Below are positions 1 through 64,000 of a stretch of DNA of 64,000 bases, piece after piece (the first letter of the stretch is position 1; every line of letters begins with the position of its first letter). The notes under the pieces were generated by a model, which saw only the letters and a program-made list of their open reading frames with translations, made no database searches and was not told the origin of the DNA. Source of the DNA: Zhihengliuella sp. ISTPL4. Its GTDB lineage: Bacteria > Actinomycetota > Actinomycetes > Actinomycetales > Microbacteriaceae. Both the position numbers and the translations under genes were made by a program. The stretch covers positions 2,448,727-2,512,726 of the forward strand of contig NZ_CP025422.1 in NCBI RefSeq assembly GCF_002848265.1. The letters run 5' to 3'.

Positions 1-401
1 TCCGCGGTGTCGGCGAGCCAGCGGAGCGTGGACGATGAGGTGACGGGCGCCCGCCCACGCTCCGCGGCGGCCAGGATCGCATCGGCATCGGCGACGGTCG
101 CCGCGAGCGGCTTGTCCACCCACACCGGCACTCCGGCCTCGAGGAAGGGGACGGCGAGAGCACGGTGGTCGGCACCGTCGCGAGCGGTCACGATGAGCGC
201 ATCCACCGTGCCGCGAAGCGCGGCCGCGTCGTCGACGACGCGTTCGATGCCCCCGAGGTCCGCCAGTTCCCGGGTGCGCTCCGGCTCCCCCGCGACGAGA
301 GCCGTGATCCGTACGGGCACCTCCGCGGCGTCGGCGTTCAGGAAGCGCACGATCTCCGTCGCGTGGCTGTTCTCGATGCCGACGATGCCGACGCTCTTCA
401 T
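1..401 (-). CDS. Gfo/Idh/MocA-family oxidoreductase, N-terminal part (runs off the left edge)
   Basis: Only the first about 133 codons are present; the gene continues left of the window. The protein starts MKSVGIVGIENSHA, a Rossmann nucleotide-binding beginning, and has VDKPLA at about residues 95-100. That is the DKP variant of the EKP motif that contacts NAD(P) and the substrate in this family. These enzymes oxidise or reduce sugars and sugar acids with NAD(P). The ATG at 399-401 is chosen because it directly precedes the Rossmann strand. It diverges from the gene at 467. The substrate cannot be read from the fragment. Its position beside sugar-oxidation genes fits a role in carbohydrate metabolism, which is inference. 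Confidence 0.8.
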   Translation of the reverse strand, partial: MKSVGIVGIENSHATEIVRFLNADAAEVPVRITALVAGEPERTRELADLGGIERVVDDAAALRGTVDALIVTARDGADHRALAVPFLEAGVPVWVDKPLAATVADADAILAAAERGRAPVTSSSTLRWLADTA

Positions 402-466
402 CCGGCCGCCCTTCCTCTCGTGCGGACCCCCGGCGAACCGCCGTCGCGCAGTAGGCTGAACCCATC

Positions 467-1288
467 ATGGACGAGTTCATCCGGGGCTTCTGGAACTTCG
501 CGGGTGACTACTGGTGGCTCGTCTTCCCGATCATGGGCATGGCCGGCGGAGCCGCCAAGGCCTGGGAGCGCAGCTCCAAGCGTCGGCACGAGCGCCGGCT
601 GGAGACACTGCGCATGAAGGCGCAGCTGAAGACGGCCGAGATCGAGGCGCGCGCGGCCGGGCAGCACGCGAAGCGCCGGGGTCCGACCGTGGTCGACACG
701 ACCGCGTCGGTGGCGCCCGACGACCTGCTCGCCCGCCTCTTCGCGGAGCACGACGAGATCACCGCGCGCTGGCTGGACTACGAGCTCGACGTGGCCAAGC
801 TCATCGCCTTCCCCGCGATGAGCGACGGTCGCCAGCCGCTCACGGCCGCCTTCCTCCGCGCGAAGAAGACCGCGGATGCGCTGCGCCCCGCCTCCCCCGA
901 CGCGAAGCTGTCGGAGCAGCAGATCGCAGAGTACCTGCAGGCCGTCGGCGACTACGCCGTCGCGTTCGAGATCGCGGAGAAGGACGCCCGCCGGCTGCGC
1001 GACTCGACGTTCACCGAGGCCGAGCGCAAGCGTCTCGACCGCGCGCAGCAGCTCCTCAAGGTGGCTGTGGACGAGTCGGCGACGCAGTCCGAGCGGAACA
1101 TCGCATACAAGCGGGTGCGCGAGGAGCTCGACGGCCTCATCCTGCTCTCGGACGAGGCCGTGACCGTGCTCGAGAAACAGGTCGCGAAAGAGCTTCCGTC
1201 CGCGACGGCCGCATCGGCGGATCATGCCGAACCCGTCCCGGAGCCGCTGCCCGTGACCGACCCGCGGCGAACGGCGGAGGGCGCATGA
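467..1288 (+). CDS. Hypothetical membrane-anchored protein with long helical cytoplasmic part
   Basis: I do not recognise a named family. The 273-residue product begins with a short segment, one hydrophobic stretch at about residues 13-30 (WWLVFPIMGMAGGAA), then a basic region (about 33-75) rich in Lys, Arg and Glu that should form a long helix. The rest (about 80-240) is charged and helical with no visible catalytic motif. The tail is Pro/Ala rich. The topology suggests a small inner-membrane anchor with a cytoplasmic coiled domain. Its stop overlaps the start of the SMP-30 gene by 4 bases (ATGA), so the two are probably co-translated, although no functional link is evident. Confidence 0.75.
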   Translation: MDEFIRGFWNFAGDYWWLVFPIMGMAGGAAKAWERSSKRRHERRLETLRMKAQLKTAEIEARAAGQHAKRRGPTVVDTTASVAPDDLLARLFAEHDEITARWLDYELDVAKLIAFPAMSDGRQPLTAAFLRAKKTADALRPASPDAKLSEQQIAEYLQAVGDYAVAFEIAEKDARRLRDSTFTEAERKRLDRAQQLLKVAVDESATQSERNIAYKRVREELDGLILLSDEAVTVLEKQVAKELPSATAASADHAEPVPEPLPVTDPRRTAEGA

Positions 1289-2133
1289 CTCCCGAGAACG
1301 TGACCGGCCCGGTCGCCGTCCACGCCGAGGCCCCGGTCTGGTGGCCCGGGTGGGGCGGCCTGCGCTGGGTCGATGGGGACGCGGGCGACCTGCTCACCCT
1401 CCGCGGCGACGAGATCGTCCGCCAGCACATCGACGACGAGTACCTCGCGTTCTTCCGTCCGCGGACGTCCGGGGGCTTCGTGGCGGTGGGCGCGCGCACC
1501 CTCTACCTCGCCGACGGCCCCGACGCGGAGGCCCGTCCCGTCGCGACCCTGCTCGACGACGGCGCGGTGCGCATGAACGACGGCTGCTGCGACCCCCGAG
1601 GACGGCTCCTGGCCGGATCCATGTCCACGGACTCCACCGAAGGTGCCGGGACCGTGCTGCGCATCGACGCCGCCCTCGACGTGACCACGGTGCTCCCCCG
1701 CGTGACCTCGTCCAACGGCGTCAGCTACTCCCCGGACGGCCGCCGCGTCTACTACGTGGACACCGACACCGGCCGGATCGACGTGTTCGACGTGGCCGAG
1801 GGCGACCTCCGCGGACGCCGGGTGTTCGCGCACATCCCCGAAGACGACGGCGTGCCCGACGGCCTCACGGTCGCGGCGGACGGCAGCGTCTGGGTCGCAC
1901 TGTGGGGCGGGGGCCGCGTGCGGGGGTTCGAGCCTTCCGGCACCGTGCGCGAGGACATCGTGCTGCCGGTGCCCCAGGTCAGTGCCTGCACCTTCGGCGG
2001 CGACGACCTCGGCACGCTCTTCATCACGACCTCCGCGCAGGGTCTGCCGTCCGATCACGGCACCGCCGCGGGCTCGGTGTTCGCGGTCCGTCCCGGGGTG
2101 CACGGCCTCCCGGTCCTCCCCTTCGCCGGGTGA
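1285..2133 (+). CDS. SMP-30/gluconolactonase/LRE-like sugar lactonase
   Basis: The 282-residue product has the expected size for a six-bladed SMP-30 beta-propeller lactonase, which opens aldonolactones to sugar acids with a divalent metal. Visible metal ligands fit the family: Glu15 in HAEAP, Asn in SSNGVSYSPD, and Asp in PDGLTVAADG. The start ATG at 1285 overlaps the previous stop. A much longer open frame upstream in the same phase is only a GC-rich shadow of the preceding gene. Together with the nearby dehydrogenases, dehydratase and FAH hydrolase it would supply the lactonase step of a non-phosphorylative sugar-oxidation route (inference). It converges on the FAH gene. Confidence 0.85.
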   Translation: MTPENVTGPVAVHAEAPVWWPGWGGLRWVDGDAGDLLTLRGDEIVRQHIDDEYLAFFRPRTSGGFVAVGARTLYLADGPDAEARPVATLLDDGAVRMNDGCCDPRGRLLAGSMSTDSTEGAGTVLRIDAALDVTTVLPRVTSSNGVSYSPDGRRVYYVDTDTGRIDVFDVAEGDLRGRRVFAHIPEDDGVPDGLTVAADGSVWVALWGGGRVRGFEPSGTVREDIVLPVPQVSACTFGGDDLGTLFITTSAQGLPSDHGTAAGSVFAVRPGVHGLPVLPFAG

Positions 2134-2208
2134 CCCGTTCGCGGCGACAGGCGAACGCGCGGCATCAGGCACCTTTCCCCTCCACTCGCCTGAGTTGGCG
2201 CGGCTGCC

Positions 2209-2260
2209 TGAGTGCGCGGGCGTCCGGGAGAGGCCTCTACCCGGGACACGGTTGCACTCA
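2209..2260. terminator. Nested inverted repeat between convergent genes, probable bidirectional terminator
   Basis: TGAGTGC (2209-2215) pairs with GCACTCA (2254-2260). Inside it GTCC (2222-2225) and GGAC (2244-2247) flank AGAGGCCTCT, so the structure is nested. It lies in the 157-bp gap between the convergent SMP-30 (stop 2133) and FAH (stop 2291) genes. The rest of that gap shows further weak inverted pieces but no gene. Confidence 0.5.
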
Positions 2261-2290
2261 GCGAAAGGAACCGTGCCCCGGGCACAGGCC

Positions 2291-3148
2291 TCACCCGAGA
2301 CGGACCCGCTCCGTGCGCTGGCGCTGGCGGCCGAGCCGTTCGATCTCGATCGTCATCTCGTCGCCGTCCTGCAGGTAGGGGAAGCGTCCGGACAGCGCGA
2401 CGCCCTGTGGGGTGCCGGTGTTGATGATGTCTCCCGGTTCGAGCACGAGGTAGTGGCTGAGCTCGTGCACGAGCCGCAGCACCGGGAAGATCATGTCGGC
2501 CGTGGAGGAGTCCTGCCGCGGTTCGCCGTTCACGAAGGACCGAAGGCGCAGCGTCTGAGGGTCGACTTCGTCGGCGGGCACCAGCGCGGGGCCGAGGGGG
2601 TTGAACGTCTCGGAGCACTTGCCCTTCGACCACTGTCCTCCGGAGACCTCGAGCTGATACGCCCGCTCGGACACGTCGTTCGAGATCGTGTAGCCGGCGA
2701 TCACGTCGCGCGCGGCCTCGACGGAGGGCAGGTACCGCGCCGTGCGGCCGATGACGACCGCGAGCTCGATCTCCCAGTCGACCTTCTCGGCGCCCGGGGG
2801 GAGAAGCACGACGTCGTCCGGCCCCACGACCGTGTTCGGGTGCTTGAAGAACACCACCGGCTGTGCGGGCGGCTCGGCGCCCGACTCCGCCGCGTGCGCC
2901 GCGTAGTTCTGTCCGATGCAGATCACGGCGGTCGGCCGCGCCACGGGGGCGCCGACGCGCAGCCCCGTGATCTCCACCTCCGGCAGCGAGCCGTCGGCCA
3001 GCGCCGCGCGCACGCGGGCGATGCCACCCGCGGCGAGGAAGGCGCCGTCGATGTCGCGGGTCAGGGATCCGAGATCGCGCACCACGCCTTCGTCATCGCG
3101 GACGTAGGGACGCTCGTGGCCGATCGCGCCGAGTCGCAGCAGTTCCAT
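2291..3148 (-). CDS. Fumarylacetoacetate hydrolase (FAH) family protein
   Basis: The 285-residue product matches the FAH/2-hydroxyhepta-diene isomerase family, metal-dependent enzymes that cleave C-C bonds in 2,4-diketo acids. It has GQNYAAHAAE (about 98-107), the metal-binding stretch DWEIELAVVIG (about 143-153) and the C-terminal NTGTPQGVA. Members with this domain size include 2,4-diketo-3-deoxy-L-fuconate and -rhamnonate hydrolases, which release pyruvate plus lactate. That assignment here rests on context: lactonase, dehydratase and SDR genes nearby. It lies 10 bases downstream of the 2-hydroxyacid dehydrogenase and is probably co-transcribed with it from the operator-containing promoter at about 4140. 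Confidence 0.88.
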   Translation of the reverse strand: MELLRLGAIGHERPYVRDDEGVVRDLGSLTRDIDGAFLAAGGIARVRAALADGSLPEVEITGLRVGAPVARPTAVICIGQNYAAHAAESGAEPPAQPVVFFKHPNTVVGPDDVVLLPPGAEKVDWEIELAVVIGRTARYLPSVEAARDVIAGYTISNDVSERAYQLEVSGGQWSKGKCSETFNPLGPALVPADEVDPQTLRLRSFVNGEPRQDSSTADMIFPVLRLVHELSHYLVLEPGDIINTGTPQGVALSGRFPYLQDGDEMTIEIERLGRQRQRTERVRLG

Positions 3149-3158
3149 GGGAGTCCTC

Positions 3159-4133
3159 TCAGCGCGCGGCGGCGAAGGTCGGGTTGACGATGGGCACGGC
3201 CTCGCCGGCGAGCGAGCGGATCACGTTCTCGGCGGCGTGCACGGGGAGGTCGGCCAGAGCCTCCGGCGAGTACCAGGCGGCGTGCGGCGTGAGGAGCACG
3301 TTGCCGAGCACCCGCAGCGGGGAGGTGCCGGGGAGAGGCTCCTCCGCGAAGACGTCGAGCGCGGCACCGGCGAGCCGTCCGCCACGCAGCGCCGCGGCTA
3401 GCGCGTCCTCGTCGATGAGCGGGCCGCGGCAGGTGTTCACGATCACCGCTTCGCGCTTCATCGTCGCCAGCGCCTCGGCGTCGATCAGGTGGCGGGTCTC
3501 GTCCGTCAGCGGCACGTGCAGGGTGAGGATGTCGGCGCGGGCGATCGCCGACGGGATGTCGACGGGCTCGCAGCCCGCGTCGCGCACGGCATCGTCGGAA
3601 GCGTACGGGTCGGCGACGAGCACGCGGAAGCCGAGCGCCCGGCATCCGCGGGCCACGATCGATCCGATGCGCCCGAAGCCGAGCACCGACACGGTGGTGG
3701 AGGAGGGGCGCACGGCGAGCGGCCGGGCGTCGACGGCCTTCCAGACGCCGTCGCGCACGGCCCGGTCGTAGGCGGAGAGGCCGCGGGCCTGGCTCATGAT
3801 CATCGCGACGGTGTGCGCGGCGACCTCTTCGATGCAGTAGCTCGGCGTGTTCGCGACGGCGATGCCGCGGGCCGTGGCGGCCTCGACGTCGATCATGTCG
3901 TAGCCGATGCCGACCCGGCTGATGAAGCGGAGGTTCGGCAGGCGGTCCATGAGGGCGCCGTCGATGCGTGCCCACTGCACGACCAGCGCCTCGGCGTCGG
4001 CCCCGGCGGCAGCGATGTCGTCCGGACTGCCGGAGGCGGCCCGCTCGGCACGGAGGCCGGCGGCGCGGAGGGTGTCTTCGATGACGGTTCCCGGAAGGTC
4101 GCAGTCGGTGACGAGGATGAGCGGCGCGGTCAT
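3159..4133 (-). CDS. D-isomer-specific 2-hydroxyacid dehydrogenase
   Basis: The 324-residue NAD(P)-dependent dehydrogenase reduces 2-keto acids to D-2-hydroxyacids, or the reverse. The dinucleotide motif GFGRIG is at about 152-157. The catalytic Arg lies in NTCRGPLID, Glu in AEEPLP and His in PHAAWYS, so the active site is complete. It belongs to the broad phosphoglycerate/glyoxylate-reductase group, whose substrate cannot be read from sequence. A TGCTATAGCA operator sits 9-18 bases upstream of the ATG, overlapping a possible -10. The start at 4133 is close enough for a leaderless transcript. It is first in a two-gene operon with FAH and divergent from the SDR at 4212. Confidence 0.88.
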   Translation of the reverse strand: MTAPLILVTDCDLPGTVIEDTLRAAGLRAERAASGSPDDIAAAGADAEALVVQWARIDGALMDRLPNLRFISRVGIGYDMIDVEAATARGIAVANTPSYCIEEVAAHTVAMIMSQARGLSAYDRAVRDGVWKAVDARPLAVRPSSTTVSVLGFGRIGSIVARGCRALGFRVLVADPYASDDAVRDAGCEPVDIPSAIARADILTLHVPLTDETRHLIDAEALATMKREAVIVNTCRGPLIDEDALAAALRGGRLAGAALDVFAEEPLPGTSPLRVLGNVLLTPHAAWYSPEALADLPVHAAENVIRSLAGEAVPIVNPTFAAAR

Positions 4134-4141
4134 GGATGCGA

Positions 4142-4157
4142 TGCTATAGCATCTAGC
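4142..4157 (-). promoter_or_regulatory. Palindromic operator TGCTATAGCATCTAGC upstream of the 2-hydroxyacid dehydrogenase
   Basis: The core TGCTATAGCA is a perfect 10-bp palindrome with the extension TCTAGC. It recurs at 4194, 10398, 15540 and, with one change, 15588. On the minus strand TATAGC lies about 9 bases from the ATG, so it may double as the -10 element. A two-fold core of this size suits a GntR/FCD dimer, and the FCD regulator at 15661 is the obvious candidate. Confidence 0.65.
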
Positions 4158-4193
4158 GATTCTCTCCTACCGGGCTGTGCCCGAGCCGTGTCA

Positions 4194-4210
4194 TTGCTAT
4201 AGCGTTTAGT
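4194..4210 (+). promoter_or_regulatory. Palindromic operator abutting the start of the SDR gene
   Basis: TTGCTATAGCGTTTAGT ends one base before the ATG at 4212, leaving no room for a Shine-Dalgarno sequence. TATAGC at 4198-4203 is spaced as a -10 for transcription starting at the A of the ATG, so the gene is probably leaderless and repressed by protein bound over its -10. Confidence 0.6.
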
Positions 4211-4211
4211 C

Positions 4212-4961
4212 ATGACTGTTCGCCGCGCACTCGTCACGGGCGCCAGTTCCGGCATCGGAACCGCCGCCGCCCTCGAACTCGCCCGGGAGGGCGTCGCCCT
4301 CTGGATCACCTACGCCGGACGCGAGGCCGAAGCCGCACGCGTGGCAGAGGAGTGCCGCGCCGCCGGCTCCCCCGACGTCCGCGTGTCGCGCCTCGACCTC
4401 CGTGACCCGGAATCGATCACCGCGCTCATCACGGAGGTCACCGCCGCCTGGGGCGACCTGCACGTCCTCGTCAACAACGGCGGCGTGTGCCCGTACACCC
4501 CGTACCCCGAGATCGACATCGAGGAGTGGGACTTCGTCCTGGAGACGAACGCCCGCGGCACGTTCCTGCTCACCCGTGCGGCGCTCCCCCTGCTCCGGGC
4601 CGCGGGCGGCGACCGCTCGGTCATCAACATCGCCTCGATCGCCGGGCAGGTCGGCGCGCTGCAGACGGGCATTCACTACGCGGCCAGCAAGGGGGCGATC
4701 CTCGCGATCACGCGCAGCTTCGCCCGGCACCTCGCCGCCGAGGGCATCCGCGTCAACGCCGTCACGCCCGGCCCGGTCGCCAGCGCGATCACGGATCAGC
4801 TCCAGGGCGAGGGCCGCGCGAAGCTCGAGTCGGGCATCCCCCTCGGTGCGTTCGGGCAGCCGGAGGACGTCGCCTGGATCATCGCGTCGCTCGCCTCGGA
4901 GCGGGCCCGCTTCATCACCGGAGCCACCTACGACGTCAACGGAGGAGTTCGCATTGACTGA
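4212..4961 (+). CDS. SDR-family NAD(P)-dependent oxidoreductase
   Basis: The 249-residue classical short-chain dehydrogenase has TGASSGIG at about 9-16, an NNGG segment in place of the usual NNAG at about 90-93, catalytic Ser in NIASIAG, and HYAASKGA carrying the Tyr and Lys. Members oxidise sugars or 2-keto-3-deoxy sugar acids. The closing segment YDVNGGVRID is typical. The ATG is favoured because the Rossmann fold begins at residue 5. A TGCTATAGC operator touches the start. It overlaps the SnoaL-like gene by 8 bases and runs divergently from the 2-hydroxyacid dehydrogenase. A role in the sugar-acid pathway controlled by the GntR regulator is likely but not proven. Confidence 0.9.
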   Translation: MTVRRALVTGASSGIGTAAALELAREGVALWITYAGREAEAARVAEECRAAGSPDVRVSRLDLRDPESITALITEVTAAWGDLHVLVNNGGVCPYTPYPEIDIEEWDFVLETNARGTFLLTRAALPLLRAAGGDRSVINIASIAGQVGALQTGIHYAASKGAILAITRSFARHLAAEGIRVNAVTPGPVASAITDQLQGEGRAKLESGIPLGAFGQPEDVAWIIASLASERARFITGATYDVNGGVRID

Positions 4962-5304
4962 CCGCACCGCCCTGGACCGTTCTGCCCTCGACACCGTGCA
5001 GGCGCAGCTCGACGCCTTCAACGCCCACGACCTCGACGCCTTCGTGGCGACCTATGCCGACGACGCCGTGGTCACCGGTGTCGCGCCGGAGCCCCTCGTC
5101 GGGTCGGCCGCGATCCGCGCCTTCTACGAGCCGCGCCTGCAGAACCCCGAGCTCTCCTGCGTCATCGACACGAGCGTCCTGTTCGGCTCCCGCTGGGTCG
5201 TCGCGCAGGAGCGGGTCATCAACGCCGGCGTCGCGACGGAGACCATCGCGACCTTCGACGTGGTCGACGGCGTGATCTCCCGGGCGTCGATGCTCAAGGC
5301 CTGA
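4954..5304 (+). CDS. SnoaL/NTF2-like domain protein
   Basis: The 116-residue product has the cone-shaped SnoaL/NTF2-like pattern: helix with LDAFNAHDLDAFVATYADDAVV near residues 12-33, then GSAAIRAFYEPRL and beta strands to the end. Such small domains act as isomerases, dehydratases or ligand-binding subunits, and the activity here is unknown. The start is TTG at 4954, chosen because a strong GGAGGAG at 4941-4947 sits 6 bases upstream inside the end of the SDR gene; no ATG or GTG fits. The 8-base overlap implies translational coupling with the SDR. A 59-bp palindromic element begins 5 bases after the stop. Confidence 0.8.
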   Translation: MTDRTALDRSALDTVQAQLDAFNAHDLDAFVATYADDAVVTGVAPEPLVGSAAIRAFYEPRLQNPELSCVIDTSVLFGSRWVVAQERVINAGVATETIATFDVVDGVISRASMLKA

Positions 5305-5309
5305 CCCGC

Positions 5310-5368
5310 TTCGAATCGCCCGATTGGCTGTGTTTCCGGCCGAAATGGGACCATTCAGGCGATTCGAA
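5310..5368. repeat. 59-bp inverted-repeat element, copy 1
   Basis: The ends are TTCGAATCGC and GCGATTCGAA, with a central TTTCCGGCCGAAA. It is one of four copies of exactly 59 bp in this window. It fills the gap between convergent genes, 5 bases from each stop codon, and the symmetry extends outward through CTGACCC and GGGTCAG, which contain both stops. It probably acts as a bidirectional terminator, whatever its origin. Confidence 0.75.
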
Positions 5369-5373
5369 AGGGG

Positions 5374-6570
5374 TCAGTGGTGCTCCGGGAGCACCGGGGA
5401 CGACCAACCGGGGTCGCGGCCGAGGTGGGCGGCGCGGGAGACCGAGGCGGAGCCGTAGCGGTCGCGGAGCGTGTCGAGCACGGTGTCGAGGCGGGACTCG
5501 TCACCCCAGTCGATCGGCAGCTCGGGCGCCACGTTGTCGGCCGCGTCCAGCTGGGTGAACGAGAGGCCGAGCAGGGTGATCCCACGGCCACTGATCTCCG
5601 GCTGCGCCGCGGCGAGGAGCGTCCGGGCGACCGCGAGCAGCAGGGCCGTGCGGTCGGTCGGCGCCCGCAGCGACCGGGAACGGGTGGCCTTCGCGAAGTC
5701 ACCGAAACGCAGCCGCAGCACCACCGTGCGGCACACGCGGTCGCCGTCGCGGAGACGCCGCGCGAGCCGGTCGACGATCTGGGTGAGGATGACATCGAGC
5801 TCGTCGGCCGACCGGGGACGGACACCGAGCGCCCGCTGCGACCCGATCGATCCCCGGCGCCTGGTCGTGTCCACGGGACGCGGATCCCGCAGGCGGGCGA
5901 GCGCATGGACGTGCGCTCCGGTCGCCTTTCCGAGCATCCGCTCCGCGGTCGCGGCCTCGAGCTCCGCGAGCTCGCCGACCGTGCGGATGCCGTAGCGGTG
6001 CAGCTTCTCCGCCGTCACCGCGCCGACGCCCCACAGCCGCTCGACGGGGAGCGGCAGCAGGAACTCCTCCTCCCGGTCGGGCTCGACGACGAGGAGTCCG
6101 TCGGGTTTGCTCACCGCGCTCGCGACCTTCGCGAGGAACTTCGTGCGGGCGACGCCGACCGAGATCGCCAGGCCCGCCTCGGCGCGCACGCGCTCCCGCA
6201 ACCGGACGGCGATGGCCTCGGGAGTGCCGGCGATGCGCCGCAGGCCGCCGACCTCGAGGAACGCCTCGTCGATGGAGAGTCCTTCCACGAGAGGGGTGGT
6301 GTCGCGGAAGATGCGGAAGACGTCTTTGCTGGCCGCGGAGTAGGCTTCCATCCGCGGCGGCACGACGACGGCGTCGGGGCACAGCTCTCGCGCCTGCCGG
6401 CCGCCCATCGCCGTGCGGACGCCCCGCGCCTTCGCCTCGTAGCTCGCGGCCAGCACGACCCCGCCGCCGACGATCACCGGACGCCCGCGGAGCTCCGGCG
6501 CATCACGCTGCTCAACCGAGGCGTAGAACGCATCGAGATCGGCGTGCAGAACCGTCGCTTCCCCGCGCAT
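5374..6570 (-). CDS. dinB: DNA polymerase IV (Y-family translesion polymerase)
   Basis: The 398-residue product carries the Y-family signatures: LHADLDAFYASVEQRD at residues 8-23 with the first catalytic Asp, YEAKARGVRTAMGG in the fingers, and SIDEAFLEV with the second acidic pair at about residue 103. The helix-hairpin-helix (LWGVGAVTAEKL) and little-finger regions follow. It extends mismatched or lesion-stalled primers and is usually part of the DNA-damage response. The ATG at 6570 is chosen over an in-frame ATG 33 bases upstream because it directly precedes the conserved strand. No obvious LexA box stands in the upstream 200 bases. It is unrelated to its sugar-metabolism neighbours. Confidence 0.93.
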   Translation of the reverse strand: MRGEATVLHADLDAFYASVEQRDAPELRGRPVIVGGGVVLAASYEAKARGVRTAMGGRQARELCPDAVVVPPRMEAYSAASKDVFRIFRDTTPLVEGLSIDEAFLEVGGLRRIAGTPEAIAVRLRERVRAEAGLAISVGVARTKFLAKVASAVSKPDGLLVVEPDREEEFLLPLPVERLWGVGAVTAEKLHRYGIRTVGELAELEAATAERMLGKATGAHVHALARLRDPRPVDTTRRRGSIGSQRALGVRPRSADELDVILTQIVDRLARRLRDGDRVCRTVVLRLRFGDFAKATRSRSLRAPTDRTALLLAVARTLLAAAQPEISGRGITLLGLSFTQLDAADNVAPELPIDWGDESRLDTVLDTLRDRYGSASVSRAAHLGRDPGWSSPVLPEHH

Positions 6571-6774
6571 CCCGTTCTCCCGTCGACGAGCGGATCGTCG
6601 CACGGACCGGGGACATCAGGGGCTCTTTCGGGACCTCGACCGCACCGCGGCGCTGCGTCTCCGCAAGGCACTAGGTTTAGACACGTCCAGTCGGACGCGG
6701 GGGTGTTCACCGGGGACCTTGAGTCCCATCGCATTGTCGCGCGCCCCCGCACATACACAGCATCAGGAGAGCCC

Positions 6775-7659
6775 ATGACCAACACCCCGCCGCCGCCCGG
6801 CACACCCGAATCGTCGCAGCAGCCCGAGTATGCGGCGCCGGCCCAAACGGGATACCCCACCGCCCAGCCGCCCGGCCCGGTGGAAACGAAGCAGCGCAAC
6901 GTCCTCGGCATCATCGCCCTGATCGTGGCTGCTGTCGGCTTCATCTTTGCCTGCATTCCCGGAGCACTCATCGTGGGCTGGGTCCTCCTGCCCATCGGAT
7001 TCATCCTCGGCCTCGTATCCCTCTTCCTGAAGGGGAAGGTGAAGTGGCAGGGAATCGCCGCCATCATCGTCTCGGTGGTCGGTACCGTGGTCGGCGTCGT
7101 CGTCTTCACCGCTGTCGTGGCGACCGCCTTCACCGATTCGTTCGGTGGCTCCGACGTCGAGGTCGGAGAGCCGACGTCGACCAGCGAAGAAGCGAACACC
7201 GCCGACGAAGAGGAAGCCCCCGCGGCTGAGCAAGGCACGCGCGAGAACCCGCTCCCCCTGGGCACGCCTCTCTCCGCTGACGAGTGGACCGTGACCATCA
7301 ACTCGGTGACTCTGAACGCTCAGGATCAGCTCCTCGCGGCATCGGACCTCTACAACGAGGCCCCGGACGCCGGAACCGAGTACATCATCATCAACTACAC
7401 CATCCAGTACACCGGCAAGGACGCAGAAGGTGGAATGCCAGCGTTCGTCGGAGTCGACTACGTCACCGCCGACGGAAACACGGTGAACCCGCTCGACAAG
7501 ATGGTGATGGCATCGGACCCGATCGACCTCATGTCACCGCTGTACGAGGGCGCCTCCGTCTCCGGTAACAACGCTATGCAGGTGCCGACCCCGGCCGACG
7601 GAGTCCTCGCTGTCCGCCCCGGCATGGTGGCTGACAAGGTCTTCGTCGCCATCCAGTGA
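6775..7659 (+). CDS. DUF4190/DUF4352-type membrane-anchored protein
   Basis: The 294-residue product has a Pro/Gln/Tyr-rich cytoplasmic N-terminus (1-40), then three hydrophobic segments at about 45-65, 67-85 and 98-118 with a DUF4190-like layout. An acidic Ser/Thr/Glu linker (125-160) leads to an exported beta-rich domain (about 165-294) resembling DUF4352, an immunoglobulin-like fold seen in many Gram-positive lipoproteins and membrane proteins. The role is unknown. AGGAGAG precedes the ATG at 6775. The 204-base region upstream holds no other gene I can support. A strong hairpin terminator follows the stop. Confidence 0.8.
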   Translation: MTNTPPPPGTPESSQQPEYAAPAQTGYPTAQPPGPVETKQRNVLGIIALIVAAVGFIFACIPGALIVGWVLLPIGFILGLVSLFLKGKVKWQGIAAIIVSVVGTVVGVVVFTAVVATAFTDSFGGSDVEVGEPTSTSEEANTADEEEAPAAEQGTRENPLPLGTPLSADEWTVTINSVTLNAQDQLLAASDLYNEAPDAGTEYIIINYTIQYTGKDAEGGMPAFVGVDYVTADGNTVNPLDKMVMASDPIDLMSPLYEGASVSGNNAMQVPTPADGVLAVRPGMVADKVFVAIQ

Positions 7660-7674
7660 CCTGATCCCGTACGG

Positions 7675-7699
7675 AGGGCCGGGAGTTTCTCCCGGCCCT
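7675..7699 (+). terminator. Rho-independent-type hairpin
   Basis: AGGGCCGGGAG pairs with CTCCCGGCCCT around a TTT loop, followed by TCTC. It lies 16 bases after the stop of the DUF4352-like gene and also downstream of the convergent SDR, so it could serve both. Confidence 0.75.
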
Positions 7700-7738
7700 T
7701 CTCAGTATGCTCAGCGTCTCAGAACGCTCATGGAGCGG

Positions 7739-8542
7739 TCATGAAGTCGGCGGCTCGTCGAAGCGCTTCCGCAGAGCGGGGTCGAGGGCGATGTCGCCGA
7801 ACGACGCGGTCCACGCCCCGTCGACGGCGATGGACTGACCGGAGAGGTAGGGGGCCTCATCGGAGAGCAGGAACGCCGTCACCGCGGCGACCTCCTCCGC
7901 GCGGGCGATGCGTCCCATCGGCGGGCCCTCCGCGAGCAGCCGCTCCTCCGCCTCGGGGTCGGCGGCCCTGGCGATCTGTGCCTCCAGATGGGGAGTGCGC
8001 ACCCCGCCTGGCGCGACGGTGTTCGCCCGTATGCCCAATCCGCCATATGTCACCGCGACGCTGCGGCTCAGGGCGTCGATGCCGCCCTTCGTGAACTCGT
8101 AGGCGGCGTGGTCCACGAAGCTCGATCGACCGTGGATAGAGCCAATGTTCACGATCGCCCCAGGGATACCCTGGTCGACGAACGCGGAGACGGCCGTCGA
8201 GCAGCCCCAGAGGTAGCCGAAGCCGTTGATGTCGACGATCTCCCGCACGACCGTCTCGTCGAGCTCGTGCAGGGGCGTGCGCTTCGTGATGCCGGCGTTG
8301 TTGACCCACCCGGCCAGCGGAGCCCGGGCACGCGCCGCGGCGGCCGCCCGCTGATGGACACTGCGGTCGGAGGCGTCGCCGAGCACGACCTCGGCGACGA
8401 TGCCCTCCTCCACGGTCCCGGAGCCGGGCGAGCGTTCGAGCCCGACCACGATCCAGCCGTCGGCGGTGAGCCGCGCGGCCACCGCGCGGCCGATGCCCTT
8501 GCCGCTGCCGGTGACCACGACGCTGCGCGGGGAAGGTGTCAT
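7739..8542 (-). CDS. SDR-family oxidoreductase
   Basis: The 267-residue classical SDR has TGSGKGIG at about 11-18, NNAG at about 86-89, catalytic Ser in NIGSIHGRSS, AAYEFTKGG with Tyr and Lys, and SGQSIAVDGAW near the end. It is the last gene of the minus-strand operon SDR-dehydratase-SDR (10375 to 7739), one base after the dehydratase. In non-phosphorylative pathways two different SDRs act, one on the sugar and one on the 2-keto-3-deoxy acid. Two SDRs flanking a dehydratase match that need, but which is which is not visible. The long C-terminal tail (ALDPALRKRFDEPPTS) may contribute to substrate specificity. Confidence 0.9.
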   Translation of the reverse strand: MTPSPRSVVVTGSGKGIGRAVAARLTADGWIVVGLERSPGSGTVEEGIVAEVVLGDASDRSVHQRAAAAARARAPLAGWVNNAGITKRTPLHELDETVVREIVDINGFGYLWGCSTAVSAFVDQGIPGAIVNIGSIHGRSSFVDHAAYEFTKGGIDALSRSVAVTYGGLGIRANTVAPGGVRTPHLEAQIARAADPEAEERLLAEGPPMGRIARAEEVAAVTAFLLSDEAPYLSGQSIAVDGAWTASFGDIALDPALRKRFDEPPTS

Positions 8543-8543
8543 G

Positions 8544-9620
8544 TCAGTCCCTCTCGAATCGGAAGACGGCGGGATCGAGGCCGAAGCCGAGCCCCGGAGC
8601 CGTGGGGGGCGTGACGGTGCCGGCGAACTGCGGCCCGCCCGAGACGAACGAGGGTGCGGGGTCGTAGGGATTCACCCCGCGGGCGAAGGTCTCCACCTGG
8701 ATGCCGAGGTGGGCCGTGATCTCTGGGTACACGTGTCCGGACACCGGGACGCCGCGCTCCGCCGCCCAGGCGATGAGCTCACGCGCGGGGGTGATGCCGC
8801 CGATCGCCACGACGTCGAGGCGCAGCGCGTCGACCTCGCCGACCTCGACCAGAGCCCGGAGCACGGCGGGGTCGGTCACCTCGTCGCCGACCGCCACCGG
8901 CAGTCCGGTCTCCCGGCGGATCCGGGCCACGCCGGCCGCGTCCTCGGGGAGCAGCGGATCCTCCAGCCAGGCCAGGCGCGGGTCGCCCCACTGCGCGACC
9001 TCCGTCACGGCGGCCTCCGCGTCGGGCCAGCCGAAGCCCACGTCCACCACGAGTCCGGTCGAGGTGGGAAGCTCTGCGCCGAGGATCGCGAGCAGTTCGC
9101 GCATGTATGCCGGATCGGGAATGCGCGAGATCTTCACCTGCGCCCAGCCCTCCGCCTGCGCGAGCACCTCGTCCGCGACCTCCCGCGGCGGGCGCTGCGG
9201 AGACGGATACGCGGCGACGAGCATCCCCTCCCGCGCGGCGTCACCCGTACCGAGCAGGGTCCACAGCGGCACGCCGGCTCGACGGGCCGCGATGTCCCAC
9301 AGGGCAATGTCGACGAGACCGATCGCCCGCCGCACGAGTCCCACCCGTCCGACGATCGCACTGCCGCGGAGCATCCGGTCCCACGCGGTGGCCGGGTCGT
9401 CGGCGTCGAGCCCCACCGCGTGCGGCGCCACCAGGCGGTCGACGATCTCCGCCATCGGGGCCTCCCGCGACAGGCAGTAGGCGAGCCCGGTGGTGCCGTC
9501 GTCCGCCGTCACCTGCACCGCGGAATACTCCCGCCGCGTGACCGTCATCGCGCCGAGCTGCAGCGGAGCCGGAAGAGGCAGGACGGCGGTGGCCGTGTCG
9601 ATCCGGGCGACGGCGGTCAT
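8544..9620 (-). CDS. Enolase-superfamily (mandelate racemase/muconate lactonizing type) sugar-acid dehydratase
   Basis: The 358-residue protein has the capping domain and barrel of the mandelate-racemase subgroup. Barrel motifs in order are VKISR (Lys163), VVDVGFGW (metal ligand Asp193), WLEDPL (Glu220), GDEV (Glu247) and SGHVYPE (His296). The His plus three acidic metal ligands point to acid-sugar dehydration, removing water from an aldonate to give a 2-keto-3-deoxy acid. In the KxK motif of mandelate racemase the second Lys is replaced by Ser165. It overlaps the upstream SDR by 4 bases and is followed one base later by another SDR. The operon is under the TGCTATAGCA site at 10398. The exact substrate (fuconate, rhamnonate, galactonate or other) is not determined. 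Confidence 0.87.
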   Translation of the reverse strand: MTAVARIDTATAVLPLPAPLQLGAMTVTRREYSAVQVTADDGTTGLAYCLSREAPMAEIVDRLVAPHAVGLDADDPATAWDRMLRGSAIVGRVGLVRRAIGLVDIALWDIAARRAGVPLWTLLGTGDAAREGMLVAAYPSPQRPPREVADEVLAQAEGWAQVKISRIPDPAYMRELLAILGAELPTSTGLVVDVGFGWPDAEAAVTEVAQWGDPRLAWLEDPLLPEDAAGVARIRRETGLPVAVGDEVTDPAVLRALVEVGEVDALRLDVVAIGGITPARELIAWAAERGVPVSGHVYPEITAHLGIQVETFARGVNPYDPAPSFVSGGPQFAGTVTPPTAPGLGFGLDPAVFRFERD

Positions 9621-10375
9621 TCGGGCTTCTTCGCGAGGGGCACGCCGTAGTCCACCATGAACCCGCCGTCGACGTACAGGGTCTGGCCGTTCATGTAGCG
9701 CGACTGGTCCGAGACGAGGAAGCTCACGGCCGCGGCGATCTCACTCGCGTCGGCCAGGCGCTTCGCGGGGATGCGGGACAGGATCGTGTCCAGACTCAGC
9801 GTCCCCTGCTCCACACCCTGCCGGAACACCCCGGTGTCGACGTAGCCCGGGGCCACCGCGTTGACGCGCACCCCACGCGACGCCCACTCCGCTCCGGCCG
9901 TAGAGGTGAGTCCGATGACGGCGGCCTTGGTCGTGGCATACGGCGCCCGCCCCGCGGAACCCCGCGAGGAGATGGAGGAGATGTTGACGATACGGCCCTC
10001 GCCCCGGTCGAGCATGCGCTTCCCGGCGGCCTGGAGCGCGGAGAACACCCCGTGCAGGTTCACGTCCACGACCGCGGACCACTCGTCCCACGTGAGGTCT
10101 TCGATCCCGCGGTGGCGCTGGATGCCCGCGTTGTTCACGAGCACCTCGATGGGCCCGAGCTCCGCCTCGATCTCGCCGAAGACCCGGTCGACGGCGGCAT
10201 GGTCGGTGACGTCGAGCTCCCGCCACAGGATCCCGGCGGGGTTCTCGCCCGCGGTGAGCCCGGGGACGCGATCGGTCGCGACGACGAGGTAGCCGTCCGC
10301 GGAGAGTCGCTGTCCGATCTCCCAGCCGATGCCGGCCGAGCCTCCGGTGACGATGGCGACGGGGCGCGCGGTCAT
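9617..10375 (-). CDS. SDR-family oxidoreductase
   Basis: The 252-residue classical SDR has TGGSAGIG at about 10-17, NNAG at about 85-88, NISSISS, and PYATTKAA with the Tyr/Lys pair, ending GQTLYVDGGFMVDYG. It is probably the sugar or 2-keto-3-deoxy-sugar-acid dehydrogenase of the operon. It is the first gene of the operon, with GAGGAGAG 4 bases before the ATG. The operator TTGCTATAGCAA lies 23-34 bases upstream, so this transcript has a short leader, unlike the pair at 4133/4212. The stop overlaps the dehydratase start (ATGA). Confidence 0.9.
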   Translation of the reverse strand: MTARPVAIVTGGSAGIGWEIGQRLSADGYLVVATDRVPGLTAGENPAGILWRELDVTDHAAVDRVFGEIEAELGPIEVLVNNAGIQRHRGIEDLTWDEWSAVVDVNLHGVFSALQAAGKRMLDRGEGRIVNISSISSRGSAGRAPYATTKAAVIGLTSTAGAEWASRGVRVNAVAPGYVDTGVFRQGVEQGTLSLDTILSRIPAKRLADASEIAAAVSFLVSDQSRYMNGQTLYVDGGFMVDYGVPLAKKPE

Positions 10376-10397
10376 GTCTCTCCTCTACCTCGGGGAT

Positions 10398-10409
10398 TTG
10401 CTATAGCAA
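10398..10409 (-). promoter_or_regulatory. Palindromic operator TTGCTATAGCAA upstream of the SDR-dehydratase-SDR operon
   Basis: This is a perfect 12-bp palindrome with the same TGCTATAGCA core as at 4142, 4194 and 15540. On the minus strand TATAGC would serve as the -10 with transcription starting about 15 bases before the Shine-Dalgarno sequence. It is the likely binding site of the GntR/FCD protein at 15661. Confidence 0.65.
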
Positions 10410-10419
10410 GTCTATCCCG

Positions 10420-10478
10420 TTCGAATCGCGCAACTAGTTCGATTTCGGCCGGAAATGGAGCAAAGTGGGCGATTCGAA
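10420..10478. repeat. 59-bp inverted-repeat element, copy 2
   Basis: The ends are TTCGAATCGC and GCGATTCGAA; the centre is ATTTCGGCCGGAAAT, exactly at the midpoint. It lies 7 bases downstream of the ceramidase-like stop (10486) and 11 bases from the operator of the next operon, separating the two same-strand transcription units. Confidence 0.75.
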
Positions 10479-10485
10479 AGTCGAG

Positions 10486-11874
10486 CTACCCCAGCAGCCC
10501 GGCCACGACCGACACGGCGTGGGACTCCAGGAGCTCCAGGGCACCGGGAGCCAAGGGCGTCTGCCAGGCCTGGTAGGCGCCGCGGTCGTACGCCTCCCGG
10601 GTCGGGAGATACACGAACCCGGGACCGTTCGTGAGGTTCATCACCACGATCGGCGTCTGGGGGAACCGCTCCCGCAGGGTCGTCTGCAGCCGCGAGTAGG
10701 CCTCGCCCGGGTGCCCCACGATCACGGCGTCTCCGAGCCGCCACGCCCACACGGGGTGCGACACGGTCGGCCCCTCGATGTAGCCGTCACGGAGGTTCCG
10801 CGCCCGTCCGAGGCGTTCCTCCCGGGACCGGGGGTCGATGTCCTTCCACTCCTCGGCGAGCTCGTCCAGGGTGGGCAGGTCGCGCAGCGGCAGCTCGGCC
10901 GCCGAGACGACTCCCGCCGCCCCGTCGCCGCCGTCCGCGGGGGTCCCGGTCCAGATCGCGAGCGGAGCACCCGACTCGACGACACCATCCAGCGTCAGCT
11001 CCTCGCCCGGCACCGGAAGCCCGTCCAGGGCGGCGAGCACCGCGTGCCCGAGCGAACGTCCGTGCCGGTCGGCCACTGCGACGTCGCCGGTGTACTGCTC
11101 CCGCGGGGCCAGCTCCCCCGAGGCCCCCTGCACGAACAGGCACGGTGCACCGGTGGCGGCCTCCACGATCTCGCGCATCGCGCCGACGTAGTCCGGCGAC
11201 ACCTCCCGGTTCTGCCAGGCCAGGGTCGTCGGATGGCAGGCGTAGTTCACCAGCGTCGCCCGCACCTCCCCATCGATGCTGATCCGGCCGATGGTCACCG
11301 TGTCGTCGGCGGTGCCCCGGGGGTTGTAGCCGACGAGCGCGCGGCCGTCGAGGTCGAGCTCCCGTTCCGCCGCGAGGGTGCAGGTGCCCGTGGTCCACTC
11401 GATCAGTCCCGGTCGTGCGGCCTCCAGCGCCTCGCGACCGGCCGCGATACCCGCGGCAGCAAGAGCCTCCAGGTACCCGGGGATGAGCTCGCCGCCCGGC
11501 AGATGCGCATCCGCGGCGCAGAGCACGGCCCCGGCGTGGGTGTGCGAGAGCGAGAGCATGAGCTGATCGGGCTCGAGGCCCAGACCGTCGAGGATCGCCC
11601 CGCGCACGCCCTGCTCATCGGCGACCCGGCGCCACCAGGTGCCGTCGACGGCGAGCAGCACCCGCGGCCGCTCGTCCGCGGCCACCACGGCGAGCGCGGT
11701 CAGCTCGAACGGCCGGTGCGCCCCCTCGGAGCGCTCCCAGTCGGCCGGGCCCCAGTTCTTGGCGCGGATTCCGACGGGCGGTGTGATGTCGCGCCGGGCG
11801 ACGCCGATGCGCGCCCGTGTGCGGGGGATGCGGATGCGGTCTCCGAGGTGCGTCGCCGCTGCGGTGTCGTTCAC
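10486..11874 (-). CDS. Neutral/alkaline ceramidase N-terminal-domain-like hydrolase
   Basis: The 462-residue protein matches the bacterial family annotated as neutral/alkaline non-lysosomal ceramidase N-terminal domain. Support: IGVARRDITPPVGI at about residues 23-36, SLSHTHAGAVL with the His pair at about 109-119, and NYACHPTTL at about 210-218, plausible zinc ligands. True ceramidases are about 650-750 residues and secreted. This one is shorter, lacks the C-terminal Ig-like domain and shows no signal peptide, so it may be a cytoplasmic hydrolase or amidase of unknown substrate. The GTG start has GGGAGG 7 bases upstream. It lies 34 bases after the beta-helix gene and may share its transcript. 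Confidence 0.72.
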   Translation of the reverse strand: MNDTAAATHLGDRIRIPRTRARIGVARRDITPPVGIRAKNWGPADWERSEGAHRPFELTALAVVAADERPRVLLAVDGTWWRRVADEQGVRGAILDGLGLEPDQLMLSLSHTHAGAVLCAADAHLPGGELIPGYLEALAAAGIAAGREALEAARPGLIEWTTGTCTLAAERELDLDGRALVGYNPRGTADDTVTIGRISIDGEVRATLVNYACHPTTLAWQNREVSPDYVGAMREIVEAATGAPCLFVQGASGELAPREQYTGDVAVADRHGRSLGHAVLAALDGLPVPGEELTLDGVVESGAPLAIWTGTPADGGDGAAGVVSAAELPLRDLPTLDELAEEWKDIDPRSREERLGRARNLRDGYIEGPTVSHPVWAWRLGDAVIVGHPGEAYSRLQTTLRERFPQTPIVVMNLTNGPGFVYLPTREAYDRGAYQAWQTPLAPGALELLESHAVSVVAGLLG

Positions 11875-11908
11875 GCGTGATCCTCCCTGATATCCATGAT
11901 GCCGTCCG

Positions 11909-14131
11909 TCACGCGCTCGTCAGCACGTCCGCGATGACGACGCGCTGTCCGGCCTCCGGCAGCGCGGTCTCGACGCCGCGTTCGACGGTGTCGCTGTAGA
12001 GCAGCGTCGAGGGCTCGGCGAATCCGTCCGCCAGGCGCAGTCGTCCCCCGACGAACTGGCTGCCGGTGACGCGGGCGTGGTTGACGCCCGTCCCGATGTC
12101 GAGGTGCGCCGCGCCTGTGGGCACCGTCGAGGTCACCCCGCTGACCCGCCAGGTGACGACGCCGGCACCGGCGGCCCTGCTCAGCAGCGCGCCGTCCGTC
12201 CGCTCCGTGGAGAGCTCGACGCCGTCCAGCGCGACGAGCTGATCGCGCACGGCGGTCGCGCTCAGGCGAACGTCGCGCACGGATCCGCCGCGGATGGTGA
12301 CCGTGGCGGCGCCGAGCTCGAAGGGCGCACCCGCCGCCGGGCCGCTGAGACGACAGTCCACGAACTCGACCGGCCCCGACCCGCGGGCCTTGACGCCGTC
12401 CATTCCGGTGATCGTGCAGTCCACGAAGCGCACGGGAGCCGTGACCGGGGTCTGGACGAGCACCTGGTCCTTCGGCAGCGCGAAGGTGGAGTCAGAGATG
12501 ACCGTCGGCCGCGACGAGCGCTGCGACCGCTGTCCGATCGCCAGAAGTCCCGCGGTGCACCCGCGCACCTGCGCACCGTCGGCGTTGATGGTCATGGTCG
12601 CCTGCGGATCGAAGGTCGAGCGGCCGATCACGCGCACGTTCTCCAGCGTCAGATCGCTGATCTTCGTCCCGGCGACGAACCAGGAGCAGACGTGGTCGCG
12701 CACCGTGATGCGCTTCGCGGCGGTGCCCCACTGCGCGCCGGAGTTGGCGATGTCCATGAGCCCGGAGTTGCCGATGAAGGTGAGGTCGTGCTCGTACTGC
12801 CCATGCGTGGTGAAGGGGTTGCCGCCCTGGTCGTCGCCGTCGCCGTGGCAGTTCTCGACGAGGCAGTACGCGCTGGCGGTGAGGTCGTTCAGGTGCCGGG
12901 CGTTCGACGAGGTGCAGTCGCTCACGCGTCCGTAGAGACTGTAGATCTGCTGCGTGAGGTAGCCCGCACCCCCGTAGAACACGGTCGGCGGGTTCTCCAC
13001 CGAGCAGCGCTCCGTCGTGAAGTGCGTGTTCCAGCGCCGCATGATGACGGGCCACCAGGTGCGGCTCGCGTGCACGTCGGCGACGTTGCAGTGGACCGCG
13101 TACTCGAACGCGATCGGGTGCGATCCGGTGAGCTCCCGCGAATCGGGGAACGAGCCGTCGGTCGGGCCGTCGAAAGGCCCGGCGCCGAGGAACCGCATGT
13201 TCGCGATGCGGACGCCCGCGACCGGTTCCATCTGCCGCCAGATCAGCTTCCGTCCCTTGTCCAGCGGCCAGCCGTTGAGATAGTCGATGCGGATGTGCGT
13301 GCCGTCGATCTGCTGCGTCACCTGCACGAACCGCTGCAACTCGCGCTCATCCGCCCCTCCTCCGGCGACAGGGTCGCACTGCACCGCCCACCAGGAGTCG
13401 ACGGGGAACCGGGAGGCATCCGGCACGGCGACCGCGTCGGTCAGCTCGGGCCAGGCCTCGGCGAGCGCGTACTCGACCGTGACGTCCTTCGCCACCCCGG
13501 TGAAGAACATCACGGCGCCGAACGGGTTGTCGTGCGTGTTCTTCTCGATGCCGTCGGTCGTGATGACGTGTCCGCCGAAGTCGATCTCGATGTACGACCG
13601 GGTGAAGCGGTGTCGGCGTCGGAACAGGAGGTCGGTGCTCGCCTCGATCCGGCGGATGCGGGGATCGTTCACCATCGCCGCGAGCGCGTCGTCGGCCGGC
13701 TTCTCCGGTCCGGTGATGCCGAACACCCGGAAGTCGACCGTCCCGTCGTGCTGCAGGATCCACCGGGTGTCGCGCTTCCCCGCGATCACCGTGCCGCCGT
13801 TGACCGTGGTCTTCGCGTCCTCGCTGCCCACGTACACGAGCAGCCCGGCGTCGCCGGGCTTCCGGTACCCCGCAACGATCGCGACCTCGCCGTCGCGGGC
13901 CCGGAGGCGGCCGAGGTCGGCGACGGACTCCGCTCGCGTGACGTCCTTGGCGCCGGCGGCGACCGGGGCCGCCTGGGCCGGCGCCGTGCTCGCGAGCGCA
14001 CCCGCCGTGCCGAGAGCGACCACGCCGAGCCCGGCCATGAGCGCGCGGCGGCCGGTGGACCGGACTCGCTCCGCAGCATCCGCCGCCCCCGCGGCTTTCG
14101 CAGGGCCGTCGGTCGTCGATGCATCGATCAC
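11909..14131 (-). CDS. Secreted right-handed beta-helix protein, putative polysaccharide lyase/hydrolase (paralogue 1)
   Basis: The 740-residue product begins with a Tat-like signal (GRRALMAGLGVVALGTAGA, about 27-45) ending near APAQAAP. A pectate-lyase-3-like region follows (HDGTVDFRVFGI), then a long stretch of beta-helix coils (NCHGDGDDQGG, RITVRDHVCSWF, LTLENVRVIG, INADGAQVRGC). I recognise no assigned CAZy family. The fold and export suggest attack on or binding to a polysaccharide. The GTG at 14131 is chosen because AGAGGAG lies 6 bases upstream and it overlaps the MFS stop by 3-4 bases. It therefore forms one translationally coupled unit with the transporter under the 15540 operator. 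A paralogue lies at 18209-20362. Confidence 0.78.
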   Translation of the reverse strand: MIDASTTDGPAKAAGAADAAERVRSTGRRALMAGLGVVALGTAGALASTAPAQAAPVAAGAKDVTRAESVADLGRLRARDGEVAIVAGYRKPGDAGLLVYVGSEDAKTTVNGGTVIAGKRDTRWILQHDGTVDFRVFGITGPEKPADDALAAMVNDPRIRRIEASTDLLFRRRHRFTRSYIEIDFGGHVITTDGIEKNTHDNPFGAVMFFTGVAKDVTVEYALAEAWPELTDAVAVPDASRFPVDSWWAVQCDPVAGGGADERELQRFVQVTQQIDGTHIRIDYLNGWPLDKGRKLIWRQMEPVAGVRIANMRFLGAGPFDGPTDGSFPDSRELTGSHPIAFEYAVHCNVADVHASRTWWPVIMRRWNTHFTTERCSVENPPTVFYGGAGYLTQQIYSLYGRVSDCTSSNARHLNDLTASAYCLVENCHGDGDDQGGNPFTTHGQYEHDLTFIGNSGLMDIANSGAQWGTAAKRITVRDHVCSWFVAGTKISDLTLENVRVIGRSTFDPQATMTINADGAQVRGCTAGLLAIGQRSQRSSRPTVISDSTFALPKDQVLVQTPVTAPVRFVDCTITGMDGVKARGSGPVEFVDCRLSGPAAGAPFELGAATVTIRGGSVRDVRLSATAVRDQLVALDGVELSTERTDGALLSRAAGAGVVTWRVSGVTSTVPTGAAHLDIGTGVNHARVTGSQFVGGRLRLADGFAEPSTLLYSDTVERGVETALPEAGQRVVIADVLTSA

Positions 14132-15510
14132 GATCTGCTCCTCTTCCGCCGCACCGAGGTGGTCTCGGCGGCGTCGCGCAGCGCAGCCGGGACGGTGAAG
14201 TCCGCCCGGCGACTCAGCACGAAGGCGATCGTCGCCCCGAGCAGCGTGAGCCCCGAGATGAGGAGCAGGCCCCACACCGCCGACCCCGTGGTCTCGCTGA
14301 TCCAGCCGATCGCGTACGGTCCCGCGAAGCCGGCGAGATTGCCGACCGAGTTGATGAAGGCGAGACCGGCCGCGGCCGCCGTGCCGGTGAGCACCATCGG
14401 CGGCAGGCTCCAGAACAGCGGGGTCGTCGAGAAGAGCGCCGACATCCCGACGCACAGCGCCGCGAGCGCGAGCACCGGCGTGCCCTGTGCCGCGACCGCC
14501 GCGATGAGCGAGAGGGCGGTGATGCTGAGCGTGATGCCGATCTGCAGCGGGATGTTGCCCTGCCTCCGGGCGGCGCGCTCCCACGGCAGCATCACGAGGG
14601 CCGCGCACAGATTCGGCAGCGCCACCAGCCACCCGGTGGTCGCGTTAGAGAAGTCGCCCATGCTCTTCACGATCGTCGGCAGCCACATCCCCAGTCCGTA
14701 GGCGCCGAAGACGACACCGAAGAACAGCACGATGAGCGTCCAGAGGCGGCCGTTGCGGAAGACCTCACCCAGGCGCAGGCGCCCGTGCCGCTGCTCGGTC
14801 GCCTCGGTCTCGGCGGCGAGCGTGTCGGTGATCCAGCGCTGCTCGGCGGGGTTCAGCCAGCGGGCATCCTGCGGGCGGTCGGGGAGCCAGAAGAACACGA
14901 CGAAGGCGAGCAGCACGGCAGGGATTCCCTGCAGCAGGAAGACGAGCTGCCAGCCGTCCAGGCCCCACAGCCCGTGCAGCTCCAGCATCCAGCCGGACAG
15001 CGGAGCGGCGACCGCGTTGGCGATCGGGTTCGAGAGCACGAAGACGGCGAGCACCTGCGTGCGGTACTGCCGCGGGAACCACAGCGTGAGGTAGAGCAGG
15101 ACGCCGGGGAAGAACCCGGCCTCCGCGATGCCGAGGATGAAGCGCGCGATCGCGAACTGCGTCGCGTCCTGGACGAACGCGGTCAGCGCGGCGACGATGC
15201 CCCACGAGATCATGATGCGGGCGATCCACTTGCGGGCCCCGAACTTCTCGAGGAGCAGGTTGCTCGGCACCTCGAAAAGCAGGTAGCCGATGAAGAAGAT
15301 CCCCGCCGCGAAACCGAAGGCGGCCTCGGTGATCTGGAGGGCGGCGGTCATCTCGAGCTTCGCGAAGCCGGCGTTGTTCCGGTCGATGTAGGCGACGAGG
15401 TAGAGCAGGCCCAGGAACGGTCCCAGCCTCCAGATCGCCTTCTTCATGGCGGCGGCTCCCACCGCGTCCTCCGCGGCGCGCGCCTGCGCCACCGTCTCTC
15501 TGCCGGACAT
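14128..15510 (-). CDS. MFS transporter, anion:cation symporter (ACS)-type, probably sugar acid uptake
   Basis: The 460-residue protein has about 12 hydrophobic segments in the major facilitator pattern. It begins KAIWRLGPFLGLLYLVAYIDRNN, where the Asp-Arg-Asn after helix 1 is typical of the ACS family (hexuronate, glucarate, galactonate and phthalate transporters). FEVPSNLLLEKFGARKWIAR forms the helix 2-3 loop. Transport is probably H+-coupled import of an organic anion. GAGGGAG stands before ATG 15510, and TTGCTATAGCATCTAGCA lies 30-47 bases upstream. Its stop overlaps the beta-helix gene, implying that an extracellular enzyme and its product importer are made together. The GntR/FCD regulator is divergent. 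Confidence 0.88.
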   Translation of the reverse strand: MSGRETVAQARAAEDAVGAAAMKKAIWRLGPFLGLLYLVAYIDRNNAGFAKLEMTAALQITEAAFGFAAGIFFIGYLLFEVPSNLLLEKFGARKWIARIMISWGIVAALTAFVQDATQFAIARFILGIAEAGFFPGVLLYLTLWFPRQYRTQVLAVFVLSNPIANAVAAPLSGWMLELHGLWGLDGWQLVFLLQGIPAVLLAFVVFFWLPDRPQDARWLNPAEQRWITDTLAAETEATEQRHGRLRLGEVFRNGRLWTLIVLFFGVVFGAYGLGMWLPTIVKSMGDFSNATTGWLVALPNLCAALVMLPWERAARRQGNIPLQIGITLSITALSLIAAVAAQGTPVLALAALCVGMSALFSTTPLFWSLPPMVLTGTAAAAGLAFINSVGNLAGFAGPYAIGWISETTGSAVWGLLLISGLTLLGATIAFVLSRRADFTVPAALRDAAETTSVRRKRSRS

Positions 15511-15539
15511 GACAACTCCCTCGTCATCGGTTGCGGGTT

Positions 15540-15557
15540 TTGCTATAGCATCTAGCA
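15540..15557 (-). promoter_or_regulatory. Best-conserved operator TTGCTATAGCATCTAGCA upstream of the MFS gene
   Basis: This carries the full motif, a perfect TGCTATAGCA core plus the TCTAGCA extension shared with 4142-4157. It lies in the 150-bp divergent region between the MFS transporter and the GntR regulator, the normal location for a regulator's main binding site. Confidence 0.68.
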
Positions 15558-15587
15558 CTGCGGCGCTCCTGTCTAGTCCCCGCCTCA

Positions 15588-15601
15588 TGCCATAGCATCG
15601 A
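15588..15601 (+). promoter_or_regulatory. Degenerate operator TGCCATAGCATCGA upstream of the GntR gene
   Basis: It differs from TGCTATAGCATCTA by two bases and lies 60 bases before the GntR start, 30 bases from the stronger site. It may allow autoregulation or cooperative binding across the divergent promoter. Confidence 0.45.
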
Positions 15602-15660
15602 CCGAGCGCAGGACCCTGCTCGACGAGCACCGGGCCGCGCGAGAGCGAGAAGGGCCCCGG

Positions 15661-16311
15661 ATGCGCAGCGTGTCGGATCAGAACATCGCCGAGCAGGTCG
15701 CGGACGAGATCCGGGCGGCGATCCACTCCGGGGAGCTCGCCCCCGGCGAGCGCCTCGTGGAGCGCAAGCTCGCGGACCGTCTCGGCGTCAGCCACATCCC
15801 CGTGCGGGAGGCCCTGACCCGGCTCGCCGAGGAGCGCCTCATCACCCGCGAGCCCCGCCGCGGCGCCCGCGTCGCCCAGCTCAGCGCGCAGGATCTGGAG
15901 GAGATCTCGAGCCTGCGAATCGTGCTCGAGCAGTTCATGGCGATCCGGGTGCAGGAGCGGTGGAGCGACGAGTCGGCTGCCCGGCTCGAGGCCATCATCC
16001 AGGCGATGGCGGATGCGGCTCCGGGCGACGTGGCCGAGGTCCTGCGCCAGGACCGCCTCTTCCACGAGACCCTCGCCGACCTCGCCGAGCACCGGTTCCT
16101 CGACGAGCTCAGCGCCCAGCTCCGCGGCCGGATCGCCGGCTTCATCCAGGCGGCCAATTCGGCTCTCGACCCCGCCGAGCAGGAGGAGCACGTGCGCAGC
16201 CACCAGCAGATCGTCGACGCGATCGCCACCGGCGATCCGGAGCAGGCGCGCGCCGTGATCGCCGAGCACGTGACCAGGGCCGTCCGCCGCATCACGCCGA
16301 CGGCCGAGTGA
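15661..16311 (+). CDS. GntR-family transcriptional regulator, FCD (FadR) subfamily
   Basis: The 216-residue product has an N-terminal winged helix (about 5-72: IAEQVADEIRAAIHSGELAPGERLVERKLADRLGVSHIPVREAL in pieces) followed by an all-helical FCD ligand domain (about 80-210) with FHETLADLAEH and two later His residues (SHQQI, AEHVTRAVRR) as candidate metal/ligand contacts. FCD regulators commonly sense sugar acids or other carboxylates and repress catabolic operons. It faces the MFS/beta-helix operon across a promoter bearing two copies of the TGCTATAGCA-type site. The same site stands before the dehydrogenase, SDR and dehydratase genes, so it is the likely local regulator. Its stop overlaps the SDR start (GTGA). 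Confidence 0.9.
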   Translation: MRSVSDQNIAEQVADEIRAAIHSGELAPGERLVERKLADRLGVSHIPVREALTRLAEERLITREPRRGARVAQLSAQDLEEISSLRIVLEQFMAIRVQERWSDESAARLEAIIQAMADAAPGDVAEVLRQDRLFHETLADLAEHRFLDELSAQLRGRIAGFIQAANSALDPAEQEEHVRSHQQIVDAIATGDPEQARAVIAEHVTRAVRRITPTAE

Positions 16312-17162
16312 GCGCCGCCGTGACCGCGCGCACCATCGTCCTGACCGGAGCCTCCGACGGCATCGGCGCCGCCGCCGCCCGTCAGCTCGCCGGGTCCCCG
16401 CACCGCCTGCTCCTCGTCGGACGCTCGCCCGAGAAGATGCGCGCCGTGGCGGACGAGACCGGCGCGGAGTGGTTCACCGCCGACTTCGCGCGCCTCGACG
16501 ACGTGCACGCCCTCGCCGCACAGCTCGCGGACGCGGCGGGTGCGACGGGCATCGACGTTCTGGCCAACAACGCCGGGGGCATTTTCGGCGACCGGACGCC
16601 CACGGTCGACGGGCACGAGAAGACCATGCAGGTCAATCACCTCGCCCCGTTTCTGCTGACGAGCCTCCTGCTCCCGCAGCTGCTCGCCGCCCGCGGGGCG
16701 GTCGTGAACACCTCCAGCGTCGCCCATCGCCTGTTCGGACACCTCGACGTCGATGACCTCGACAACACCCGCCGGTACTCCCCGAACAAGGCCTACGGCG
16801 ACGCCAAACTCGCGAACGTCCTGATGGCGAAGAGCCTGCACGAGAAGTTCCATGCGCAGGGGCTCAGCGCGGTGGCCTTCCACCCCGGCACCGTGGCGAC
16901 GAACTTCGCCGCCGAGTCGTCGAGCATCATGCGCCTCGTCTACCGCACCCCGCTGCGCCGCCTCGTCCTCATCGGCAGCGACCGCGGCGGCGCGACGCTC
17001 CGCTGGTTCCTCGAGGGCACACCGGGCGAGACCTGGAGCTCCGGCGAGTACTACGACGAGCGCGTCCTCACCACCCGCGTGAACCCACAGGTCAACGACC
17101 CCGCTCTCGCCGAGGCCCTCTGGCAGCGCACCGCCGAGCTCGTCGGCGTGTCCGGGGCCTGA
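16308..17162 (+). CDS. SDR-family oxidoreductase (retinol-dehydrogenase-like)
   Basis: The 284-residue product has TGASDGIG near residues 13-20, NNAGG, NTSSVAH with the catalytic Ser, and KAYGDAKLAN with Tyr and Lys. The longer C-terminus and the NKAYGDAKLANVL pattern place it with RDH/WWOX-like SDRs rather than the sugar SDRs nearby. The GTG at 16308 overlaps the GntR stop by 4 bases. A second in-frame GTG at 16320 is an alternative. Translational coupling with the regulator suggests co-expression, but the substrate is unknown. Confidence 0.85.
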   Translation: MSAAVTARTIVLTGASDGIGAAAARQLAGSPHRLLLVGRSPEKMRAVADETGAEWFTADFARLDDVHALAAQLADAAGATGIDVLANNAGGIFGDRTPTVDGHEKTMQVNHLAPFLLTSLLLPQLLAARGAVVNTSSVAHRLFGHLDVDDLDNTRRYSPNKAYGDAKLANVLMAKSLHEKFHAQGLSAVAFHPGTVATNFAAESSSIMRLVYRTPLRRLVLIGSDRGGATLRWFLEGTPGETWSSGEYYDERVLTTRVNPQVNDPALAEALWQRTAELVGVSGA

Positions 17163-17187
17163 AGAGGCCGCCGTCTACGCTGGGGCG

Positions 17188-18099
17188 ATGGCGCGCCTCG
17201 ACTGGACTCAGCTCCCTCCCGCTCTCCGAGCCCGGGTCGAGGAGTTCGCCGGTTCCCCGGTGGCACGGGCGCAGTCGCAGGACGGCGGCTTCTCCGCGGG
17301 CCTGGCCTCACGGCTGAGCTTCGCCGACGGACGGCGGCTGTTCGTCAAGGCGGTGCAGGAGTCCGCGGAAGGCACGTTCGCGCTCTACGTGCGGGAGGCC
17401 GAGGTGCTCGGCGCGATCCCCCGCTCCCTCCCCGCCGCACACCTCGTCCACGCCTTCACCGCGGACGGGTGGGCGGTGCTTCTCATCGAAGACGTCGAGG
17501 GTCGTCACCCGGAGCGCTCCGCCACCTCCCCCGACACCGCACATGTCCTGGACGCGATCGCCGCCCTGGCCACCGCCCCGGCGCGTCGCACGCTTCCCCG
17601 CCTCGCCGACGAGCTGCACGAGGACTCCGGGTCCTGGCGACGGCTGGAGGAGGCCGGGCTCCTGGAGACGACCACGCCGTGGTGCGCGCAGAACGTCGAC
17701 CTCCTCCGCATGGCGGCGGAACGAGTGGGCACCGCCGTCGCAGGCGATCAGCTCCTGCACGCCGACCTCCGGGCGGACAACATCCTCATCGACGCCTCCG
17801 GCCGGGCGCGCCTGCTCGACTGGCCGTGGGCGGCCCGCGGCGCGGGGTGGGAAGACGCCCTTCTCTACCTGCTCGACCTCCGCGTCGAGGACCCCGCGGC
17901 TGAGGTCGGCCCCCTGCTCGGTCACCCGGCCTTCGCCGGGTCCACCACGGAGGACCACATCGCCCTCCTGTCCGCCGCGGGCGGCGCCTGGTTCGAGAAG
18001 TGCCGTCTTCCCGCGCCGGACGGGATGACGACGCTTCGCGACTTCCAGCGCCGGGAGGCGGTCATCGCCGCCGACTGGATCGCCGCGCTCGTCCGCTGA
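17188..18099 (+). CDS. Aminoglycoside phosphotransferase/choline kinase-fold protein
   Basis: The 303-residue product has a kinase-like fold. FVKAVQE (about 52-58) supplies the nucleotide-binding Lys, LLHADLRADNILID (about 189-202) is the catalytic loop with Asp and Asn, and LLDWPWAARG (about 209-218) is the DFG-equivalent metal-binding Asp. Such proteins phosphorylate aminoglycosides, choline, sugars or small metabolites. Nothing here shows resistance activity, and chromosomal actinobacterial copies are mostly uncharacterised. It starts 25 bases after the SDR. A 91-bp palindromic element follows the stop. Confidence 0.83.
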   Translation: MARLDWTQLPPALRARVEEFAGSPVARAQSQDGGFSAGLASRLSFADGRRLFVKAVQESAEGTFALYVREAEVLGAIPRSLPAAHLVHAFTADGWAVLLIEDVEGRHPERSATSPDTAHVLDAIAALATAPARRTLPRLADELHEDSGSWRRLEEAGLLETTTPWCAQNVDLLRMAAERVGTAVAGDQLLHADLRADNILIDASGRARLLDWPWAARGAGWEDALLYLLDLRVEDPAAEVGPLLGHPAFAGSTTEDHIALLSAAGGAWFEKCRLPAPDGMTTLRDFQRREAVIAADWIAALVR

Positions 18100-18113
18100 C
18101 TCCACGGAGCCTC

Positions 18114-18204
18114 GCCCGGCACAACTCAGGAGATCCTCGGCGACACGCCGGAGGCGGGGCCGAGTGGCGGCGCAGAGCGCCGAATCTCCGGAGTTGTGCC
18201 CGGC
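18114..18204. repeat. 91-bp element with 21-bp terminal inverted repeats between convergent genes
   Basis: The left arm (18114-18134, GCCCGGCACAACTCAGGAGA then T) and the right arm (18184-18204) are inverted repeats with two mismatches in 21. Smaller GGCG/CGCC repeats fill the middle. It lies 14 bases after the phosphotransferase stop and 4 bases before the stop of the beta-helix gene, so it probably terminates both transcripts. It has the same placement as the 59-bp family but a different sequence. Confidence 0.7.
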
Positions 18205-18208
18205 GGGA

Positions 18209-20362
18209 TCAGCCGACGACGAGGTTGGCGGTGTCGACGACCCGGTCGCCCTCGGCGGGGAACGCCGTGCGCGTGACACTCGCTTCGACGTTGCCGGTGT
18301 GCAGCAACGTCGACCCGGCGCCGAAGGCGTCGTCGCGGAGCTCCAGCGAACCGCCATCGAACCGGTTGCCGACCGCGCGGTAGTGGGTCGCACCGCTGGT
18401 CACCGCGACGTGCGTCGTCGATCCCTCGGCCCGGAACGTGCTGTCGGCCAGCGTCAGGTGCAGCTCGCCGGCGCCCGTCCGCGACACCGTCATCCCGCCC
18501 TTCGCGGACACCTCGGAACCCGCGATCTCGACGACCTGACGGTCCTTCGATGCTGCCGCGATGCGGGCGTTGCGGAGCGTGGAGCCTTCGATGCGCAGCT
18601 TCGCTGTCGCCGAGGCGATGGGGGCGGCGTCGTCCGCCGCGGTGAGGGTCGAGCCGCGGAAGGTGACCGCACCAGGCCCGTTGATCGTCATGCCGCCCAC
18701 GCGATCGAGGACCGTGTCGACGAAGGTCACCGGCGTCGTCACCGTCGCGTTGGTGAGCTCGCCGGGAGCGACGAACGTGAAGTGTGAGTCGGCGATCACC
18801 GTCGGTCGGGCGGAGTTGTCGGATGCCTGGGTGATGATGAGCGTGTCCGAGGCGGTGCAGCCGCGGAGCTGCGCGCCGTCCGCGTTGATCCACAGCATTC
18901 CTGAGCCGGACAGCGAGGGCTTCCCGATCACCTGCACGTCCTCCAGCGTCAGGTCGATGATGCGCACCCGCGCCACGAACCAGGAGCACACGTGCTTGCG
19001 GACGGTGATGCGCTTGGCCGCCGACCCCCACGCGGCCCCGGAGTTGGCGAACGTCATGAGCCCCGAGTTGCCCGTGTACGTGAGGTCGTGCTCGTACTGG
19101 CCGTGCGTGACGAACGGCCCCTGATCGTCACCGTCGCCGTGGCAGTTCTCCACGAGGCAGTAGGCGCTCGCGGTGAAGTCGTTGAGGTGCCGGGCGTTGG
19201 CGGTGTGGCAGTTGGCGACGTACCCGTACAGGCAGTAGATCTGCTGCGTGAGGTAGCCCGCCCCTCCCCAGGTGACGGAGGTCGGGTTCTTCAGCGTGCA
19301 GCTCTCCGTGGTGAAGTACGTGTTCCACCGGCGCTGGATCAGCGGCCAGAAGGTCGCCGTCCCGTCGATGTGGTCCACGTCGCAGCGCACCGCGTACTCG
19401 AAGGCCAGCGGGTGCGACCCCGTGTACTCGTCCGTCCCCTTACCCAGGAACTTCAGGTTCGACACCGTCACGTCCTGCACCGGCTTCACGTGCCGCCACG
19501 TCATCGTGCGGTCCTTGCCGAGCGGCCAGCCGTTCTTGTAGTTCACGCGGATGTGCCGACCGTCGACGATCTGGGTCACCTGCACCAGCCGCTGCAGCTC
19601 GCGCTCCCAGCGGCCCGACAGCGCGTTGACCTCGGCGGCGTACCACTCCCCGACCGCGAAGAACGACGAGTCGGCGACGGGGAAGACGTCGGCGAGGTCG
19701 GGCACGTCCTCACCGAGCTTCGCCTCCTGCACCGCGTCGGTCACCTCGCCGCGGAAGAACATGACGGCCGCGAAGGGATCGTCCTTCCCCGCGTTCTCGA
19801 TGCCCTCGGTCGTCATCAGATGGTGTCCGAAATCGAAGGCGATGTTCGACCGGGAGAACGTGTGCCGGCGGACGAAGTTGAGGTCGGTGTGCGCCTCCAC
19901 GCGCCGCACGCGGGCGTCGCCCACCATCGCGTCGAGCGCGTCGTCCGCGGGCACGGAGGCGTCCATGATGCCGAACTTCCGGAAGTCGACCGTGCCGTCG
20001 TGCACGAGCACCCAGGCACCCCCCTTCGGCCCCGCGAGCACCGTGCCGCCGTTGGCCGCGGGGGCGTCCTTCTTCACGAAGCGGTAGAGCCCGTCGCCGC
20101 CGTCGCCGGGAGTGGTGTAGCCGCTCGTGCGGACGAGGTCGCCGTCCTTGCCCTTGCGCGTCGCGAGGGCGGTGGCGAGGCCGCCGTGCGCGACGTTCTT
20201 CGAGCCCGACGACTCCTGCGGCACGGCGGGCCCCGCGGCCTGGGCAGCGGCGGGGGTGCCGATCGCCGCGACGCCGCCCAGGGCGGCGGCGCCGAAACCG
20301 GCGAGCAGCATCCGTCGACTGCGCATCGCCGCGGTCTCGGTGGTGGTGTCCAGCTGGGTCAT
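18209..20362 (-). CDS. Secreted right-handed beta-helix protein, putative polysaccharide-active enzyme (paralogue 2)
   Basis: The 717-residue protein is a full-length relative of the 11909-14131 product. Shared blocks include HDGTVDF, NGWPL, NCHGDGDDQG, YEHDLT, GNSGLM and KRITVR.HVCSWF. The N-terminus has a Tat signal, SRRMLLAGFGAAALGG, ending near AAAQAAG. The ATG at 20362 is preferred to the one 6 bases upstream because AAGGAGG lies 6 bases before it and directly abuts the upstream ATG. Unlike paralogue 1 it has no adjoining transporter and no TGCTATAGCA site nearby. It may handle a related glycan under separate control. Enzymatic activity is inferred from the fold only. Confidence 0.76.
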   Translation of the reverse strand: MTQLDTTTETAAMRSRRMLLAGFGAAALGGVAAIGTPAAAQAAGPAVPQESSGSKNVAHGGLATALATRKGKDGDLVRTSGYTTPGDGGDGLYRFVKKDAPAANGGTVLAGPKGGAWVLVHDGTVDFRKFGIMDASVPADDALDAMVGDARVRRVEAHTDLNFVRRHTFSRSNIAFDFGHHLMTTEGIENAGKDDPFAAVMFFRGEVTDAVQEAKLGEDVPDLADVFPVADSSFFAVGEWYAAEVNALSGRWERELQRLVQVTQIVDGRHIRVNYKNGWPLGKDRTMTWRHVKPVQDVTVSNLKFLGKGTDEYTGSHPLAFEYAVRCDVDHIDGTATFWPLIQRRWNTYFTTESCTLKNPTSVTWGGAGYLTQQIYCLYGYVANCHTANARHLNDFTASAYCLVENCHGDGDDQGPFVTHGQYEHDLTYTGNSGLMTFANSGAAWGSAAKRITVRKHVCSWFVARVRIIDLTLEDVQVIGKPSLSGSGMLWINADGAQLRGCTASDTLIITQASDNSARPTVIADSHFTFVAPGELTNATVTTPVTFVDTVLDRVGGMTINGPGAVTFRGSTLTAADDAAPIASATAKLRIEGSTLRNARIAAASKDRQVVEIAGSEVSAKGGMTVSRTGAGELHLTLADSTFRAEGSTTHVAVTSGATHYRAVGNRFDGGSLELRDDAFGAGSTLLHTGNVEASVTRTAFPAEGDRVVDTANLVVG

Positions 20363-20466
20363 GCTCATCCTCCTTGCGGCGTCTTCGCCGCGGTCAGGCG
20401 TCCGGCCCTCGGCCGGATCGCGGTCACCGATCAGTCCCCGATCCCCAGCGCTCTCCGAGCGGATGC

Positions 20467-21393
20467 TCAGAAGTAGTCGCCCGCCGTGAAGTGGCGGATG
20501 CCGTCCACGCGGGCCTCGCGGCGCAGCGGCCGGATCATCCCGGTGCGGTCGTCCTGCCGCACGGCCGCCGGAGCGAAAGCGCGGACGGCGCGCTCCTCGG
20601 CGGCGAGCGCGGGGACGGCCAGCTCGCAGGTGCGGACGCCTGCCGCGGCCCAGTCCGCGGCCACCGCGTCCAGCACGGCGCGACCCACCGCGGCCGGATC
20701 GGCCGCCGAAGGGTCGGTCGCGCTCTCGTGCAGCAGGCCGACACCGTCGCGCACCTCGGCCACCGCATAGCCGACCGTGGCGTGCGCCGCCTCGAGCCGG
20801 TACAGGGTCGTGCCCCGCAGCCGCACCTCCGCCATCGTCCAGTCGCGGTCGCTGCGCACCGGAGCGAGCACGACCTCACCCGTGCGGGAGCGCTCGTAGA
20901 CCTCGCGGACCGGACCGAGGACACCGAGGCCCACGGACTCGCGCGTGATCGAGACCGGCTCCCCGGCCGTCGCCGACGCGGTCCACGGCCCGGCCATCGT
21001 GCGGGGCATCGAGAAGGTCGTGAAGCCGCTCGACCGGTACACGTCGGGGGTTCCGGTGAACAGCAGGGCCCAGTCGGCGTCACCCGCAGCGTCCAGGGTG
21101 GCGGCCACGAGCCGGCGGGCCAGCCCCCGACCGCGAGCCCGCTCGGCGACCGCCACACTGCCGATCGCGTGCACCTGCGCCACACCGCCATCCGTCTCCC
21201 GCAGGCGCTTCGGCAGTCCGTAGATCGACCCGCACACGCCGTCTTCGTCCTCCGCGACGAGGGTGTGGCTGAGCCGCGCGTCGTCCACGAGCCACTGGTC
21301 GGGTGCGAGGGGCGGCGTGAAGGCGGCCGCCCAGAGCGCCGCGAGGGCGGACTGATCCTCCGCGCGCGCCGACCGCACGACCACGACGCTCAT
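20467..21393 (-). CDS. GNAT-family N-acetyltransferase (Eis-like)
   Basis: The 308-residue product has an N-terminal GNAT domain: IGSVAVAERARGRGLARRLV near residues 78-97 contains the RxxGxG acetyl-CoA loop, followed by FTGTPDVYRSSGF. The C-terminal half (about 150-308) resembles the second lobe of Eis-type two-domain acetyltransferases but is shorter than the roughly 400 residues usual there. The acceptor is unknown. It is the distal gene of the minus-strand operon and overlaps the 2-hydroxyacid dehydrogenase by 4 bases, so it is presumably made with the sugar-uptake genes. Confidence 0.8.
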   Translation of the reverse strand: MSVVVVRSARAEDQSALAALWAAAFTPPLAPDQWLVDDARLSHTLVAEDEDGVCGSIYGLPKRLRETDGGVAQVHAIGSVAVAERARGRGLARRLVAATLDAAGDADWALLFTGTPDVYRSSGFTTFSMPRTMAGPWTASATAGEPVSITRESVGLGVLGPVREVYERSRTGEVVLAPVRSDRDWTMAEVRLRGTTLYRLEAAHATVGYAVAEVRDGVGLLHESATDPSAADPAAVGRAVLDAVAADWAAAGVRTCELAVPALAAEERAVRAFAPAAVRQDDRTGMIRPLRREARVDGIRHFTAGDYF

Positions 21394-22403
21394 GCCATCG
21401 AAGCGAGCTGGGCGCGGTCGACGGCGTGTTCGAGGGGATCCCCCGCGGCGAAGGCGTCGAGCTCGTCCGCGACGATCCGCCCCTGCCGCAGCCGGCCCTC
21501 CCTGGTCCCGGCCGCGCGGTGCGGAGTGAGCAGCACGCGCGGTGCCGATCGGAAGGGACTGCCGGCGGGCAGGGGCTCTTCGTCGAACACGTCGATCGCG
21601 GCGCTCAACCGTCGGCGGCGCAGCTCGGCGAGCAGGGCCGCCTCGTCGACGAGCCACGAGCGCGCCGTGTTCACCAGACCCGCGCCGTCCGGCATCAAGG
21701 CGAGTTCCCGCGCACCGATCAGGTGATGCGTCTCCGGCAGGGTCGGGGCATGCACCGCGACGATCTGCGCGCGACGGAGCGCCTCATCGAGCGCCACGAG
21801 CTCCGCCCCGAGGGACGCCGCCTCGGCCGCGTCGAGGGTGGGGTCGACGAGCAGCGGCTGGGCGCCGAGCGCCCTCAGTAGGTCGAGGTACGCGCGCCCG
21901 GTCCGGGAGGCGCCGATGACCGCGATGGGCGCGCCGAGGATCTCGTGCTGCACCCCGACGGCCTCCGCGTCCCACCAGCCGTCACCGGCGCGCAGCGCGT
22001 CGTGCATCTCCGGCACCCGGTGCAGCAGGGCGAGCGTGAAGGTCAGCGACACCTCCGCCACCGACCGGGCCATCCCCGCGCCGGCCTGCGTCACCCGCAC
22101 ACCCCGGTCGAACAGCGCGTCGGTCGCGAACGGCTTGATCGTGGCCCCGGTGTGCGCGATGAGCTCGAGCTTCGGGAGGGTGGCGAGGACCGCGTGGTCG
22201 AAAGGACCCACGCCCCAGCTCGTCACCACGACGCGCGCCTCGTCGAGCACCGCATCCGCGAGCCGGTCCACCCGCACGAACGTCCCGCCGAGCCGCGCCG
22301 CGACGGCCTCCAGGCGGGCCGCATCGTCGGGCGAGAAGAACTCGGCGAACAGCTCGGCGGAGACGACCGCGACCACGGTCGGAGCGCTCGTGCCGAAGGT
22401 CAT
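21390..22403 (-). CDS. D-isomer-specific 2-hydroxyacid dehydrogenase, divergent
   Basis: The 337-residue product has the two-domain hydroxyacid-dehydrogenase layout. NTARSWLVDEAAL contains the Arg region, DVFDEEPLP the Glu and TPHRAAGTREG the catalytic His. The nucleotide loop reads IGASRTGRA instead of the canonical GxGxxG, a Gly-to-Ser change that could alter cofactor binding. It overlaps its upstream and downstream neighbours by 4 bases each. Its partner is the DapA/NanA-like aldolase just upstream, which may generate or consume the 2-keto acid it acts on. That link is inference. Confidence 0.83.
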   Translation of the reverse strand: MTFGTSAPTVVAVVSAELFAEFFSPDDAARLEAVAARLGGTFVRVDRLADAVLDEARVVVTSWGVGPFDHAVLATLPKLELIAHTGATIKPFATDALFDRGVRVTQAGAGMARSVAEVSLTFTLALLHRVPEMHDALRAGDGWWDAEAVGVQHEILGAPIAVIGASRTGRAYLDLLRALGAQPLLVDPTLDAAEAASLGAELVALDEALRRAQIVAVHAPTLPETHHLIGARELALMPDGAGLVNTARSWLVDEAALLAELRRRRLSAAIDVFDEEPLPAGSPFRSAPRVLLTPHRAAGTREGRLRQGRIVADELDAFAAGDPLEHAVDRAQLASMA

Positions 22404-23485
22404 CGCAGCCAGGCCTCGAGGTTCTCGGCGATGAACGCGTCGTCGTTGAGCTCCGGGTACGCCCGCCGGACGCGGGCGATCTCCTCCGCCTGTCCCGGGG
22501 AGAGGCCCTCGGCCGGGTCGAGGCACCAGATGCCCTCGAGAAGCCCCTGCTGGCGGAGCATCTCGTGCACCCCGGCGATGACGCCGTGGAAGTCGTTGCC
22601 CGGGTCGAACACGGCCTGGTTCACGTCCACCATGTCCGAGGCACGGCGTCCCACCTCGCGGTAGGCCTCCGCGTCGCCCGCGAGGGACCGGTGGACCCGC
22701 TCCAGCAGCGCGACCGCCGCGTGCGTGCCGACCGCCCACTGGCCCAGCAGCCCGCCGACGAACCGCAGGGTGCGGCGTCCGGACGGGGAGTCCACGTGGA
22801 ACTCGGAGAGCAGATCGGCGACGATCGCGTCGTCGTTGCCCGTGTACAGCGCGATCTCGTCGGCGCGGCCCGAGGCGGCCACGCCCCGCACGAGCTCCAG
22901 CGTGCGGTAGCGGTCGAAGGGCGCCGCCTTCACCGCGACGACGGACGGGATCGCGGCGAACTCGCGCCAGAACTCGCGGTCGAGCACCGGTCCGCCGATC
23001 GCGGTCTGCAGGTAGAAGCCGACCAGCGGCAGCACCTCGCCGACGGCGCGGGCGCGGTCGAGCAGGGCACGCTCGTCCGCACCCGCGACGCGGGGACTGA
23101 CCAGCACGGCGTCGTAGCCGAGGGAACGCGCGAGCTCCGCCTCGGCGACCGCCTGCGCGGTGTCGCCCGCCACTCCGGCGATGCGCACGAGGGTCGCGTC
23201 GTCGCGGGCGTCCATCTCCTCCGCGGCCAGCGCGAGCACCGGCTCGAAGAGCGCGTGGTCGGGGTCGCGGATCTCGAACTGCGTCGTGTGCACGCCGACG
23301 GCGAGACCGCCGGCCCCGGCGTCGAGGTAGTAGCGGGACAGCGCCCGCTGCCGCCGCTCGTCGAGCGTGCGCTCTGCGGTGAGGGCGAGCGGATGGGCCG
23401 GGATCACGGCGCCGCGGGCCAAGGTCGCAGCGGCCTCAGGGCGCAGCGACGGCACGGTCGCCGTCCGCGCAGCGGCGTCGGTCAT
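22400..23485 (-). CDS. Dihydrodipicolinate synthase/N-acetylneuraminate lyase-family protein
   Basis: The 361-residue product fits the class I aldolase barrel of the DapA/NanA superfamily. ARGAVIPAHPLAL (about 28-40), YYLDAGAGGLAVGVHTTQF (about 52-70) and PLVGFYLQTAIGG match the early strands, and AVKAAPFDRYRT supplies the candidate Schiff-base Lys. It is longer than DapA (about 290-300), with extra sequence before LDPAEGLSPGQAEEI at the C-terminus. Family members split or join pyruvate and aldehydes. Clustered with a sugar ABC importer, it more likely cleaves a 2-keto-3-deoxy-type sugar acid than makes lysine. Stop/start overlaps bind it to both neighbours. Confidence 0.82.
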   Translation of the reverse strand: MTDAAARTATVPSLRPEAAATLARGAVIPAHPLALTAERTLDERRQRALSRYYLDAGAGGLAVGVHTTQFEIRDPDHALFEPVLALAAEEMDARDDATLVRIAGVAGDTAQAVAEAELARSLGYDAVLVSPRVAGADERALLDRARAVGEVLPLVGFYLQTAIGGPVLDREFWREFAAIPSVVAVKAAPFDRYRTLELVRGVAASGRADEIALYTGNDDAIVADLLSEFHVDSPSGRRTLRFVGGLLGQWAVGTHAAVALLERVHRSLAGDAEAYREVGRRASDMVDVNQAVFDPGNDFHGVIAGVHEMLRQQGLLEGIWCLDPAEGLSPGQAEEIARVRRAYPELNDDAFIAENLEAWLR

Positions 23486-24519
23486 CAGAACTTCCCGTCC
23501 CGCACGGCCCACTTGGTGGGCTTGGCGATCATCGGCAGCCCGTCGCGGATCCAGCCGGCCTGCATGCGGATCAGCTCCTCGGCGGAGACGGACGGGTAGC
23601 CGAACAGGGCCATGCAGCGGCGCGCGTCGCTGAGCAGCGCGGTCGGCTGCGGCTCGTCGACGATCTCGACCTCTTGCTCGAACAGTTCGCCGAAGCGGTG
23701 GGCGATCGAGGAGACGCTGAGCAGCTCCGGTCCGGTGAGGTTGATGACGAAGGGGTCGGTGGAGGCGTGTACGAGGCTCCGCAGCACGACCTCGTTCGCG
23801 TAGCCCTGCCAGATCACGTTGACGTTGGCGGTGGCGACGGACACCGGCTCCCCCGCGTGCACGGCGCTGCCGATGTCGGCGAGCACCCCGTAGCGGAGGT
23901 CGACGGCGTAGTTCAGACGGATGATCGCGACCTTCGTGCCGCGCTCCTGCGCCCCGAACTCGAACACGCGCTCCCGCCCGAGGCAGGACTGCGCGTACTC
24001 GCCGATCGGCGCGGGCGTGGTCTCCTCGGCGGCGCCGCCCGAGGCGGCGGGGACGAACGGGTAGACGTTCCCGGTGGAGAGCACCGAGATCGCGCTGTCC
24101 CGGTACCGGCGGGCGATGCGGTCGGGCAGAGCCGCGTTGACCTCCCACGCCCAGGAGGCGTTGGTCGCGGCACCGAACTTCGCGCCCACCATGAACACCA
24201 CGTTCGGGGCATCGGGGAGACCGGAGAGGTCGTCGTTCTCGATGAGGTCGAACGGCACGACGCGGACCCCCGCGGCCTCGAGGCGCTCGCGGATGGCGGC
24301 ATCGCCGAAGCGGGAGACCGCGTACACCGCGTCATCGGTGCGACCGGCGGCGTCCAGGCCGCGCCGGGCGAGCATCGCCAGGGTCGGGCCCATCTTGCCG
24401 CCGGCGCCGAGGATCACGAGGTCTCCGGAGCCCTGGGCGAGGTCGGCCACGAGCCCGTCGCTCGGGGTGGCCAGCGCCTCCTCGAGCTCGGCCTCGGAGG
24501 CGAATGCGTACTGCGTCAT
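23485..24519 (-). CDS. NAD-dependent epimerase/dehydratase-like protein lacking the catalytic Lys
   Basis: The 344-residue extended-SDR-like protein has the nucleotide loop LGAGGKMG at about 37-44 and the usual STGNVYPF strand at about 148-155. The active-site region reads GEYAQSCLGRE: Tyr175 is present but the expected Lys four residues on is Cys179. The protein may bind NAD and a sugar nucleotide or sugar acid with altered chemistry. It is the first gene after the permeases (21-base gap) and overlaps the aldolase by one base (TGATG). Frameshift is unlikely because the fold reads through intact. Confidence 0.8.
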   Translation of the reverse strand: MTQYAFASEAELEEALATPSDGLVADLAQGSGDLVILGAGGKMGPTLAMLARRGLDAAGRTDDAVYAVSRFGDAAIRERLEAAGVRVVPFDLIENDDLSGLPDAPNVVFMVGAKFGAATNASWAWEVNAALPDRIARRYRDSAISVLSTGNVYPFVPAASGGAAEETTPAPIGEYAQSCLGRERVFEFGAQERGTKVAIIRLNYAVDLRYGVLADIGSAVHAGEPVSVATANVNVIWQGYANEVVLRSLVHASTDPFVINLTGPELLSVSSIAHRFGELFEQEVEIVDEPQPTALLSDARRCMALFGYPSVSAEELIRMQAGWIRDGLPMIAKPTKWAVRDGKF

Positions 24520-24540
24520 GGTCGTGCGTTTCCCTTCTTC

Positions 24541-25446
24541 TCAGCCCTTGATCCCGGTGCCGGTGACGCCCTCCTGCACGTACCGCTGAGCGATGAGGTA
24601 CGCGAGGAAGATCGGCAGCAGCGCCACGACGGAGCCGGCGAGCATGGTGCTGAGCGGCACATCCTGCTGCTGCAGCGACGAGATGCCCACGGTGAGGGTG
24701 AACATCGAGTTGGACTTGGCGATGATGAGCGGCCAGAGGAAGTCGTTCCAGTGCCAGAGGAAGACGAAGATCCCGAGCGTCGCGAGGATCGGCTTGCACA
24801 GCGGCAGGACGATCCGCAGGAAGATGCGGAACTCGCCGGCGCCGTCGATGCGGGCGGCCTCGAAGAGCTCGTCGGGAAGGCCCTGGATGAACTGGCGCAT
24901 GAGGAAGACGGCCTGCGCGTTCGCGAGCGTCGGCAGGATGAGGCCCCAGTAGGTGTCGATGCCGCCGAGGTTCGCCATGAGGATGAACGTCGGGATCAGC
25001 GTCACGTGGAACGGCACCATGACCATCGCCAGGAACGACCAGAACATGACCTCCTTGCCGCGGAAGCGCTTCTTGGCGAAGGCGTAGCCGGCGAGCGCGG
25101 AGAGGAACAGCACGGCCACGACCGACACGAGCGAGTAGACGAGCGTGTTGAACAGCCAGACGAGGATGTTCTGTCCGCCGAGCACCTGCTCGTACGCCTC
25201 GAAGGAGATGTCGTTCCAGGGGATCAGCGAGCCGGGCAGCTCGACGACCATGCCCGGCTTCAGGCTCAGCACGACCATCGCGTAGAAGGGGAAGAAGCTG
25301 AGGATGCCGGCGAGACTCAGCCAGATCCAGCGGACGGCGACCCCCCAGCCGGTCGGCTCGAGCGCGCGGAACGAGCGGCGCTTGCGCGCGGCGGGACGCG
25401 TCGCGGGCGGGGTCGTCTGCGTCGGCGGCTGCAGGAGGGCGGTCAT
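24541..25446 (-). CDS. Carbohydrate ABC transporter permease (MalG/CUT1 type)
   Basis: The 301-residue inner-membrane permease has about six hydrophobic segments. Its EAA-type loop is ELFEAARIDGAGEFRIFLRIVLPL in pieces near residues 203-226, the site that contacts the ATPase. The C-terminus ends VQEGVTGTGIKG, the usual MalG-like finish. With the MalF-like partner (4-base overlap) and the binding protein it imports an oligosaccharide or sugar derivative. No ATPase gene lies in the operon, so a shared multi-sugar ATPase such as MsiK encoded elsewhere is expected. Confidence 0.92.
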   Translation of the reverse strand: MTALLQPPTQTTPPATRPAARKRRSFRALEPTGWGVAVRWIWLSLAGILSFFPFYAMVVLSLKPGMVVELPGSLIPWNDISFEAYEQVLGGQNILVWLFNTLVYSLVSVVAVLFLSALAGYAFAKKRFRGKEVMFWSFLAMVMVPFHVTLIPTFILMANLGGIDTYWGLILPTLANAQAVFLMRQFIQGLPDELFEAARIDGAGEFRIFLRIVLPLCKPILATLGIFVFLWHWNDFLWPLIIAKSNSMFTLTVGISSLQQQDVPLSTMLAGSVVALLPIFLAYLIAQRYVQEGVTGTGIKG

Positions 25447-26348
25447 TTCTGCTTTCCGATCACGAGGCGCTGGATGAGGGCGACCACGAGGGTCATGATG
25501 AACAGGGCCACGCCGACCGCGGCGGCGTAGCCGTAGTCGAAGTAGCGGAAGCCCTGGTCGTAGAGCATGTAGACGAGCGAGTAGCTGGCGTTCGCCGGGC
25601 CGCCCTGGGTCATCACGTAGATGACGTCGAAGACCTGGAAGGCGGCGGTCGTCTCGATCACCGCGAGGAAGAAGAAGGTCGGGCGCAGGTGCGGGAGGAT
25701 GATCCACCGGAAGCGCTGCCAGGCGTTCGCGCCGTCGACCAGCGCCGCCTCCTCCAGCTCGCGCGGCACGTCCTGCAGCGCGGCGATGAGGATCATCATC
25801 CCGTAGCCGAACCGCGACCAGACGCCGACGACGACGATCGCGGGGATCACGAGCACGGTGCTGCCGAGCCAGGAGCCGCCGAGGCCGAGCGGGGTCATCA
25901 GCGCGGACCACGGGCCGTTGGCGGAGAAGATCCAGACGAAGATCGAGCCGGCCAGCACGAGCGAGGTGATGACGGGGAGGAAGAAGATCGAGCGGAAGAA
26001 CCGGGCGCCGCGGAAGGCCCGTCGCACGCCGAGGGCCATGATGGTCGACAGCACGAGCGCGATCGGCACCGCGAAGACCGTGTAGATGAGGGTGGTCCCC
26101 AGCGCGCGCCAGAACAGCGGGTCGGCGACGAGGCGCTGGAAGTGGTCGAGGCCGCGCCAGGCGATCTCGCCGGAGATGTCGTAGTCGAAGAAGCTCAGCG
26201 CCACACCCGCGATGCTCGGGCCGAAGCGGAAGGCGATGAACAGCAGGAAGGCGGGGAGCACGAACAGGAACGCGACGCGCGCTTCCCGTCGGGCGAGCAC
26301 CCTGGCGACCCGTCCTGCGGGCTTCGGCGCCGTGGTGGCCGTCGTCAT
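25443..26348 (-). CDS. Carbohydrate ABC transporter permease (MalF/UgpA type)
   Basis: The 301-residue protein has six predicted membrane segments and an EAA loop in VPRELEEAALVDGANAWQRF at about 203-222. The N-terminus has a basic cytoplasmic segment then FLFVLPAFLLFIAF as helix 1, typical of UgpA/LacF-like permeases. It partners the MalG-like protein and the lipoprotein encoded at 26416. The 67-base spacer to the binding-protein gene holds a perfect 12-bp stem, which may lower downstream expression relative to the binding protein. Confidence 0.92.
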   Translation of the reverse strand: MTTATTAPKPAGRVARVLARREARVAFLFVLPAFLLFIAFRFGPSIAGVALSFFDYDISGEIAWRGLDHFQRLVADPLFWRALGTTLIYTVFAVPIALVLSTIMALGVRRAFRGARFFRSIFFLPVITSLVLAGSIFVWIFSANGPWSALMTPLGLGGSWLGSTVLVIPAIVVVGVWSRFGYGMMILIAALQDVPRELEEAALVDGANAWQRFRWIILPHLRPTFFFLAVIETTAAFQVFDVIYVMTQGGPANASYSLVYMLYDQGFRYFDYGYAAAVGVALFIMTLVVALIQRLVIGKQK

Positions 26349-26378
26349 TGTCGATTCCTCACGTGGGGGGCGGAGAGA

Positions 26379-26409
26379 GGGGGCGTGCGGCGGGTACCCG
26401 CACGCCCCC
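26379..26409 (-). terminator. Intra-operon hairpin between binding protein and permease genes
   Basis: GGGGGCGTGCGG (26379-26390) pairs perfectly with CCGCACGCCCCC (26398-26409). There is no U-tract on the minus strand, so it is better read as an mRNA-stabilising or attenuating stem that keeps the binding protein in excess than as a full terminator. Confidence 0.6.
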
Positions 26410-26415
26410 GGGGTG

Positions 26416-27657
26416 TCACTTCTGCAGCAGCGGGGCTGCGGCGGCCGCGGCGTCCTTCAGGGCGTCGGCCGGGGACTTCTGGCCGAGCAGGGCGGCCTGG
26501 ATCTCCGGCGAGAGCACGCCCATGAGCGCACGGGAGCTGGCGTCGAGCTCGCCCACCGTGGTGTCGGGGACGTACTTCTCGACCTCGCCGAGGAGCGGGT
26601 CGTCGGCGTACAGCGGCTCGGTGGTGCTGAGCGCGGAGAAGTATCCGGCGGCCTTGAGGTACGGCTCGACGACGTCGGCGCCGGTCGCGAACTCGGCGAA
26701 CGCCGCCGCGGCCTCGGGGGCCTTCGAGCCCTTGAGCACGGACAGCGAGCCGACGGTGCCGTAGGCCACGGACTCCTTGTCGGTCAGCGGTGCGAGGACC
26801 GTGACGTTCTCCTCGCCCCAGAACGGCGCCACCTCGGTCACGGCGTTGTTCCAGGTGCAGGCGACCTTGCCCTGGGCGATGGCGGTCTGCTCCAGCGGGA
26901 CGTTGGTCGTGAGCGCCTCCGGGTCGAGCGCGCCCGCGTCGGCCAGGTCGGTCAGGAAGGTGAGGGCCTCTTCACCGGCCTTGCTGTCGAAGCCGACCTC
27001 GCCGTCCTCGGTGTAGACCTCGCCGCCGGCCTGCCACAGCAGCGGGTAGTAGGTGAGGTTGAGGGTGTTCTCGGCCGACGCCGGGTAGTTGAGGGCGTAC
27101 ATGCCCTTGTCGACGAACGCCGGGGCCATCTCGGCGATGTCGTCCCAGGTCTCCGGGTACTCGGTCACGCCGGCGGCCTCGAACGCGGCCGCATTGCAGA
27201 TGAGGGGCTGCGCGCTGGTGAGGATCGGGGCACCGAGGATGTCGCCGCCGAGCGTGACCGACTCCTTGACGTTGGGGAGCAGGTCGCCCTGGCGCTCCTC
27301 GCTGAGCAGGTCGTTCAGCGGCGCGATCGACTTCTGGTACGCCGCGAGCTGGTCGGGGATGAGGTAGACGACGTCCGGTCCCTTGCCGGCGGCGATCGCC
27401 GTCTGCAGGGCCTCGTCGCGGTTCGCCCACGGGAAGATCTCGTACTTCACGTTGACGTTCTCGTTCTCCTTCTCGAACGCCTCGATGGTCGAGTCCCAGA
27501 AGTCCTTGTGCACCGCCTCGTCGGCGATGACGGGGTAGAGCCAGACCGTGATGTCCTGCTCGCCCTCTGCGGTGTTGCCTCCGCCGGCCGAACATCCGGC
27601 CAACAGGGTGGCGGCCGCGACTCCCGCGACGACGCCGGTGATCTTGCTGACGCGCAT
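26416..27657 (-). CDS. Extracellular solute-binding lipoprotein (CUT1 sugar ABC importer)
   Basis: The 413-residue protein has a lipoprotein signal (LLAGCSAGGG, Cys22) and the family-1 solute-binding pattern ITVWLYPVIADEAVHKDFWD with a later AFEKENENVNVKYE segment. It captures a carbohydrate outside the membrane for the permeases at 25443-26348. The substrate is unknown. The gene diverges from the ROK regulator. Its upstream region has a candidate promoter and an AACCGT/ACGGTT inverted repeat between the -10 and the start codon, a good position for a repressor. Confidence 0.93.
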   Translation of the reverse strand: MRVSKITGVVAGVAAATLLAGCSAGGGNTAEGEQDITVWLYPVIADEAVHKDFWDSTIEAFEKENENVNVKYEIFPWANRDEALQTAIAAGKGPDVVYLIPDQLAAYQKSIAPLNDLLSEERQGDLLPNVKESVTLGGDILGAPILTSAQPLICNAAAFEAAGVTEYPETWDDIAEMAPAFVDKGMYALNYPASAENTLNLTYYPLLWQAGGEVYTEDGEVGFDSKAGEEALTFLTDLADAGALDPEALTTNVPLEQTAIAQGKVACTWNNAVTEVAPFWGEENVTVLAPLTDKESVAYGTVGSLSVLKGSKAPEAAAAFAEFATGADVVEPYLKAAGYFSALSTTEPLYADDPLLGEVEKYVPDTTVGELDASSRALMGVLSPEIQAALLGQKSPADALKDAAAAAAPLLQK

Positions 27658-27673
27658 GGTGCTCCTTTGCGTA

Positions 27674-27692
27674 AACCGTGCTGAGTACGGTT
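27674..27692 (-). promoter_or_regulatory. Inverted repeat AACCGT-N7-ACGGTT upstream of the binding-protein gene
   Basis: The repeat lies 17-35 bases before the ATG at 27657 and just downstream of the candidate -10 at 27694-27699. It is a plausible repressor site in the leader, and the divergent ROK protein is the nearest candidate. Confidence 0.5.
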
Positions 27693-27693
27693 C

Positions 27694-27724
27694 ATTATGA
27701 CATTGGCTTTGGATAATTCGTCAA
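27694..27724 (-). promoter_or_regulatory. Candidate sigma-70-type promoter of the sugar ABC operon
   Basis: Read on the minus strand, TTGACG (27724-27719) and CATAAT (27699-27694) form -35 and -10 matches with a longer than ideal 19-base spacer. The local A/T content is well above the genome background. Confidence 0.5.
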
Positions 27725-27738
27725 GCTCAAGTTCCCAG

Positions 27739-27760
27739 AGCCGTGTTTCAGCCGTGTTTC
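27739..27760 (+). promoter_or_regulatory. Two abutting AGCCGTGTTTC direct repeats in the ROK/ABC divergent region
   Basis: Positions 27739-27749 and 27750-27760 are identical 11-mers, 84 bases before the ROK start and upstream of the ABC promoter. Exact tandem repeats in a divergent control region suggest a protein-binding site. A CCCGAT/ATCGGG inverted repeat follows at 27780-27797. Confidence 0.5.
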
Positions 27761-27843
27761 TCGGCGGTGAACAACAATCCCCGATCTGAGAATCGGGTGT
27801 GCTAATTTGATCGCACCAACGGCGGAGACGAAGGAGGGACCCG

Positions 27844-29013
27844 ATGGGCGCGATCAGTCCGCTCTCGATCGTGGCGCGGTCCGCACTCCGGCTGCGCGAC
27901 GCCGGACCGGCGACCGTCAGCGACCTCTCCCGTTCGCTCGAGGTCTCCCGCACCTCCGTCGAGAACGCCGTGACGGTGCTCTCCGACTCCGGTCTGCTCG
28001 TCGACGCCCCCGCGCAGATCGGCGGCGGCGCGGGGCGCCCGGCCCGCCGCTACTCCTTCCACGCCGCTGCCGGCGTGGTGGCGGGCGTGGACATCGGCGT
28101 CGCGAGCGTGCGGGTCGTCGTCGCGGACCTCGCGGGCGTGGTCATCGCCCAGCGGGCGTTCGCCGGCGTCGCCGAACAGCCGGACGGACCGGCCAAGCTC
28201 GCCGCGGTCATCGAGGACGTTCGGCGCACGCTCGACGCGCTTCCCGTGCCGCGGACGCCCCTCCGCGCGATCGGCGTCTCGCTGCCGGGCATCGTCGACG
28301 ATGCCGGCCGCGTGACCACATCCGTCGTGATCCCGGAGTGGTCCGGCATCGACATCGGCTCGCAGCTGCGTCAGGCGTTCGGCTGCCCCGTGGCCGTCGA
28401 CAACGGTGTGCGGCTCGCGGCCGTCGCGGAGCACCATCTCGGCGTCGCGCAGCTCGTCGACGACGTCATCTACCTGTCGGTCGGCAACCGCATCGCCATG
28501 GGCCTCATCCTCGGCGGCCGCCCGCGGCGCGGCATCCACAACGCGGCGGGAGACATCGGCCGCCTCGCGTTCCGTGGCCTCAACACCGAGACAGGGCAGA
28601 TCTCCTGGCGCACCGCCCCGACCGCCGCCGAGGTGTTCGCCCTCGCGCGCAGCGGGGAGCAGGCCGCCCGGGAGGAGCTCGACGGCTTCATCGATGAACT
28701 CGCCCACGGGATCGCGACCCTGATCATGACGGTCGACCCCGCCATGGTCGTGATCGGCGGCGGACTCTCGGCCGCGCACGAGCAGCTGCTCGACCCCCTG
28801 CGCGCCGCCCTGCCCGGCCACCTCGGACTGCCGTTCCAGGTGCCCGTCGCGGAAGCGCGGCTGGGAGCGGAAGCCGCCGCCCACGGCGCCGTCGTGCACG
28901 CGTTCCAGCGGCATCCGGGCGACATCTACGGCATCGAGGACATGCCCGCCCCACCGATCACCCCGCTGCCGCACGACGCCGCGGCCGGCGACGACCCCGA
29001 GGAGAAGCAGTGA
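27844..29013 (+). CDS. ROK-family transcriptional regulator
   Basis: The 389-residue product has an N-terminal winged helix (about 8-60, SRSLEVSRTSVENAVTVL) and a ROK sugar-kinase-like domain (about 78-370) with VVAGVDIGVASVRVVVADL as the phosphate loop. The usual zinc-binding Cys/His cluster of ROK kinases is not evident; GIHNAAGDIGRLAF stands where the His-containing motif would be. It probably senses an intracellular sugar and controls the divergent ABC operon and its own operon. It overlaps the first Gfo/Idh gene by 4 bases. Confidence 0.9.
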   Translation: MGAISPLSIVARSALRLRDAGPATVSDLSRSLEVSRTSVENAVTVLSDSGLLVDAPAQIGGGAGRPARRYSFHAAAGVVAGVDIGVASVRVVVADLAGVVIAQRAFAGVAEQPDGPAKLAAVIEDVRRTLDALPVPRTPLRAIGVSLPGIVDDAGRVTTSVVIPEWSGIDIGSQLRQAFGCPVAVDNGVRLAAVAEHHLGVAQLVDDVIYLSVGNRIAMGLILGGRPRRGIHNAAGDIGRLAFRGLNTETGQISWRTAPTAAEVFALARSGEQAAREELDGFIDELAHGIATLIMTVDPAMVVIGGGLSAAHEQLLDPLRAALPGHLGLPFQVPVAEARLGAEAAAHGAVVHAFQRHPGDIYGIEDMPAPPITPLPHDAAAGDDPEEKQ

Positions 29014-30023
29014 GCACGTTGAAGGTCGGACTCATCGGCGCGGGCGGGATCTCCCGCGTGCACGCCGACGCCTGGCGGGCGCTCGGCGTGCAGGGCTTCG
29101 TCACCTCGAAGGAGGGCGCGGAGGAGATCGCCGCGGAATACGGGTTCGAGGTCGTGGGTGACGTCGATGCGCTCCTGGAGCAGGTCGACGTCGTCGACAT
29201 CGTCACCCCCAGCAGCACGCACGCCGACTTCGCCCTGCGGGCCATCGCCCGCGGGCTCGACGTGATCTGTGAGAAGCCGCTCGCCGCGACCGCGGAGGCC
29301 GCCGCCGAGGTGACCGCCGCCGCAGCCACCGCGGGCGTGCGACTGTTCCCCGCGCACGTCGTCCGGTACATGGGGGAGTACGCCCGGATCAAGGCCGGCA
29401 TCGACGCCGGGCAGATCGGCACCCCCGCCGTGCAGCGCTTCCGTCGCCTCGGCGCCGCACCCCAGGCCCCCTGGTTCTTCTCGGAGCGCGCCGGGGGCGG
29501 AGTCATCCGCGACCTCATGATCCACGACATCGATCAGGCGCTGTGGTTCGCCGGCCCGGTCGACAGCGTCTACGCCGTGCAGAACCCGCCGACGGTCGAC
29601 GACCGCGTGCCGGCCCCGGTCACGGCGCACGTCGTGCTCACCCATCGCAACGGGGTCATCAGCCACGTGCACGCGAGCTGGGTGCAGCCCGGCATGCCGT
29701 TCCGCACGAGCGTCGAGGTCGCCGGTTCCGAGGGGCGCCTGCGCTACGACAGCGCCGAAGACCACACACTGCGCACCGATGCCGTGCTCACCGAGGGCGC
29801 GACCGACTACCTCCCCCCGATGTCGCCCGAGGAGAGCCCGTACTACGCGGAGATCGCCGACTTCGTGGCCGCCATCGCCGAGGGGCGCGACGCCGCCGTG
29901 ACCCCGGAGGACGGGATCCAGGCGGTCGCGGTGGCTGAGGCCGCCTACGCCTCGATCGCGTCCGGAGCCCCGGTCGCCCTGTCCGCTTCGTCCCCCGCCG
30001 TCGCCGAGGAGGCCTCCCGATGA
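29010..30023 (+). CDS. Gfo/Idh/MocA-family oxidoreductase
   Basis: The 337-residue product has the Rossmann start VGLIGAGGISRVHADAW (about 5-21), CEKPLAATAE with the EKP motif near residue 90, and a C-terminal alpha/beta domain with MIHDIDQALW, where His and Asp fit the catalytic region. These enzymes use NAD(P) to oxidise inositols, glucose or amino sugars or to reduce 3-keto sugars. The GTG start overlaps the ROK stop, and the stop overlaps the next Gfo/Idh gene (ATGA). A pair of such enzymes can interconvert a sugar and its keto form. Confidence 0.9.
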   Translation: MSTLKVGLIGAGGISRVHADAWRALGVQGFVTSKEGAEEIAAEYGFEVVGDVDALLEQVDVVDIVTPSSTHADFALRAIARGLDVICEKPLAATAEAAAEVTAAAATAGVRLFPAHVVRYMGEYARIKAGIDAGQIGTPAVQRFRRLGAAPQAPWFFSERAGGGVIRDLMIHDIDQALWFAGPVDSVYAVQNPPTVDDRVPAPVTAHVVLTHRNGVISHVHASWVQPGMPFRTSVEVAGSEGRLRYDSAEDHTLRTDAVLTEGATDYLPPMSPEESPYYAEIADFVAAIAEGRDAAVTPEDGIQAVAVAEAAYASIASGAPVALSASSPAVAEEASR

Positions 30024-31042
30024 CCGCTCCCCGCCCGCTGCGGATCGCCGTCCTGTCGTTCGCTCACACGCACGCCCTCAGCTACGTGCACGCGCTGCAG
30101 CAGATGCCGGACGTCGAGCTGATCGCCGCCGACCCCGATGGCGCCTCCGCCCCGGACGACGCTCCGCGCGGCGCCGCCCTGGCCACGGAACTCGGGGTGG
30201 CGTATGTGGAGACCTACGAGGATGCCTTCGCCTGGGGTCCGGACGCGGTCGTCGTGGCCGCGGAGAACTCCCGTCACCGCGCCCTCGTCGAGCAGGCCGC
30301 CGCCGCGGGCGTGCACGTGCTGTGCGAGAAGCCGCTGGCGACGACCGTCGAGGATGCGATCGCGATGCGCGACGCCTGTGACCGCGCGGGTGTTTACCTG
30401 ATGGTCGCGTACCCGGTGCGCTTCTCGCCCGCCGTGCGCGATGCCGTCGCCGAGCTGCGCAGCGGACGCCTCGGGGCGGTCCTCGGCGTCACCGGCATCA
30501 ACAACGGCAAGCTGCCGCAGGACCGGGCGTGGTTCACCGACCCCGAGCTCGCCGGCGGCGGTGCCCTGGTCGACCACGTCGTGCACTGCGCCGACCTCCT
30601 CGACGAGCTCCTCGGAGAGCGGGCGCAGACCGTCCGCGCGGTATCGAACAGCATCCTGCACGGGGAGCGCGACCTCGCGGTCGAGACCGGAGGTCTCGTG
30701 ACGATCCAGTACCCGAGCGGCGTGGTCGCCACGATCGACTGCTCGTGGAGCTGGCCGCTGAGCTCGCCGACCTGGGGCGGCCTCACCCTCGAGGTCGTGG
30801 CCGAGCGCGGAACCGTGACGGTGAGCCCCTTCGCGAAGGGCGTCGCCGGGCACGATGCCCACGGCGAGACCTGGACCCCGGTCGGGGCCGACCTCGACGC
30901 CCTGCTGCTCGAGGAGTTCGTGCAGGCCGTGCGTGCGGGCCGTCAGCCCCAGCCCGACGCCGGTGTCGGCATCCGGACCGTCGAGATCGTGAAGGCCGCC
31001 CAGGCGTCCGCCTCCCGCGCCGGCACCCCCGTCCCCCTCTAG
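30020..31042 (+). CDS. Gfo/Idh/MocA-family oxidoreductase
   Basis: The 340-residue product has RIAVLSFAHTHALSYVHAL at the N-terminus, a variant nucleotide loop in which SFAHTHA replaces GxGxxG. LCEKPLATT carries EKP near residue 103, and LVDHVVHCADLL supplies the His/Asp region. The FAHTH start resembles the 1-401 fragment (GIENSHA), so the two may form one subgroup. It is co-transcribed with the preceding oxidoreductase. Two 52-bp elements and a spacer of 266 bases without a gene follow. Confidence 0.88.
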   Translation: MTAPRPLRIAVLSFAHTHALSYVHALQQMPDVELIAADPDGASAPDDAPRGAALATELGVAYVETYEDAFAWGPDAVVVAAENSRHRALVEQAAAAGVHVLCEKPLATTVEDAIAMRDACDRAGVYLMVAYPVRFSPAVRDAVAELRSGRLGAVLGVTGINNGKLPQDRAWFTDPELAGGGALVDHVVHCADLLDELLGERAQTVRAVSNSILHGERDLAVETGGLVTIQYPSGVVATIDCSWSWPLSSPTWGGLTLEVVAERGTVTVSPFAKGVAGHDAHGETWTPVGADLDALLLEEFVQAVRAGRQPQPDAGVGIRTVEIVKAAQASASRAGTPVPL

Positions 31043-31085
31043 CCCGCGCCCCCGTCTCCCTCCCCCTGGTCCCCCGCGCACCTCC

Positions 31086-31137
31086 CGGGATCAAAAAAGC
31101 CCCCATCTCGGCCTCCCCAGGCCCGTTTCCCGTCCCG
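31086..31137. repeat. 52-bp element, copy A
   Basis: It starts CGGGATCAAAA and ends TTTCCCGTCCCG, forming an imperfect terminal inverted repeat, with GGCC-rich interior. Exactly 52 bp, as are copies B (31170) and C (60789). It lies 43 bases after the Gfo/Idh stop. Confidence 0.65.
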
Positions 31138-31169
31138 CACCCCTGCGCCCGCGCCGCGCTCCCACGGTG

Positions 31170-31221
31170 CGGGATCAAAAGAGCGCCTCCCCGGCCTACC
31201 CGCGGCCCGTTTTCCGTCCCG
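31170..31221. repeat. 52-bp element, copy B
   Basis: It starts CGGGATCAAAAG and ends GTTTTCCGTCCCG, in the same orientation as copy A and 32 bases from it. A partial start-like piece, CGGGCATGAAACC, follows at 31247. The 31043-31308 gap holds these elements and the SDR ribosome site but no gene. Confidence 0.65.
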
Positions 31222-31308
31222 CGTGGACGGCGCGTGCGGGGGCGCCCGGGCATGAAACCGGCGCGGCGGGCGTTGCACCGGAAGCCGCAGCGACACGGAG
31301 GAGACATC

Positions 31309-32103
31309 ATGCGCATCGACCTCGCCGGGAAGACCGCCCTCGTCACGGGTTCCACCCAGGGCATCGGACTCGCCATCGCCACGACTCTGGCCGACGCGGG
31401 AGCACGAGTCGCGGTCAACGGCCGGAACCCCGAGACCGTGTCGTCGGTGATCGCGACCCTGCAGGAGGAGAATCCGGACCGGAACCTCGTCCCGGCGCCG
31501 GGCGACGTCACCACGGAGGACGGCGCCGCTGCGGTCCTCGCGGCCACCGGAGATGTGGACATCCTCGTCAACAACCTCGGCATCTTCGGGGCGACCCCGG
31601 CGCTCGACATCTCCGACGACGAGTGGCGCCGGTATTTCGACGTGAACGTGCTCGCCGCCGTCCGACTCATCCGCGCCACGCTGCCCGGCATGAAGGAGCG
31701 CGGCTGGGGTCGGGTGCTCGACATCGCCAGCGACTCCGCGGTCGTGATCCCCGCGGAGATGATCCACTACGGGATGTCGAAGACCGCGCTGCTCGCGGTG
31801 TCCCGGGGCTTCGCGAAGGAGGCGGCAGGCACCGGCGTGACGGTGAACTCGGTGCTCGCGGGCCCGACCCACACCGGCGGCGTGGAGGACTTCGTGTACT
31901 CGCTCGTGGATCCGCAGCTGCCGTGGGAGGAGGCACAGCGGGAGTTCATGCGCATCCACCGCCCCCAGTCGCTGCTGCAGCGGCTCATCGAGCCGGAGGA
32001 GATCGCGAACATGGTCGCGTACCTCGCGTCCCCGCTCGCCTCGGCGACGACGGGCGCCGCCGTCCGCGTCGACGGCGGGTACATCGACGCGATCGTCCCC
32101 TGA
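31309..32103 (+). CDS. SDR-family oxidoreductase
   Basis: The 264-residue classical SDR has TGSTQGIG at about 13-20, NNLG in place of NNAG, catalytic Ser in DIASDSAV, and HYGMSKTALL with Tyr and Lys, ending GAAVRVDGGYIDAIVP. GGAGGAG stands 6-7 bases before the ATG, and the long in-frame extension upstream is a shadow. It probably belongs with the ROK/Gfo-Idh group as another sugar oxidoreductase, although the repeat-filled gap leaves transcription linkage uncertain. A 59-bp element begins 3 bases after the stop. Confidence 0.88.
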   Translation: MRIDLAGKTALVTGSTQGIGLAIATTLADAGARVAVNGRNPETVSSVIATLQEENPDRNLVPAPGDVTTEDGAAAVLAATGDVDILVNNLGIFGATPALDISDDEWRRYFDVNVLAAVRLIRATLPGMKERGWGRVLDIASDSAVVIPAEMIHYGMSKTALLAVSRGFAKEAAGTGVTVNSVLAGPTHTGGVEDFVYSLVDPQLPWEEAQREFMRIHRPQSLLQRLIEPEEIANMVAYLASPLASATTGAAVRVDGGYIDAIVP

Positions 32104-32106
32104 CCC

Positions 32107-32165
32107 TTCGAATCGCGCACCTGGCGGCATCTCCGGCCGGAAGGGGGCCGTTCGGGCGATTCGAA
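32107..32165. repeat. 59-bp inverted-repeat element, copy 3
   Basis: The ends are TTCGAATCGC and GCGATTCGAA; the centre is TCCGGCCGGA. It begins 3 bases after the SDR stop. The corA leader transcript starts beyond it, so it separates two same-strand units. Confidence 0.75.
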
Positions 32166-32209
32166 ACAGGGGGGTAAGCTGGCCCCCGGAGAAGCACGGA
32201 AAGGTGGTG

Positions 32210-32278
32210 ATGGCGATGTCCGACGATAGTAACGACGCCGCCCTCGCTGCGTCGCGCCTCCCCGCACACACGCGTTGA
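32210..32278 (+). CDS. Putative 22-residue leader peptide upstream of corA
   Basis: ATG at 32210 opens a short frame, MAMSDDSNDAALAASRLPAH then TR and a stop at 32276-32278, preceded by GGAAAGGTGG. An inner ATG at 32216 is the alternative start. It ends 119 bases before corA in an otherwise unexplained 232-base leader. It may be a regulatory upstream ORF controlling the transporter in cis. No homologue is known to me, and it could be a chance frame. Confidence 0.45.
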   Translation: MAMSDDSNDAALAASRLPAHTR

Positions 32279-32397
32279 GCTCCCGCTCCGCGTCCGTGCC
32301 TCTCGCCTCGCAGTCATCGGCGGCGTCTCCCGCCCCCTGACGAACCCGCACGCCAGACCCGCTCGTCTGCGTGCGCCTGCGAGAACGGAGCCGCATC

Positions 32398-33399
32398 ATG
32401 GCGCTCATCGACAACGGCGTGTACGTCCACGGACGTCGCGTGGAGACCCCGAAGAACCTGGACGAGACCTACCGGATGCTGGATGCCGCCGGCGGGATCG
32501 CGTGGATCGGTCTGTATCGGCCGAGTCCCGAGGAGGTCGCGTCCGTCGCCCGGGAGTTCGACCTGCATCCCCTCGCCGTCGAAGACGCGCTCTCCGGGCA
32601 TCAGCGCTCGAAGGTGGAGCGCTACGGCGACACCCTCTTCGCCGTGCTGCGTCCCGCGCGGTACCGCGACAAGGAGGAGTCGATCGAATTCGGTGAGCTG
32701 CACCTGTTCATCGGCCCCGACTTCGTGGTGACGATCCGCCACGCGGAGTCGCCGAACCTCGCCGCGGTCCGCCGCCGGATGGAGGCGAACCCGGAGCTGC
32801 TCGCGATGGGTCCGGAGGCGGTCTTCTACGCGATCCTCGACGAGGTCGTGGACGAGTACGAGCCCGTCGTCGCGGGCCTGGAGAACGACATCGACGAGAT
32901 CGAGGACCAGCTCTTCGGCGACAGCGACGACGACGCCCTCTCCCGCCGCATCTACGAGCTCTCCCGCGAGGTGATCAACTTCCAGCGTGCCGTGCACCCC
33001 TTGAGCGGCATGCTGGAGTGGCTGCGTCGCGGGTCGGAGAAGTACCGCATCGACGAGGAGTTGCAGCGCTCCCTCCGCGACGTGCTCGACCACACGATCC
33101 GCGTGAACGAGCGCGTCGACTCGTTCCGCGCGATCCTGGAGAACGCCCTCACGGTGCAGTCGGCGCTCGTCGCCCGGCGTCATTCGGAAGCCGGGCTCGC
33201 GCAGAACGACGAGATCAAGAAGATCTCCTCGTGGGCGGCCATCATCTTCGCGCCTACCCTCGTCGGCACCGTCTACGGCATGAACTTCGACGTGATGCCG
33301 GAGCTGCACTGGGCGTTCGGCTACCCGATGGCGATCGGGGCGATGGCGGCGTTCGCGGTCGGACTCTACGGCGTCTTCAAGTACAAGAAGTGGCTCTGA
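32398..33399 (+). CDS. corA: CorA-family magnesium/cobalt transport protein
   Basis: The 333-residue product ends with two membrane helices: the first carries the signature YGMNFDVMPEL (about 297-307), the selectivity loop of CorA channels, and the last is GAMAAFAVGLYGVFKYKKWL. The long acidic/helical cytoplasmic funnel (about 1-270) is typical. The family forms pentameric Mg2+ channels gated by intracellular Mg2+. The start at 32398 follows GAACGGAG. The unusually long leader with a possible short ORF suggests post-transcriptional control. Downstream genes are separated by over 70 bases. Confidence 0.93.
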   Translation: MALIDNGVYVHGRRVETPKNLDETYRMLDAAGGIAWIGLYRPSPEEVASVAREFDLHPLAVEDALSGHQRSKVERYGDTLFAVLRPARYRDKEESIEFGELHLFIGPDFVVTIRHAESPNLAAVRRRMEANPELLAMGPEAVFYAILDEVVDEYEPVVAGLENDIDEIEDQLFGDSDDDALSRRIYELSREVINFQRAVHPLSGMLEWLRRGSEKYRIDEELQRSLRDVLDHTIRVNERVDSFRAILENALTVQSALVARRHSEAGLAQNDEIKKISSWAAIIFAPTLVGTVYGMNFDVMPELHWAFGYPMAIGAMAAFAVGLYGVFKYKKWL

Positions 33400-33471
33400 C
33401 ACACCGGCCGGCAAACACACGTCCTCGATAGACCCAGCGACGTCAGGGGAGAGATGCGGGAGACTGGAGAC

Positions 33472-33996
33472 ATGATCGCAACCCTGCTGTCCCGCATCGT
33501 CGAGAGTGGCCTCCTCGAAGACCCCGTCGCCGAGAACGGCCTCGTGTACGGGCGCGCGAGCCTGGAGGCGGCCGGCACCGTCGTGAACGTGAACGTCGAC
33601 CCCGAGGTGGAGGAGGACGAGGACGAAGAGGACGGGGATCCGGACGCTCTCGTCGCGGCTGTCGCGCGGGTCTTGTCGATGAGCGAGAAGCGCTGGCGGG
33701 CGATCGTCGAGGAGGTCGCGGTCGACATCGAGGATGCGGTCGATGAGGAGCCGGTGGCAGAGCAGACCGACCTGCGCGACGACCTGGAGGCCACCTCGGT
33801 GGTCGTCTTCGCGGATGCCGTCCTCCTTGCCTTCGTGGCCCCGAAACAGTTCCCGGAGTCGCGGATCCTCGTGCAGCTCGACGAGACGCTCGAAGTGGAA
33901 GGCATCGAGGTCCGCGAGCCCGACGGGACCGAAGTCATCGACGTCGACACGCTCGACGAGCTCCTCGATCTGATCAGCCGCCGGGACCGGGACTGA
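33472..33996 (+). CDS. Hypothetical acidic protein
   Basis: I do not recognise this family. The 174-residue product is strongly acidic, with an Asp/Glu-rich run at about 44-58 (EVEEDEDEEDGDPD) and a C-terminal half of alternating strands and acidic loops (VFADAVLLAFVAPKQFPES, ILVQLDETLEVEGIEV). It has no signal or membrane segment, so it is probably cytosolic. An upstream ATG at 33454 is possible; 33472 has a GGAG-containing leader. The position 73 bases after corA makes metal binding an appealing guess but nothing more. Confidence 0.65.
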   Translation: MIATLLSRIVESGLLEDPVAENGLVYGRASLEAAGTVVNVNVDPEVEEDEDEEDGDPDALVAAVARVLSMSEKRWRAIVEEVAVDIEDAVDEEPVAEQTDLRDDLEATSVVVFADAVLLAFVAPKQFPESRILVQLDETLEVEGIEVREPDGTEVIDVDTLDELLDLISRRDRD

Positions 33997-34059
33997 CACC
34001 ACCGCACGCACACACCGCGCGTCGACCACCGTGCGGGCACGACGGATAAGCTCTGAGGC

Positions 34060-34797
34060 GTGCCGATCGCCCCCTCCGCCTCCCCCGCCACCGCCGCCGA
34101 CGACCTGCGCCGCCTCGCCGCCGCGCTCCGCGACCCCGCACCGCTGAACTGGGTCATCACCGGCGACTCGATCACCCACGGCCTGGTGCACACCCAGGGC
34201 GGGCGCAGCTATCAGGAGCACCTCCACGAGTTGATCAGGGGCGAGCTCGAGCGCGTCAGGGACATCGTGCTGAACACCGCGATCAGCGGCAACCGGATCG
34301 TCGACATCCTCGACGACTGGGAGCGTCGGGTGGCCGGCTGGCAGCCGGACGTGGTCACCCTCATGGTCGGCACCAACGACGCCTCGGACGGCGGGCCGCG
34401 CCCGGTGATCTCGCCGGATGACTACGCCGCCTCCCTGCACGACTTCGTGCGCCGGGTGCGCGGGCTCGGCGCCATCCCGGTGTTGCAGACGCCGCCCGTC
34501 ATCGACGTCCGCAATGCCCCGGAGCGGGCGAGGATCGCCGACTTCGCCGACGCGGTCCGTCGGGTCGCGGTCGCGGAGGATGTGATCCTCGTCGACCAGT
34601 ACGCGCACTTCGTGGAGCTGGGGAACGGCGGGATGGCCTGGGGGCTCATGAACGACCCCTTCCATCCCGGTGCCGCCGGCCACGCCGCTCTGGCCTTGGA
34701 GCTCGCCCGTGTCCTCGGCATCACTCCGGAGGGCCCGCGTGCGCGCACGGTCGGGCTCCTCGACGGCATGGTCGGCACAGCCCGCCTCTTCGGCTGA
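34060..34797 (+). CDS. SGNH/GDSL-family hydrolase
   Basis: The 245-residue serine hydrolase has block I VITGDSITHG (about 32-41) with the nucleophile Ser, an Asn in NTAISGNRIVD, block III VGTNDASDG, and block V DPFHPGAAGH with the catalytic Asp-x-x-His. It would deacylate a carbohydrate, lipid or other ester. No signal peptide is present, so it acts in the cytosol. It starts with GTG at 34060. The downstream 97 bases to the peptidase gene carry imperfect inverted repeats around GGGTGACC. Confidence 0.86.
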   Translation: MPIAPSASPATAADDLRRLAAALRDPAPLNWVITGDSITHGLVHTQGGRSYQEHLHELIRGELERVRDIVLNTAISGNRIVDILDDWERRVAGWQPDVVTLMVGTNDASDGGPRPVISPDDYAASLHDFVRRVRGLGAIPVLQTPPVIDVRNAPERARIADFADAVRRVAVAEDVILVDQYAHFVELGNGGMAWGLMNDPFHPGAAGHAALALELARVLGITPEGPRARTVGLLDGMVGTARLFG

Positions 34798-34894
34798 GCG
34801 ACCGGGATTCACCCTCCCCGGGTGACCGCTCTGGACGGCGGTGACACCCCAGCGCTAGGTTGAGCGCATTCACACTCGACAGTGAGGTGGGGGC

Positions 34895-35635
34895 ATGTCG
34901 CACGTCGTCGCAACCGGGGCCGGCAAGGCCATGATGGAACGTCGGAACGATCCGACGCACGAGTACATCCTGAAGCTCACCGGCAAGGAGCGACCACGGG
35001 TCCTGTTCGTCGGCACCGCGACCGGCGACGACGCCGCCTACATCGTGAGCTTCTACTCGACGTATGACGCGGACCGCTGCGCGCCGCACCACCTGCCGCT
35101 CTTCCATCGGGCGGTCGACGACCTGGCCGGGTTCGTGAAGGGCTTCGACGTCATCCACGTCGGCGGCGGCAACACCGCGAACATGCTCGACGTCTGGAAG
35201 CGCCAGGGCCTCGACGAGATCATGCGCGAGATGTGGGAGGACCCCGACTCGAACGTCGTCTTCACCGGAGGCAGCGCGGGCGGCATCTGCTGGTTCGAGG
35301 GTGGCACCACCGACAGCTACGGCCCCACCCTGCAGGTGCTCCCGGAAGGCCTCGGCTTCTTGCACGGCAGCTTCTGCCCGCACTACGACGCCGAGGACCA
35401 GCGGCGGCCGCTCTTCCATGCCTCGCTCCTCAGCGGCGAGCTCTCGACCGGCTACGCGGTGGGCAACCTCCAGTCGCTGCACTTCGAGAACAGCGAGTTC
35501 GTCACGGCGATCAGTCCGGTCGATGACCCGCTGGCGCTCCGGGTGGAAGCGGTCGACGGGACCATCGTCGAGACCGAGCTGCCGGTCCAGGTCCTCACCG
35601 GATCCGCGCCGGTCGTGAAGGGGCCGTCGTCGTGA
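34895..35635 (+). CDS. Peptidase S51 family (peptidase E / alpha-aspartyl dipeptidase-like)
   Basis: The 246-residue product has the S51 fold. GGGNTANMLDVWK (about 89-101) and the nucleophile elbow FTGGSAGGICWF (about 124-135, Ser128) are clear; HGSFCPHYD supplies a His. Peptidase E cleaves Asp-X dipeptides to aspartate, and cyanophycinase is a relative. The overlap (GTGA) with a Dcu-type dicarboxylate transporter makes Asp-dipeptide use plausible. The ATG follows AGGTGGGGGC. The cyanophycinase alternative is less likely because no cyanophycin synthetase is in the window. Confidence 0.86.
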   Translation: MSHVVATGAGKAMMERRNDPTHEYILKLTGKERPRVLFVGTATGDDAAYIVSFYSTYDADRCAPHHLPLFHRAVDDLAGFVKGFDVIHVGGGNTANMLDVWKRQGLDEIMREMWEDPDSNVVFTGGSAGGICWFEGGTTDSYGPTLQVLPEGLGFLHGSFCPHYDAEDQRRPLFHASLLSGELSTGYAVGNLQSLHFENSEFVTAISPVDDPLALRVEAVDGTIVETELPVQVLTGSAPVVKGPSS

Positions 35636-36987
35636 ACGACAGCGTCTGGATCCTCGTCGCCGAGCTCATCGTCGTCGTCCTGGCGATCTTCATGGGCACC
35701 CGCACGAGCGGGATCGGCCTGGGCGTGTGGGGTCTCGTCGGCGTCGCGGTGCTCGTGTTCGTGTTCGGGGAGGCCCCGGGCAACGCCCCCGTCGACGCGG
35801 TGTTCATCGTCATCACGGTGATCACCGCGGCCTCGACCATGCAGGCCGCCGGCGGCATCGACTGGATGGTGTCGGTGGCCGCGAAGGTCATCCGCAAACG
35901 CCCGAAGTCCGTCGTCTTCCTCGCACCGGCGATGTCGTTCCTCTTCACGGTCGGCGCGGGAACCGGCAACATCTTCTACCCGCTGCTGCCCGTGATCTAC
36001 GACGTCTCCTACCAGCAGAAGATCCGGCCGGAGCGGGCGCTGTCGGTCTCGGCCGTCGCCTCCCAGGTCGGCATCCTGTGCTCCCCGGTCTCCGCCGCCA
36101 CGGCATCGATGGTCGTGCTGCTCGCACCGCAGGGCGTCGATCTCGGCGGTCTCCTCCTCATCATGTGGCCGGCCTCCATCGCGGGCCTCCTCGTCGCCGC
36201 CCTGGTCATGATGCGCCACGGCAAGGACCTCGACGACGACCCGGAGTATCGGAAGCGCTTGGCGGACGGGCAGATCAAGCCGCCCGTGGCCGACGCGCAC
36301 GAGAGCAAACTCCCGTCGACCGCTGTGCTCTCCGCCTCGCTGTTCCTCGCGGGTGTCGCGGTGATCGTGTTCTTCGGCCTGTTCGAGAACCTGCGTCCGG
36401 TCATCGGGACCGACGACAACGGGGACCCCGTGCGCCTGAGCGTCACCGTGATCATCGAGGTCACGATGGGCATCATCGCGGCGCTGATCTTCGTGTTCTG
36501 CAAGGTGAAGGCCGCCGACGTGCCGAAGCAGCCGACGTTCCCCGCCGGCATCGTCGGCGCCATCGCGCTGTTCGGCATCGCCTGGCTCGCCAACACGTTC
36601 GTCGCCGCCAACCAGACCCTCATCGTCGACGGGCTGGGCGCGGTGGTCTCCGGGTCGTCGGCCTTCCTCGGCGCTCTTCTCTTCGCACTGGCGCTGTTCG
36701 CCGTCGCCATGCTCACGACCAGCCAATCGAGCGCCACGAATGCGATCGTCCCGATCGGCATCACGATCGGCCTGCCCGCCTCGCTGCTGGTCGGACTCTG
36801 GCCGGCGGCGATGGGCATCTACACGCTGCCCGCCAACGGCAGCCAGGTGGCCACGGTCGCGTTCGACCAGACCGGCACGACGAAGATGGGCAAGTTCGTC
36901 TTCGACCACTCCTTCCAGCTGCCGAACCTCGTCTACGTCGGCACGGCCATCGTCGTCGGAGTGGCGCTGTCGTTCCTGTTCTCGTGA
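35632..36987 (+). CDS. Anaerobic C4-dicarboxylate transporter, DcuA/DcuB family
   Basis: The 451-residue membrane protein has about 12 hydrophobic segments and matches the usual Dcu size. It starts WILVAELIVVVLAIFMGTR and contains FTVGAGTGNIFYPLLPVIYDVSY near residues 106-128, a conserved Dcu region. Dcu carriers exchange or import aspartate, fumarate, malate and succinate. Its start overlaps the peptidase stop and its stop lies 1 base before the ThrE-like gene, so three amino-acid-handling proteins are made together. Uptake of aspartate or C4 acids in an aerobic actinobacterium is the likely use (inference). Confidence 0.88.
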   Translation: MNDSVWILVAELIVVVLAIFMGTRTSGIGLGVWGLVGVAVLVFVFGEAPGNAPVDAVFIVITVITAASTMQAAGGIDWMVSVAAKVIRKRPKSVVFLAPAMSFLFTVGAGTGNIFYPLLPVIYDVSYQQKIRPERALSVSAVASQVGILCSPVSAATASMVVLLAPQGVDLGGLLLIMWPASIAGLLVAALVMMRHGKDLDDDPEYRKRLADGQIKPPVADAHESKLPSTAVLSASLFLAGVAVIVFFGLFENLRPVIGTDDNGDPVRLSVTVIIEVTMGIIAALIFVFCKVKAADVPKQPTFPAGIVGAIALFGIAWLANTFVAANQTLIVDGLGAVVSGSSAFLGALLFALALFAVAMLTTSQSSATNAIVPIGITIGLPASLLVGLWPAAMGIYTLPANGSQVATVAFDQTGTTKMGKFVFDHSFQLPNLVYVGTAIVVGVALSFLFS

Positions 36988-36988
36988 T

Positions 36989-38311
36989 ATGACCGACGTC
37001 GTCGACCGGTCGGCGCTGCGCCAGTTCCTCCTGGGGCTGGCGCAGGGCATGAACGCCTCGGCGGAGTCGGTCGACCGCATCCGCGACACCATCGCCGAGG
37101 TCGCCACGGCGTCCGGCGGGGACGACACCGACTTCGTCGTCCTCCCGACGATCATCATCGTGGAGACGGGGGACGCGGAGGAGGAGCGGGTCGCCATCCG
37201 GTCCGCCACGAACGCCTCGTTCCGCTTCGACCAGATCGCCGCGCTGTACGACCTGATCGCGCAGGCCAGAACCGGCGCGGTCGCTCCCTTGGACGGTATC
37301 CGACGGCTCAACGAGATCGGCGCGATGCGTCCGCGGCTCGGCTGGTTCACCCGGACACTCGGGCACGCCATCCTCACGACGGGTCTCGCGCTCCTCCTCG
37401 CGCCCACCTGGCAGGGGGCGCTCGTCGCCTTCGTCCTCGGGTTCGGTATCGGCCTGCTGAAGCTGATCCGTTCGCCCACACTGCAGCTCATCATGCCCAT
37501 CGCCGCCGCCTTCGTCTGCGCAGCGGCCGTGTTCCTCCTCGCGGAGGTCATCGAGATCGGCGACCCGATCCGTCTGCTCATCGCGCCCCTCGTCACGTTC
37601 CTCCCCGGCGGCGTGCTCACCACGGCGACCGTCGAGCTGGCGGCCGGACAGATGATCTCCGGCGCCTCTCGGCTCATCTACGGGTTCGTGCAGCTCGCGC
37701 TCCTCGCGTTCGGCATCCTCGCCGCGGGCGCGGTGGTCGGAGTGTCCTCCGCCTCGTACGAGCCGCTCGACGTGTCCTCTTTCCTGCCCTGGTGGGTGCC
37801 TCTGCTCGGCATCCTCGTGTTCGCGCTCGGCAATTACCTGCACTTCTCGGCGCCCCCGTCGACCTTCGGATGGGTGCTGCTCGCGCTGGTCGTCGCGTAC
37901 GTCGGCCAGTGGGCGGGGACGGAGTTCATCGATCCGGCGGTGGGCGGCTTCATCGGCGCGGTCGCCGTCACCCCCGTCGTGTTCTGGATCGCCGGACTCC
38001 GCCACGGAGCGCCCTCGCAGCTCACGTTCCTCCCGGCCTTCTGGCTGCTGGTGCCGGGAGCGGCCGGCCTGGTCGGGCTCACCGAGGCGTTCGCGACCGA
38101 CAACGGCCTCGCCGACTTCACCGCCGCCCTGGTCTCGGTGATGTCGATCGCCCTCGGAGTGCTCATCGGCACAGCGCTCTACCGCGTCGTGCACCACGGC
38201 GCGGCGGAGTTCGTCCAGTTCGCCGTCGCCCCGCCGCGCGCGGAGGATGAGGAGCCGCCGCCGACTCTCTGGCACCGCCTGGCCGCTCCGCTGCGCCGCC
38301 TGCGTCGCTAG
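36989..38311 (+). CDS. Threonine/serine exporter ThrE family protein
   Basis: The 440-residue protein has an N-terminal cytoplasmic hydrolase-like domain (about 1-115: FLLGLAQGMNASAESVDRI, FVVLPTIIIVE) and about 10 C-terminal membrane helices with FLPGGVLTTATVELAAGQMISG near residues 205-226, a conserved ThrE feature. It belongs to the ThrE family of proton-driven threonine/serine exporters known from Corynebacterium. Start 36989 is one base after the Dcu stop. The stop overlaps the convergent RelE-like remnant. With peptidase E and Dcu it suggests management of Asp-family amino acids released from peptides. Confidence 0.88.
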   Translation: MTDVVDRSALRQFLLGLAQGMNASAESVDRIRDTIAEVATASGGDDTDFVVLPTIIIVETGDAEEERVAIRSATNASFRFDQIAALYDLIAQARTGAVAPLDGIRRLNEIGAMRPRLGWFTRTLGHAILTTGLALLLAPTWQGALVAFVLGFGIGLLKLIRSPTLQLIMPIAAAFVCAAAVFLLAEVIEIGDPIRLLIAPLVTFLPGGVLTTATVELAAGQMISGASRLIYGFVQLALLAFGILAAGAVVGVSSASYEPLDVSSFLPWWVPLLGILVFALGNYLHFSAPPSTFGWVLLALVVAYVGQWAGTEFIDPAVGGFIGAVAVTPVVFWIAGLRHGAPSQLTFLPAFWLLVPGAAGLVGLTEAFATDNGLADFTAALVSVMSIALGVLIGTALYRVVHHGAAEFVQFAVAPPRAEDEEPPPTLWHRLAAPLRRLRR

Positions 38312-38529
38312 CGATAGACCTCGCGACCGTGGCCGGCGTGCACGACGACGACCGTCAGGATCCCGTCCTCGATCCGGTAGAGCACCCGGTAGTCGTCCGT
38401 CCGCACCCGCCACTCCGGTCGGCCGGTGAGCTTGCGTGCCGCGGGGGGCCGTGGGTCTTCGGAGAGGAGCTCGATGACGGCCTCGATACGTCGCCTCGCC
38501 TCGGGAGGGAGCTTGCGGATCGCCCGCAC
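38308..38529 (-). pseudogene. RelE/ParE-family toxin lacking a normal N-terminus and an antitoxin
   Basis: The readable frame gives 73 residues beginning at a GTG: RAIRKLPPEARRRIEAVIE, then RPEWRVRTDDYRVLYRI and VVVVHAGHGREVY, the RelE core with its C-terminal catalytic/ribosome-facing strand. In-frame sequence upstream (FRVQVLPVAV) looks like the missing first beta strand but offers no ATG, GTG or TTG. Only 91 bases separate it from the DUF305 gene, leaving no space for an antitoxin. It may be a decayed type II toxin, or start at an unusual codon (CTG). It overlaps the ThrE end by 4 bases in convergent orientation. Confidence 0.6.
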
Positions 38530-38580
38530 GGCGACAGGCAGGACCTGGACGCGGAAAGGACCGGTTGCGGGGGCGCGACA

Positions 38581-38610
38581 GGCCCCGCGCCGCCGAGGCG
38601 ACGCGGGGCC
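38581..38610 (-). terminator. Hairpin terminator after the DUF305 gene
   Basis: GGCCCCGCG pairs with CGCGGGGCC, with an inner CGCC/GGCG stem and a GA loop. It lies 10 bases downstream of the DUF305 stop on the minus strand and just upstream of the truncated RelE frame, suggesting that frame is not served by the DUF305 promoter. Confidence 0.65.
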
Positions 38611-38620
38611 CGATGCCGGA

Positions 38621-39214
38621 TCAGAGTGTGGCGAGGATCTCCTTCATCTCCGTGATCTCGGCGGTCTGCGCATCGACGATGTCCTGCGCGAGGGCGACCG
38701 CGTCGGCGTTCTCGCCGTCCGCCACCTCGGCCTCGGCCATCTCGACCGCGCCCTCGTGGTGCACGATCATCTGCTCCAGGAACAGTCGGGACGCTTCCGG
38801 GCCGGCTGCGGCTTCGAGGGCGGCGAGGTCGTCGTCGCCCATCATGCCGTCGCCGTGGTCCATCTCGGCGGGATCCCCCGCCTCGGCGCCCCAGTCGTCG
38901 AGCCAGCCCTGCAGCTGCTCGATCTCCGGGCCCTGCGCGGCCTTGATGCGTTCAGCGAGGTCGGCCACCCGCGGATCGATGTCGTCCTTCGCGAGCACGA
39001 TGTCGGACATCTCGACGGCCTGCTCATGATGCACGATCATCATCGACGCGAACATCGCGTCGGCCTCGTTCGCGCCCGTCAGCGGCGCGTCCGAGGCGGA
39101 GTGATCCATGCCGGAGTGATCCGCCGGTCCCGACGGCGCGGCGGAGGCGCATCCCGCGAGGACAAGGGATCCGGCCAGCACCAGGGCGGCGGCTGTGGTG
39201 GTTCGATTCTTCAT
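38621..39214 (-). CDS. DUF305 lipoprotein
   Basis: The 197-residue product has a lipoprotein signal (LVLAGCAS, Cys22) and two copies of the His-rich DUF305 helix: MMIVHHEQAVEMSD (about 58-71) and QMIVHHEGAVEMAE (about 148-161), plus a Met/His/Asp-rich linker (MDHGDGMMGDDD). DUF305 proteins are ferritin-like four-helix domains often tied to copper resistance in the cell envelope, such as CopM in cyanobacteria. A CsoR-like site stands upstream of the next gene, 70 bases away, which probably shares its transcript. Copper or another soft metal as ligand is therefore the leading idea. Confidence 0.9.
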   Translation of the reverse strand: MKNRTTTAAALVLAGSLVLAGCASAAPSGPADHSGMDHSASDAPLTGANEADAMFASMMIVHHEQAVEMSDIVLAKDDIDPRVADLAERIKAAQGPEIEQLQGWLDDWGAEAGDPAEMDHGDGMMGDDDLAALEAAAGPEASRLFLEQMIVHHEGAVEMAEAEVADGENADAVALAQDIVDAQTAEITEMKEILATL

Positions 39215-39284
39215 TGCTCTCTCTTCTCTGTCTGTCGGAAGGGCGTCCGCGGTCGCGTCGCCCGAGCGCGCACGGCGGCGCCGA

Positions 39285-39686
39285 TCAGGTCCGACTGATG
39301 CAGAGGACGTGGAGAGAGGGAGGACGGAGCGGTCCGGCGGAAGCGTCGACGGGGGAGCGCAGAGCACGCAGCAGCGGACCCGTGCCGATCAGGCGGGGCG
39401 GGCGCAGCAGGAGGAGCAGCCCGCCGAGCAGGGCGAGGACGCAGGCTGCTCCACCATCGCCCGCGGGGTCGCCGGGGACGACCGCCGTGTCCGCCGCATC
39501 GGACGCGGACGCGGGCGAGTCCGAGGCGGAGGTGTGCGCGAGGGCCGGCGCGGAGTGCCCGGCCAACGTATGCCCCCCGGGTGTGCCGTGCGTGTCGAGC
39601 GCATGCATGCCGAGGAGACCGAGCACGACGCCGGTCACGAGGACGACGGCGAGCAGCGCTCCCCGGAGCACGCGACGACCGACCAT
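39285..39686 (-). CDS. DUF6153-like small membrane protein
   Basis: The 133-residue product has an N-terminal membrane helix (LRGALLAVVLVTGVVLGLLGMHALD), a His/Ser/Ala-rich exported stretch (HGTPGGHTLAGHSAPALAHT), one Cys in a second helix (AACVLALLGGLLLLL) and a basic tail ending CISRT. This layout resembles DUF6153 proteins found beside DUF305 in actinobacteria; I am fairly, not fully, sure of that name. The His and Cys residues suit metal binding. A CsoR-like operator lies 11-31 bases before the ATG. Confidence 0.65.
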   Translation of the reverse strand: MVGRRVLRGALLAVVLVTGVVLGLLGMHALDTHGTPGGHTLAGHSAPALAHTSASDSPASASDAADTAVVPGDPAGDGGAACVLALLGGLLLLLRPPRLIGTGPLLRALRSPVDASAGPLRPPSLHVLCISRT

Positions 39687-39696
39687 CCTTCCACCT

Positions 39697-39717
39697 TACC
39701 CGGTGGGGGTATGGGTA
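39697..39717 (-). promoter_or_regulatory. CsoR/copper-type operator-like palindrome
   Basis: On the minus strand it reads TACCCATACCCCCACCGGGT then A: runs of C and G flanked by TA, in the style of CsoR boxes (TACCCC...GGGGTA). It lies just upstream of the DUF6153-like/DUF305 pair, whose products look metal-binding. No CsoR gene is in the window. Confidence 0.5.
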
Positions 39718-39729
39718 CCAGGATGACGG

Positions 39730-40284
39730 TCAGCGAGCGACGCCGGCTCGACGCAGCAGCCGTCGGACGGCGATCACGACTCCGGCCACCGCCAACTCCC
39801 CGACCACCCGGCCGAGCAGCGTCGCGATGAGCACCGGTGGAACGAGGTGCTCCGGTGAGAAGACGGGGAGGGCGACGACGAAGAGCACCACGCCGACCAC
39901 GGCCCCTGCCAGCAGGATCCGGCGCGGGCGGACGGGGACATCGCGGCGGAGCGGCAGTGCGAGGTCGAGCACGACGCCGCCGAGGACGAGCGGCACCACC
40001 CCCAGCAGCCCTATAGGGGACACCGCGACCGTGAGCACCCCGGTGACGAAGGCGGCCAGCGTCGCCATCCCCGGGACCCGGGTGACGACGCGCGCGAGGA
40101 AGGGCAGCGCGGTGTGCACCGCGGCGACGAGCGCGTAGGCGGGCGGGGAGGTGGCGGCCAGCACGCTCGTGACCGGCACGACAGCAAGGAACACGAGGGC
40201 TTGCACCGCGCCGAGGGCGGCGCTCACGAGGAGGGCGCTGGTCGGCACGCGGCGGGAGGACACGGGCACTATCGGACCACTCAC
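39730..40284 (-). CDS. Membrane protein resembling an ECF transporter S component
   Basis: The roughly 184-residue product has five or six hydrophobic segments and the pattern ALLVSAALGAVQALVFLAVVP, PPAYALVAAVHTALPFLA, AFVTGVLTVAVSPIGLLGVVPL, and LIATLLGRVVGELAVAGVV, similar to YkoE/HMP-thiamine-type S components that bind vitamins for energy-coupling-factor importers. No ECF ATPase or T component adjoins. The start is unclear: GTG 40284 follows GGAGGA with no spacer and GTG 40269 has a 15-base spacer. The frame further upstream is a shadow. Assignment is moderate. Confidence 0.55.
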   Translation of the reverse strand: MSGPIVPVSSRRVPTSALLVSAALGAVQALVFLAVVPVTSVLAATSPPAYALVAAVHTALPFLARVVTRVPGMATLAAFVTGVLTVAVSPIGLLGVVPLVLGGVVLDLALPLRRDVPVRPRRILLAGAVVGVVLFVVALPVFSPEHLVPPVLIATLLGRVVGELAVAGVVIAVRRLLRRAGVAR

Positions 40285-40378
40285 TCCTCCGAGCCTAGAT
40301 CGGGAACGGCTCGGCGGCGTCCTTGAGGATGCGGGTGTGGATATCGTAGGGGTGGGGATGCGTACCTGGGGAGGGACG

Positions 40379-42916
40379 ATGCCGACTTTCGGCGCGCAAG
40401 GCGACAAGAGATTGCCGCGGGTTTCCGCACACGTCATCGGTCGTCCGCGGCTGAACGCGGCGCTGGACGCCGGAGCTCCGCTCACGCTGCTGCGGGGCGC
40501 TGCGGGCGCAGGAAAGACCACCGCACTGGTCGGCTGGGCCTTCACCTCCGCGGCGCGCGTCGTGTGGCTGACCGCGAGTCCCGCCCTGGCGACGAGTCCG
40601 GCGCTCGCATCCGGTCTGCTGCGGGCACTGCGCGGCTCGGACCCGACCGAGCGCCGCCCTGCTGATCAAGCCACGGGGGACGGCTGGCCCGCCGTCGCGC
40701 AGTACCTGTGCGATCACGAGGAGCCCCTCGTCATCGTCCTCGACGATGCCGCCGCGCTCGACCGCGATGCGGTGTTCGACCTCTGCCGCACGATCGCCGT
40801 CCCGTCGCACGTCCGCCTGGTCGTCGCCACGAATCGCCCCAGTCCCTTCGACAGTGACGGCGTCGGCCTCGTCATCGACACCACGCTGATCACGCCGGAA
40901 GACCTCGCTTTCGACATCGACGAGATCCGCCGCGCGCTCGATGTCGATGAGGACACCGCCGTCGCCGTGCGAGAGGCCACCGAGGGCTTCGCGGCGGTCA
41001 TCCGCGCCGTCGCCCTCCGCGGCAGAACTCCCGGCGACGCGACGATCGTGGAGATCGCGGCCACTGCGGTCGACGACTACCTCCGCAGCCGCATGGAGGA
41101 GGGCACGTTCGGTGCCGGCGTGCTCGAGGGTCTGATCCGGATCAGCATCACGGATACCGTCGACCTGCCGTTGGCGCAGTCCCTCAGCAGCAATCCGGAC
41201 ATCGGCGCCGCTCTCGACGAGGCCGAGGCGTTCGGCTTCGGTCGATGGTCGACGGCCACCGCTCCCCGGACCTTCACAATCGCCTCCCCGGCCCGCTCGC
41301 TGCTGCGGCGCGACCTCCTGCAGCGGTTCCCCACGGAGATCCGTCTCCTCCGGCGCCTTGCCATCGAGGGCGCCCTCCGTCGCGGCGCCCCCTTCGAAGG
41401 GCTGCGCCTCGCGATGGAGGAGGACGACCTCCACCTGGCGGCCCACGTCATCATGTCGGGGTGGAGCCACCTGCTCGACCACGACGGTCGCCGAGTCGTG
41501 GCACTGCTGGGCGACCTGCCCCTCGCCCGGCTGAAGCAGGAGCCACTGGTGGCGATGCTCCTCGGGATCTGCCTCAACGCCAACCGCCTTCGCCGGGTGC
41601 GCGGACTGCAACTGCTGCGGCTGGCGATCTCCGCCGCGAACGCCCGTCGGAGCACGCTCTCTCCGACGGAGCGCCTCTTCATCTGGACCGCCGAGAGCGC
41701 GGCCCTGCGCGTGGTCGGGATGCCCGAACGGGCGGGCCTGGTGGCCGCCCGCGCCCTCGCCGTGTTCACCGAGACGCCCGAGTCCCAATGGCAGCAGTAC
41801 GCGATGGAGATGCCGCTGCTGTGCACGCATCTCGGCATCTCGCTCTACTACGGCGGTCGTCGAGAGCAGGCCGTGCGCCTCTTCGACGAGGCCGCGGCCC
41901 TCGCCGCGTCGCAAGGGGGCGGGAAGGCGTTCCACGCCGTCAGCCTCCTCAGCGGGATCCACGCCCTCAACGGCGACCTCCCGGAGGCCCGGCACTACGT
42001 CGACATCATCCGCGAGGGCTCGTGGGATCCCGCGCAGCTGGACGGCTATCGCGGCACGTTCTACCGCGTCGCCGAGGCGATGCTGGCGGTCGAGGACGGC
42101 GACCTCGCCGCGGCCAAGCAGCACGTGCGCGCCTTCCTCCCGCACCGGGCGACGAGCGAACACTGGACGACGATGGCGACCGTGGAAGCCTGGATCGCGC
42201 TGCACGACGGCGATCCCGCCGGCGGACTGGAGCGACTGGAGTCGTTCGCCCGGCTGCGCGGACGCGAGGCCGGCTCGACGCCGGCCCGCCAGGCGCTGAG
42301 CCGCCCCCGGATCCTGCTCCATCTCGCTCTCGGCGACATCCGCGCCGCGCGCGGCATCAAGCAGCGCGACGCCGGGACGGACCGGTTCGGCACCCTCGTG
42401 GAACGTGCCAGGCTCGCCCTGATCGACGGTCGCGCGCCCGAAGCGGCGCGGCTCCTGTCTCACACCCGTCTCGAGCCGACGACCTCCCGCGAACGCGCGG
42501 AGGCCGCGGCGGTGCAGAGCGCCGCCCTCCACCGCGCCAGTCCCGCCGCCGCGCAGGCCGTGACCGAGGCGCTGAGTGCGCAGCTCGCGGACCGGGGCCT
42601 GCGCACTCCGCTGGCCCTGCTCGGCGCCGAGGACTTCGCCGCCATCCGGGCCGACCTCGCCCCGGTCGGCGGCGCGCCGCTGCCCACCCGCTCTGCCTTG
42701 CCGTCGTTCGCCGCACGCCCGAAGCTGTCCGCGCGAGAGCAGGTCGTGCTCCATGCGCTCACCACCGGCGCACCGCTGCCCGACATCGCCGCGGAGCTGC
42801 AGATCTCGCCGAACACCCTGAAGACCCAGCTCCGCAGCATCTACCGCAAACTCGACGCCGCCAACCGCACGGAGGCTCTCGAGCAGGCCGCCCGGCACGG
42901 CCTGCTCCCCGGATGA
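40379..42916 (+). CDS. MalT-type LuxR-family transcriptional regulator with ATPase domain
   Basis: The 845-residue product has Walker A GAAGAGKT at 40-47, a NACHT/AAA-like ATPase with VIVLDDAAAL as Walker B, a helical TPR-like middle (about 330-720) and a C-terminal LuxR helix-turn-helix (LSAREQVVLHAL, DIAAELQISPNTLKTQLRSIYRKLDAANR, last 65 residues). Such MalT/LAL proteins are ATP-dependent activators responding to small ligands. ATG 40379 with GGGGAGGG is chosen; ATG 40358 is the alternative. It converges on the DUF11 surface-protein gene and shares a terminator with it; whether it regulates that gene is unknown. Confidence 0.9.
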   Translation: MPTFGAQGDKRLPRVSAHVIGRPRLNAALDAGAPLTLLRGAAGAGKTTALVGWAFTSAARVVWLTASPALATSPALASGLLRALRGSDPTERRPADQATGDGWPAVAQYLCDHEEPLVIVLDDAAALDRDAVFDLCRTIAVPSHVRLVVATNRPSPFDSDGVGLVIDTTLITPEDLAFDIDEIRRALDVDEDTAVAVREATEGFAAVIRAVALRGRTPGDATIVEIAATAVDDYLRSRMEEGTFGAGVLEGLIRISITDTVDLPLAQSLSSNPDIGAALDEAEAFGFGRWSTATAPRTFTIASPARSLLRRDLLQRFPTEIRLLRRLAIEGALRRGAPFEGLRLAMEEDDLHLAAHVIMSGWSHLLDHDGRRVVALLGDLPLARLKQEPLVAMLLGICLNANRLRRVRGLQLLRLAISAANARRSTLSPTERLFIWTAESAALRVVGMPERAGLVAARALAVFTETPESQWQQYAMEMPLLCTHLGISLYYGGRREQAVRLFDEAAALAASQGGGKAFHAVSLLSGIHALNGDLPEARHYVDIIREGSWDPAQLDGYRGTFYRVAEAMLAVEDGDLAAAKQHVRAFLPHRATSEHWTTMATVEAWIALHDGDPAGGLERLESFARLRGREAGSTPARQALSRPRILLHLALGDIRAARGIKQRDAGTDRFGTLVERARLALIDGRAPEAARLLSHTRLEPTTSRERAEAAAVQSAALHRASPAAAQAVTEALSAQLADRGLRTPLALLGAEDFAAIRADLAPVGGAPLPTRSALPSFAARPKLSAREQVVLHALTTGAPLPDIAAELQISPNTLKTQLRSIYRKLDAANRTEALEQAARHGLLPG

Positions 42917-42918
42917 CG

Positions 42919-42954
42919 AGAGCCCCGCCCGTCGGAGACGACGGGCGGGGCTCT
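42919..42954. terminator. Strong bidirectional terminator
   Basis: AGAGCCCCGCCCGTCG (42919-42934) and its exact complement (42939-42954) form a perfect 16-bp stem with a GAGA loop, followed by TTCTCC. It begins 3 bases after the MalT-like stop and ends 12 bases before the convergent DUF11 stop. Confidence 0.88.
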
Positions 42955-42966
42955 TCTCCAGGACCG

Positions 42967-45900
42967 CTAGCTCTGCAGACGGCGGCGGCGCACCACCAGC
43001 AGCACCGCACCGCCGATCAGCAGCGCGATCGCGAGCCCGAGGACCCACGGGGCCAGCTGTCCGCCGGTGAGGGCGAGCGGCGTCAGCACCGGGTTCTCGG
43101 TCGTGCTCGTCGGCGGGGTGATCGTCTCCCCGCCGGGAGGCGTGGCCGAGGCGGCGGCCACGTTCCGCAGCGTCGCCCCCGCCGCGTCGGCGTGCACGGT
43201 CACCGCGTAGGTGATCACGACGCGCTCCCCTTCGGCGAGGCTGCCCGTCCAGCGCAGCGTCGTGCCGTCGATCGTCGGCGCGGCCACCGCACGGTCACCC
43301 ACCGTGGCGGTCGCCGTGCCGCGGAGGTCGGCATGCCGCAGCACTCCGGTCAGGTCGTCCGTGACGACGACCTCGTCCAGACGCGTCTCGCCGGTGTTGG
43401 TGCCGGTGAGCGTGTACGTCACGACGCTGCCCGTCGCGACGGCGGAGCCGGACGCGGGGTCGGACGTCTTGACGAACGTGAAGCCCGGAGTGCCGACCGG
43501 GTTCTCCGTCGTCACCGGCGGCGGGGTCAGCTCGGCGCCGCCGGGAGGCGTCGCCGTGCCCTCGACGGTGTTCGCGATGATCGCGCCGCCCGCGTCGCCA
43601 TGCAGGGTCACCGAGTAGGTGATCGTGACACGCTCGCCGACCGCGAGGTCACCGGCCCAGGTGAGCTCGTCGCCCGCGACGACGGGTGTCGCAGCGATGC
43701 CGTCGCTCACGGTCGCCGTGGCGTCGCCGTTGTAGGCGGCGTGCGCGAGCACGCCCGACAGGTCGTCGACGATGCGGACCGGAGCCAGCGCCGTCTCCCC
43801 CGTGTTCACGCCGGTCACGGTGTAGGTGATGACGCTGCCCGGGTCGACACGGGTGCCGGAGGCGGGGTCGGCGACCTTGCGCAGCTCGAAGCCCGGCTCG
43901 TTCACGGGGTTCTCGGTTGTCGCCGGCGGCGTCTCGATCGGCGGCACCCCGCCCGGCGGGGTCGCCGAGCCGGCGGCCGCGTTCTCGATGACGGCCCCGC
44001 CGGCATCCGCCCGCACGGTCACCGAGTAGGTGATCGTGACGGTCTCGCCGACCTGCAGCGCGCCCGTCCACGACAGCCCCTCCTGGGCCACCGTCGGCGC
44101 GGTGGTCACCGTGCCGCTGATCGTCGCGGTCGCGTCGTCGTTGTACTCGGCGTGCGCCAGGACACCGGAGAGGTCATCGGTGATGGTGACAGGGTCGAGA
44201 GCCGTCTCTCCCGTGTTCACGCCGGTCACCGTATAGGTGAGGACGCTGCCCGGGTCGACCGCCGTGCCCGCAGCCGGGTCGACGCTCTTCGAGACGGAGA
44301 ACCCAGGCTCGTTGACCGGGTTGGTCGTGACACCGGGCGGCGGCGTGATCGTCGATCCGCCCGGCGGGGTCGCCGTCGCGGTCGCCGCGTTCTCGATCAC
44401 GGTGCCCACGCCCTCGGCGCTCACGGTCACGGAGTAGGTGACGGTCACGGTCTGGCCGACCGCGAGCGCCCCCGTCCACGACAGCTCCGTGCCGTCCAGG
44501 GTCGCGGGATCCGCAGAGGCACCCGCGATGCTCGCCACGGCGTCCGCGTTGAAGGTCGCGTACGGCAGCACACCGGACAGGTCGTCGGTGATCGTCACCG
44601 GGTCGAGCGCCGTCTGGCCCGTGTTGACGGCCGTCAGCGTGTAGGTGAGCACGTCACCGGGGTCGACAGCGGTACCGGCGGCGGGGTCGACCGTCTTGGC
44701 GAACGTGAAGCCGGGCTCGTTCACGGGGTGCTCGGTGCTCGACGGCGGCGGCGTGATCGGCGTGCCGGGAGTCGTGGGGCTCTCGGGGTCGCTCGGGTCG
44801 GCGGGGATCAGCGGGGTCGCCTCTCCGGTGGCCGTGTTCGCGATGGTCTCGCCGCCGGCGGTGGCGTCGACGGTCACCGAGTAGGTGATCACGACGTCCT
44901 GACCGGGGCGCAGCACGCCGTTCCACGACAGCGCCCCGTCGGCCACGCGGCCGTCGCCGCGAGTGGCGGACACATCGTCGTTGTAGGACGCGTGGGCCAG
45001 CGCCGCGCGCAGGTCGTCGCCGATCTCGACGGGATCCAGGACGGTGTCGCCCGTGTTGCGGCCGGTCACGGTGTACGTGATCACGCTGCCGGGGTCGACG
45101 CGCGTGCCCGTCGCCGGGTCGGCCGTCTTGGTGACGGTGAAACCGGGGGTCGCGACGGGGTGCTCCGTCGTCGCCGGCGGGGTCTCGACCGGGGTGCCCG
45201 GCGTGGTCGGGCTCTCCGGGTCGGTCGGGTCGGTCGGGATCAGCGGGGTGCCCTCACCGGACACCGTGTTGCGGAGCAGCACGCCGGTCGCGCCCTCGTC
45301 CACCGTCACCGTGTAGGTGATGTCGACGCGGTCGCCGGGAGCGAGCGTCCCGGTCCAGGTGAGGGTGGTGCCGGAGAGCGCGACGGATCCGGACGAGGCC
45401 TTCGCGTCGCCGCCGTACTCCGCGTTCGCGAGGACGGCCGAGAGGTCGTCGACGATCGTCGCCGGATCGAGGACCGTGTTGCCGGTGTTGGCGCCCGAGA
45501 CGGTGTAGGTGAGGGTGTCGCCCGCGCGGACGGCGGTTCCGGAAGCAGGGTCGGCTGACTTCGAGACCTCGAAGCCTGTGTCGACGACGGGGTGCTCCGT
45601 CTCCGCCGCCGGCGGGACGATCGGGGTCCCCGGGGTCTTCGCCCCGGAGGGGTCCGCGGGGTCGGTCGGGATCTGCGGCGTGGCCGAACCGGTGACGACG
45701 TTGTGCAGCAGCGCCTTCTCGACACCCGCGTCCACGGTCACCGTGTAGCGGATGGTGACAGATTCTCCTCGCGGGATGCTGCCCGTCCAGGTGAGGGTGG
45801 CGTCGGCGACCCGCACGGAGCCGCGGTCGGCCGTAACGTCGTCGTTGTAGCCGGCGGAGTCGAGCACGCCGGACAGGTCGTCGACGATCTCCGCGGGGTC

Positions 45901-48165
45901 GAGGTCGGTGTCGCCCGTGTTGGTCCCGGTGATCGTGTAGGTGATCGTGTCGCCCGCCGACACGGCCGTGCCGGAGGCGGGATCGGCCGACTTCGAGATC
46001 GTGAAGCCGGAGCCGATCACGGGGTGCTCGGTGGTGACCGTCGGCGGGACGATCGGCTCACCGGGAACCTGCGGCCCGGTCGGGTCGCCGGGGTTCGGGG
46101 TCGTGGGAGTGCCGGATCCGGTCACGCTGTTGCGCAGGATCTCGCCGGAGGTGTCGTCGCCCACGGTCACCGAGTACGTGATCGTCACGGTCTGTCCAGG
46201 CTGAAGCGTTCCGGTCCAGGCGAGGGCGTTCCCGGTCAGGGTCGCGCCGCCCGTGGTGACGGTGGTGCCGCCGACCGTGGTCGTGATGTCGTCGTTGAAG
46301 GCGGCGTTCGCGAGCACGCCGGAGAGGTCGTCGGTGACGGTCACCGGATTCAGGACGGTCGCCCCGGTGTTCGTGCCGGTGACGGTGTACTCGATGGTCT
46401 GGCCCGGCTCCACCACGGTGCCCGCGGCGGGATCGGAGGTCTTCGCGACCTCGAAGCCGGCGACGGGGTGCTCGGTGGTGACGGCCGGAGGGGTGATCGG
46501 AGGCAGGCCTCCGGGCGGGGTACCGGATGCGGTGACGCGGTTGGCGATGCTCTCACCCTCCACACCCTCGTCGACGACGACGGAGTACGTGATCGTGAGC
46601 ACCTGGCCGGGCTCGAGGGCGCCGGTCCAGGCGAGATCGTCGCCCGTGACGGTGGCGGCGCCGGACGACACCGGGTCGCCGTCGATCGCCGTCGCCACGT
46701 CGCCCTGGTATTCGGCGAACGCGCGCACGCCGGACAGGTCGTCGGCCACGGTGACCGGGTCGAGGCGGGTGTTGCCGGTGTTCTCGGCCTGCACGGTGTA
46801 GGTCAGGCGCTGACCGGCCTGCACGGCGGTGCCGTCGGCGGGGTCGGAGGTCTTGCGAAGAGCGAGGTCCGGCGCGAGGCGGACGTTCGTGTAGGTGCAC
46901 GTGACGTCGGTGCCGAGCGGGCCGGCCGGCTGGGTGACCTGGCCGTCAGCCGTCACGGCGACCGGAGTGGTCGAGCCGTCCGCGTTCACCTGCAGGCAGA
47001 CGAGGGAGGCGTCGTACTTCGTGAGGTCGGTGGTTCCCGCCGCCGACTCGGACAGCCGGAAGGTGTCGCCCTGGTTGGTGAACACGGGGCCCGCGTAGTC
47101 CGGCTGCAGGCCGGAGCGATCGCCGCGGGTGACGGCGTTGGTCTGCGCGACCTGGTAGCCGGTCGGCGCCTGCACCCGGAGACCGAACTGGTCGGTCGCG
47201 GCGTGACGCCCCTCCGGGAGGTCCTTCTTCAACGTCAGCGTGTTCGGGAACGTGCAGCTCGCCATGTCGGTGGGCGAGAAGGTGCCGAGCTGGGTCGTGT
47301 TGACCGTCTGGCCGCGGGGCAGATCGACCTCGACGATGTACGGGTTGTTGCCCCCGACGGAGACGAAGATGTGACCGAGGTTTCCGAACGCGATGCCGTT
47401 GCCCTGCACGCCAGCGCCCATGTCGTGCACCTGCTTGGCATCGATCGTGGCCGTGCTGGGCTGGAGCGTGGCGGGCAGGTCGGCCGAGTAGATGTATCGG
47501 TCGGCGACCAGCACGAGCTGACCGGAGGCGCTGAAAGCCATGTCCCCGTTCGCCCCGAAAGCGCTGCTGCCGGTGGTCGGGCGCAGCTTGCCGACCTGCA
47601 CGTAGGTCTGCGGTGTGACGCTCTCGTTCCACGCGTAGAGGTTGATGGCGCCATCGAGCGTGCCGCTGGCGAAGTAGTACACGCCCGTGACGGGATGCAC
47701 GGCCCCGCGCAGGACAGAGGAGTCCGTGCGGCTGGTTCCCAGCGTGAACGGCGTTCGGGTCGTCGTTCCCTCGCCCCGACGGTCGTGCTTGGCCAGTACC
47801 TTGTCCGTGCCGACGTTGGTCACCGTGTACGCGTACGTTCCGTCCGCCGACAGGCCGAGCCCATTATCGGAGTGCCCGATGCCGATAGTCGTGGCGCCCA
47901 GGGAGCCACCCCGCGCGTCGACGGCGAACTCGCGCACCTCGGTGGCGCTCTGCACGTACACCGCTCCCGGCGTGCAGAGGAACGGCTCGGCGGCGGCGGC
48001 CGGCGCCGCGGTCAGCGTCCCGCCGACGACGATCATCGACGACGCGACGAGCGCCGTGCTGACGGCACCGCCGATCAGCCTCTTCGTCCGGCCCCGCCAG
48101 CGGCGGCGCCGCTCCGGCGGAAGACCATCGGACGTGCGGTCCTTGCGGGCAACACGGAATCCCAT
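42967..48165 (-). CDS. Giant DUF11-repeat surface protein with LAxTG-type anchor
   Basis: The 1732-residue product has a Sec-type signal (LIGGAVSTALVASSMIVVGG ... AAPAAAAEP), a beta-propeller-like domain (about 60-290), a prealbumin-like domain (about 300-430) and nine tandem DUF11 domains (about 435-1690). Each DUF11 domain starts KTSDPAxGT-like and contains YTVTGxNTGxTxLDPV and DDLSGVL. The C-terminus is LALTGG, a hydrophobic helix and RRRR: an LAxTG signal suited to class E sortase. ATG 48165 has GGGGAGAG 6 bases upstream, better than the ATG at 48180. DUF11 domains build stalk-like extracellular fibres. The role may be adhesion or wall structure, which is inference. Confidence 0.9.
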   Translation of the reverse strand: MGFRVARKDRTSDGLPPERRRRWRGRTKRLIGGAVSTALVASSMIVVGGTLTAAPAAAAEPFLCTPGAVYVQSATEVREFAVDARGGSLGATTIGIGHSDNGLGLSADGTYAYTVTNVGTDKVLAKHDRRGEGTTTRTPFTLGTSRTDSSVLRGAVHPVTGVYYFASGTLDGAINLYAWNESVTPQTYVQVGKLRPTTGSSAFGANGDMAFSASGQLVLVADRYIYSADLPATLQPSTATIDAKQVHDMGAGVQGNGIAFGNLGHIFVSVGGNNPYIVEVDLPRGQTVNTTQLGTFSPTDMASCTFPNTLTLKKDLPEGRHAATDQFGLRVQAPTGYQVAQTNAVTRGDRSGLQPDYAGPVFTNQGDTFRLSESAAGTTDLTKYDASLVCLQVNADGSTTPVAVTADGQVTQPAGPLGTDVTCTYTNVRLAPDLALRKTSDPADGTAVQAGQRLTYTVQAENTGNTRLDPVTVADDLSGVRAFAEYQGDVATAIDGDPVSSGAATVTGDDLAWTGALEPGQVLTITYSVVVDEGVEGESIANRVTASGTPPGGLPPITPPAVTTEHPVAGFEVAKTSDPAAGTVVEPGQTIEYTVTGTNTGATVLNPVTVTDDLSGVLANAAFNDDITTTVGGTTVTTGGATLTGNALAWTGTLQPGQTVTITYSVTVGDDTSGEILRNSVTGSGTPTTPNPGDPTGPQVPGEPIVPPTVTTEHPVIGSGFTISKSADPASGTAVSAGDTITYTITGTNTGDTDLDPAEIVDDLSGVLDSAGYNDDVTADRGSVRVADATLTWTGSIPRGESVTIRYTVTVDAGVEKALLHNVVTGSATPQIPTDPADPSGAKTPGTPIVPPAAETEHPVVDTGFEVSKSADPASGTAVRAGDTLTYTVSGANTGNTVLDPATIVDDLSAVLANAEYGGDAKASSGSVALSGTTLTWTGTLAPGDRVDITYTVTVDEGATGVLLRNTVSGEGTPLIPTDPTDPESPTTPGTPVETPPATTEHPVATPGFTVTKTADPATGTRVDPGSVITYTVTGRNTGDTVLDPVEIGDDLRAALAHASYNDDVSATRGDGRVADGALSWNGVLRPGQDVVITYSVTVDATAGGETIANTATGEATPLIPADPSDPESPTTPGTPITPPPSSTEHPVNEPGFTFAKTVDPAAGTAVDPGDVLTYTLTAVNTGQTALDPVTITDDLSGVLPYATFNADAVASIAGASADPATLDGTELSWTGALAVGQTVTVTYSVTVSAEGVGTVIENAATATATPPGGSTITPPPGVTTNPVNEPGFSVSKSVDPAAGTAVDPGSVLTYTVTGVNTGETALDPVTITDDLSGVLAHAEYNDDATATISGTVTTAPTVAQEGLSWTGALQVGETVTITYSVTVRADAGGAVIENAAAGSATPPGGVPPIETPPATTENPVNEPGFELRKVADPASGTRVDPGSVITYTVTGVNTGETALAPVRIVDDLSGVLAHAAYNGDATATVSDGIAATPVVAGDELTWAGDLAVGERVTITYSVTLHGDAGGAIIANTVEGTATPPGGAELTPPPVTTENPVGTPGFTFVKTSDPASGSAVATGSVVTYTLTGTNTGETRLDEVVVTDDLTGVLRHADLRGTATATVGDRAVAAPTIDGTTLRWTGSLAEGERVVITYAVTVHADAAGATLRNVAAASATPPGGETITPPTSTTENPVLTPLALTGGQLAPWVLGLAIALLIGGAVLLVVRRRRLQS

Positions 48166-48359
48166 GACTGCTCTCCCCATTCATCGCGTTCCGGCACGCA
48201 TCCGCGCACACGGAAGCCCCCGCCCCCTCAGGCGACCGCCGAGCACCCTTCGGGCAGGGTGGACTCGGTCCGGGCCTCCGCCAGCCTGCCGGTGCGCCGC
48301 GTCGAGCCCGGACCGAACCGGGAGAATTCACCCCGCCTTTTCACCCCGACCGCACGACG

Positions 48360-48389
48360 GAGGGCGCACCGGGATCCCGATGCGCCCTC
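48360..48389 (-). terminator. Hairpin terminator of the FtsX/LolD-type ABC operon
   Basis: GAGGGCGCA pairs with TGCGCCCTC around the inner palindrome CGGGATCCCG. It lies 15 bases after the FtsX-like stop. The remaining 170 bases up to the DUF11 start hold that gene's leader; I see no gene there. Confidence 0.7.
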
Positions 48390-48403
48390 ACGTGGTCGCG
48401 GGT

Positions 48404-50905
48404 CTACTCGCGCGAGCCGAGCTCCTCGATCGGGCGGCGGCGGAGTGCGGCCTCCGTCGCGACCCGCAGCGCGACGAGGGCCAGCGCCCCCATGCCTCCG
48501 ACGATCGCGAGCGAGCCGAGCACGGGCATCGTCGGGACCGGCTGCCCGGAGATGCCGTAGCTCATGCCCATGAGGGGCGGGATGGCGACCAGCACACCGA
48601 ACATCATCGACAGACCCGCGATCATGATCGCCTCGGTGCGCATCGTGGCGCGCACCTGGCCCCGGGAGGCGCCGATGAGCTGCAGCAGGGCGAATTCCCG
48701 GGATCGCTCCCCGGTCGCCATCACGAGGGTGTTCACGACGGCGATCGCGATGTACCCGAGGATGACCAGCAGGCCGATGAGGCTCACCCATCCCTGCTGC
48801 GAGACGGCGCCGGTCGTGCTCGCCTTCTGCCCGGAGGCCGGGGTCACCTGCAGGCCGTCGGCGGCGAGGGCGTCCGCTGCGTCGCCCCCGTCCACCGACA
48901 CGAGTGCGAAGGAGTCGAGCCCCGCAGATGTGTGCGTGCGGACGTGGTCGGCGGCCATCGTGAGATCACCGAAGCCGAGACCGCGTTCATAGATGCCGAC
49001 CACGGTCGCCTCCAGCGGGGCCCCGTCGCCGAGCACGCCCGTCACGGAGTCGCCGACGTGGAGGCCGAGCGTGTGCGCCGCATCGGCGCTGACCGCGACG
49101 GTCGCACCGCCGTCCAGGGCAGCGAGGGAACCCTCCTGCACCCGGAGGTCGAGCAGGCCGTCCACCGTCGACGGGTCGACGCCCTGCAGCACGTATTCCG
49201 TACGCTCGACCTGGCCTTCGATGTCGAGCGAGTCGAGCACCGCGGTGCTGACGACCACACCGGTCGCGGCGGTCACGCCCGGCTCGTCGCGCAGCGCGCC
49301 GACCACGTCAGGAGAGACTCCGGCCGGGGCCGACACCCGCAGGTCGGCGGTCACTCCGGCCCGCGCCTGGGTCGCCGCCTCGTCCGCGACGATCGCCGGC
49401 CCGCCGATCTGCACGAGTCCCAACCCGATTCCGAGGGCGATCGGCAGGACGGCAGCCGCCATCCGCCGACTGCCCGCCGCGGTGTGTGCGGCGGCGAGGA
49501 AACCAGCCGCCGACGAGCGGCGCAGCACCGGCCCGATGAGCCGCACACACACGGCGACAAGCCACGGGCCCAGGAGCGCGAGCGCCGCGATGAGCATGAT
49601 CGCGGCCCCGGCCGACGCCCCCACCGCCGCGTCCCCGCGGATCGTCAGCGGGACGGTGGAGACCGAGATGCCGGCGGCGGCGAACACGATCCCGGTGATG
49701 ATGCGGGGCAGGCCGATCGGGCCAGGCCCCGTCGACGACTCGCGCAGCGCCTCGATCGGATCCAGCCGGGCCGGGCGGCGCGCCGCGATGCGCGCCGCTC
49801 CCCAGGCCGCGCCGAGCACCAGCACCAGGGCGGCCAACGCCGGGAACGGGCTCAGCGCGAGGGCGAAGTCGCCGGGGATCACGCCGCCCGCGACGAACGC
49901 CGACTGCAGCGCGGACGACAGCAGGTACCCGGGAACGATCCCGAGCAGTGCGGCGACGATCGCGACCGTGAGCACTTCCCTGGCGATGAGGGAATGCACC
50001 TGCGACGGCGTGGCCCCGACGGCACGGAGCAGGGCGTACTCTCGCCGACGCGCCTGCACCGACAGCGACAGCGTCCCCGCGACGATGAAGAGGGCGACGA
50101 GGATGCAGGTGCCGACGAACGCGCTGCCGATCGCGATGAGCAGAGTCCGGGCCGCCGCCGAGTCGAGGAACTCCACGTCACCGCGGGCGTCGCCGGTCCG
50201 GGCGACCAGCTGCGGGAACGCCTCGCGGATCGCGCTCGCCACCTGCTCGGGGTCACCGTCGACGAAGACGCCGAGCGCCTGCGGGGCACCGCCGTGCGGG
50301 TCGAGCTCGCGGAGACGGGCGTCGCTGAGGAACACCGGAACCGCGCGCTCCGGCAGCGCCTCTGCGCTCACCAGACCGACGACCGTGAATGTCGCCGGGG
50401 TGCCGCCGTGAGCCAGCGGAAGGGAATCGCCCACGGCGTGCCCGGCGCCGACGACCACCACGACTTCGTCGCCGGCAGCGGGTTCCCGACCCTCCGCCAG
50501 CGCGAAACCGGAGAGGGCCGTCGCCGCCCAGGGGTGCGCCTCGACCACCGCGCCCGTCCCGTCCTGCATCGACAGGGGAACGGTCACGTCGGCCACCACG
50601 GCCTCGACGCCGGGCAGCGCGCCGATCTCCCTGGCCGCGTCGGCGGGGACGGAGGCACGCTCGCGCAAGGGCACCGGCAGGTCTTCCGGGACGTCGACCT
50701 GCTGCGCGGCCCCGACGACGACCTCGGCCGCCGTGTAGCGCTGCGGGGCGAGGCCGCCGCGGATACCCGACTCGACGAGCACGCCGAGCCCCGTGACGAG
50801 CGCGCTCGCGACGAAGATGGCGACGAACACCCCCGCCAGGCTGCGTCGATGATGCCGGAGGTCGGCGCGGACGATGCGCCCGAGCCCGAGGGTCGAAGCG
50901 GACAT
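48404..50905 (-). CDS. FtsX/MacB-type ABC transporter permease
   Basis: The 833-residue permease has an N-terminal helix (RRSLAGVFVAIFVASALVTG), a large extracellular domain, three helices near residues 250-380 (FVGTCILVALFIVAGTLSL, ILGIVPGYLLSS-like), a second half with helices near 400-470, another extracellular domain and three final helices. This is the duplicated FtsX layout (about 800-850 residues) seen in actinobacterial bacitracin/lantibiotic-type or lipoprotein exporters. The ATG at 50905 follows GGGGGAG and overlaps the ATPase stop by one base. The divergent histidine kinase/response regulator probably controls it, as is usual for peptide-sensing and detoxifying modules. Confidence 0.9.
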   Translation of the reverse strand: MSASTLGLGRIVRADLRHHRRSLAGVFVAIFVASALVTGLGVLVESGIRGGLAPQRYTAAEVVVGAAQQVDVPEDLPVPLRERASVPADAAREIGALPGVEAVVADVTVPLSMQDGTGAVVEAHPWAATALSGFALAEGREPAAGDEVVVVVGAGHAVGDSLPLAHGGTPATFTVVGLVSAEALPERAVPVFLSDARLRELDPHGGAPQALGVFVDGDPEQVASAIREAFPQLVARTGDARGDVEFLDSAAARTLLIAIGSAFVGTCILVALFIVAGTLSLSVQARRREYALLRAVGATPSQVHSLIAREVLTVAIVAALLGIVPGYLLSSALQSAFVAGGVIPGDFALALSPFPALAALVLVLGAAWGAARIAARRPARLDPIEALRESSTGPGPIGLPRIITGIVFAAAGISVSTVPLTIRGDAAVGASAGAAIMLIAALALLGPWLVAVCVRLIGPVLRRSSAAGFLAAAHTAAGSRRMAAAVLPIALGIGLGLVQIGGPAIVADEAATQARAGVTADLRVSAPAGVSPDVVGALRDEPGVTAATGVVVSTAVLDSLDIEGQVERTEYVLQGVDPSTVDGLLDLRVQEGSLAALDGGATVAVSADAAHTLGLHVGDSVTGVLGDGAPLEATVVGIYERGLGFGDLTMAADHVRTHTSAGLDSFALVSVDGGDAADALAADGLQVTPASGQKASTTGAVSQQGWVSLIGLLVILGYIAIAVVNTLVMATGERSREFALLQLIGASRGQVRATMRTEAIMIAGLSMMFGVLVAIPPLMGMSYGISGQPVPTMPVLGSLAIVGGMGALALVALRVATEAALRRRPIEELGSRE

Positions 50906-51672
50906 CACCACTCCCCCAACGTGCTCATGCGATCCGTGATCTGCTGCGGGGTGCCGCCGTCGAGATGTCCGGCGAACGCCCCGTCGGCGAGGAAGATCAC
51001 CCGGTCGGCGTGCGAGGCCACCACCGGGTCGTGCGTGACGACCACAACGGTCTGGTGCAGCTCCTTCGCGGTGTGCGCGAGGAGGTCGAGGACCTGCTTT
51101 CCGGTGCGGGAATCCAGGGCGCCGGTGGGCTCGTCGCCGAACACGACGTGCGGTCGCGTGATGAGCGCCCTGGCGATCGCGACGCGCTGCTGCTGTCCGC
51201 CGGAGAGCTCAGCGGGGCGACGGTGGCGGCGGTCGGTGAGACCCACCGCGGCGAGCAGCGTCTCCAGCCAGCGATGATCCAGAGCCTGCCGGCCGAGGCG
51301 CAGCGGGAGGGTGATGTTGTCCTCCACGGTCAGGGCCGGAAGCAGGTTGTAGGCCTGGAACACGAACCCCACATGGTCGCGGCGGAAGGCCGTCAGCTGC
51401 CGGGGAGTGAGAGCGGAGATCTCGGTGCCGCCCAGGTGCACCGTGCCGCTGGTCGGGCGGTCGAGGCCCGCGGCGCTGTGCAGCAGCGTGCTCTTGCCCG
51501 AGCCGGACGGCCCCATGATCGCGGTGAACGAGCCCCGGGCGATGGCGAGGTCGATGCCGCGGAGCGCGGTCACCGTGGCGCTGCCGGAGCCGTAGGTCTT
51601 GACGAGGCCGCTGAGACGCAGGGCCTCGGCGGGGGCCGCTTCGACGAGCGGCGGGGAGGAGAGGGAGGTCAT
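50905..51672 (-). CDS. LolD/MacB-type ABC transporter ATP-binding protein
   Basis: The 255-residue ATPase has Walker A GPSGSGKST (about 54-62), Q-loop FVFQAYNLLP, signature LSGGQQQRVAIARAL (about 156-170), Walker B VVFGDEPTGALD and switch His in VVTHDP. The DEPTGALD form and length are typical of MacB/LolD/BceA ATPases that energise FtsX-type permeases such as the one at 48404. It diverges from the histidine kinase with a 108-base control region containing a TATACC-like -10. Confidence 0.94.
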   Translation of the reverse strand: MTSLSSPPLVEAAPAEALRLSGLVKTYGSGSATVTALRGIDLAIARGSFTAIMGPSGSGKSTLLHSAAGLDRPTSGTVHLGGTEISALTPRQLTAFRRDHVGFVFQAYNLLPALTVEDNITLPLRLGRQALDHRWLETLLAAVGLTDRRHRRPAELSGGQQQRVAIARALITRPHVVFGDEPTGALDSRTGKQVLDLLAHTAKELHQTVVVVTHDPVVASHADRVIFLADGAFAGHLDGGTPQQITDRMSTLGEW

Positions 51673-51780
51673 GCTTCGACGCTAGGAAAGCCGCGGGCCC
51701 ACCCCCATCCCGCCCGGTCCCGCATCGATGGTGGAGCTGGCTATACCGCGAGCTGAGGGGCGCTCCGGCAGACTTGCAGG

Positions 51781-53025
51781 GTGAAGGACGGATGGATGCG
51801 CCGCTGGATGCGCGGATGGCTGCGTGACGCGCGCTTCCTCGGGATCGAGCTCGGCGCCTCCATCGTCTCCCTCGCCCTGTTCTGCGTGGTCATGGTGCTG
51901 CTGCCGCTCATGCTCATCACCGGCGGGGTGCTGTTGCTTCCGCAGGTCGTGCAGGTGCTGCACGCCTGGAGCGACCGGGCGCGACGACGGATCGGACGAC
52001 GACGCGGGGAGGATCTGCCGCCGCTCGGGCGCACGCTGCCGAGGGGCGCGACGATCGACGAGCGTCTGCGCTTCGCCTTCTCCCGCGCCACCGCCCGCGA
52101 GGCGCTGTGGCTCACGGTCCACGCTTTCCCGGTGATGTGGGTGTCGCTCCTGACGCTCGCACTGCCGCTGTCTGCCGTCAACACGCTCGGGGTGACCTGG
52201 TACTGGCAGTTCGCGCCCGCCGACGACCCGGTCGGGTCGCCGTACCCGGTCACGTCGTGGGAGTTGGCGTGGACCATGCCGCTCGTCGCCCTCGCCTACG
52301 CGGTGGCCGCGGTCTTCCTCGTTCCGGCGGTCGCTCGGCTCGTGGCCTTCGTCTCGGCGAAGCTGCTCGCGACGCCGCAGAAGTCCCGCCTCGCCGCCCG
52401 GGTCGATGCGCTGACGCTCAGTCGCGCGGCCGCCCTCGATGCCCACGCCGCCGAGCTCCGTCGCATCGAGCGCGATCTGCACGACGGCGCCCAGAACCGC
52501 CTGGTGAACGTCGTGATGATGTTGGGGATCGCGGAGCGCGCCCAGGAGACCGGCGGCGAGGTGCTCGAACCGCTGCGGCGCGCGCAGGACGCCGCCGCGG
52601 ATGCTCTCGCCGGCCTCCGCCGCACCGTGCACGACATCTATCCGCCGATCCTCGACGAACTGGGTCTCGAGGGGGCGCTCGCCTCGCTCGCCGGGCGCAG
52701 CGTCGTCCCCTGCACGCTCGAAGCCACGGACGTCGGGCGGGTGCCGGCGGCCGTCGAGTCCGCGAGCTACTTCGTGGTCGCGGAGGCTCTGACCAACGTC
52801 AACAAGTACAGCGCCGCGACGCGGGCCGCGGTGCGGGTCGAGCGGGACGGCGAACTGCTCCACATCGCGGTGGAGGACGACGGGGTCGGCGGCGCCGTCG
52901 AGCGACCGGGCGGGGGTTTCGCGGGGATCCGGCGCCGTGTCGAGGCGTTCGAGGGCACGATGGAACTGTCGAGTCCCGCCGGGGGACCCACCATCCTGCG
53001 GACGGAGCTGCCATGCGGATCGTGA
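51781..53025 (+). CDS. Sensor histidine kinase, NarL/HisKA_3 type
   Basis: The 414-residue product has membrane helices at about 25-55 and near 115-185, then HisKA_3 with ERDLHDGAQNRLVNVVMML (His234). An HATPase domain follows: AEALTNVNKYS as N-box, EDDGVGG and GGGFAGIRRRVEAFEG as G-boxes. Short extracellular loops fit kinases that sense through or beside a transporter. The GTG at 51781 has a weak ribosome site; ATG 51796 is a possible start. It overlaps the response regulator by 13 bases and faces the ABC exporter, its probable target or sensor partner. Confidence 0.92.
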   Translation: MKDGWMRRWMRGWLRDARFLGIELGASIVSLALFCVVMVLLPLMLITGGVLLLPQVVQVLHAWSDRARRRIGRRRGEDLPPLGRTLPRGATIDERLRFAFSRATAREALWLTVHAFPVMWVSLLTLALPLSAVNTLGVTWYWQFAPADDPVGSPYPVTSWELAWTMPLVALAYAVAAVFLVPAVARLVAFVSAKLLATPQKSRLAARVDALTLSRAAALDAHAAELRRIERDLHDGAQNRLVNVVMMLGIAERAQETGGEVLEPLRRAQDAAADALAGLRRTVHDIYPPILDELGLEGALASLAGRSVVPCTLEATDVGRVPAAVESASYFVVAEALTNVNKYSAATRAAVRVERDGELLHIAVEDDGVGGAVERPGGGFAGIRRRVEAFEGTMELSSPAGGPTILRTELPCGS

Positions 53026-53651
53026 TCGCGGAGGACGACACCCTGCTCCGGGAGGGCCTCGCGCTGCTGCTGCGCAGTGAGGGCTTCGACGTGATCGGCG
53101 CCGTTCCCGACGCGGAGGGTTTCCTCGCCCTGCTCGATGAGGCGGATGCCGCCGTGCTCGACGTGCGGATGCCGCCGACGTTCACCAGCGAGGGGCTCAA
53201 GGCCGCGGCCGAGGCGAGAGCCCGCCGCCCGGGCTTCCCGGTGCTCGTGCTCTCGGCGTACGTCGAGGACCGTTACGCCGGGGAGCTCCTCGCGGCGGGG
53301 GCGAACGGGCTCGGGTACCTGCTGAAGGAGCGGGTGGGCAAGGTCGCCGCGTTCGTCGACGCGCTGCGCCGCGTGGCCGCCGGTGGCACCGTCATGGACC
53401 CCGAGGTCATCTCGCAGCTCCTGAGTCGCCGTCGCGCCGACGACCCCGTGCAGACCCTCACCCCGCGCGAACGGGAAGTGCTCGGCCTCATGGCGGAGGG
53501 CCTGGACAACACCACCATCGCCGCGCGGCTGTTTGTGACGGAGACCGCGGTGAGCAAGCACATCGGCAACATCTTCGCGAAGCTCGGCCTCGCCTCCAGC
53601 GACAGCGGCCACCGTCGCGTCCTCGCCGTCCTCGCCTATCTCCGCAGCTGA
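53013..53651 (+). CDS. LuxR-type response regulator
   Basis: The 212-residue NarL/FixJ-type regulator has a receiver domain with the acidic pair EDD (7-9), phosphoacceptor Asp50 in VLDVRMPP and conserved Lys in YLLKER (about 103). The LuxR helix-turn-helix is LTPREREVLGLMAEGLDNTTIAARLFVTETAVSKHIGNIF (in pieces, about 148-190). It is the cognate partner of the overlapping kinase gene and probably acts on the divergent ABC exporter operon. The long upstream frame in the same phase is a shadow of the kinase gene. Confidence 0.93.
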   Translation: MRIVIAEDDTLLREGLALLLRSEGFDVIGAVPDAEGFLALLDEADAAVLDVRMPPTFTSEGLKAAAEARARRPGFPVLVLSAYVEDRYAGELLAAGANGLGYLLKERVGKVAAFVDALRRVAAGGTVMDPEVISQLLSRRRADDPVQTLTPREREVLGLMAEGLDNTTIAARLFVTETAVSKHIGNIFAKLGLASSDSGHRRVLAVLAYLRS

Positions 53652-53686
53652 CGCCTCCGCTCTGGTGCTCGGCACGCTTCGATGCC

Positions 53687-54469
53687 ATGCTGACCGGGAT
53701 GAAGCGCTCCACCACGATCACCGCCGCCGTCGTCGCCGTCGCCGTCGCCGGCCTGGTCGTCGCGGCCGCTCCTGTCGTGGTCAGCGCCGCGTCCGCCGTG
53801 TTCGACGTCACCTCGTGGGCGTCGGAGCGCTTCGCCGCCGCACCGTCACCGACCCCCACCCCGGCGGCCCTGAAAGCCGAGGACACGGCCGAGGACGAAC
53901 TCGTCGACCTGGGTGACGGCATCAGCGTTCCCGCCGGCGGACCGGGGGACTGCACCACGAACGCGTTCATCAGCATCGGCAGCGACGACGGCTCCGCGCA
54001 TCATGCGAAGCTTCTCGGCGAGCTCGTCGACATGGGCACGTCAGAATTGGCGCGCGGTCCCGTCACCCGGGATGCGGACGGGCGGATCTTCTCCTACGAG
54101 GTCCAGTCCGGCGACAGTCTGATCGCGATCGGCGAGCGCTTCTGCGTCGACTACGTCACTGTCGGCAGCTTCAACCACGTGCGCGGCTTCGAGCCGATCG
54201 CACCCGGCGACGTCCTCTACCTCCGCCCGGACCCGGCCCTTCCGTTCGTCGACATCTACGCGCCGTACAACGCCCCGCCCGGCTCGTCCACCATCCCGTA
54301 CTACGACGGCGTCGCCGCGTTCTCGACCGCCGTCGCCACCGCCGACCTGGGTGCCGCGCGGTGGCTGTGGCAGCGCCTGGAGAAGGACATGCCTCCGGAG
54401 ACCGCTGCCGTGATCACGCAGGCTTTGCGCGACGACGACCTCCCCCTTCTCCGCCGCCTCTTCCCCTAG
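53687..54469 (+). CDS. Exported LysM-like domain protein
   Basis: The 260-residue product has a signal/anchor helix (TITAAVVAVAVAGLVVAAAPVVV in pieces, about 8-30), a Pro/Thr linker and a LysM-like block FSYEVQSGDSLIAIGERFCVD ... GFEPIAPGDVLYLRP (about 138-182). The C-terminal region is of unknown fold (WLWQRLEKDMPPETAAVI). LysM binds peptidoglycan or chitin-like glycans, so a wall-associated location is likely. ATG 53699 (MKRSTT) is an alternative start. It lies 35 bases after the response regulator and may be in its transcript. A terminator-like repeat cluster follows. Confidence 0.78.
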   Translation: MLTGMKRSTTITAAVVAVAVAGLVVAAAPVVVSAASAVFDVTSWASERFAAAPSPTPTPAALKAEDTAEDELVDLGDGISVPAGGPGDCTTNAFISIGSDDGSAHHAKLLGELVDMGTSELARGPVTRDADGRIFSYEVQSGDSLIAIGERFCVDYVTVGSFNHVRGFEPIAPGDVLYLRPDPALPFVDIYAPYNAPPGSSTIPYYDGVAAFSTAVATADLGAARWLWQRLEKDMPPETAAVITQALRDDDLPLLRRLFP

Positions 54470-54495
54470 CCCATCCCGCTCCCCCTCTTCCCGCT

Positions 54496-54571
54496 GAGAC
54501 CCCGGGTTGTCGTCGACACCCCGGGGTCTTCGCGTCGCCACCCGGGGGTCTCGCCGCGCACCCGGGGTCTC
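54496..54571 (+). repeat. Cluster of four ACCCGGGGTC-type units, terminator-like
   Basis: GAGACCCCGGGT (54496-54507) is followed by ACCCCGGGGTC (54518), ACCCGGGGGTCTC (54540) and ACCCGGGGTCTC (54560). The first and last are inverted; the others are near-direct copies. Alternative hairpins are possible. It stands between the LysM-like stop (54469) and the PadR operators. Confidence 0.6.
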
Positions 54572-54597
54572 GGCGAAGAAGAGGGATGAGGAAGTTC

Positions 54598-54666
54598 AGT
54601 ATTCGGTGTTGCTAAGTACCGGTACTCAGTGTTACTTTGTACCGGTACCCAGCAACACTGAGTACC
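54598..54666. promoter_or_regulatory. Three abutting 23-bp PadR-type operators
   Basis: Units 54598-54620, 54621-54643 and 54644-54666 are each 23 bp. The second and the reverse complement of the third begin GGTACTCAGTGTT and end GTACC; the first is a diverged copy (AGTATTCGGTGTTGC ... GTACC). The third is inverted, so units 2 and 3 form a 13-bp inverted repeat. The array ends 25 bases before the padR start, where a promoter should lie, and is probably the autoregulatory site of the operon. Confidence 0.75.
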
Positions 54667-54691
54667 TAACCGAGAAGGAAAGGAGGGGACG

Positions 54692-55042
54692 ATGGGCAAG
54701 CAGATGACCGAGATGCTCAAGGGCACCCTGGAGGGCATCGTTTTGGCCCTCCTCGCCGAGCAGCCGGCCTACGGATACGAGATCACCACCCGGCTGCGCG
54801 AGCACGGCTTCACCGACACCGCCGAGGGCACCGTCTACGCCCTGCTGGTCAGGATCGAGCAGAAGAAGCTCGTCGACGTCGAGAAGGTGCCGAGCGAGAA
54901 GGGTCCGCCCCGCAAGGTCTACACCCTGAACGCGCAGGGCCGACAGGAGCTGGCGGAGTTCTGGACCACCTGGGACTTCCTCCGGACGCACATCGAACGA
55001 CTCAACACCACCACCACGAACACCCCGAACGAGGAGAACTGA
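54692..55042 (+). CDS. PadR-family transcriptional regulator
   Basis: The 116-residue product starts KGTLEGIVLALLAEQPAYGYEITTRLREHGF (about 9-39 in pieces), the PadR winged-helix signature, with EGTVYALLVRIEQKKLVDVEK as the wing and GPPRKVYTLNAQGRQELAEF. The C-terminal dimerisation helix is short, so it belongs to PadR subfamily 2-like proteins. AGGAGGGG precedes the ATG. It heads a tight operon with DUF1048 and an ABC-2 transporter and should repress it by binding the 54598-54666 operators until a ligand, often a toxic compound exported by the pump, is bound. Confidence 0.94.
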   Translation: MGKQMTEMLKGTLEGIVLALLAEQPAYGYEITTRLREHGFTDTAEGTVYALLVRIEQKKLVDVEKVPSEKGPPRKVYTLNAQGRQELAEFWTTWDFLRTHIERLNTTTTNTPNEEN

Positions 55043-55043
55043 C

Positions 55044-55415
55044 ATGGCCGCCAAGTGGATCGAAGCGCTCACCGGATCGCTCGAGCAGAAGAAGCAGTAC
55101 AAGCAGGCGAAGGCGCGGATCGAGGCTCTGCCGGAGCCCTACCGCACGGTCGCCAACGCCCAGCATCGCTACACCATGTACTACGGGGGGATCACCGACG
55201 GGGACACCCTCGTGCAGATCTTCCTCGACCTCGCCGATCTGTGGGAGCGCGCCGCAATCGACCGCACCCCGATCGACGACATCATCGGCGACGACCCCGT
55301 CGAGTTCGCCGAGAACTACGCCGAGGCCTACGGCGGGACGCAGTGGGTCGACAAGGAGCGCGCGCGGCTGAAGAAGGCGGTCGCGGAGGCGAAGAAGAAG
55401 GAGGACGAGTCATGA
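55044..55415 (+). CDS. DUF1048-family protein
   Basis: The 123-residue helical protein contains YKQAKARIEALPEPYRTVANAQHRYTMYYGG in pieces (about 19-50) and FLDLADLWERAAIDRTPIDDIIGDDPVEFAENYAEAY in pieces (about 57-95), matching DUF1048, a small partner protein commonly encoded between PadR regulators and ABC transporters. Its function is unknown; adaptor or regulatory roles have been suggested by context only. It starts 1 base after padR and overlaps the ATPase by 4 bases. Confidence 0.88.
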   Translation: MAAKWIEALTGSLEQKKQYKQAKARIEALPEPYRTVANAQHRYTMYYGGITDGDTLVQIFLDLADLWERAAIDRTPIDDIIGDDPVEFAENYAEAYGGTQWVDKERARLKKAVAEAKKKEDES

Positions 55416-56236
55416 CGACGCCAGCCCTCTCGGTGCAGGGCATCGAGAAGTCCTACAAGGATCTGCACGTGCTGCGCGGCGTCGACTTCGAGGTGGAGCG
55501 GGGATCGATCTTCGCCCTCCTCGGGTCGAACGGCGCCGGCAAGACCACCATGGTGCGCATCCTCTCCACGCTGCTGAAGGCGGATGCCGGCACGGCGACG
55601 GTGCAGGGCATCGACGTCGCCGCGAATCCCCTCGGCGTTCGGGAGAAGATCAGCCTCACCGGGCAGTTCGCCGCGGTCGACGAGATCCTCACCGGGCGCG
55701 AGAACCTCGTGCTCGTCGCGAAGCTGCGACACCTGTCCGACCCCGGCGCGGTGGCCGATCGGCTCCTCGCGCGTTTCCGACTCACCGACGCCGGAAGCCG
55801 CAAGGTCGGTACCTACTCCGGCGGCATGCGTCGCCGGCTCGACATCGCGATGAGCCTGGTCGGCGACCCCGAGGTCATCTACCTCGACGAGCCGACCACG
55901 GGCCTCGACCCGGAATCCCGCATCGAGGTGTGGGACGTGGTGAAGGAGCTCGCAAGCAGTGGCACGACCGTCCTGCTCACCACGCAGTACCTCGATGAGG
56001 CGGAGCAGCTGGCCGACCGCATCGCGATCCTGCACGAGGGCCGCATCATCGCGAACGACACCCTCGCCGGACTGAAGCGGCTGCTCCCGCCCGCGAAGGT
56101 CGAGTACGTCGAGAAGCAGCCCAGCCTCGAGGAGATCTTCCTCACCCTCATCGGCCCCCCTTCGACGGGCTCAGGGACCCAGGCGGACTCAGGGACCCAG
56201 GCGGGGACCCAGATTCAGAGAGGAGACGCCGCATGA
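55412..56236 (+). CDS. ABC-2 type transporter ATP-binding protein (DrrA-like)
   Basis: The 274-residue ATPase has Walker A GSNGAGKTT (about 40-48), signature YSGGMRRRLDIAMSL (about 136-150), Walker B VIYLDEPTTGLD and the switch region LLTTQYLDEAEQLADR, typical of drug/antibiotic exporters such as DrrA. The segment after LEEIFLTLIG is unusual: GPPSTGSGTQADSGTQAG, then TQ, encoded by REP-like sequence at 56156-56211 rather than a conserved domain. ATGA overlaps couple it to DUF1048 and the permease. Confidence 0.93.
   Translation: MTTPALSVQGIEKSYKDLHVLRGVDFEVERGSIFALLGSNGAGKTTMVRILSTLLKADAGTATVQGIDVAANPLGVREKISLTGQFAAVDEILTGRENLVLVAKLRHLSDPGAVADRLLARFRLTDAGSRKVGTYSGGMRRRLDIAMSLVGDPEVIYLDEPTTGLDPESRIEVWDVVKELASSGTTVLLTTQYLDEAEQLADRIAILHEGRIIANDTLAGLKRLLPPAKVEYVEKQPSLEEIFLTLIGPPSTGSGTQADSGTQAGTQIQRGDAA
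56156..56211 (+). repeat. REP-like sequence inside the ABC ATPase coding region
   Basis: It contains CCCTTCGACGGGCTCAGGGA then CCCA, with two shortened copies (ACTCAGGGACCCA, GGGGACCCA). The same sequence, in the same reading frame, ends the ProV-like ATPase (61876-61953). Here it encodes PSTGSGTQ repeats at the C-terminus. Confidence 0.7.
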
Positions 56237-57000
56237 CCACGCACTTCGCCGCCGACACGGCGACGCTCACCGGCCGCTCGATGCGGCACATCTTCCGCAG
56301 CCCCGACACGATCATCACCACGGCGGTCACTCCGATCGCGCTGATGCTCCTGTTCGTGTACGTCTTCGGCGGTGCCCTCCAGCAGAGCACCGGCGCCGAG
56401 AACTACGTGAACTATCTCCTCCCGGGCATCCTGCTCATCGCGATCGCATCGGGCATCGCCTACACGGCCTTCCGGCTCTTCACCGATATGCAGAGCGGCA
56501 TCTTCGAGCGGTTCCACTCCATGCCGATCGCCCGGTCGAGCGTGCTGTGGGCCCACGTGCTGACGTCTCTCACGGCGAACGCCATCACCCTCGCGATCAT
56601 CTTCGGGGTCGGGTTCCTGATGGGCTTCCGCACCGGGGCGAGCGTCTGGGCCTGGCTCGGAGTGATCGGCATCCTGATGCTGTTCACCCTGGCACTCACC
56701 TGGCTGGCGATCATCGCGGGTCTGAACGCGAAGACGGTCGACGGCGCGAGCGCCTTCTCGTATCCGCTGATCTTTCTCCCGTTCATCAGCTCGGCGTTCG
56801 TGCCGACCGACACCATGCCGGCACCGGTGCAGTGGTTCGCCGAGAATCAGCCGGTGACCTCGATCGTCAACTCCATCCAGGCGCTGTTCGCGGGGGAGCC
56901 GGTCGGGTCCGACATCTGGGTCGCTCTCGCCTGGTGCGTCGGGATCCTCGTGGTCGCCTACGTGTTCGCGATCATCTCGTACCGAAAGAAGGTCAGCTGA
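56233..57000 (+). CDS. ABC-2 type transporter permease (DrrB-like)
   Basis: The 255-residue protein has six hydrophobic segments. MRHIFRSPDTIITTAVTPIALMLLFVYVFGG forms the first in pieces, the cytoplasmic start TLTGRSMRH is typical of DrrB-like permeases, and the ABC-2 motif region includes PLIFLPFISSAFVPTDTMP. It should form the exporter channel with the ATPase at 55412. The substrate is probably a hydrophobic or toxic compound by family habit. The start overlaps the ATPase stop; a hairpin terminator follows 20 bases after the stop. Confidence 0.92.
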   Translation: MTTHFAADTATLTGRSMRHIFRSPDTIITTAVTPIALMLLFVYVFGGALQQSTGAENYVNYLLPGILLIAIASGIAYTAFRLFTDMQSGIFERFHSMPIARSSVLWAHVLTSLTANAITLAIIFGVGFLMGFRTGASVWAWLGVIGILMLFTLALTWLAIIAGLNAKTVDGASAFSYPLIFLPFISSAFVPTDTMPAPVQWFAENQPVTSIVNSIQALFAGEPVGSDIWVALAWCVGILVVAYVFAIISYRKKVS

Positions 57001-57019
57001 TCGACGCCCAGCGAGACGG

Positions 57020-57057
57020 AACGCTCCGACCGGGGACTCTTCCCCGGCCGGGGCGTT
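57020..57057 (+). terminator. Hairpin terminator of the PadR/ABC operon
   Basis: A 17-base left arm (from AACGCTCCGACC) pairs with GGCCGGGGCGTT at 15 of 17 positions around a CTCT loop, followed by TCG. It sits 20 bases after the permease stop. Confidence 0.7.
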
Positions 57058-57076
57058 TCGCCGCGCTCGGCCGCCG

Positions 57077-57135
57077 TTCGAATCGCCCGATCGGCTCCAT
57101 CCGGCCCGGATCTGGAGCAAGGGCCGCGACTCGAA
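57077..57135. repeat. 59-bp inverted-repeat element, copy 4
   Basis: The ends are TTCGAATCGC and GCGACTCGAA (one mismatch); near the centre is ATCCGGCCCGGAT. It ends one base before the stop of the LMF-like gene and lies between convergent transcription units, next to the hairpin at 57020. Confidence 0.72.
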
Positions 57136-57136
57136 G

Positions 57137-58642
57137 TCAGCGGAGACCGACCGGACCGAGCACGACGCGGCGACCGGTCCGGACCCAGACGGCGCCGTCG
57201 GCTCGGTGCTCGGCGCGGGTCGTGAAGCGGTAGCGGTACGACACGGCGCGCACCCACCGCGGCCGCGCACCGTGGAACGGGTCGACGCGCAGCATCCGCA
57301 GCGTCGCGGGATCCGCCTCCAGGAGCCGCACGAGGAACACGGAGAACCAGTCGTCCAGCGAGTGTCCGAGCGGCAGGAACCACATCAGCCAGTCCAGCCG
57401 CAGATGATACGGAGCGAACTGCCGCGGGATCCGCCGCACGTCCCCCGGCTTCCCCCGGAACTCGTACTCGCGCCAGTGCCGGCCTTCCTCGTCATCCGAC
57501 CCCTCCATGACGATCTCGACCCGCTCCCGGGTGACGGTGCCGAAGGCTCCGTAGGCGTTGGCGAGCTGGAAGCGGTTGAAGCTCGCGTTCATGAGCTGCC
57601 GTCGGGCGAAGAGGTTGCGCACCGCGGGCACGCTCAGCACGACGAACAGCACCCCGACCGCCGAGGTCACCACGACCCACCACAACGGCATCCCGGATAC
57701 GGTCCACGGCAGCGAGGTCTCCGGCGTCCGCTCCGGAGATCCGATGCCGGGGAGGCCGATCGCGGAGAACGCGAGCACGATCGTCGCCCAGTTCAGCCAC
57801 GCGAAGTTCCCGGTGAGCACGAGCCACAGCTGCGTCGCGATCACGATCCCCCCGGCGACGGCACCGACCCACGCGGCCCCTTCGGCGAGCTCAGGGACCC
57901 CCGCGCTGTCGGGGAGCCAGAGAGTGAGGAGCGGGGCGAAGAGGAAGAACGGCACGACGAGCTGCGCGACGTGGTTGCCGACGACCTCGAGCTTGTGAAA
58001 CCACCGCGGCAGCAGATGCGCCTGGCGGCTCAGCGGCCCGGGCATCGGCTGCGTCTCGTGGTGGAAGGTCATCGCGGTGAGGTCGCGCCACTCGCGTCCG
58101 CCGCGGATCTTGATCATCCCGGCCCCGAACTCCAGCCGGAACAGCAGCCACCAGAAGAGCACGATCACGACCGTCGGCGGCGGCTGGTCGTTCGAGCCGA
58201 GGAAGGCCGCGAGGAACCCCGCCTCCAGCAGCAGCATCTCCCACCCGAACGAGTAGAAGGTCTGCCCGATGCTCACCACCGACATGTAGCCGAACCACAG
58301 GGCGAGGAAGGCCAGCATCGGCACCCACGGCGGTCCGAGCTGCGGCACCCCGACGATGAGCAGGGCGGCGATGATGACCCCCGCCCCGCACAGCGTGACC
58401 AGGCGCCGGTCCGTGTAGCGGACCCGGCTGAACAGCGTGGGGTGCAGCAGCTTCCGGCGCTCGCGCTTCTGCGCCACCCAGTCGAGCAGCACGGGCGCGG
58501 GCAGGAGCCCGTGCTCGCCGAGGAGCGGACGGAACTGGTTCAGCGTCGAGACGAACGCGACGAGGTACAGCGCCGCGATGCCCCGCTGCAGGACCTCGCG
58601 GGCGAACCCGAAGTCGATCGCCGCGAACCCGTCCACGGCCAC
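57137..58642 (-). CDS. Lipase maturation factor (LMF1)-family membrane protein
   Basis: The 501-residue protein has about eight hydrophobic segments (for example QRGIAALYLVAFVSTL, LVTLCGAGVIIAALLIVGV, PTVVIVLFWWLLFRLEFGAGMIK) and the family's conserved FRLEFGAGMIKIRGG and WLMWFLPLGHSLDDWF stretches. The vertebrate family member helps lipases fold in the ER; the bacterial role is unknown. It starts with GTG at 58642, with weaker start evidence. A REP-like sequence at 57877-57901 encodes GVPELAEGA in a loop, as an in-frame insert. A 59-bp palindrome follows the stop. Confidence 0.83.
   Translation of the reverse strand: MAVDGFAAIDFGFAREVLQRGIAALYLVAFVSTLNQFRPLLGEHGLLPAPVLLDWVAQKRERRKLLHPTLFSRVRYTDRRLVTLCGAGVIIAALLIVGVPQLGPPWVPMLAFLALWFGYMSVVSIGQTFYSFGWEMLLLEAGFLAAFLGSNDQPPPTVVIVLFWWLLFRLEFGAGMIKIRGGREWRDLTAMTFHHETQPMPGPLSRQAHLLPRWFHKLEVVGNHVAQLVVPFFLFAPLLTLWLPDSAGVPELAEGAAWVGAVAGGIVIATQLWLVLTGNFAWLNWATIVLAFSAIGLPGIGSPERTPETSLPWTVSGMPLWWVVVTSAVGVLFVVLSVPAVRNLFARRQLMNASFNRFQLANAYGAFGTVTRERVEIVMEGSDDEEGRHWREYEFRGKPGDVRRIPRQFAPYHLRLDWLMWFLPLGHSLDDWFSVFLVRLLEADPATLRMLRVDPFHGARPRWVRAVSYRYRFTTRAEHRADGAVWVRTGRRVVLGPVGLR
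57877..57901 (-). repeat. REP-like sequence inside the LMF coding region
   Basis: Minus-strand GGGGTCCCTGAGCTCGCCGA then AGGGG, the same repeat as at 56156 and 61876 but read in the opposite sense, giving GVPELAEGA between two membrane segments. Confidence 0.62.
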
Positions 58643-58692
58643 AGGCTACGCCGCGGCCGGCCCTTCGATGAGGGGGTTGCGTGAAGCGGAGA

Positions 58693-59670
58693 TCAGTTCT
58701 GCATCGCGATCTGCTGCCCCTTCACGAGCGGATAGGCGACGAGGTCCGTACTGTCCAGATCCTCCTTGTGCATGTCCACACCGGTGATCTGGCTGTTCTC
58801 GTAGGTCGTGTAGTAGTACACGCCCGTGGCGGTGTTGGCGCACGACGAGTAGATGGTGATCTCGTATTTCTCCTCGTCGCCGACCTGCACGCAGCCGCGC
58901 TGCTGGGCGACCGAGCCGAGGATCTGGAAGAACTGGCTGATCGACTCCGACTCCGTCGTCCCGCACACCGCGTTCATGCGCGTGAACACCGCCTTCACGA
59001 ATCGCGACGACGACGACAGGTCGCCCGGCAGCCCGATCCCGCCCATACCGCGGCTGTAGAGGTCCATCGGCACGTCAGAGGCGAAGGTGTTCTCCGGCTG
59101 CCGCTTCGAGAGGTGCTGATAGTCGTTGAGGCGGAAGCTCTGGATGTCGAACGTGGGGTTGTTCGTGAGCACGCCCCACGGGTTGTCGTAGACCTTGAGG
59201 CCGCCGCGCACGCTCTCGACGGTGATCGACGCGCTCTTGTCGGCGATGATCCAGTGCAGCGGCGACAGCGGGAACTCCGGGCTGAAGTCGATGTCCACGA
59301 GACTCACCGACCGCAGGGCCTCCTTCACCTCGGTCACCGTCTCGAACTGTCCGAGGACCCAGGGGATGAACTCGAACGGCGTGACCTCCGCGTCGCCCGA
59401 CCCCGGCGCCGGATAGTGCGCGTTGTCCGGGAAGTTGAGTCCGGCCATGCCGAGCCCCTTCTCGTTGACGGCGTCGTAGTACAGCGGGTAGCCGTCGGCG
59501 ATCGTCGCGATACCGATGATCGCGTGATGCGTCGGCAGCGACGGCAACCGGTGGAACGGGAACGGGAAGTTCCGCGGTGTGACGGTCACCGTCTCGTTGT
59601 ACGAGAACTCGAGATCGAGATTCCTCCCGAAGTAGTGGTCGGCGGTCGTGAAGCTCAGTCCTGTGCACAT
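58693..59670 (-). CDS. Choloylglycine hydrolase / penicillin V acylase-family Ntn hydrolase
   Basis: The 325-residue product starts MCTG, exposing the N-terminal nucleophile Cys2 after Met removal. FGRNLDLEF supplies Arg16 and Asp19, and Asn and Arg residues follow in GLNFPDN, LTNNPTF and SSSRFVKAVF, matching the conserved set of this family. It hydrolyses amide bonds of bile-salt conjugates, penicillin V or acyl-homoserine lactones; which is not predictable here. There is no signal peptide, so it is cytoplasmic. The ATG at 59670 is forced by the Cys2 requirement and has GGAGGGGGG upstream. A longer upstream frame is a shadow. Confidence 0.9.
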   Translation of the reverse strand: MCTGLSFTTADHYFGRNLDLEFSYNETVTVTPRNFPFPFHRLPSLPTHHAIIGIATIADGYPLYYDAVNEKGLGMAGLNFPDNAHYPAPGSGDAEVTPFEFIPWVLGQFETVTEVKEALRSVSLVDIDFSPEFPLSPLHWIIADKSASITVESVRGGLKVYDNPWGVLTNNPTFDIQSFRLNDYQHLSKRQPENTFASDVPMDLYSRGMGGIGLPGDLSSSSRFVKAVFTRMNAVCGTTESESISQFFQILGSVAQQRGCVQVGDEEKYEITIYSSCANTATGVYYYTTYENSQITGVDMHKEDLDSTDLVAYPLVKGQQIAMQN

Positions 59671-59760
59671 CGTTCTCTTCCCCCCTCCGCGACCCGGGCG
59701 GGCCGGCGAGTGCGGGCCATGCTTCCACCTTCCGGGCGCGCGCATAAGGGGGCCGACGAC

Positions 59761-59795
59761 GAAGGAGGGCCTCCCGGTGCGGAAGACCCTCCTTC
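59761..59795 (-). terminator. Hairpin terminator of the osmoprotectant operon
   Basis: GAAGGAGGG (59761-59769) pairs with CCCTCCTTC (59787-59795). It lies 18 bases after the ProX-like stop on the minus strand, upstream of the choloylglycine-hydrolase-family gene. Confidence 0.68.
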
Positions 59796-59812
59796 GAGAC
59801 GTGCGACGGGTG

Positions 59813-60721
59813 TCAGCTGGTGACGGTCCAGTCGAACTGGTCGCCGTACTCCTCGAGCCACGCGTCGACCGCGTCGGCTTCCTTGCCCTCGCCGTACTCG
59901 TTGACCACGAGGTCTTCGAGCGCGCCGTACTGCTCGTCGTCGAGCTGGATCTTCTTGATCAGCTCCGCCGCCTCGGGGAACTCGTCCGCGAAGCCGGTGG
60001 TGCCCAGGAAGTGCAGGCCCTCGGCCTCGCCCATGGCGCCCTTCGGGTCCTCGAGGTCCTTCACGGGGAAGGCGTCGTTGGCCCAGAACGGACGCCACAG
60101 CGTGACGACGATGTCCTCCTGCTTGTCGGTCGCGGTCTTCAACTCGGTGAGCATCGCCGCGGTCGACGAGGTCACCAGCTCGTACTCGCCGTCGAGACCG
60201 TACTCCGGCATCATCTTCTCGGTCTGGGCGGTCAGACCCGCACCCGGCTCGATGCCGTAGATCTTGCCGTCGAAGTCGGCGCCCTTGCCCGCGAGGTCCT
60301 CGATCGAGGTGAGGTCGGAGTACTCCGGCACGGCGAGGGTGAGCTTGGCGTTCTCGTAGTACGTGCCGAGGTCTTCGATGTCGTCGCCGTAGGTGTCCAT
60401 GTAGGAGGCGTGCGTGAGCTCCGGCCAGGCCGACGGGTACATGTCGACGTCACCCTGCGCGAGCCCGGTGTAGAGCGGTCCGGCCTCGGTGAGGGTCTTC
60501 ATCTCGACCGTGTAGCCGATCTTCTCGAGCTGGTCCTGCAGGAGGTAGGCGGTGCTGAGGCCGTCCGTCCAGGAAGGCAGGAATCCGAGGGTGATGGTGC
60601 CCTTGTCCTCGGCGGCGTCGCCGCCGCCGCTCGTACCACCGGCGCCGTCGCCGCTGCATCCGGCGAGGGTGAGCGATGCTGCGGCGCCGAGGGCCGTGAT
60701 GGTCAGGATCTTCTTCTTCAT
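59813..60721 (-). CDS. Glycine betaine/proline-type ABC substrate-binding lipoprotein (ProX/OpuAC)
   Basis: The 302-residue lipoprotein has the signal LTLAGCSGDG (Cys22) and an OpuAC-type binding domain: TLGFLPSWTDGLSTAYLLQD, YPSAWPELTHASYM, GIEPGAGLTAQTEKMMPEY and LWRPFWANDAF, whose Trp and Tyr residues suit a quaternary-amine cage. It delivers a compatible solute such as glycine betaine to ProW/ProV. It is the last gene of the operon, separated from the permease by 172 bases with a 52-bp element, so it may also have its own promoter. Confidence 0.92.
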   Translation of the reverse strand: MKKKILTITALGAAASLTLAGCSGDGAGGTSGGGDAAEDKGTITLGFLPSWTDGLSTAYLLQDQLEKIGYTVEMKTLTEAGPLYTGLAQGDVDMYPSAWPELTHASYMDTYGDDIEDLGTYYENAKLTLAVPEYSDLTSIEDLAGKGADFDGKIYGIEPGAGLTAQTEKMMPEYGLDGEYELVTSSTAAMLTELKTATDKQEDIVVTLWRPFWANDAFPVKDLEDPKGAMGEAEGLHFLGTTGFADEFPEAAELIKKIQLDDEQYGALEDLVVNEYGEGKEADAVDAWLEEYGDQFDWTVTS

Positions 60722-60788
60722 GTGACTCTCTCTCTTGCGTTCCGTATGTGATTCAGGAGGTGCGGACGAGTCCGCGGGACAGCTGTGC

Positions 60789-60840
60789 CGGGATTGAAAC
60801 CGTGCCGGAATCCGCGCCCCGGGGCCCCTTTTCCGTCCCG
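60789..60840. repeat. 52-bp element, copy C
   Basis: It starts CGGGATTGAAACCG and ends CCCTTTTCCGTCCCG, the same length and ends as copies A and B at 31086 and 31170. It lies between ProX-like and ProW-like genes. A partial reverse-type piece (GGGACAGAAACGAGGG) follows at about 60862. Confidence 0.62.
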
Positions 60841-60893
60841 CACCGGACGTAAGGGGGTGGGGGACAGAAACGAGGGCCGCGGGACAGGGGCGC

Positions 60894-61853
60894 TCAGGCG
60901 CGGGCGAGCTCGGATTCGGTGGGAGCGGACTCGGCGGGCGCAGCGGGGGCGGGCTCCGACGCCGCGGGAGCGGAAGGACGGGACGAACCGCGGCGCTTCA
61001 GCATCCCGAGGAGCGAGGAGCGGTTCTCGCCGGGGGCGCCCAGAGCGGCCGTCACCCGGTCGAGGAACACGGCGATGAGCACGACGCCCAGTCCCGCCTC
61101 GACGCCCTTGGGGATGTTGATCGTCGAGATCGCCTCGACGACCATCTTCCCGAGGCCGTCGGCGCCCGCCATGCCGGCGATGACCGCCATCGACAGCGCG
61201 AGCATGATGACCTGGTTGACGCCGGCCATGATGGTCGGCATCGCCAGCGGCAGCTGGATCCCGCGGAGGATCTGGCCCGGCGTCGCCCCGAAGGCGTGTC
61301 CGGCCTCGACGGTCTCCGCGTCGACGCCGCGGATGCCCAGCTCGGTCAGGCGCACGCCGGGAGGCAGCGCGAAGATCACGGTCGCGACCAGGCCGGGGAC
61401 CACGCCGATGCCGAAGAACACGATCGCGGGGATCAGGTAGACGAAGGCCGGCATGGTCTGCATGAAGTCGAGCACCGGCTTCAGCGTCGCGCGCACCGTC
61501 GCGTTGCGCGCCGACCAGATGCCGAGCGGCACCGCGATCAGCACGGCAACGACGGCAGCGACCAGCACGAGGGCGAGCGTCTGCATCGCCGGGACCCAGA
61601 GGTCCATGGCGACGATGAGCCCGAACGACAGGATCGTGCCGATCGCGAGCTGCCACGAGCGCACGACCCAGGCGATGAGCGCCGCGATCACGATGATGAC
61701 CGCGAAATGCGGGGTGAGGAGCAGGCGCGTGAGGCCGTCGACGAGGAAGCTCACCACGAACGAGACCGCGTCGAGCAGGCCGTCGAGGTTGGCGGTGATC
61801 CAGTCGACGCCAGCGGCGACCCAGTCGCCCACAGGAATGCGGAAACCGTCCAT
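60894..61853 (-). CDS. Glycine betaine/proline-type ABC transporter permease (ProW)
   Basis: The 319-residue permease has six or more hydrophobic segments and the EAA-like loop GVDAETVEAGHAFGATPGQILRGI in pieces (about 195-218). VPLGIWSARNATVRATLKPVLDFMQTMPAFVYLIPAIVFFGIG in pieces is characteristic of ProW/OpuAB. The C-terminal tail is Ala/Glu/Pro rich. ATG 61853 (MDGFRIPVGDW) is chosen; the frame upstream only reads REP-like sequence. It overlaps the ProV stop by one base (TGATG). Confidence 0.92.
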   Translation of the reverse strand: MDGFRIPVGDWVAAGVDWITANLDGLLDAVSFVVSFLVDGLTRLLLTPHFAVIIVIAALIAWVVRSWQLAIGTILSFGLIVAMDLWVPAMQTLALVLVAAVVAVLIAVPLGIWSARNATVRATLKPVLDFMQTMPAFVYLIPAIVFFGIGVVPGLVATVIFALPPGVRLTELGIRGVDAETVEAGHAFGATPGQILRGIQLPLAMPTIMAGVNQVIMLALSMAVIAGMAGADGLGKMVVEAISTINIPKGVEAGLGVVLIAVFLDRVTAALGAPGENRSSLLGMLKRRGSSRPSAPAASEPAPAAPAESAPTESELARA

Positions 61854-63220
61854 CAGCGCACCTCCTCCGTGTCGACCTGGGTCCCTGAGCCGAACCCGGC
61901 CTGGGTCCCTGAGCCGAACCCGGCCTGGGTCCCTGAGCTCGTCGAAGGGCCGGGCTCGGCCGTCCATCCGTCGTCGAGCACGGCGTCGATCTCGGCCTGG
62001 GGCATGGGGGTCATCGGCAGCAGGATCTCCTCGGTCGCTCCGGGCCCGGGACCGAGCGCCGCGAGCAGGGTGACGCGCGGGATCACGCCCGCGAGGCGGC
62101 CGTCGGCATCCGTCACCGCGAGGGGCAGCGGCGACTCGACGGCGGGGACGAACAGGTTCATGAGCACGTCGTCCTCGCGGACGCTCTGCAGCACCGGCTT
62201 GATGATGGAGTCGAGGCGCGTGGCGCCCTGGCGGACGAGCTTCACGGCGTCGCGGTCGGTGACCACGCCCACCAGCTGGCGGTCCTTGCCGACCACGTAG
62301 GTCGCCGACATGTAGGCGTCGCGCATCTGGCGGAGCGCGGTGCGGGGACCGGCCGACTCGGCGACGACGGGGCGCGGACGCTCCATGACGTTCGCGGCGG
62401 TGAGCACGCGGGCACGGTCGACGTCCTGCACGAACTGCTCGACGTAATCGTTCGCCGGGTCCATGAGGATGTCCTCCGGCGTGCCGATCTGCACGATGCG
62501 ACCGTCGCGCATGACGGCGATGCGGTCACCGAGGAACATGGCCTCGTTGAGGTCGTGCGTGATGAAGACGATGGTCTTCTGGAGCTTCTGCTGCAGCTCC
62601 AGGAGCTGCTCCTGCATCTCGCGGCGGATCAGCGGGTCGAGCGCGCTGAAGGCCTCGTCCATGAGCAGGATGTCGCTGTCGGCGGCGAGGGCGCGAGCGA
62701 TGCCCACGCGCTGCTGCATGCCGCCGGACAGCTCGGAGGGCAGCTTGTCGCCCTGGCCCTCGAGGCCGACGAGGGCGAGGATCTCCTCGGCCTTGGCCTG
62801 GCGCTCGGCCTTGCCGACCCCCTTGAGCTCGAGCGGGTAGGCGACGTTCGCGGCGACCGTGCGGTGCGGCAGCAGCGCGAAGTGCTGGAACACCATCGAG
62901 ATGCGGTCGCGGCGGATCTCGCGCAGGCGCGCGGCCGGGATCCCCGTGATCGGGTCGCCGCCCACGGTGACGGCGCCGGCGGTGATGTCGTGCAGGCCGT
63001 TCAGCATGCGGATGATGGTCGACTTGCCCGATCCGGACAGGCCCATGATGACGAAGATCTCACCGCGGTTGACGGTGAAGCTGGCGTCGATGACGGCGGC
63101 GGTCCCCGCGTCGGCGACGGCCGTGCGGCTCTCCCCGGCCTTCAGTCGGCGGACGGCGGTGCTCGGATTCCTCCCGAACACCTTGTACAGATGGCGCGCT
63201 TCGAGTGCTGTTTCGGACAC
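61853..63220 (-). CDS. Glycine betaine/proline-type ABC transporter ATP-binding protein with CBS domains (ProV)
   Basis: The 455-residue product has Walker A GLSGSGKST (about 59-67), signature LSGGMQQRVGIARAL, Walker B ILLMDEAFSALDP, switch His in ITHDLNEA and a C-terminal pair of CBS-like motifs (about 280-400, VVTDRDAVKLVR, PLAVTDADGRLAGVI) as in OpuAA/ProV osmosensors. The tail ends GPSTSSGTQAGFGSGTQAGF and so on, encoded by three REP-like units (61876-61953) and absent from normal family members. It starts with GTG at 63220 after GGGGA. ProV, ProW and ProX form one minus-strand operon for osmotic-stress uptake. Confidence 0.93.
   Translation of the reverse strand: MSETALEARHLYKVFGRNPSTAVRRLKAGESRTAVADAGTAAVIDASFTVNRGEIFVIMGLSGSGKSTIIRMLNGLHDITAGAVTVGGDPITGIPAARLREIRRDRISMVFQHFALLPHRTVAANVAYPLELKGVGKAERQAKAEEILALVGLEGQGDKLPSELSGGMQQRVGIARALAADSDILLMDEAFSALDPLIRREMQEQLLELQQKLQKTIVFITHDLNEAMFLGDRIAVMRDGRIVQIGTPEDILMDPANDYVEQFVQDVDRARVLTAANVMERPRPVVAESAGPRTALRQMRDAYMSATYVVGKDRQLVGVVTDRDAVKLVRQGATRLDSIIKPVLQSVREDDVLMNLFVPAVESPLPLAVTDADGRLAGVIPRVTLLAALGPGPGATEEILLPMTPMPQAEIDAVLDDGWTAEPGPSTSSGTQAGFGSGTQAGFGSGTQVDTEEVR
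61876..61953 (-). repeat. Tandem REP-like units at the end of the ProV coding region
   Basis: Two identical 24-bp units (61876-61899, 61900-61923) of CCTGGGTCCCTGAGCCGAAC then CCGG are followed by a longer one ending CTCGTCGAAGGGCCGG (61924-61953). Read as protein they give SGTQAGFG repeats in the last about 25 residues. Confidence 0.75.
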
Positions 63221-63411
63221 GTTTCCCCTGCGGCTCGGCTTCGGGTGGCTGAGCCTGCTTCGGTCACGCCCGGGTGATCCTCACGAGGCCGTTCGACGTC
63301 TTCGCTGTGGCGGCACAGGCGGCGGATTTCGGATCCGCCGCAGAGGGGATCGACCGTACGCCCACGCCTCTTCGCCGCACAGCTCATCGAAGGAAGGACG
63401 TGACCGCGGAC

Positions 63412-63441
63412 TGGTCTATGGGCCGTCAGGCCCGCAGACCA
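63412..63441. promoter_or_regulatory. Palindrome with TGGTCT/AGACCA arms
   Basis: TGGTCT and AGACCA flank GGGCC-GTCA-GGCCC. The outer and inner arms are perfect, separated by two unpaired bases on each side. It is about 190 bases upstream of proV. It may be a hairpin or a regulator site; no polyU follows. Confidence 0.5.
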
Positions 63442-63455
63442 ACGTAACGAAATGG

Positions 63456-63511
63456 CCGGTCAGCGGCAAATCCTGCGCCGGGGACGTGCCCGGGTTTCCG
63501 CCGCTGACCGG
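63456..63511. repeat. 56-bp nested inverted repeat
   Basis: CCGGTCAGCGGC (63456-63467) pairs with GCCGCTGACCGG (63500-63511), 12 of 12, with inner AAATCC/GGGTTT arms. It lies 40 bases downstream of the methyltransferase stop and could terminate that gene. It resembles the 59-bp family in architecture but not in sequence. Confidence 0.62.
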
Positions 63512-63550
63512 GGGATAGTACGAGCGTCTAGCAATCTCGTCGCGGCGGCG

Positions 63551-64000
63551 TCATGGGCGCCGGACGGTGCGGGTCACCGTGAACTTCGGAGTGCGTCGGA
63601 GCTGCTCCGTGGGACCGATCAGGCGGGTCAGCTCGGCCCGGTATCCGAGGCTCGAGTTGTACACCGTGAACAGCTCTCCGCCGGGGCGGAGCAGGCGCGC
63701 GGCGGCATGGAACAGGCGGGTCGCGGCACCCGTGTGCACGCTGGCGCCGAGGTGGAATGGCGGGTTCAGGAGGACGGCGTCGAAGGAGGCATCCGAAAGC
63801 TCGGAGCCCGCGTCGTCGTGAGTGACCTGGACCCGGTCGGCCACCCCGTTCGCGATCATCGTGGCTCGCGCAGAGGCGACGGCGGCGGCCGAGCGGTCCG
63901 TGGCGACGACCCGGTCGTCCGGGCGGGCGAGCGCCCAGGACACGGCGAGCGCTCCGGTCCCGCAGCCGAGGTCGAGCACGCGGCGGCCGGGGCCGTTCAC
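63551..64000 (-). CDS. RsmC/RlmG-like class I SAM-dependent methyltransferase, C-terminal part (runs off the right edge)
   Basis: About 150 residues are visible. SAM motif I is VLDLGCGTGALAV (about 8-20 from the edge), the acidic loop is VVATDRS, and the catalytic NPPFHLG follows LLNPPF, the NPPF motif of N-methyltransferases such as RsmC (16S rRNA G1207) and RlmG. It ends EQLRRTPKFTVTRTVRRP, a typical RsmC-like tail. The GTG at the right edge is probably internal because family members have an N-terminal half. It may modify rRNA guanine-N2; the exact target is not known from this fragment. Confidence 0.85.
   Translation of the reverse strand: MNGPGRRVLDLGCGTGALAVSWALARPDDRVVATDRSAAAVASARATMIANGVADRVQVTHDDAGSELSDASFDAVLLNPPFHLGASVHTGAATRLFHAAARLLRPGGELFTVYNSSLGYRAELTRLIGPTEQLRRTPKFTVTRTVRRP

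Follow-up and report, generated by a model that had tools for sequence, protein, structure and literature searches.

Here we report a family of palindromic elements of 59 bp in the genome of Zhihengliuella sp. ISTPL4, which is probably a REPIN-like population whose partner is not a RAYT, but a nuclease with an AbiEi-like and a Vsr-like part. To our knowledge, the literature ties REPIN-type populations to a single enzyme family, the RAYTs. In five of the genomes studied here, a different nuclease gene occupies the place of the RAYT between the elements. The presence of an unrelated nuclease in this place suggests that domestic pairs of palindrome and enzyme arose repeatedly, with different chemistry, and the pairing itself suggests an undescribed route by which short palindromes are kept or spread. 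The palindrome family was found nowhere described in our literature search.

The 59-bp element family

The window, i.e., the entire stretch of 64,000 nucleotides that was analysed, contains four copies of the element, which were located as originally predicted:

5310..5368, no strand assigned: copy 1, 59 bp, between the convergent genes of a SnoaL-like protein and DNA polymerase IV, both stops at 5 bp
5310..5331, plus strand: half-site of copy 1, about 20–22 bp, inverted partner at 5347–5368
10420..10478, no strand assigned: copy 2, 59 bp, stop of the minus-strand gene 10486–11874 at 7 bp, next start 44 bp away
32107..32165, no strand assigned: copy 3, 59 bp, stop of an SDR gene at 3 bp, corA gene 232 bp further on
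57077..57135, no strand assigned: copy 4, 59 bp, a single right-end mismatch, lipase-maturation-factor-like gene with its stop at 1 bp, convergent ABC-2 permease stop at 76 bp

Three of the four copies match TTCGAATCGC-N39-GCGATTCGAA exactly, and the single mismatch in the right end of copy 4 is the one reported before. The pattern did not occur in 100 dinucleotide shuffles of the window. The distances of 5 and 5, 7, 3 and 1 bp to the stops (copies 1–4) were the same in independent gene calls. Each element is built from a pair of half-sites, some 20 bp long and in inverted orientation, on either side of a variable centre and measures 59 bp end to end; copies 2–4 share this build with copy 1. 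The interior had been described as variable apart from a central GGCC. Positions 25–30 indeed vary, and GGCC is not a feature of the family, but up to about position 24 both halves follow a consensus that is weaker than that of the ends and differs between genomes.

The complete genome, which is that of a Microbacterium, contains 25 places of exactly 59 bp (at most three end mismatches) and none that match the pattern read backwards. An indel-tolerant profile recruited ten further places (E < 0.001). Two of these measure 60 bp and one 58 bp; the other seven match in part, and three of the seven (2708520, 3457489 and 2981857) come to 59 bp when decayed ends are counted in. One pair of elements is fused (3044311/3044356). 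In the part of the genome that was scanned for lone half-sites, none were found, and all 33 distinct exact half-sites were paired. Pairing of the flanks beyond 59 bp gave nothing locus-specific (29 loci; three dropped as not fitting 59 bp). None of the findings that had been named as speaking against the family, namely a frequency no higher than chance, a variable length or a lack of enrichment at stops, was made.

The profile of the ISTPL4 elements matched 50 of 149 Microbacterium genomes at E 0.01 (38 at E < 0.001) and had no match at E 0.01 in the other 99; related dyads are present in other Microbacteriaceae. The ends form genome-specific dialects, reading TTCGAATCGC, TTCGAGTCGC or YTCCGGTCGC across genomes. 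At orthologous gaps, elements are there or missing as whole units, and many of their sites are empty in relatives. Of 51 stretches analysed, L205 (four end mismatches, 58 bp) is doubtful and L204 has the second end type. No clear target-site duplication was seen by eye at these gaps, and phages, plasmids and viral contigs yielded no element with one query sequence per set. The orthologue of copy 1 in Microbacterium sp. LCT-H2 has two differences, none of them in the ends. At the place of copy 2, the gap is mostly shorter in relatives and in some contains a palindrome with different ends.

A nuclease gene between elements

In the literature (PMC3116915), REPINs are described as intergenic elements with two inverted conserved ends, a spacer that is constant in length but less conserved in sequence, and hairpin potential, with several end types per genome and a partner gene that has elements alongside. 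A further paper (PMC3733652) places REPs mostly between convergent or unidirectional genes, near stops, and assigns a GTAG or CGTC tag to their superfamilies. The 59-bp family has the inverted conserved ends and the near-constant, less conserved spacer, and it shares the hairpin potential, the intergenic position near stops, the occurrence of several end types per genome and a partner gene next to elements; it differs in its length, in its actinobacterial hosts, in the lack of a GTAG or CGTC tag at the foot of the elements, in its clustering round dnaA, and in a partner that is AbiEi/Vsr-like instead of a Y1 transposase. The proposed REP-type spread is supported by paired conserved ends, constant length, dialects and presence/absence, but not by the RAYT expected as partner. 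PF01797, which matched 5 of 14 reference genomes in a control, was detected in a single Microbacterium genome of 149 (G041) and in none of the 50 that bear elements, which rules out RAYT/IS200 as the element partner in these genomes.

When the proteins encoded next to the copies (237 proteins) were clustered by BLAST, the recurring ones mostly represented orthologous loci; the exception was the nuclease. Its gene is enclosed by a pair of elements in five genomes, which belong to two genera; at least three loci are involved, and the elements are in each genome's own dialect. Four of these genomes are Microbacterium (two loci); the fifth belongs to the other genus and has a different dialect and a protein of 35% identity. 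Because the loci were selected for carrying an element, one of the flanking elements is there by construction. The element lists of G083 and G069 contain no pair about 1.1 kb apart. The ISTPL4 genome lacks the gene at the orthologous place, apparently as the result of a deletion between the gene's two flanking elements.

The predicted fold of the encoded protein combines an AbiEi-like front with a Vsr-like nuclease end, and the C-terminal domain of the predicted structure has the Vsr/EDxHD fold. D262, E273 and H279 are invariant across 40 homologues and are putative catalytic residues. Foldseek gave no match at E ≤ 0.001 (best E 0.051), and a sequence search of the PDB no relative at E 0.1. 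Pfam DUF559 was borderline (19.4–21.9 bits vs. 20.6), and the AbiEi model of PADLOC matched one of four partner proteins weakly (E 0.023). The nuclease was not found in plasmids or phages. Vsr-like homing endonucleases, e.g., I-Bth0305I, go by the name EDxHD; unlike in Vsr and I-Bth0305I, the predicted nuclease domain is fused to an AbiEi-like front and encoded between palindromic elements, and unlike in AbiEi antitoxins, that front is fused to a nuclease-like domain.

Other genes occasionally lie between close elements (596070/597303 and 2943346/2944670 in ISTPL4; an alcohol dehydrogenase in G124), none of which came up at a second locus in the neighbour comparison. For other genera, 37 of 47 neighbours were analysed together with 8 window genes, and the first 25 of 68 families were ordinary ones. 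A gene with DUF4379 and a weak DUF559 match was considered as partner of other palindrome families (L021, L022, L023, L030) and rejected for lack of a specific link, because the same gene stands without a palindrome in L018 and L019 and with only a doubtful one in L020.

In a REPIN-like system with this partner, a dimer of the protein would bind the paired element ends via the AbiEi-like front, and the Vsr-like part would cut DNA. The element-gene-element arrangement would be the autonomous unit and may be the parent of the single elements, which would be dependent copies, carried into gaps through break repair. Copies would persist chiefly behind stops, presumably because that space is dispensable, and ISTPL4 would have lost the gene at one place while its copies erode. 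It is conceivable, and we put this forward tentatively, that the system represents a new class of mobile elements beyond the known transposase types, in which an AbiEi-Vsr fusion nuclease copies a dyad of fixed length, probably through DNA cutting and subsequent break repair, in which element-gene-element is the autonomous form on which dozens of single dyads depend, and in which the specificities of site and nuclease change together between species across Microbacteriaceae. The dialects, the two-sided flanking and the ISTPL4 locus that has naturally lost the gene make the pairing directly testable.

Conservation, hairpins and gene ends

At orthologous element loci, the ends are kept while the centres drift; they hold even where the neighbouring gene differs at 44% of silent positions. 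This much stronger conservation of the ends than of the interiors at orthologous loci supports the prediction that function maintains the palindrome, although survivorship may inflate the apparent conservation.

Such a function could be that of a sequence-conserved, bidirectional 3'-end element, whose long hairpin would end transcription or block exonucleases, as a class of actinobacterial terminators comparable to TRIT with the nuclease as a passenger. We regard this explanation as unlikely. It would fit the position of the elements, since 23 of 28 in ISTPL4 have a stop within 12 bp and 11 of 26 intergenic ones lie between convergent genes (vs. 7 of the 55 gene pairs of the window), and also the hairpin energies (−18 to −53 kcal/mol) and the observation that, in relatives, some of these convergent gaps contain palindromes of other families. 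The interior halves covary strongly between genomes (z = 7.4), which leaves room for a hairpin function, although the dialects account for the covariation too. Orthologous elements of ISTPL4 and LCT-H2, however, have no excess of double changes (13 vs. 11.1; 3 of 25 orthologue pairs dropped, one copy not being 59 bp), and the conservation of the ends exceeds the need for pairing. The hairpin is GC-rich like that of an intrinsic terminator, but no U-tract follows it (T at 44 of 400 bases in the 8-bp flanks on both sides of 25 copies), and some elements stand in tandem gene pairs with just 14–40 bp to the next start. The terminator role suggested earlier has hairpin potential and position in its favour, and the missing U-tract and these closely following starts against it. 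Clustering round dnaA also speaks against a 3'-end element.

TRIT, attributed to Gardner et al. in 2011 (RNIE), is reportedly a structured motif that is conserved and concentrated at the ends of genes in Mycobacterium tuberculosis; by this description, the elements resemble it as a structured gene-end motif in an actinobacterium. The part of PMC3526491 that bears on the TRIT model mentions it without sequence. A further likeness is to the 57-nt, near-perfect palindrome of Rfam RF01791 (F6 sRNA of mycobacteria), situated between convergent fadA2 and fadE5 according to PMC8557902. RF01791 scored 45.2 bits over the full length of one element of another genus (L306), below the Rfam cut-off of 46, and had no match in the window or in the other 25 loci scanned; unrelated miRNA models score on the element hairpins too, and homology with F6 is a lead only.

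Position relative to dnaA

The elements gather round dnaA in all four genomes tested. The mean distance in units of half a chromosome is 0.26 in ISTPL4, 0.23 in G021, 0.26 in G083 and 0.22 in G069 (uniform = 0.5; P ≤ 9e-5 in each; fused pair counted once), and the terminus-proximal 40% contains 3 of 34, 0 of 23, 1 of 23 and 0 of 14 copies, respectively. The REPIN-like reading leaves this clustering unaccounted for; it may be a by-product of stable gene order near the origin.

MatP binds matS in the terminus of Escherichia coli. By analogy, a species-specific protein could bind the dyad at tens of origin-proximal loci and organise the chromosome, a role that we consider quite improbable. The dnaA-proximal bias in the four genomes and the conservation of the ends in place would agree with it, and the elements are restricted to one region like matS sites, but round dnaA and not at the terminus. 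The many empty sites in relatives and the 99 genus genomes that the profile did not match argue against such a role, and the bias may just reflect a greater stability of gene neighbourhoods close to the origin.

Decaying MITE or IS remnants that have no present role and flank the nuclease gene by chance are the least credible source of the family and hardly to be expected: the elements are dispersed and patchy, with inverted ends and with partial and fused copies, but the ends hold against the silent-position divergence given above, it is one gene family that is flanked in all five genomes of the two genera, and no active DDE parent transposon with the element ends was seen.

Structure and copy number of the element

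Four copies of a 59-bp inverted-repeat element had been placed in the window by the original prediction, and both their coordinates and their distances from stop codons, recalculated with independent gene calls, were confirmed:

5310-5368: copy 1, 5 bp from two stops (5 and 5)
10420-10478: copy 2, 7 bp from a stop
32107-32165: copy 3, 3 bp from a stop
57077-57135: copy 4, 1 bp from a stop

The neighbours of these copies are ordinary genes, one of which (10486-11874) matched no family in Pfam or NCBIfam, and no Rfam family reached the cut-off within the window. The genome of strain ISTPL4 consists of a single contig of 3,529,629 bp, and its closest relatives, judged by one window protein, are Microbacterium. 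The genome-wide search that had been proposed yielded 25 places with both 10-bp ends exactly 59 bp apart (at most 3 mismatches), and none with the reversed pattern. Ten more were recovered at E < 0.001 with a sequence profile (R1) made from these 25 places: seven are partial matches, some of which are 59-bp copies whose ends have decayed, and of the other three, two measure 60 bp and one 58 bp. In the ISTPL4 DNA examined, every one of the 33 distinct exact half-sites was paired.

The ends (positions 1-10) are near-invariant, with position 6 (A or G) as the main exception; at positions 11-24 the consensus is weaker and takes one of two forms (CGATTGG or CACTTTG), the choice of which is largely independent between the two halves, and the centre is variable. 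The interior halves differ on average at 7.6 of 19 positions within an element versus 9.0 between elements, and they pair modestly more than expected from column composition (z 2.2 for Watson-Crick pairs, 2.95 with G-U). Hairpins can form in the copies, a few of which come close to perfect palindromes. Because the halves are largely independent, the centre varies and interior pairing is modest, the element appears to be a pair of inverted recognition half-sites held at a constant distance rather than a stem with strict pairing.

Distribution among related genomes

At E 0.01, R1 matched 50 of 149 Microbacterium genomes including that of ISTPL4, 38 of them at < 0.001, with one to at least about 18 elements per matched genome (at most 37 candidates per genome being scored, with two rows for each palindrome). 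By end matching, the best element in each of 29 other genomes measured 59 bp, or 58 bp in three. The ends form genome-specific dialects, namely TTCGAGTCGCATGA in both halves in genome G021, TTCGAATCGCGCAA in G083 and TTCGAATCGCGC[GA]A in G066, each set being largely consistent inside its genome; in a MAG both sides read TTCGAGTAGC. Leave-one-out classification among four genomes, excluding Microbacterium sp. LCT-H2 as too close to ISTPL4, assigned 72 of 78 elements to the correct genome. In M. oxydans NBRC 15586, M. algeriense and strain MYb54, some sites of the element hold a second type with YTCCGGTCGC ends and a similar 58-60 bp layout (some lengths counted by eye).

Within the Microbacteriaceae, R1 matched nine of 299 genomes in all, three of them Microbacterium, and matches outside that genus were marginal. 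A structure model derived from 50 elements (R2) had matches in 15 of 249 genomes, including two Microbacterium genomes. Palindromes fitted at 17 distinct R2-search loci spanned 55-75 bp (12 of them 57-61 bp), with ends such as TCGAGTTGCCGCGAATGG, and among the matches listed there were five places in G290, three in G249 and two in G325. Kinship of these elements with that of Microbacterium is suggested by layout, by partial resemblance in sequence and, for G290, by a common partner gene. F6 sRNA was nearly matched by one element of another genus and by none of the other loci scanned.

Orthologues of 12 gene ends beside ISTPL4 copies were sought in eight named relatives, and 60 stretches from ten of the sites were fetched. 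The comparison of orthologous loci, also proposed originally, revealed the element at all nine fetched sites in LCT-H2 and its clear presence at 5 of 51 in the other seven relatives. Since M. oxydans NBRC 15586 and M. algeriense have their convergent genes 5-6 bp apart at site 597303, and empty gaps of 10-16 bp occur among relatives at site 2364338, the element was gained or lost as a block; inspection by eye revealed no evident target duplication. At other sites, relatives carry palindromes of other families.

Putative partner and alternative readings

Excerpts from a published account of REPINs (PMC3116915) describe the same anatomy, ascribe their spread to RAYTs (their Y1 transposase partners) and place REPIN clusters next to RAYTs. 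The RAYT/IS200-like gene proposed as a check was not borne out here, as a Y1 transposase occurred in one of 149 Microbacterium genomes and in no element-carrying genome (the single gene, G041:C15:20980-21342, lies on stretch L153 of a genome without an R1 match). The place of the RAYT is instead taken by a nuclease of another type, with a predicted AbiEi-like front and Vsr-like end. In G021 its gene is flanked by elements G021:C1:382187 and 383312 (L327 2188-2246 and 3313-3371), which in direct orientation differ at 2 of 59 bases and have the left flank in common, so that one looks recently copied from the other. We lean towards an element-nuclease pair in which binding, cutting and copying are all putative: a dimer would read both ends, which fits the fixed spacing, independent halves and dialects, and the element would be copied by break repair, which fits a nuclease as partner. 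A sequence-conserved 3'-end element is an unlikely alternative, and a site of the origin domain is less likely still.

Stops lie at most 12 bp from 23 of the 28 ISTPL4 elements with two called neighbours (11 in convergent, 13 in tandem and 2 in divergent gaps, and 2 called within a gene), and 7 of 55 window gene pairs are convergent. Where the flanking genes are in tandem, the nearer end is the stop in 12 of 13 ISTPL4 cases and in 24 of 25 in other genomes; with 20 bp subtracted from the start side, the bias persists in ISTPL4 (11/13, p=0.022) but is weak in other genomes (17/25, p=0.11), so stop adjacency may partly reflect where insertions are tolerated. The ends appear to be under selection in place. 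Among the 22 of 25 orthologous ISTPL4/LCT-H2 copies with 59 bp in both, differences affect 29 of 440 end sites versus 126 of 858 in the remainder (p=1.2e-5), divergence per position tracks within-genome variability (Spearman 0.61), and paired positions show about as many double changes as shuffled data (13 vs 11.1); end sites deviating from consensus number 28 in ISTPL4 vs 15 in LCT-H2. At a beta-glucosidase/LacI locus common to eight genomes (genes named from their sequences rather than by family search), differences per site are 5.9% in the ends and 32.6% in the interiors, decayed copies being under-represented because copies there were found via their ends; in the LacI-like gene, silent third positions differ by 43.8%.

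The element-nuclease reading leaves unexplained that copies are centred on the origin (dnaA) in four genomes (P 9e-5 or less each), with mean distances, as fractions of the half-chromosome, of 0.262 in ISTPL4 (34 copies), 0.227 in G021 (23), 0.256 in G083 (23) and 0.222 in G069 (14); the three copies of G034 all lie within 0.34. Stable gene order near the origin may contribute to this clustering.

Other palindromes and neighbouring features

The window contains three further long imperfect palindromes:

2225-2297: 73 bp, between two convergent genes
54497-54570: 74 bp
54603-54661: 59 bp

Further intergenic palindrome families of 65-75 bp occur in Microbacterium (stretches L017-L031 and L074-L089), in which each half contains a short motif (AGTGCACGG, GAAGGAGA, TCGGGAGGAG or GCGGAGGAG) twice in direct orientation, and some are found in convergent gaps where other genomes have the 59-bp element. 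Palindromes of other families also lie 21-93 bp past the stop of a DUF4379 protein gene with a weak DUF559-like end, a link that may be chance because neither L018 nor L019 has a palindrome behind the stop of this gene.

65-75-bp palindromes, for example: L020 1794-1867
L022 8552-8618
L088 13828-13900
L030 13013-13084
DUF4379 genes with a palindrome behind the stop: L021 12161-13138
L022 8649-9626
L023 13591-14616
L030 10864-11841

A short open reading frame (32210-32278, MAMSDDSNDAALAASRLPAHTR) lies between copy 3 and the corA gene and possibly encodes a leader peptide. The promoter of the SDR gene at 9617-10375 contains a TTGCTATAGCAA palindrome (10398-10409), which is retained at most of the orthologous Microbacterium loci displayed and is operator-like.
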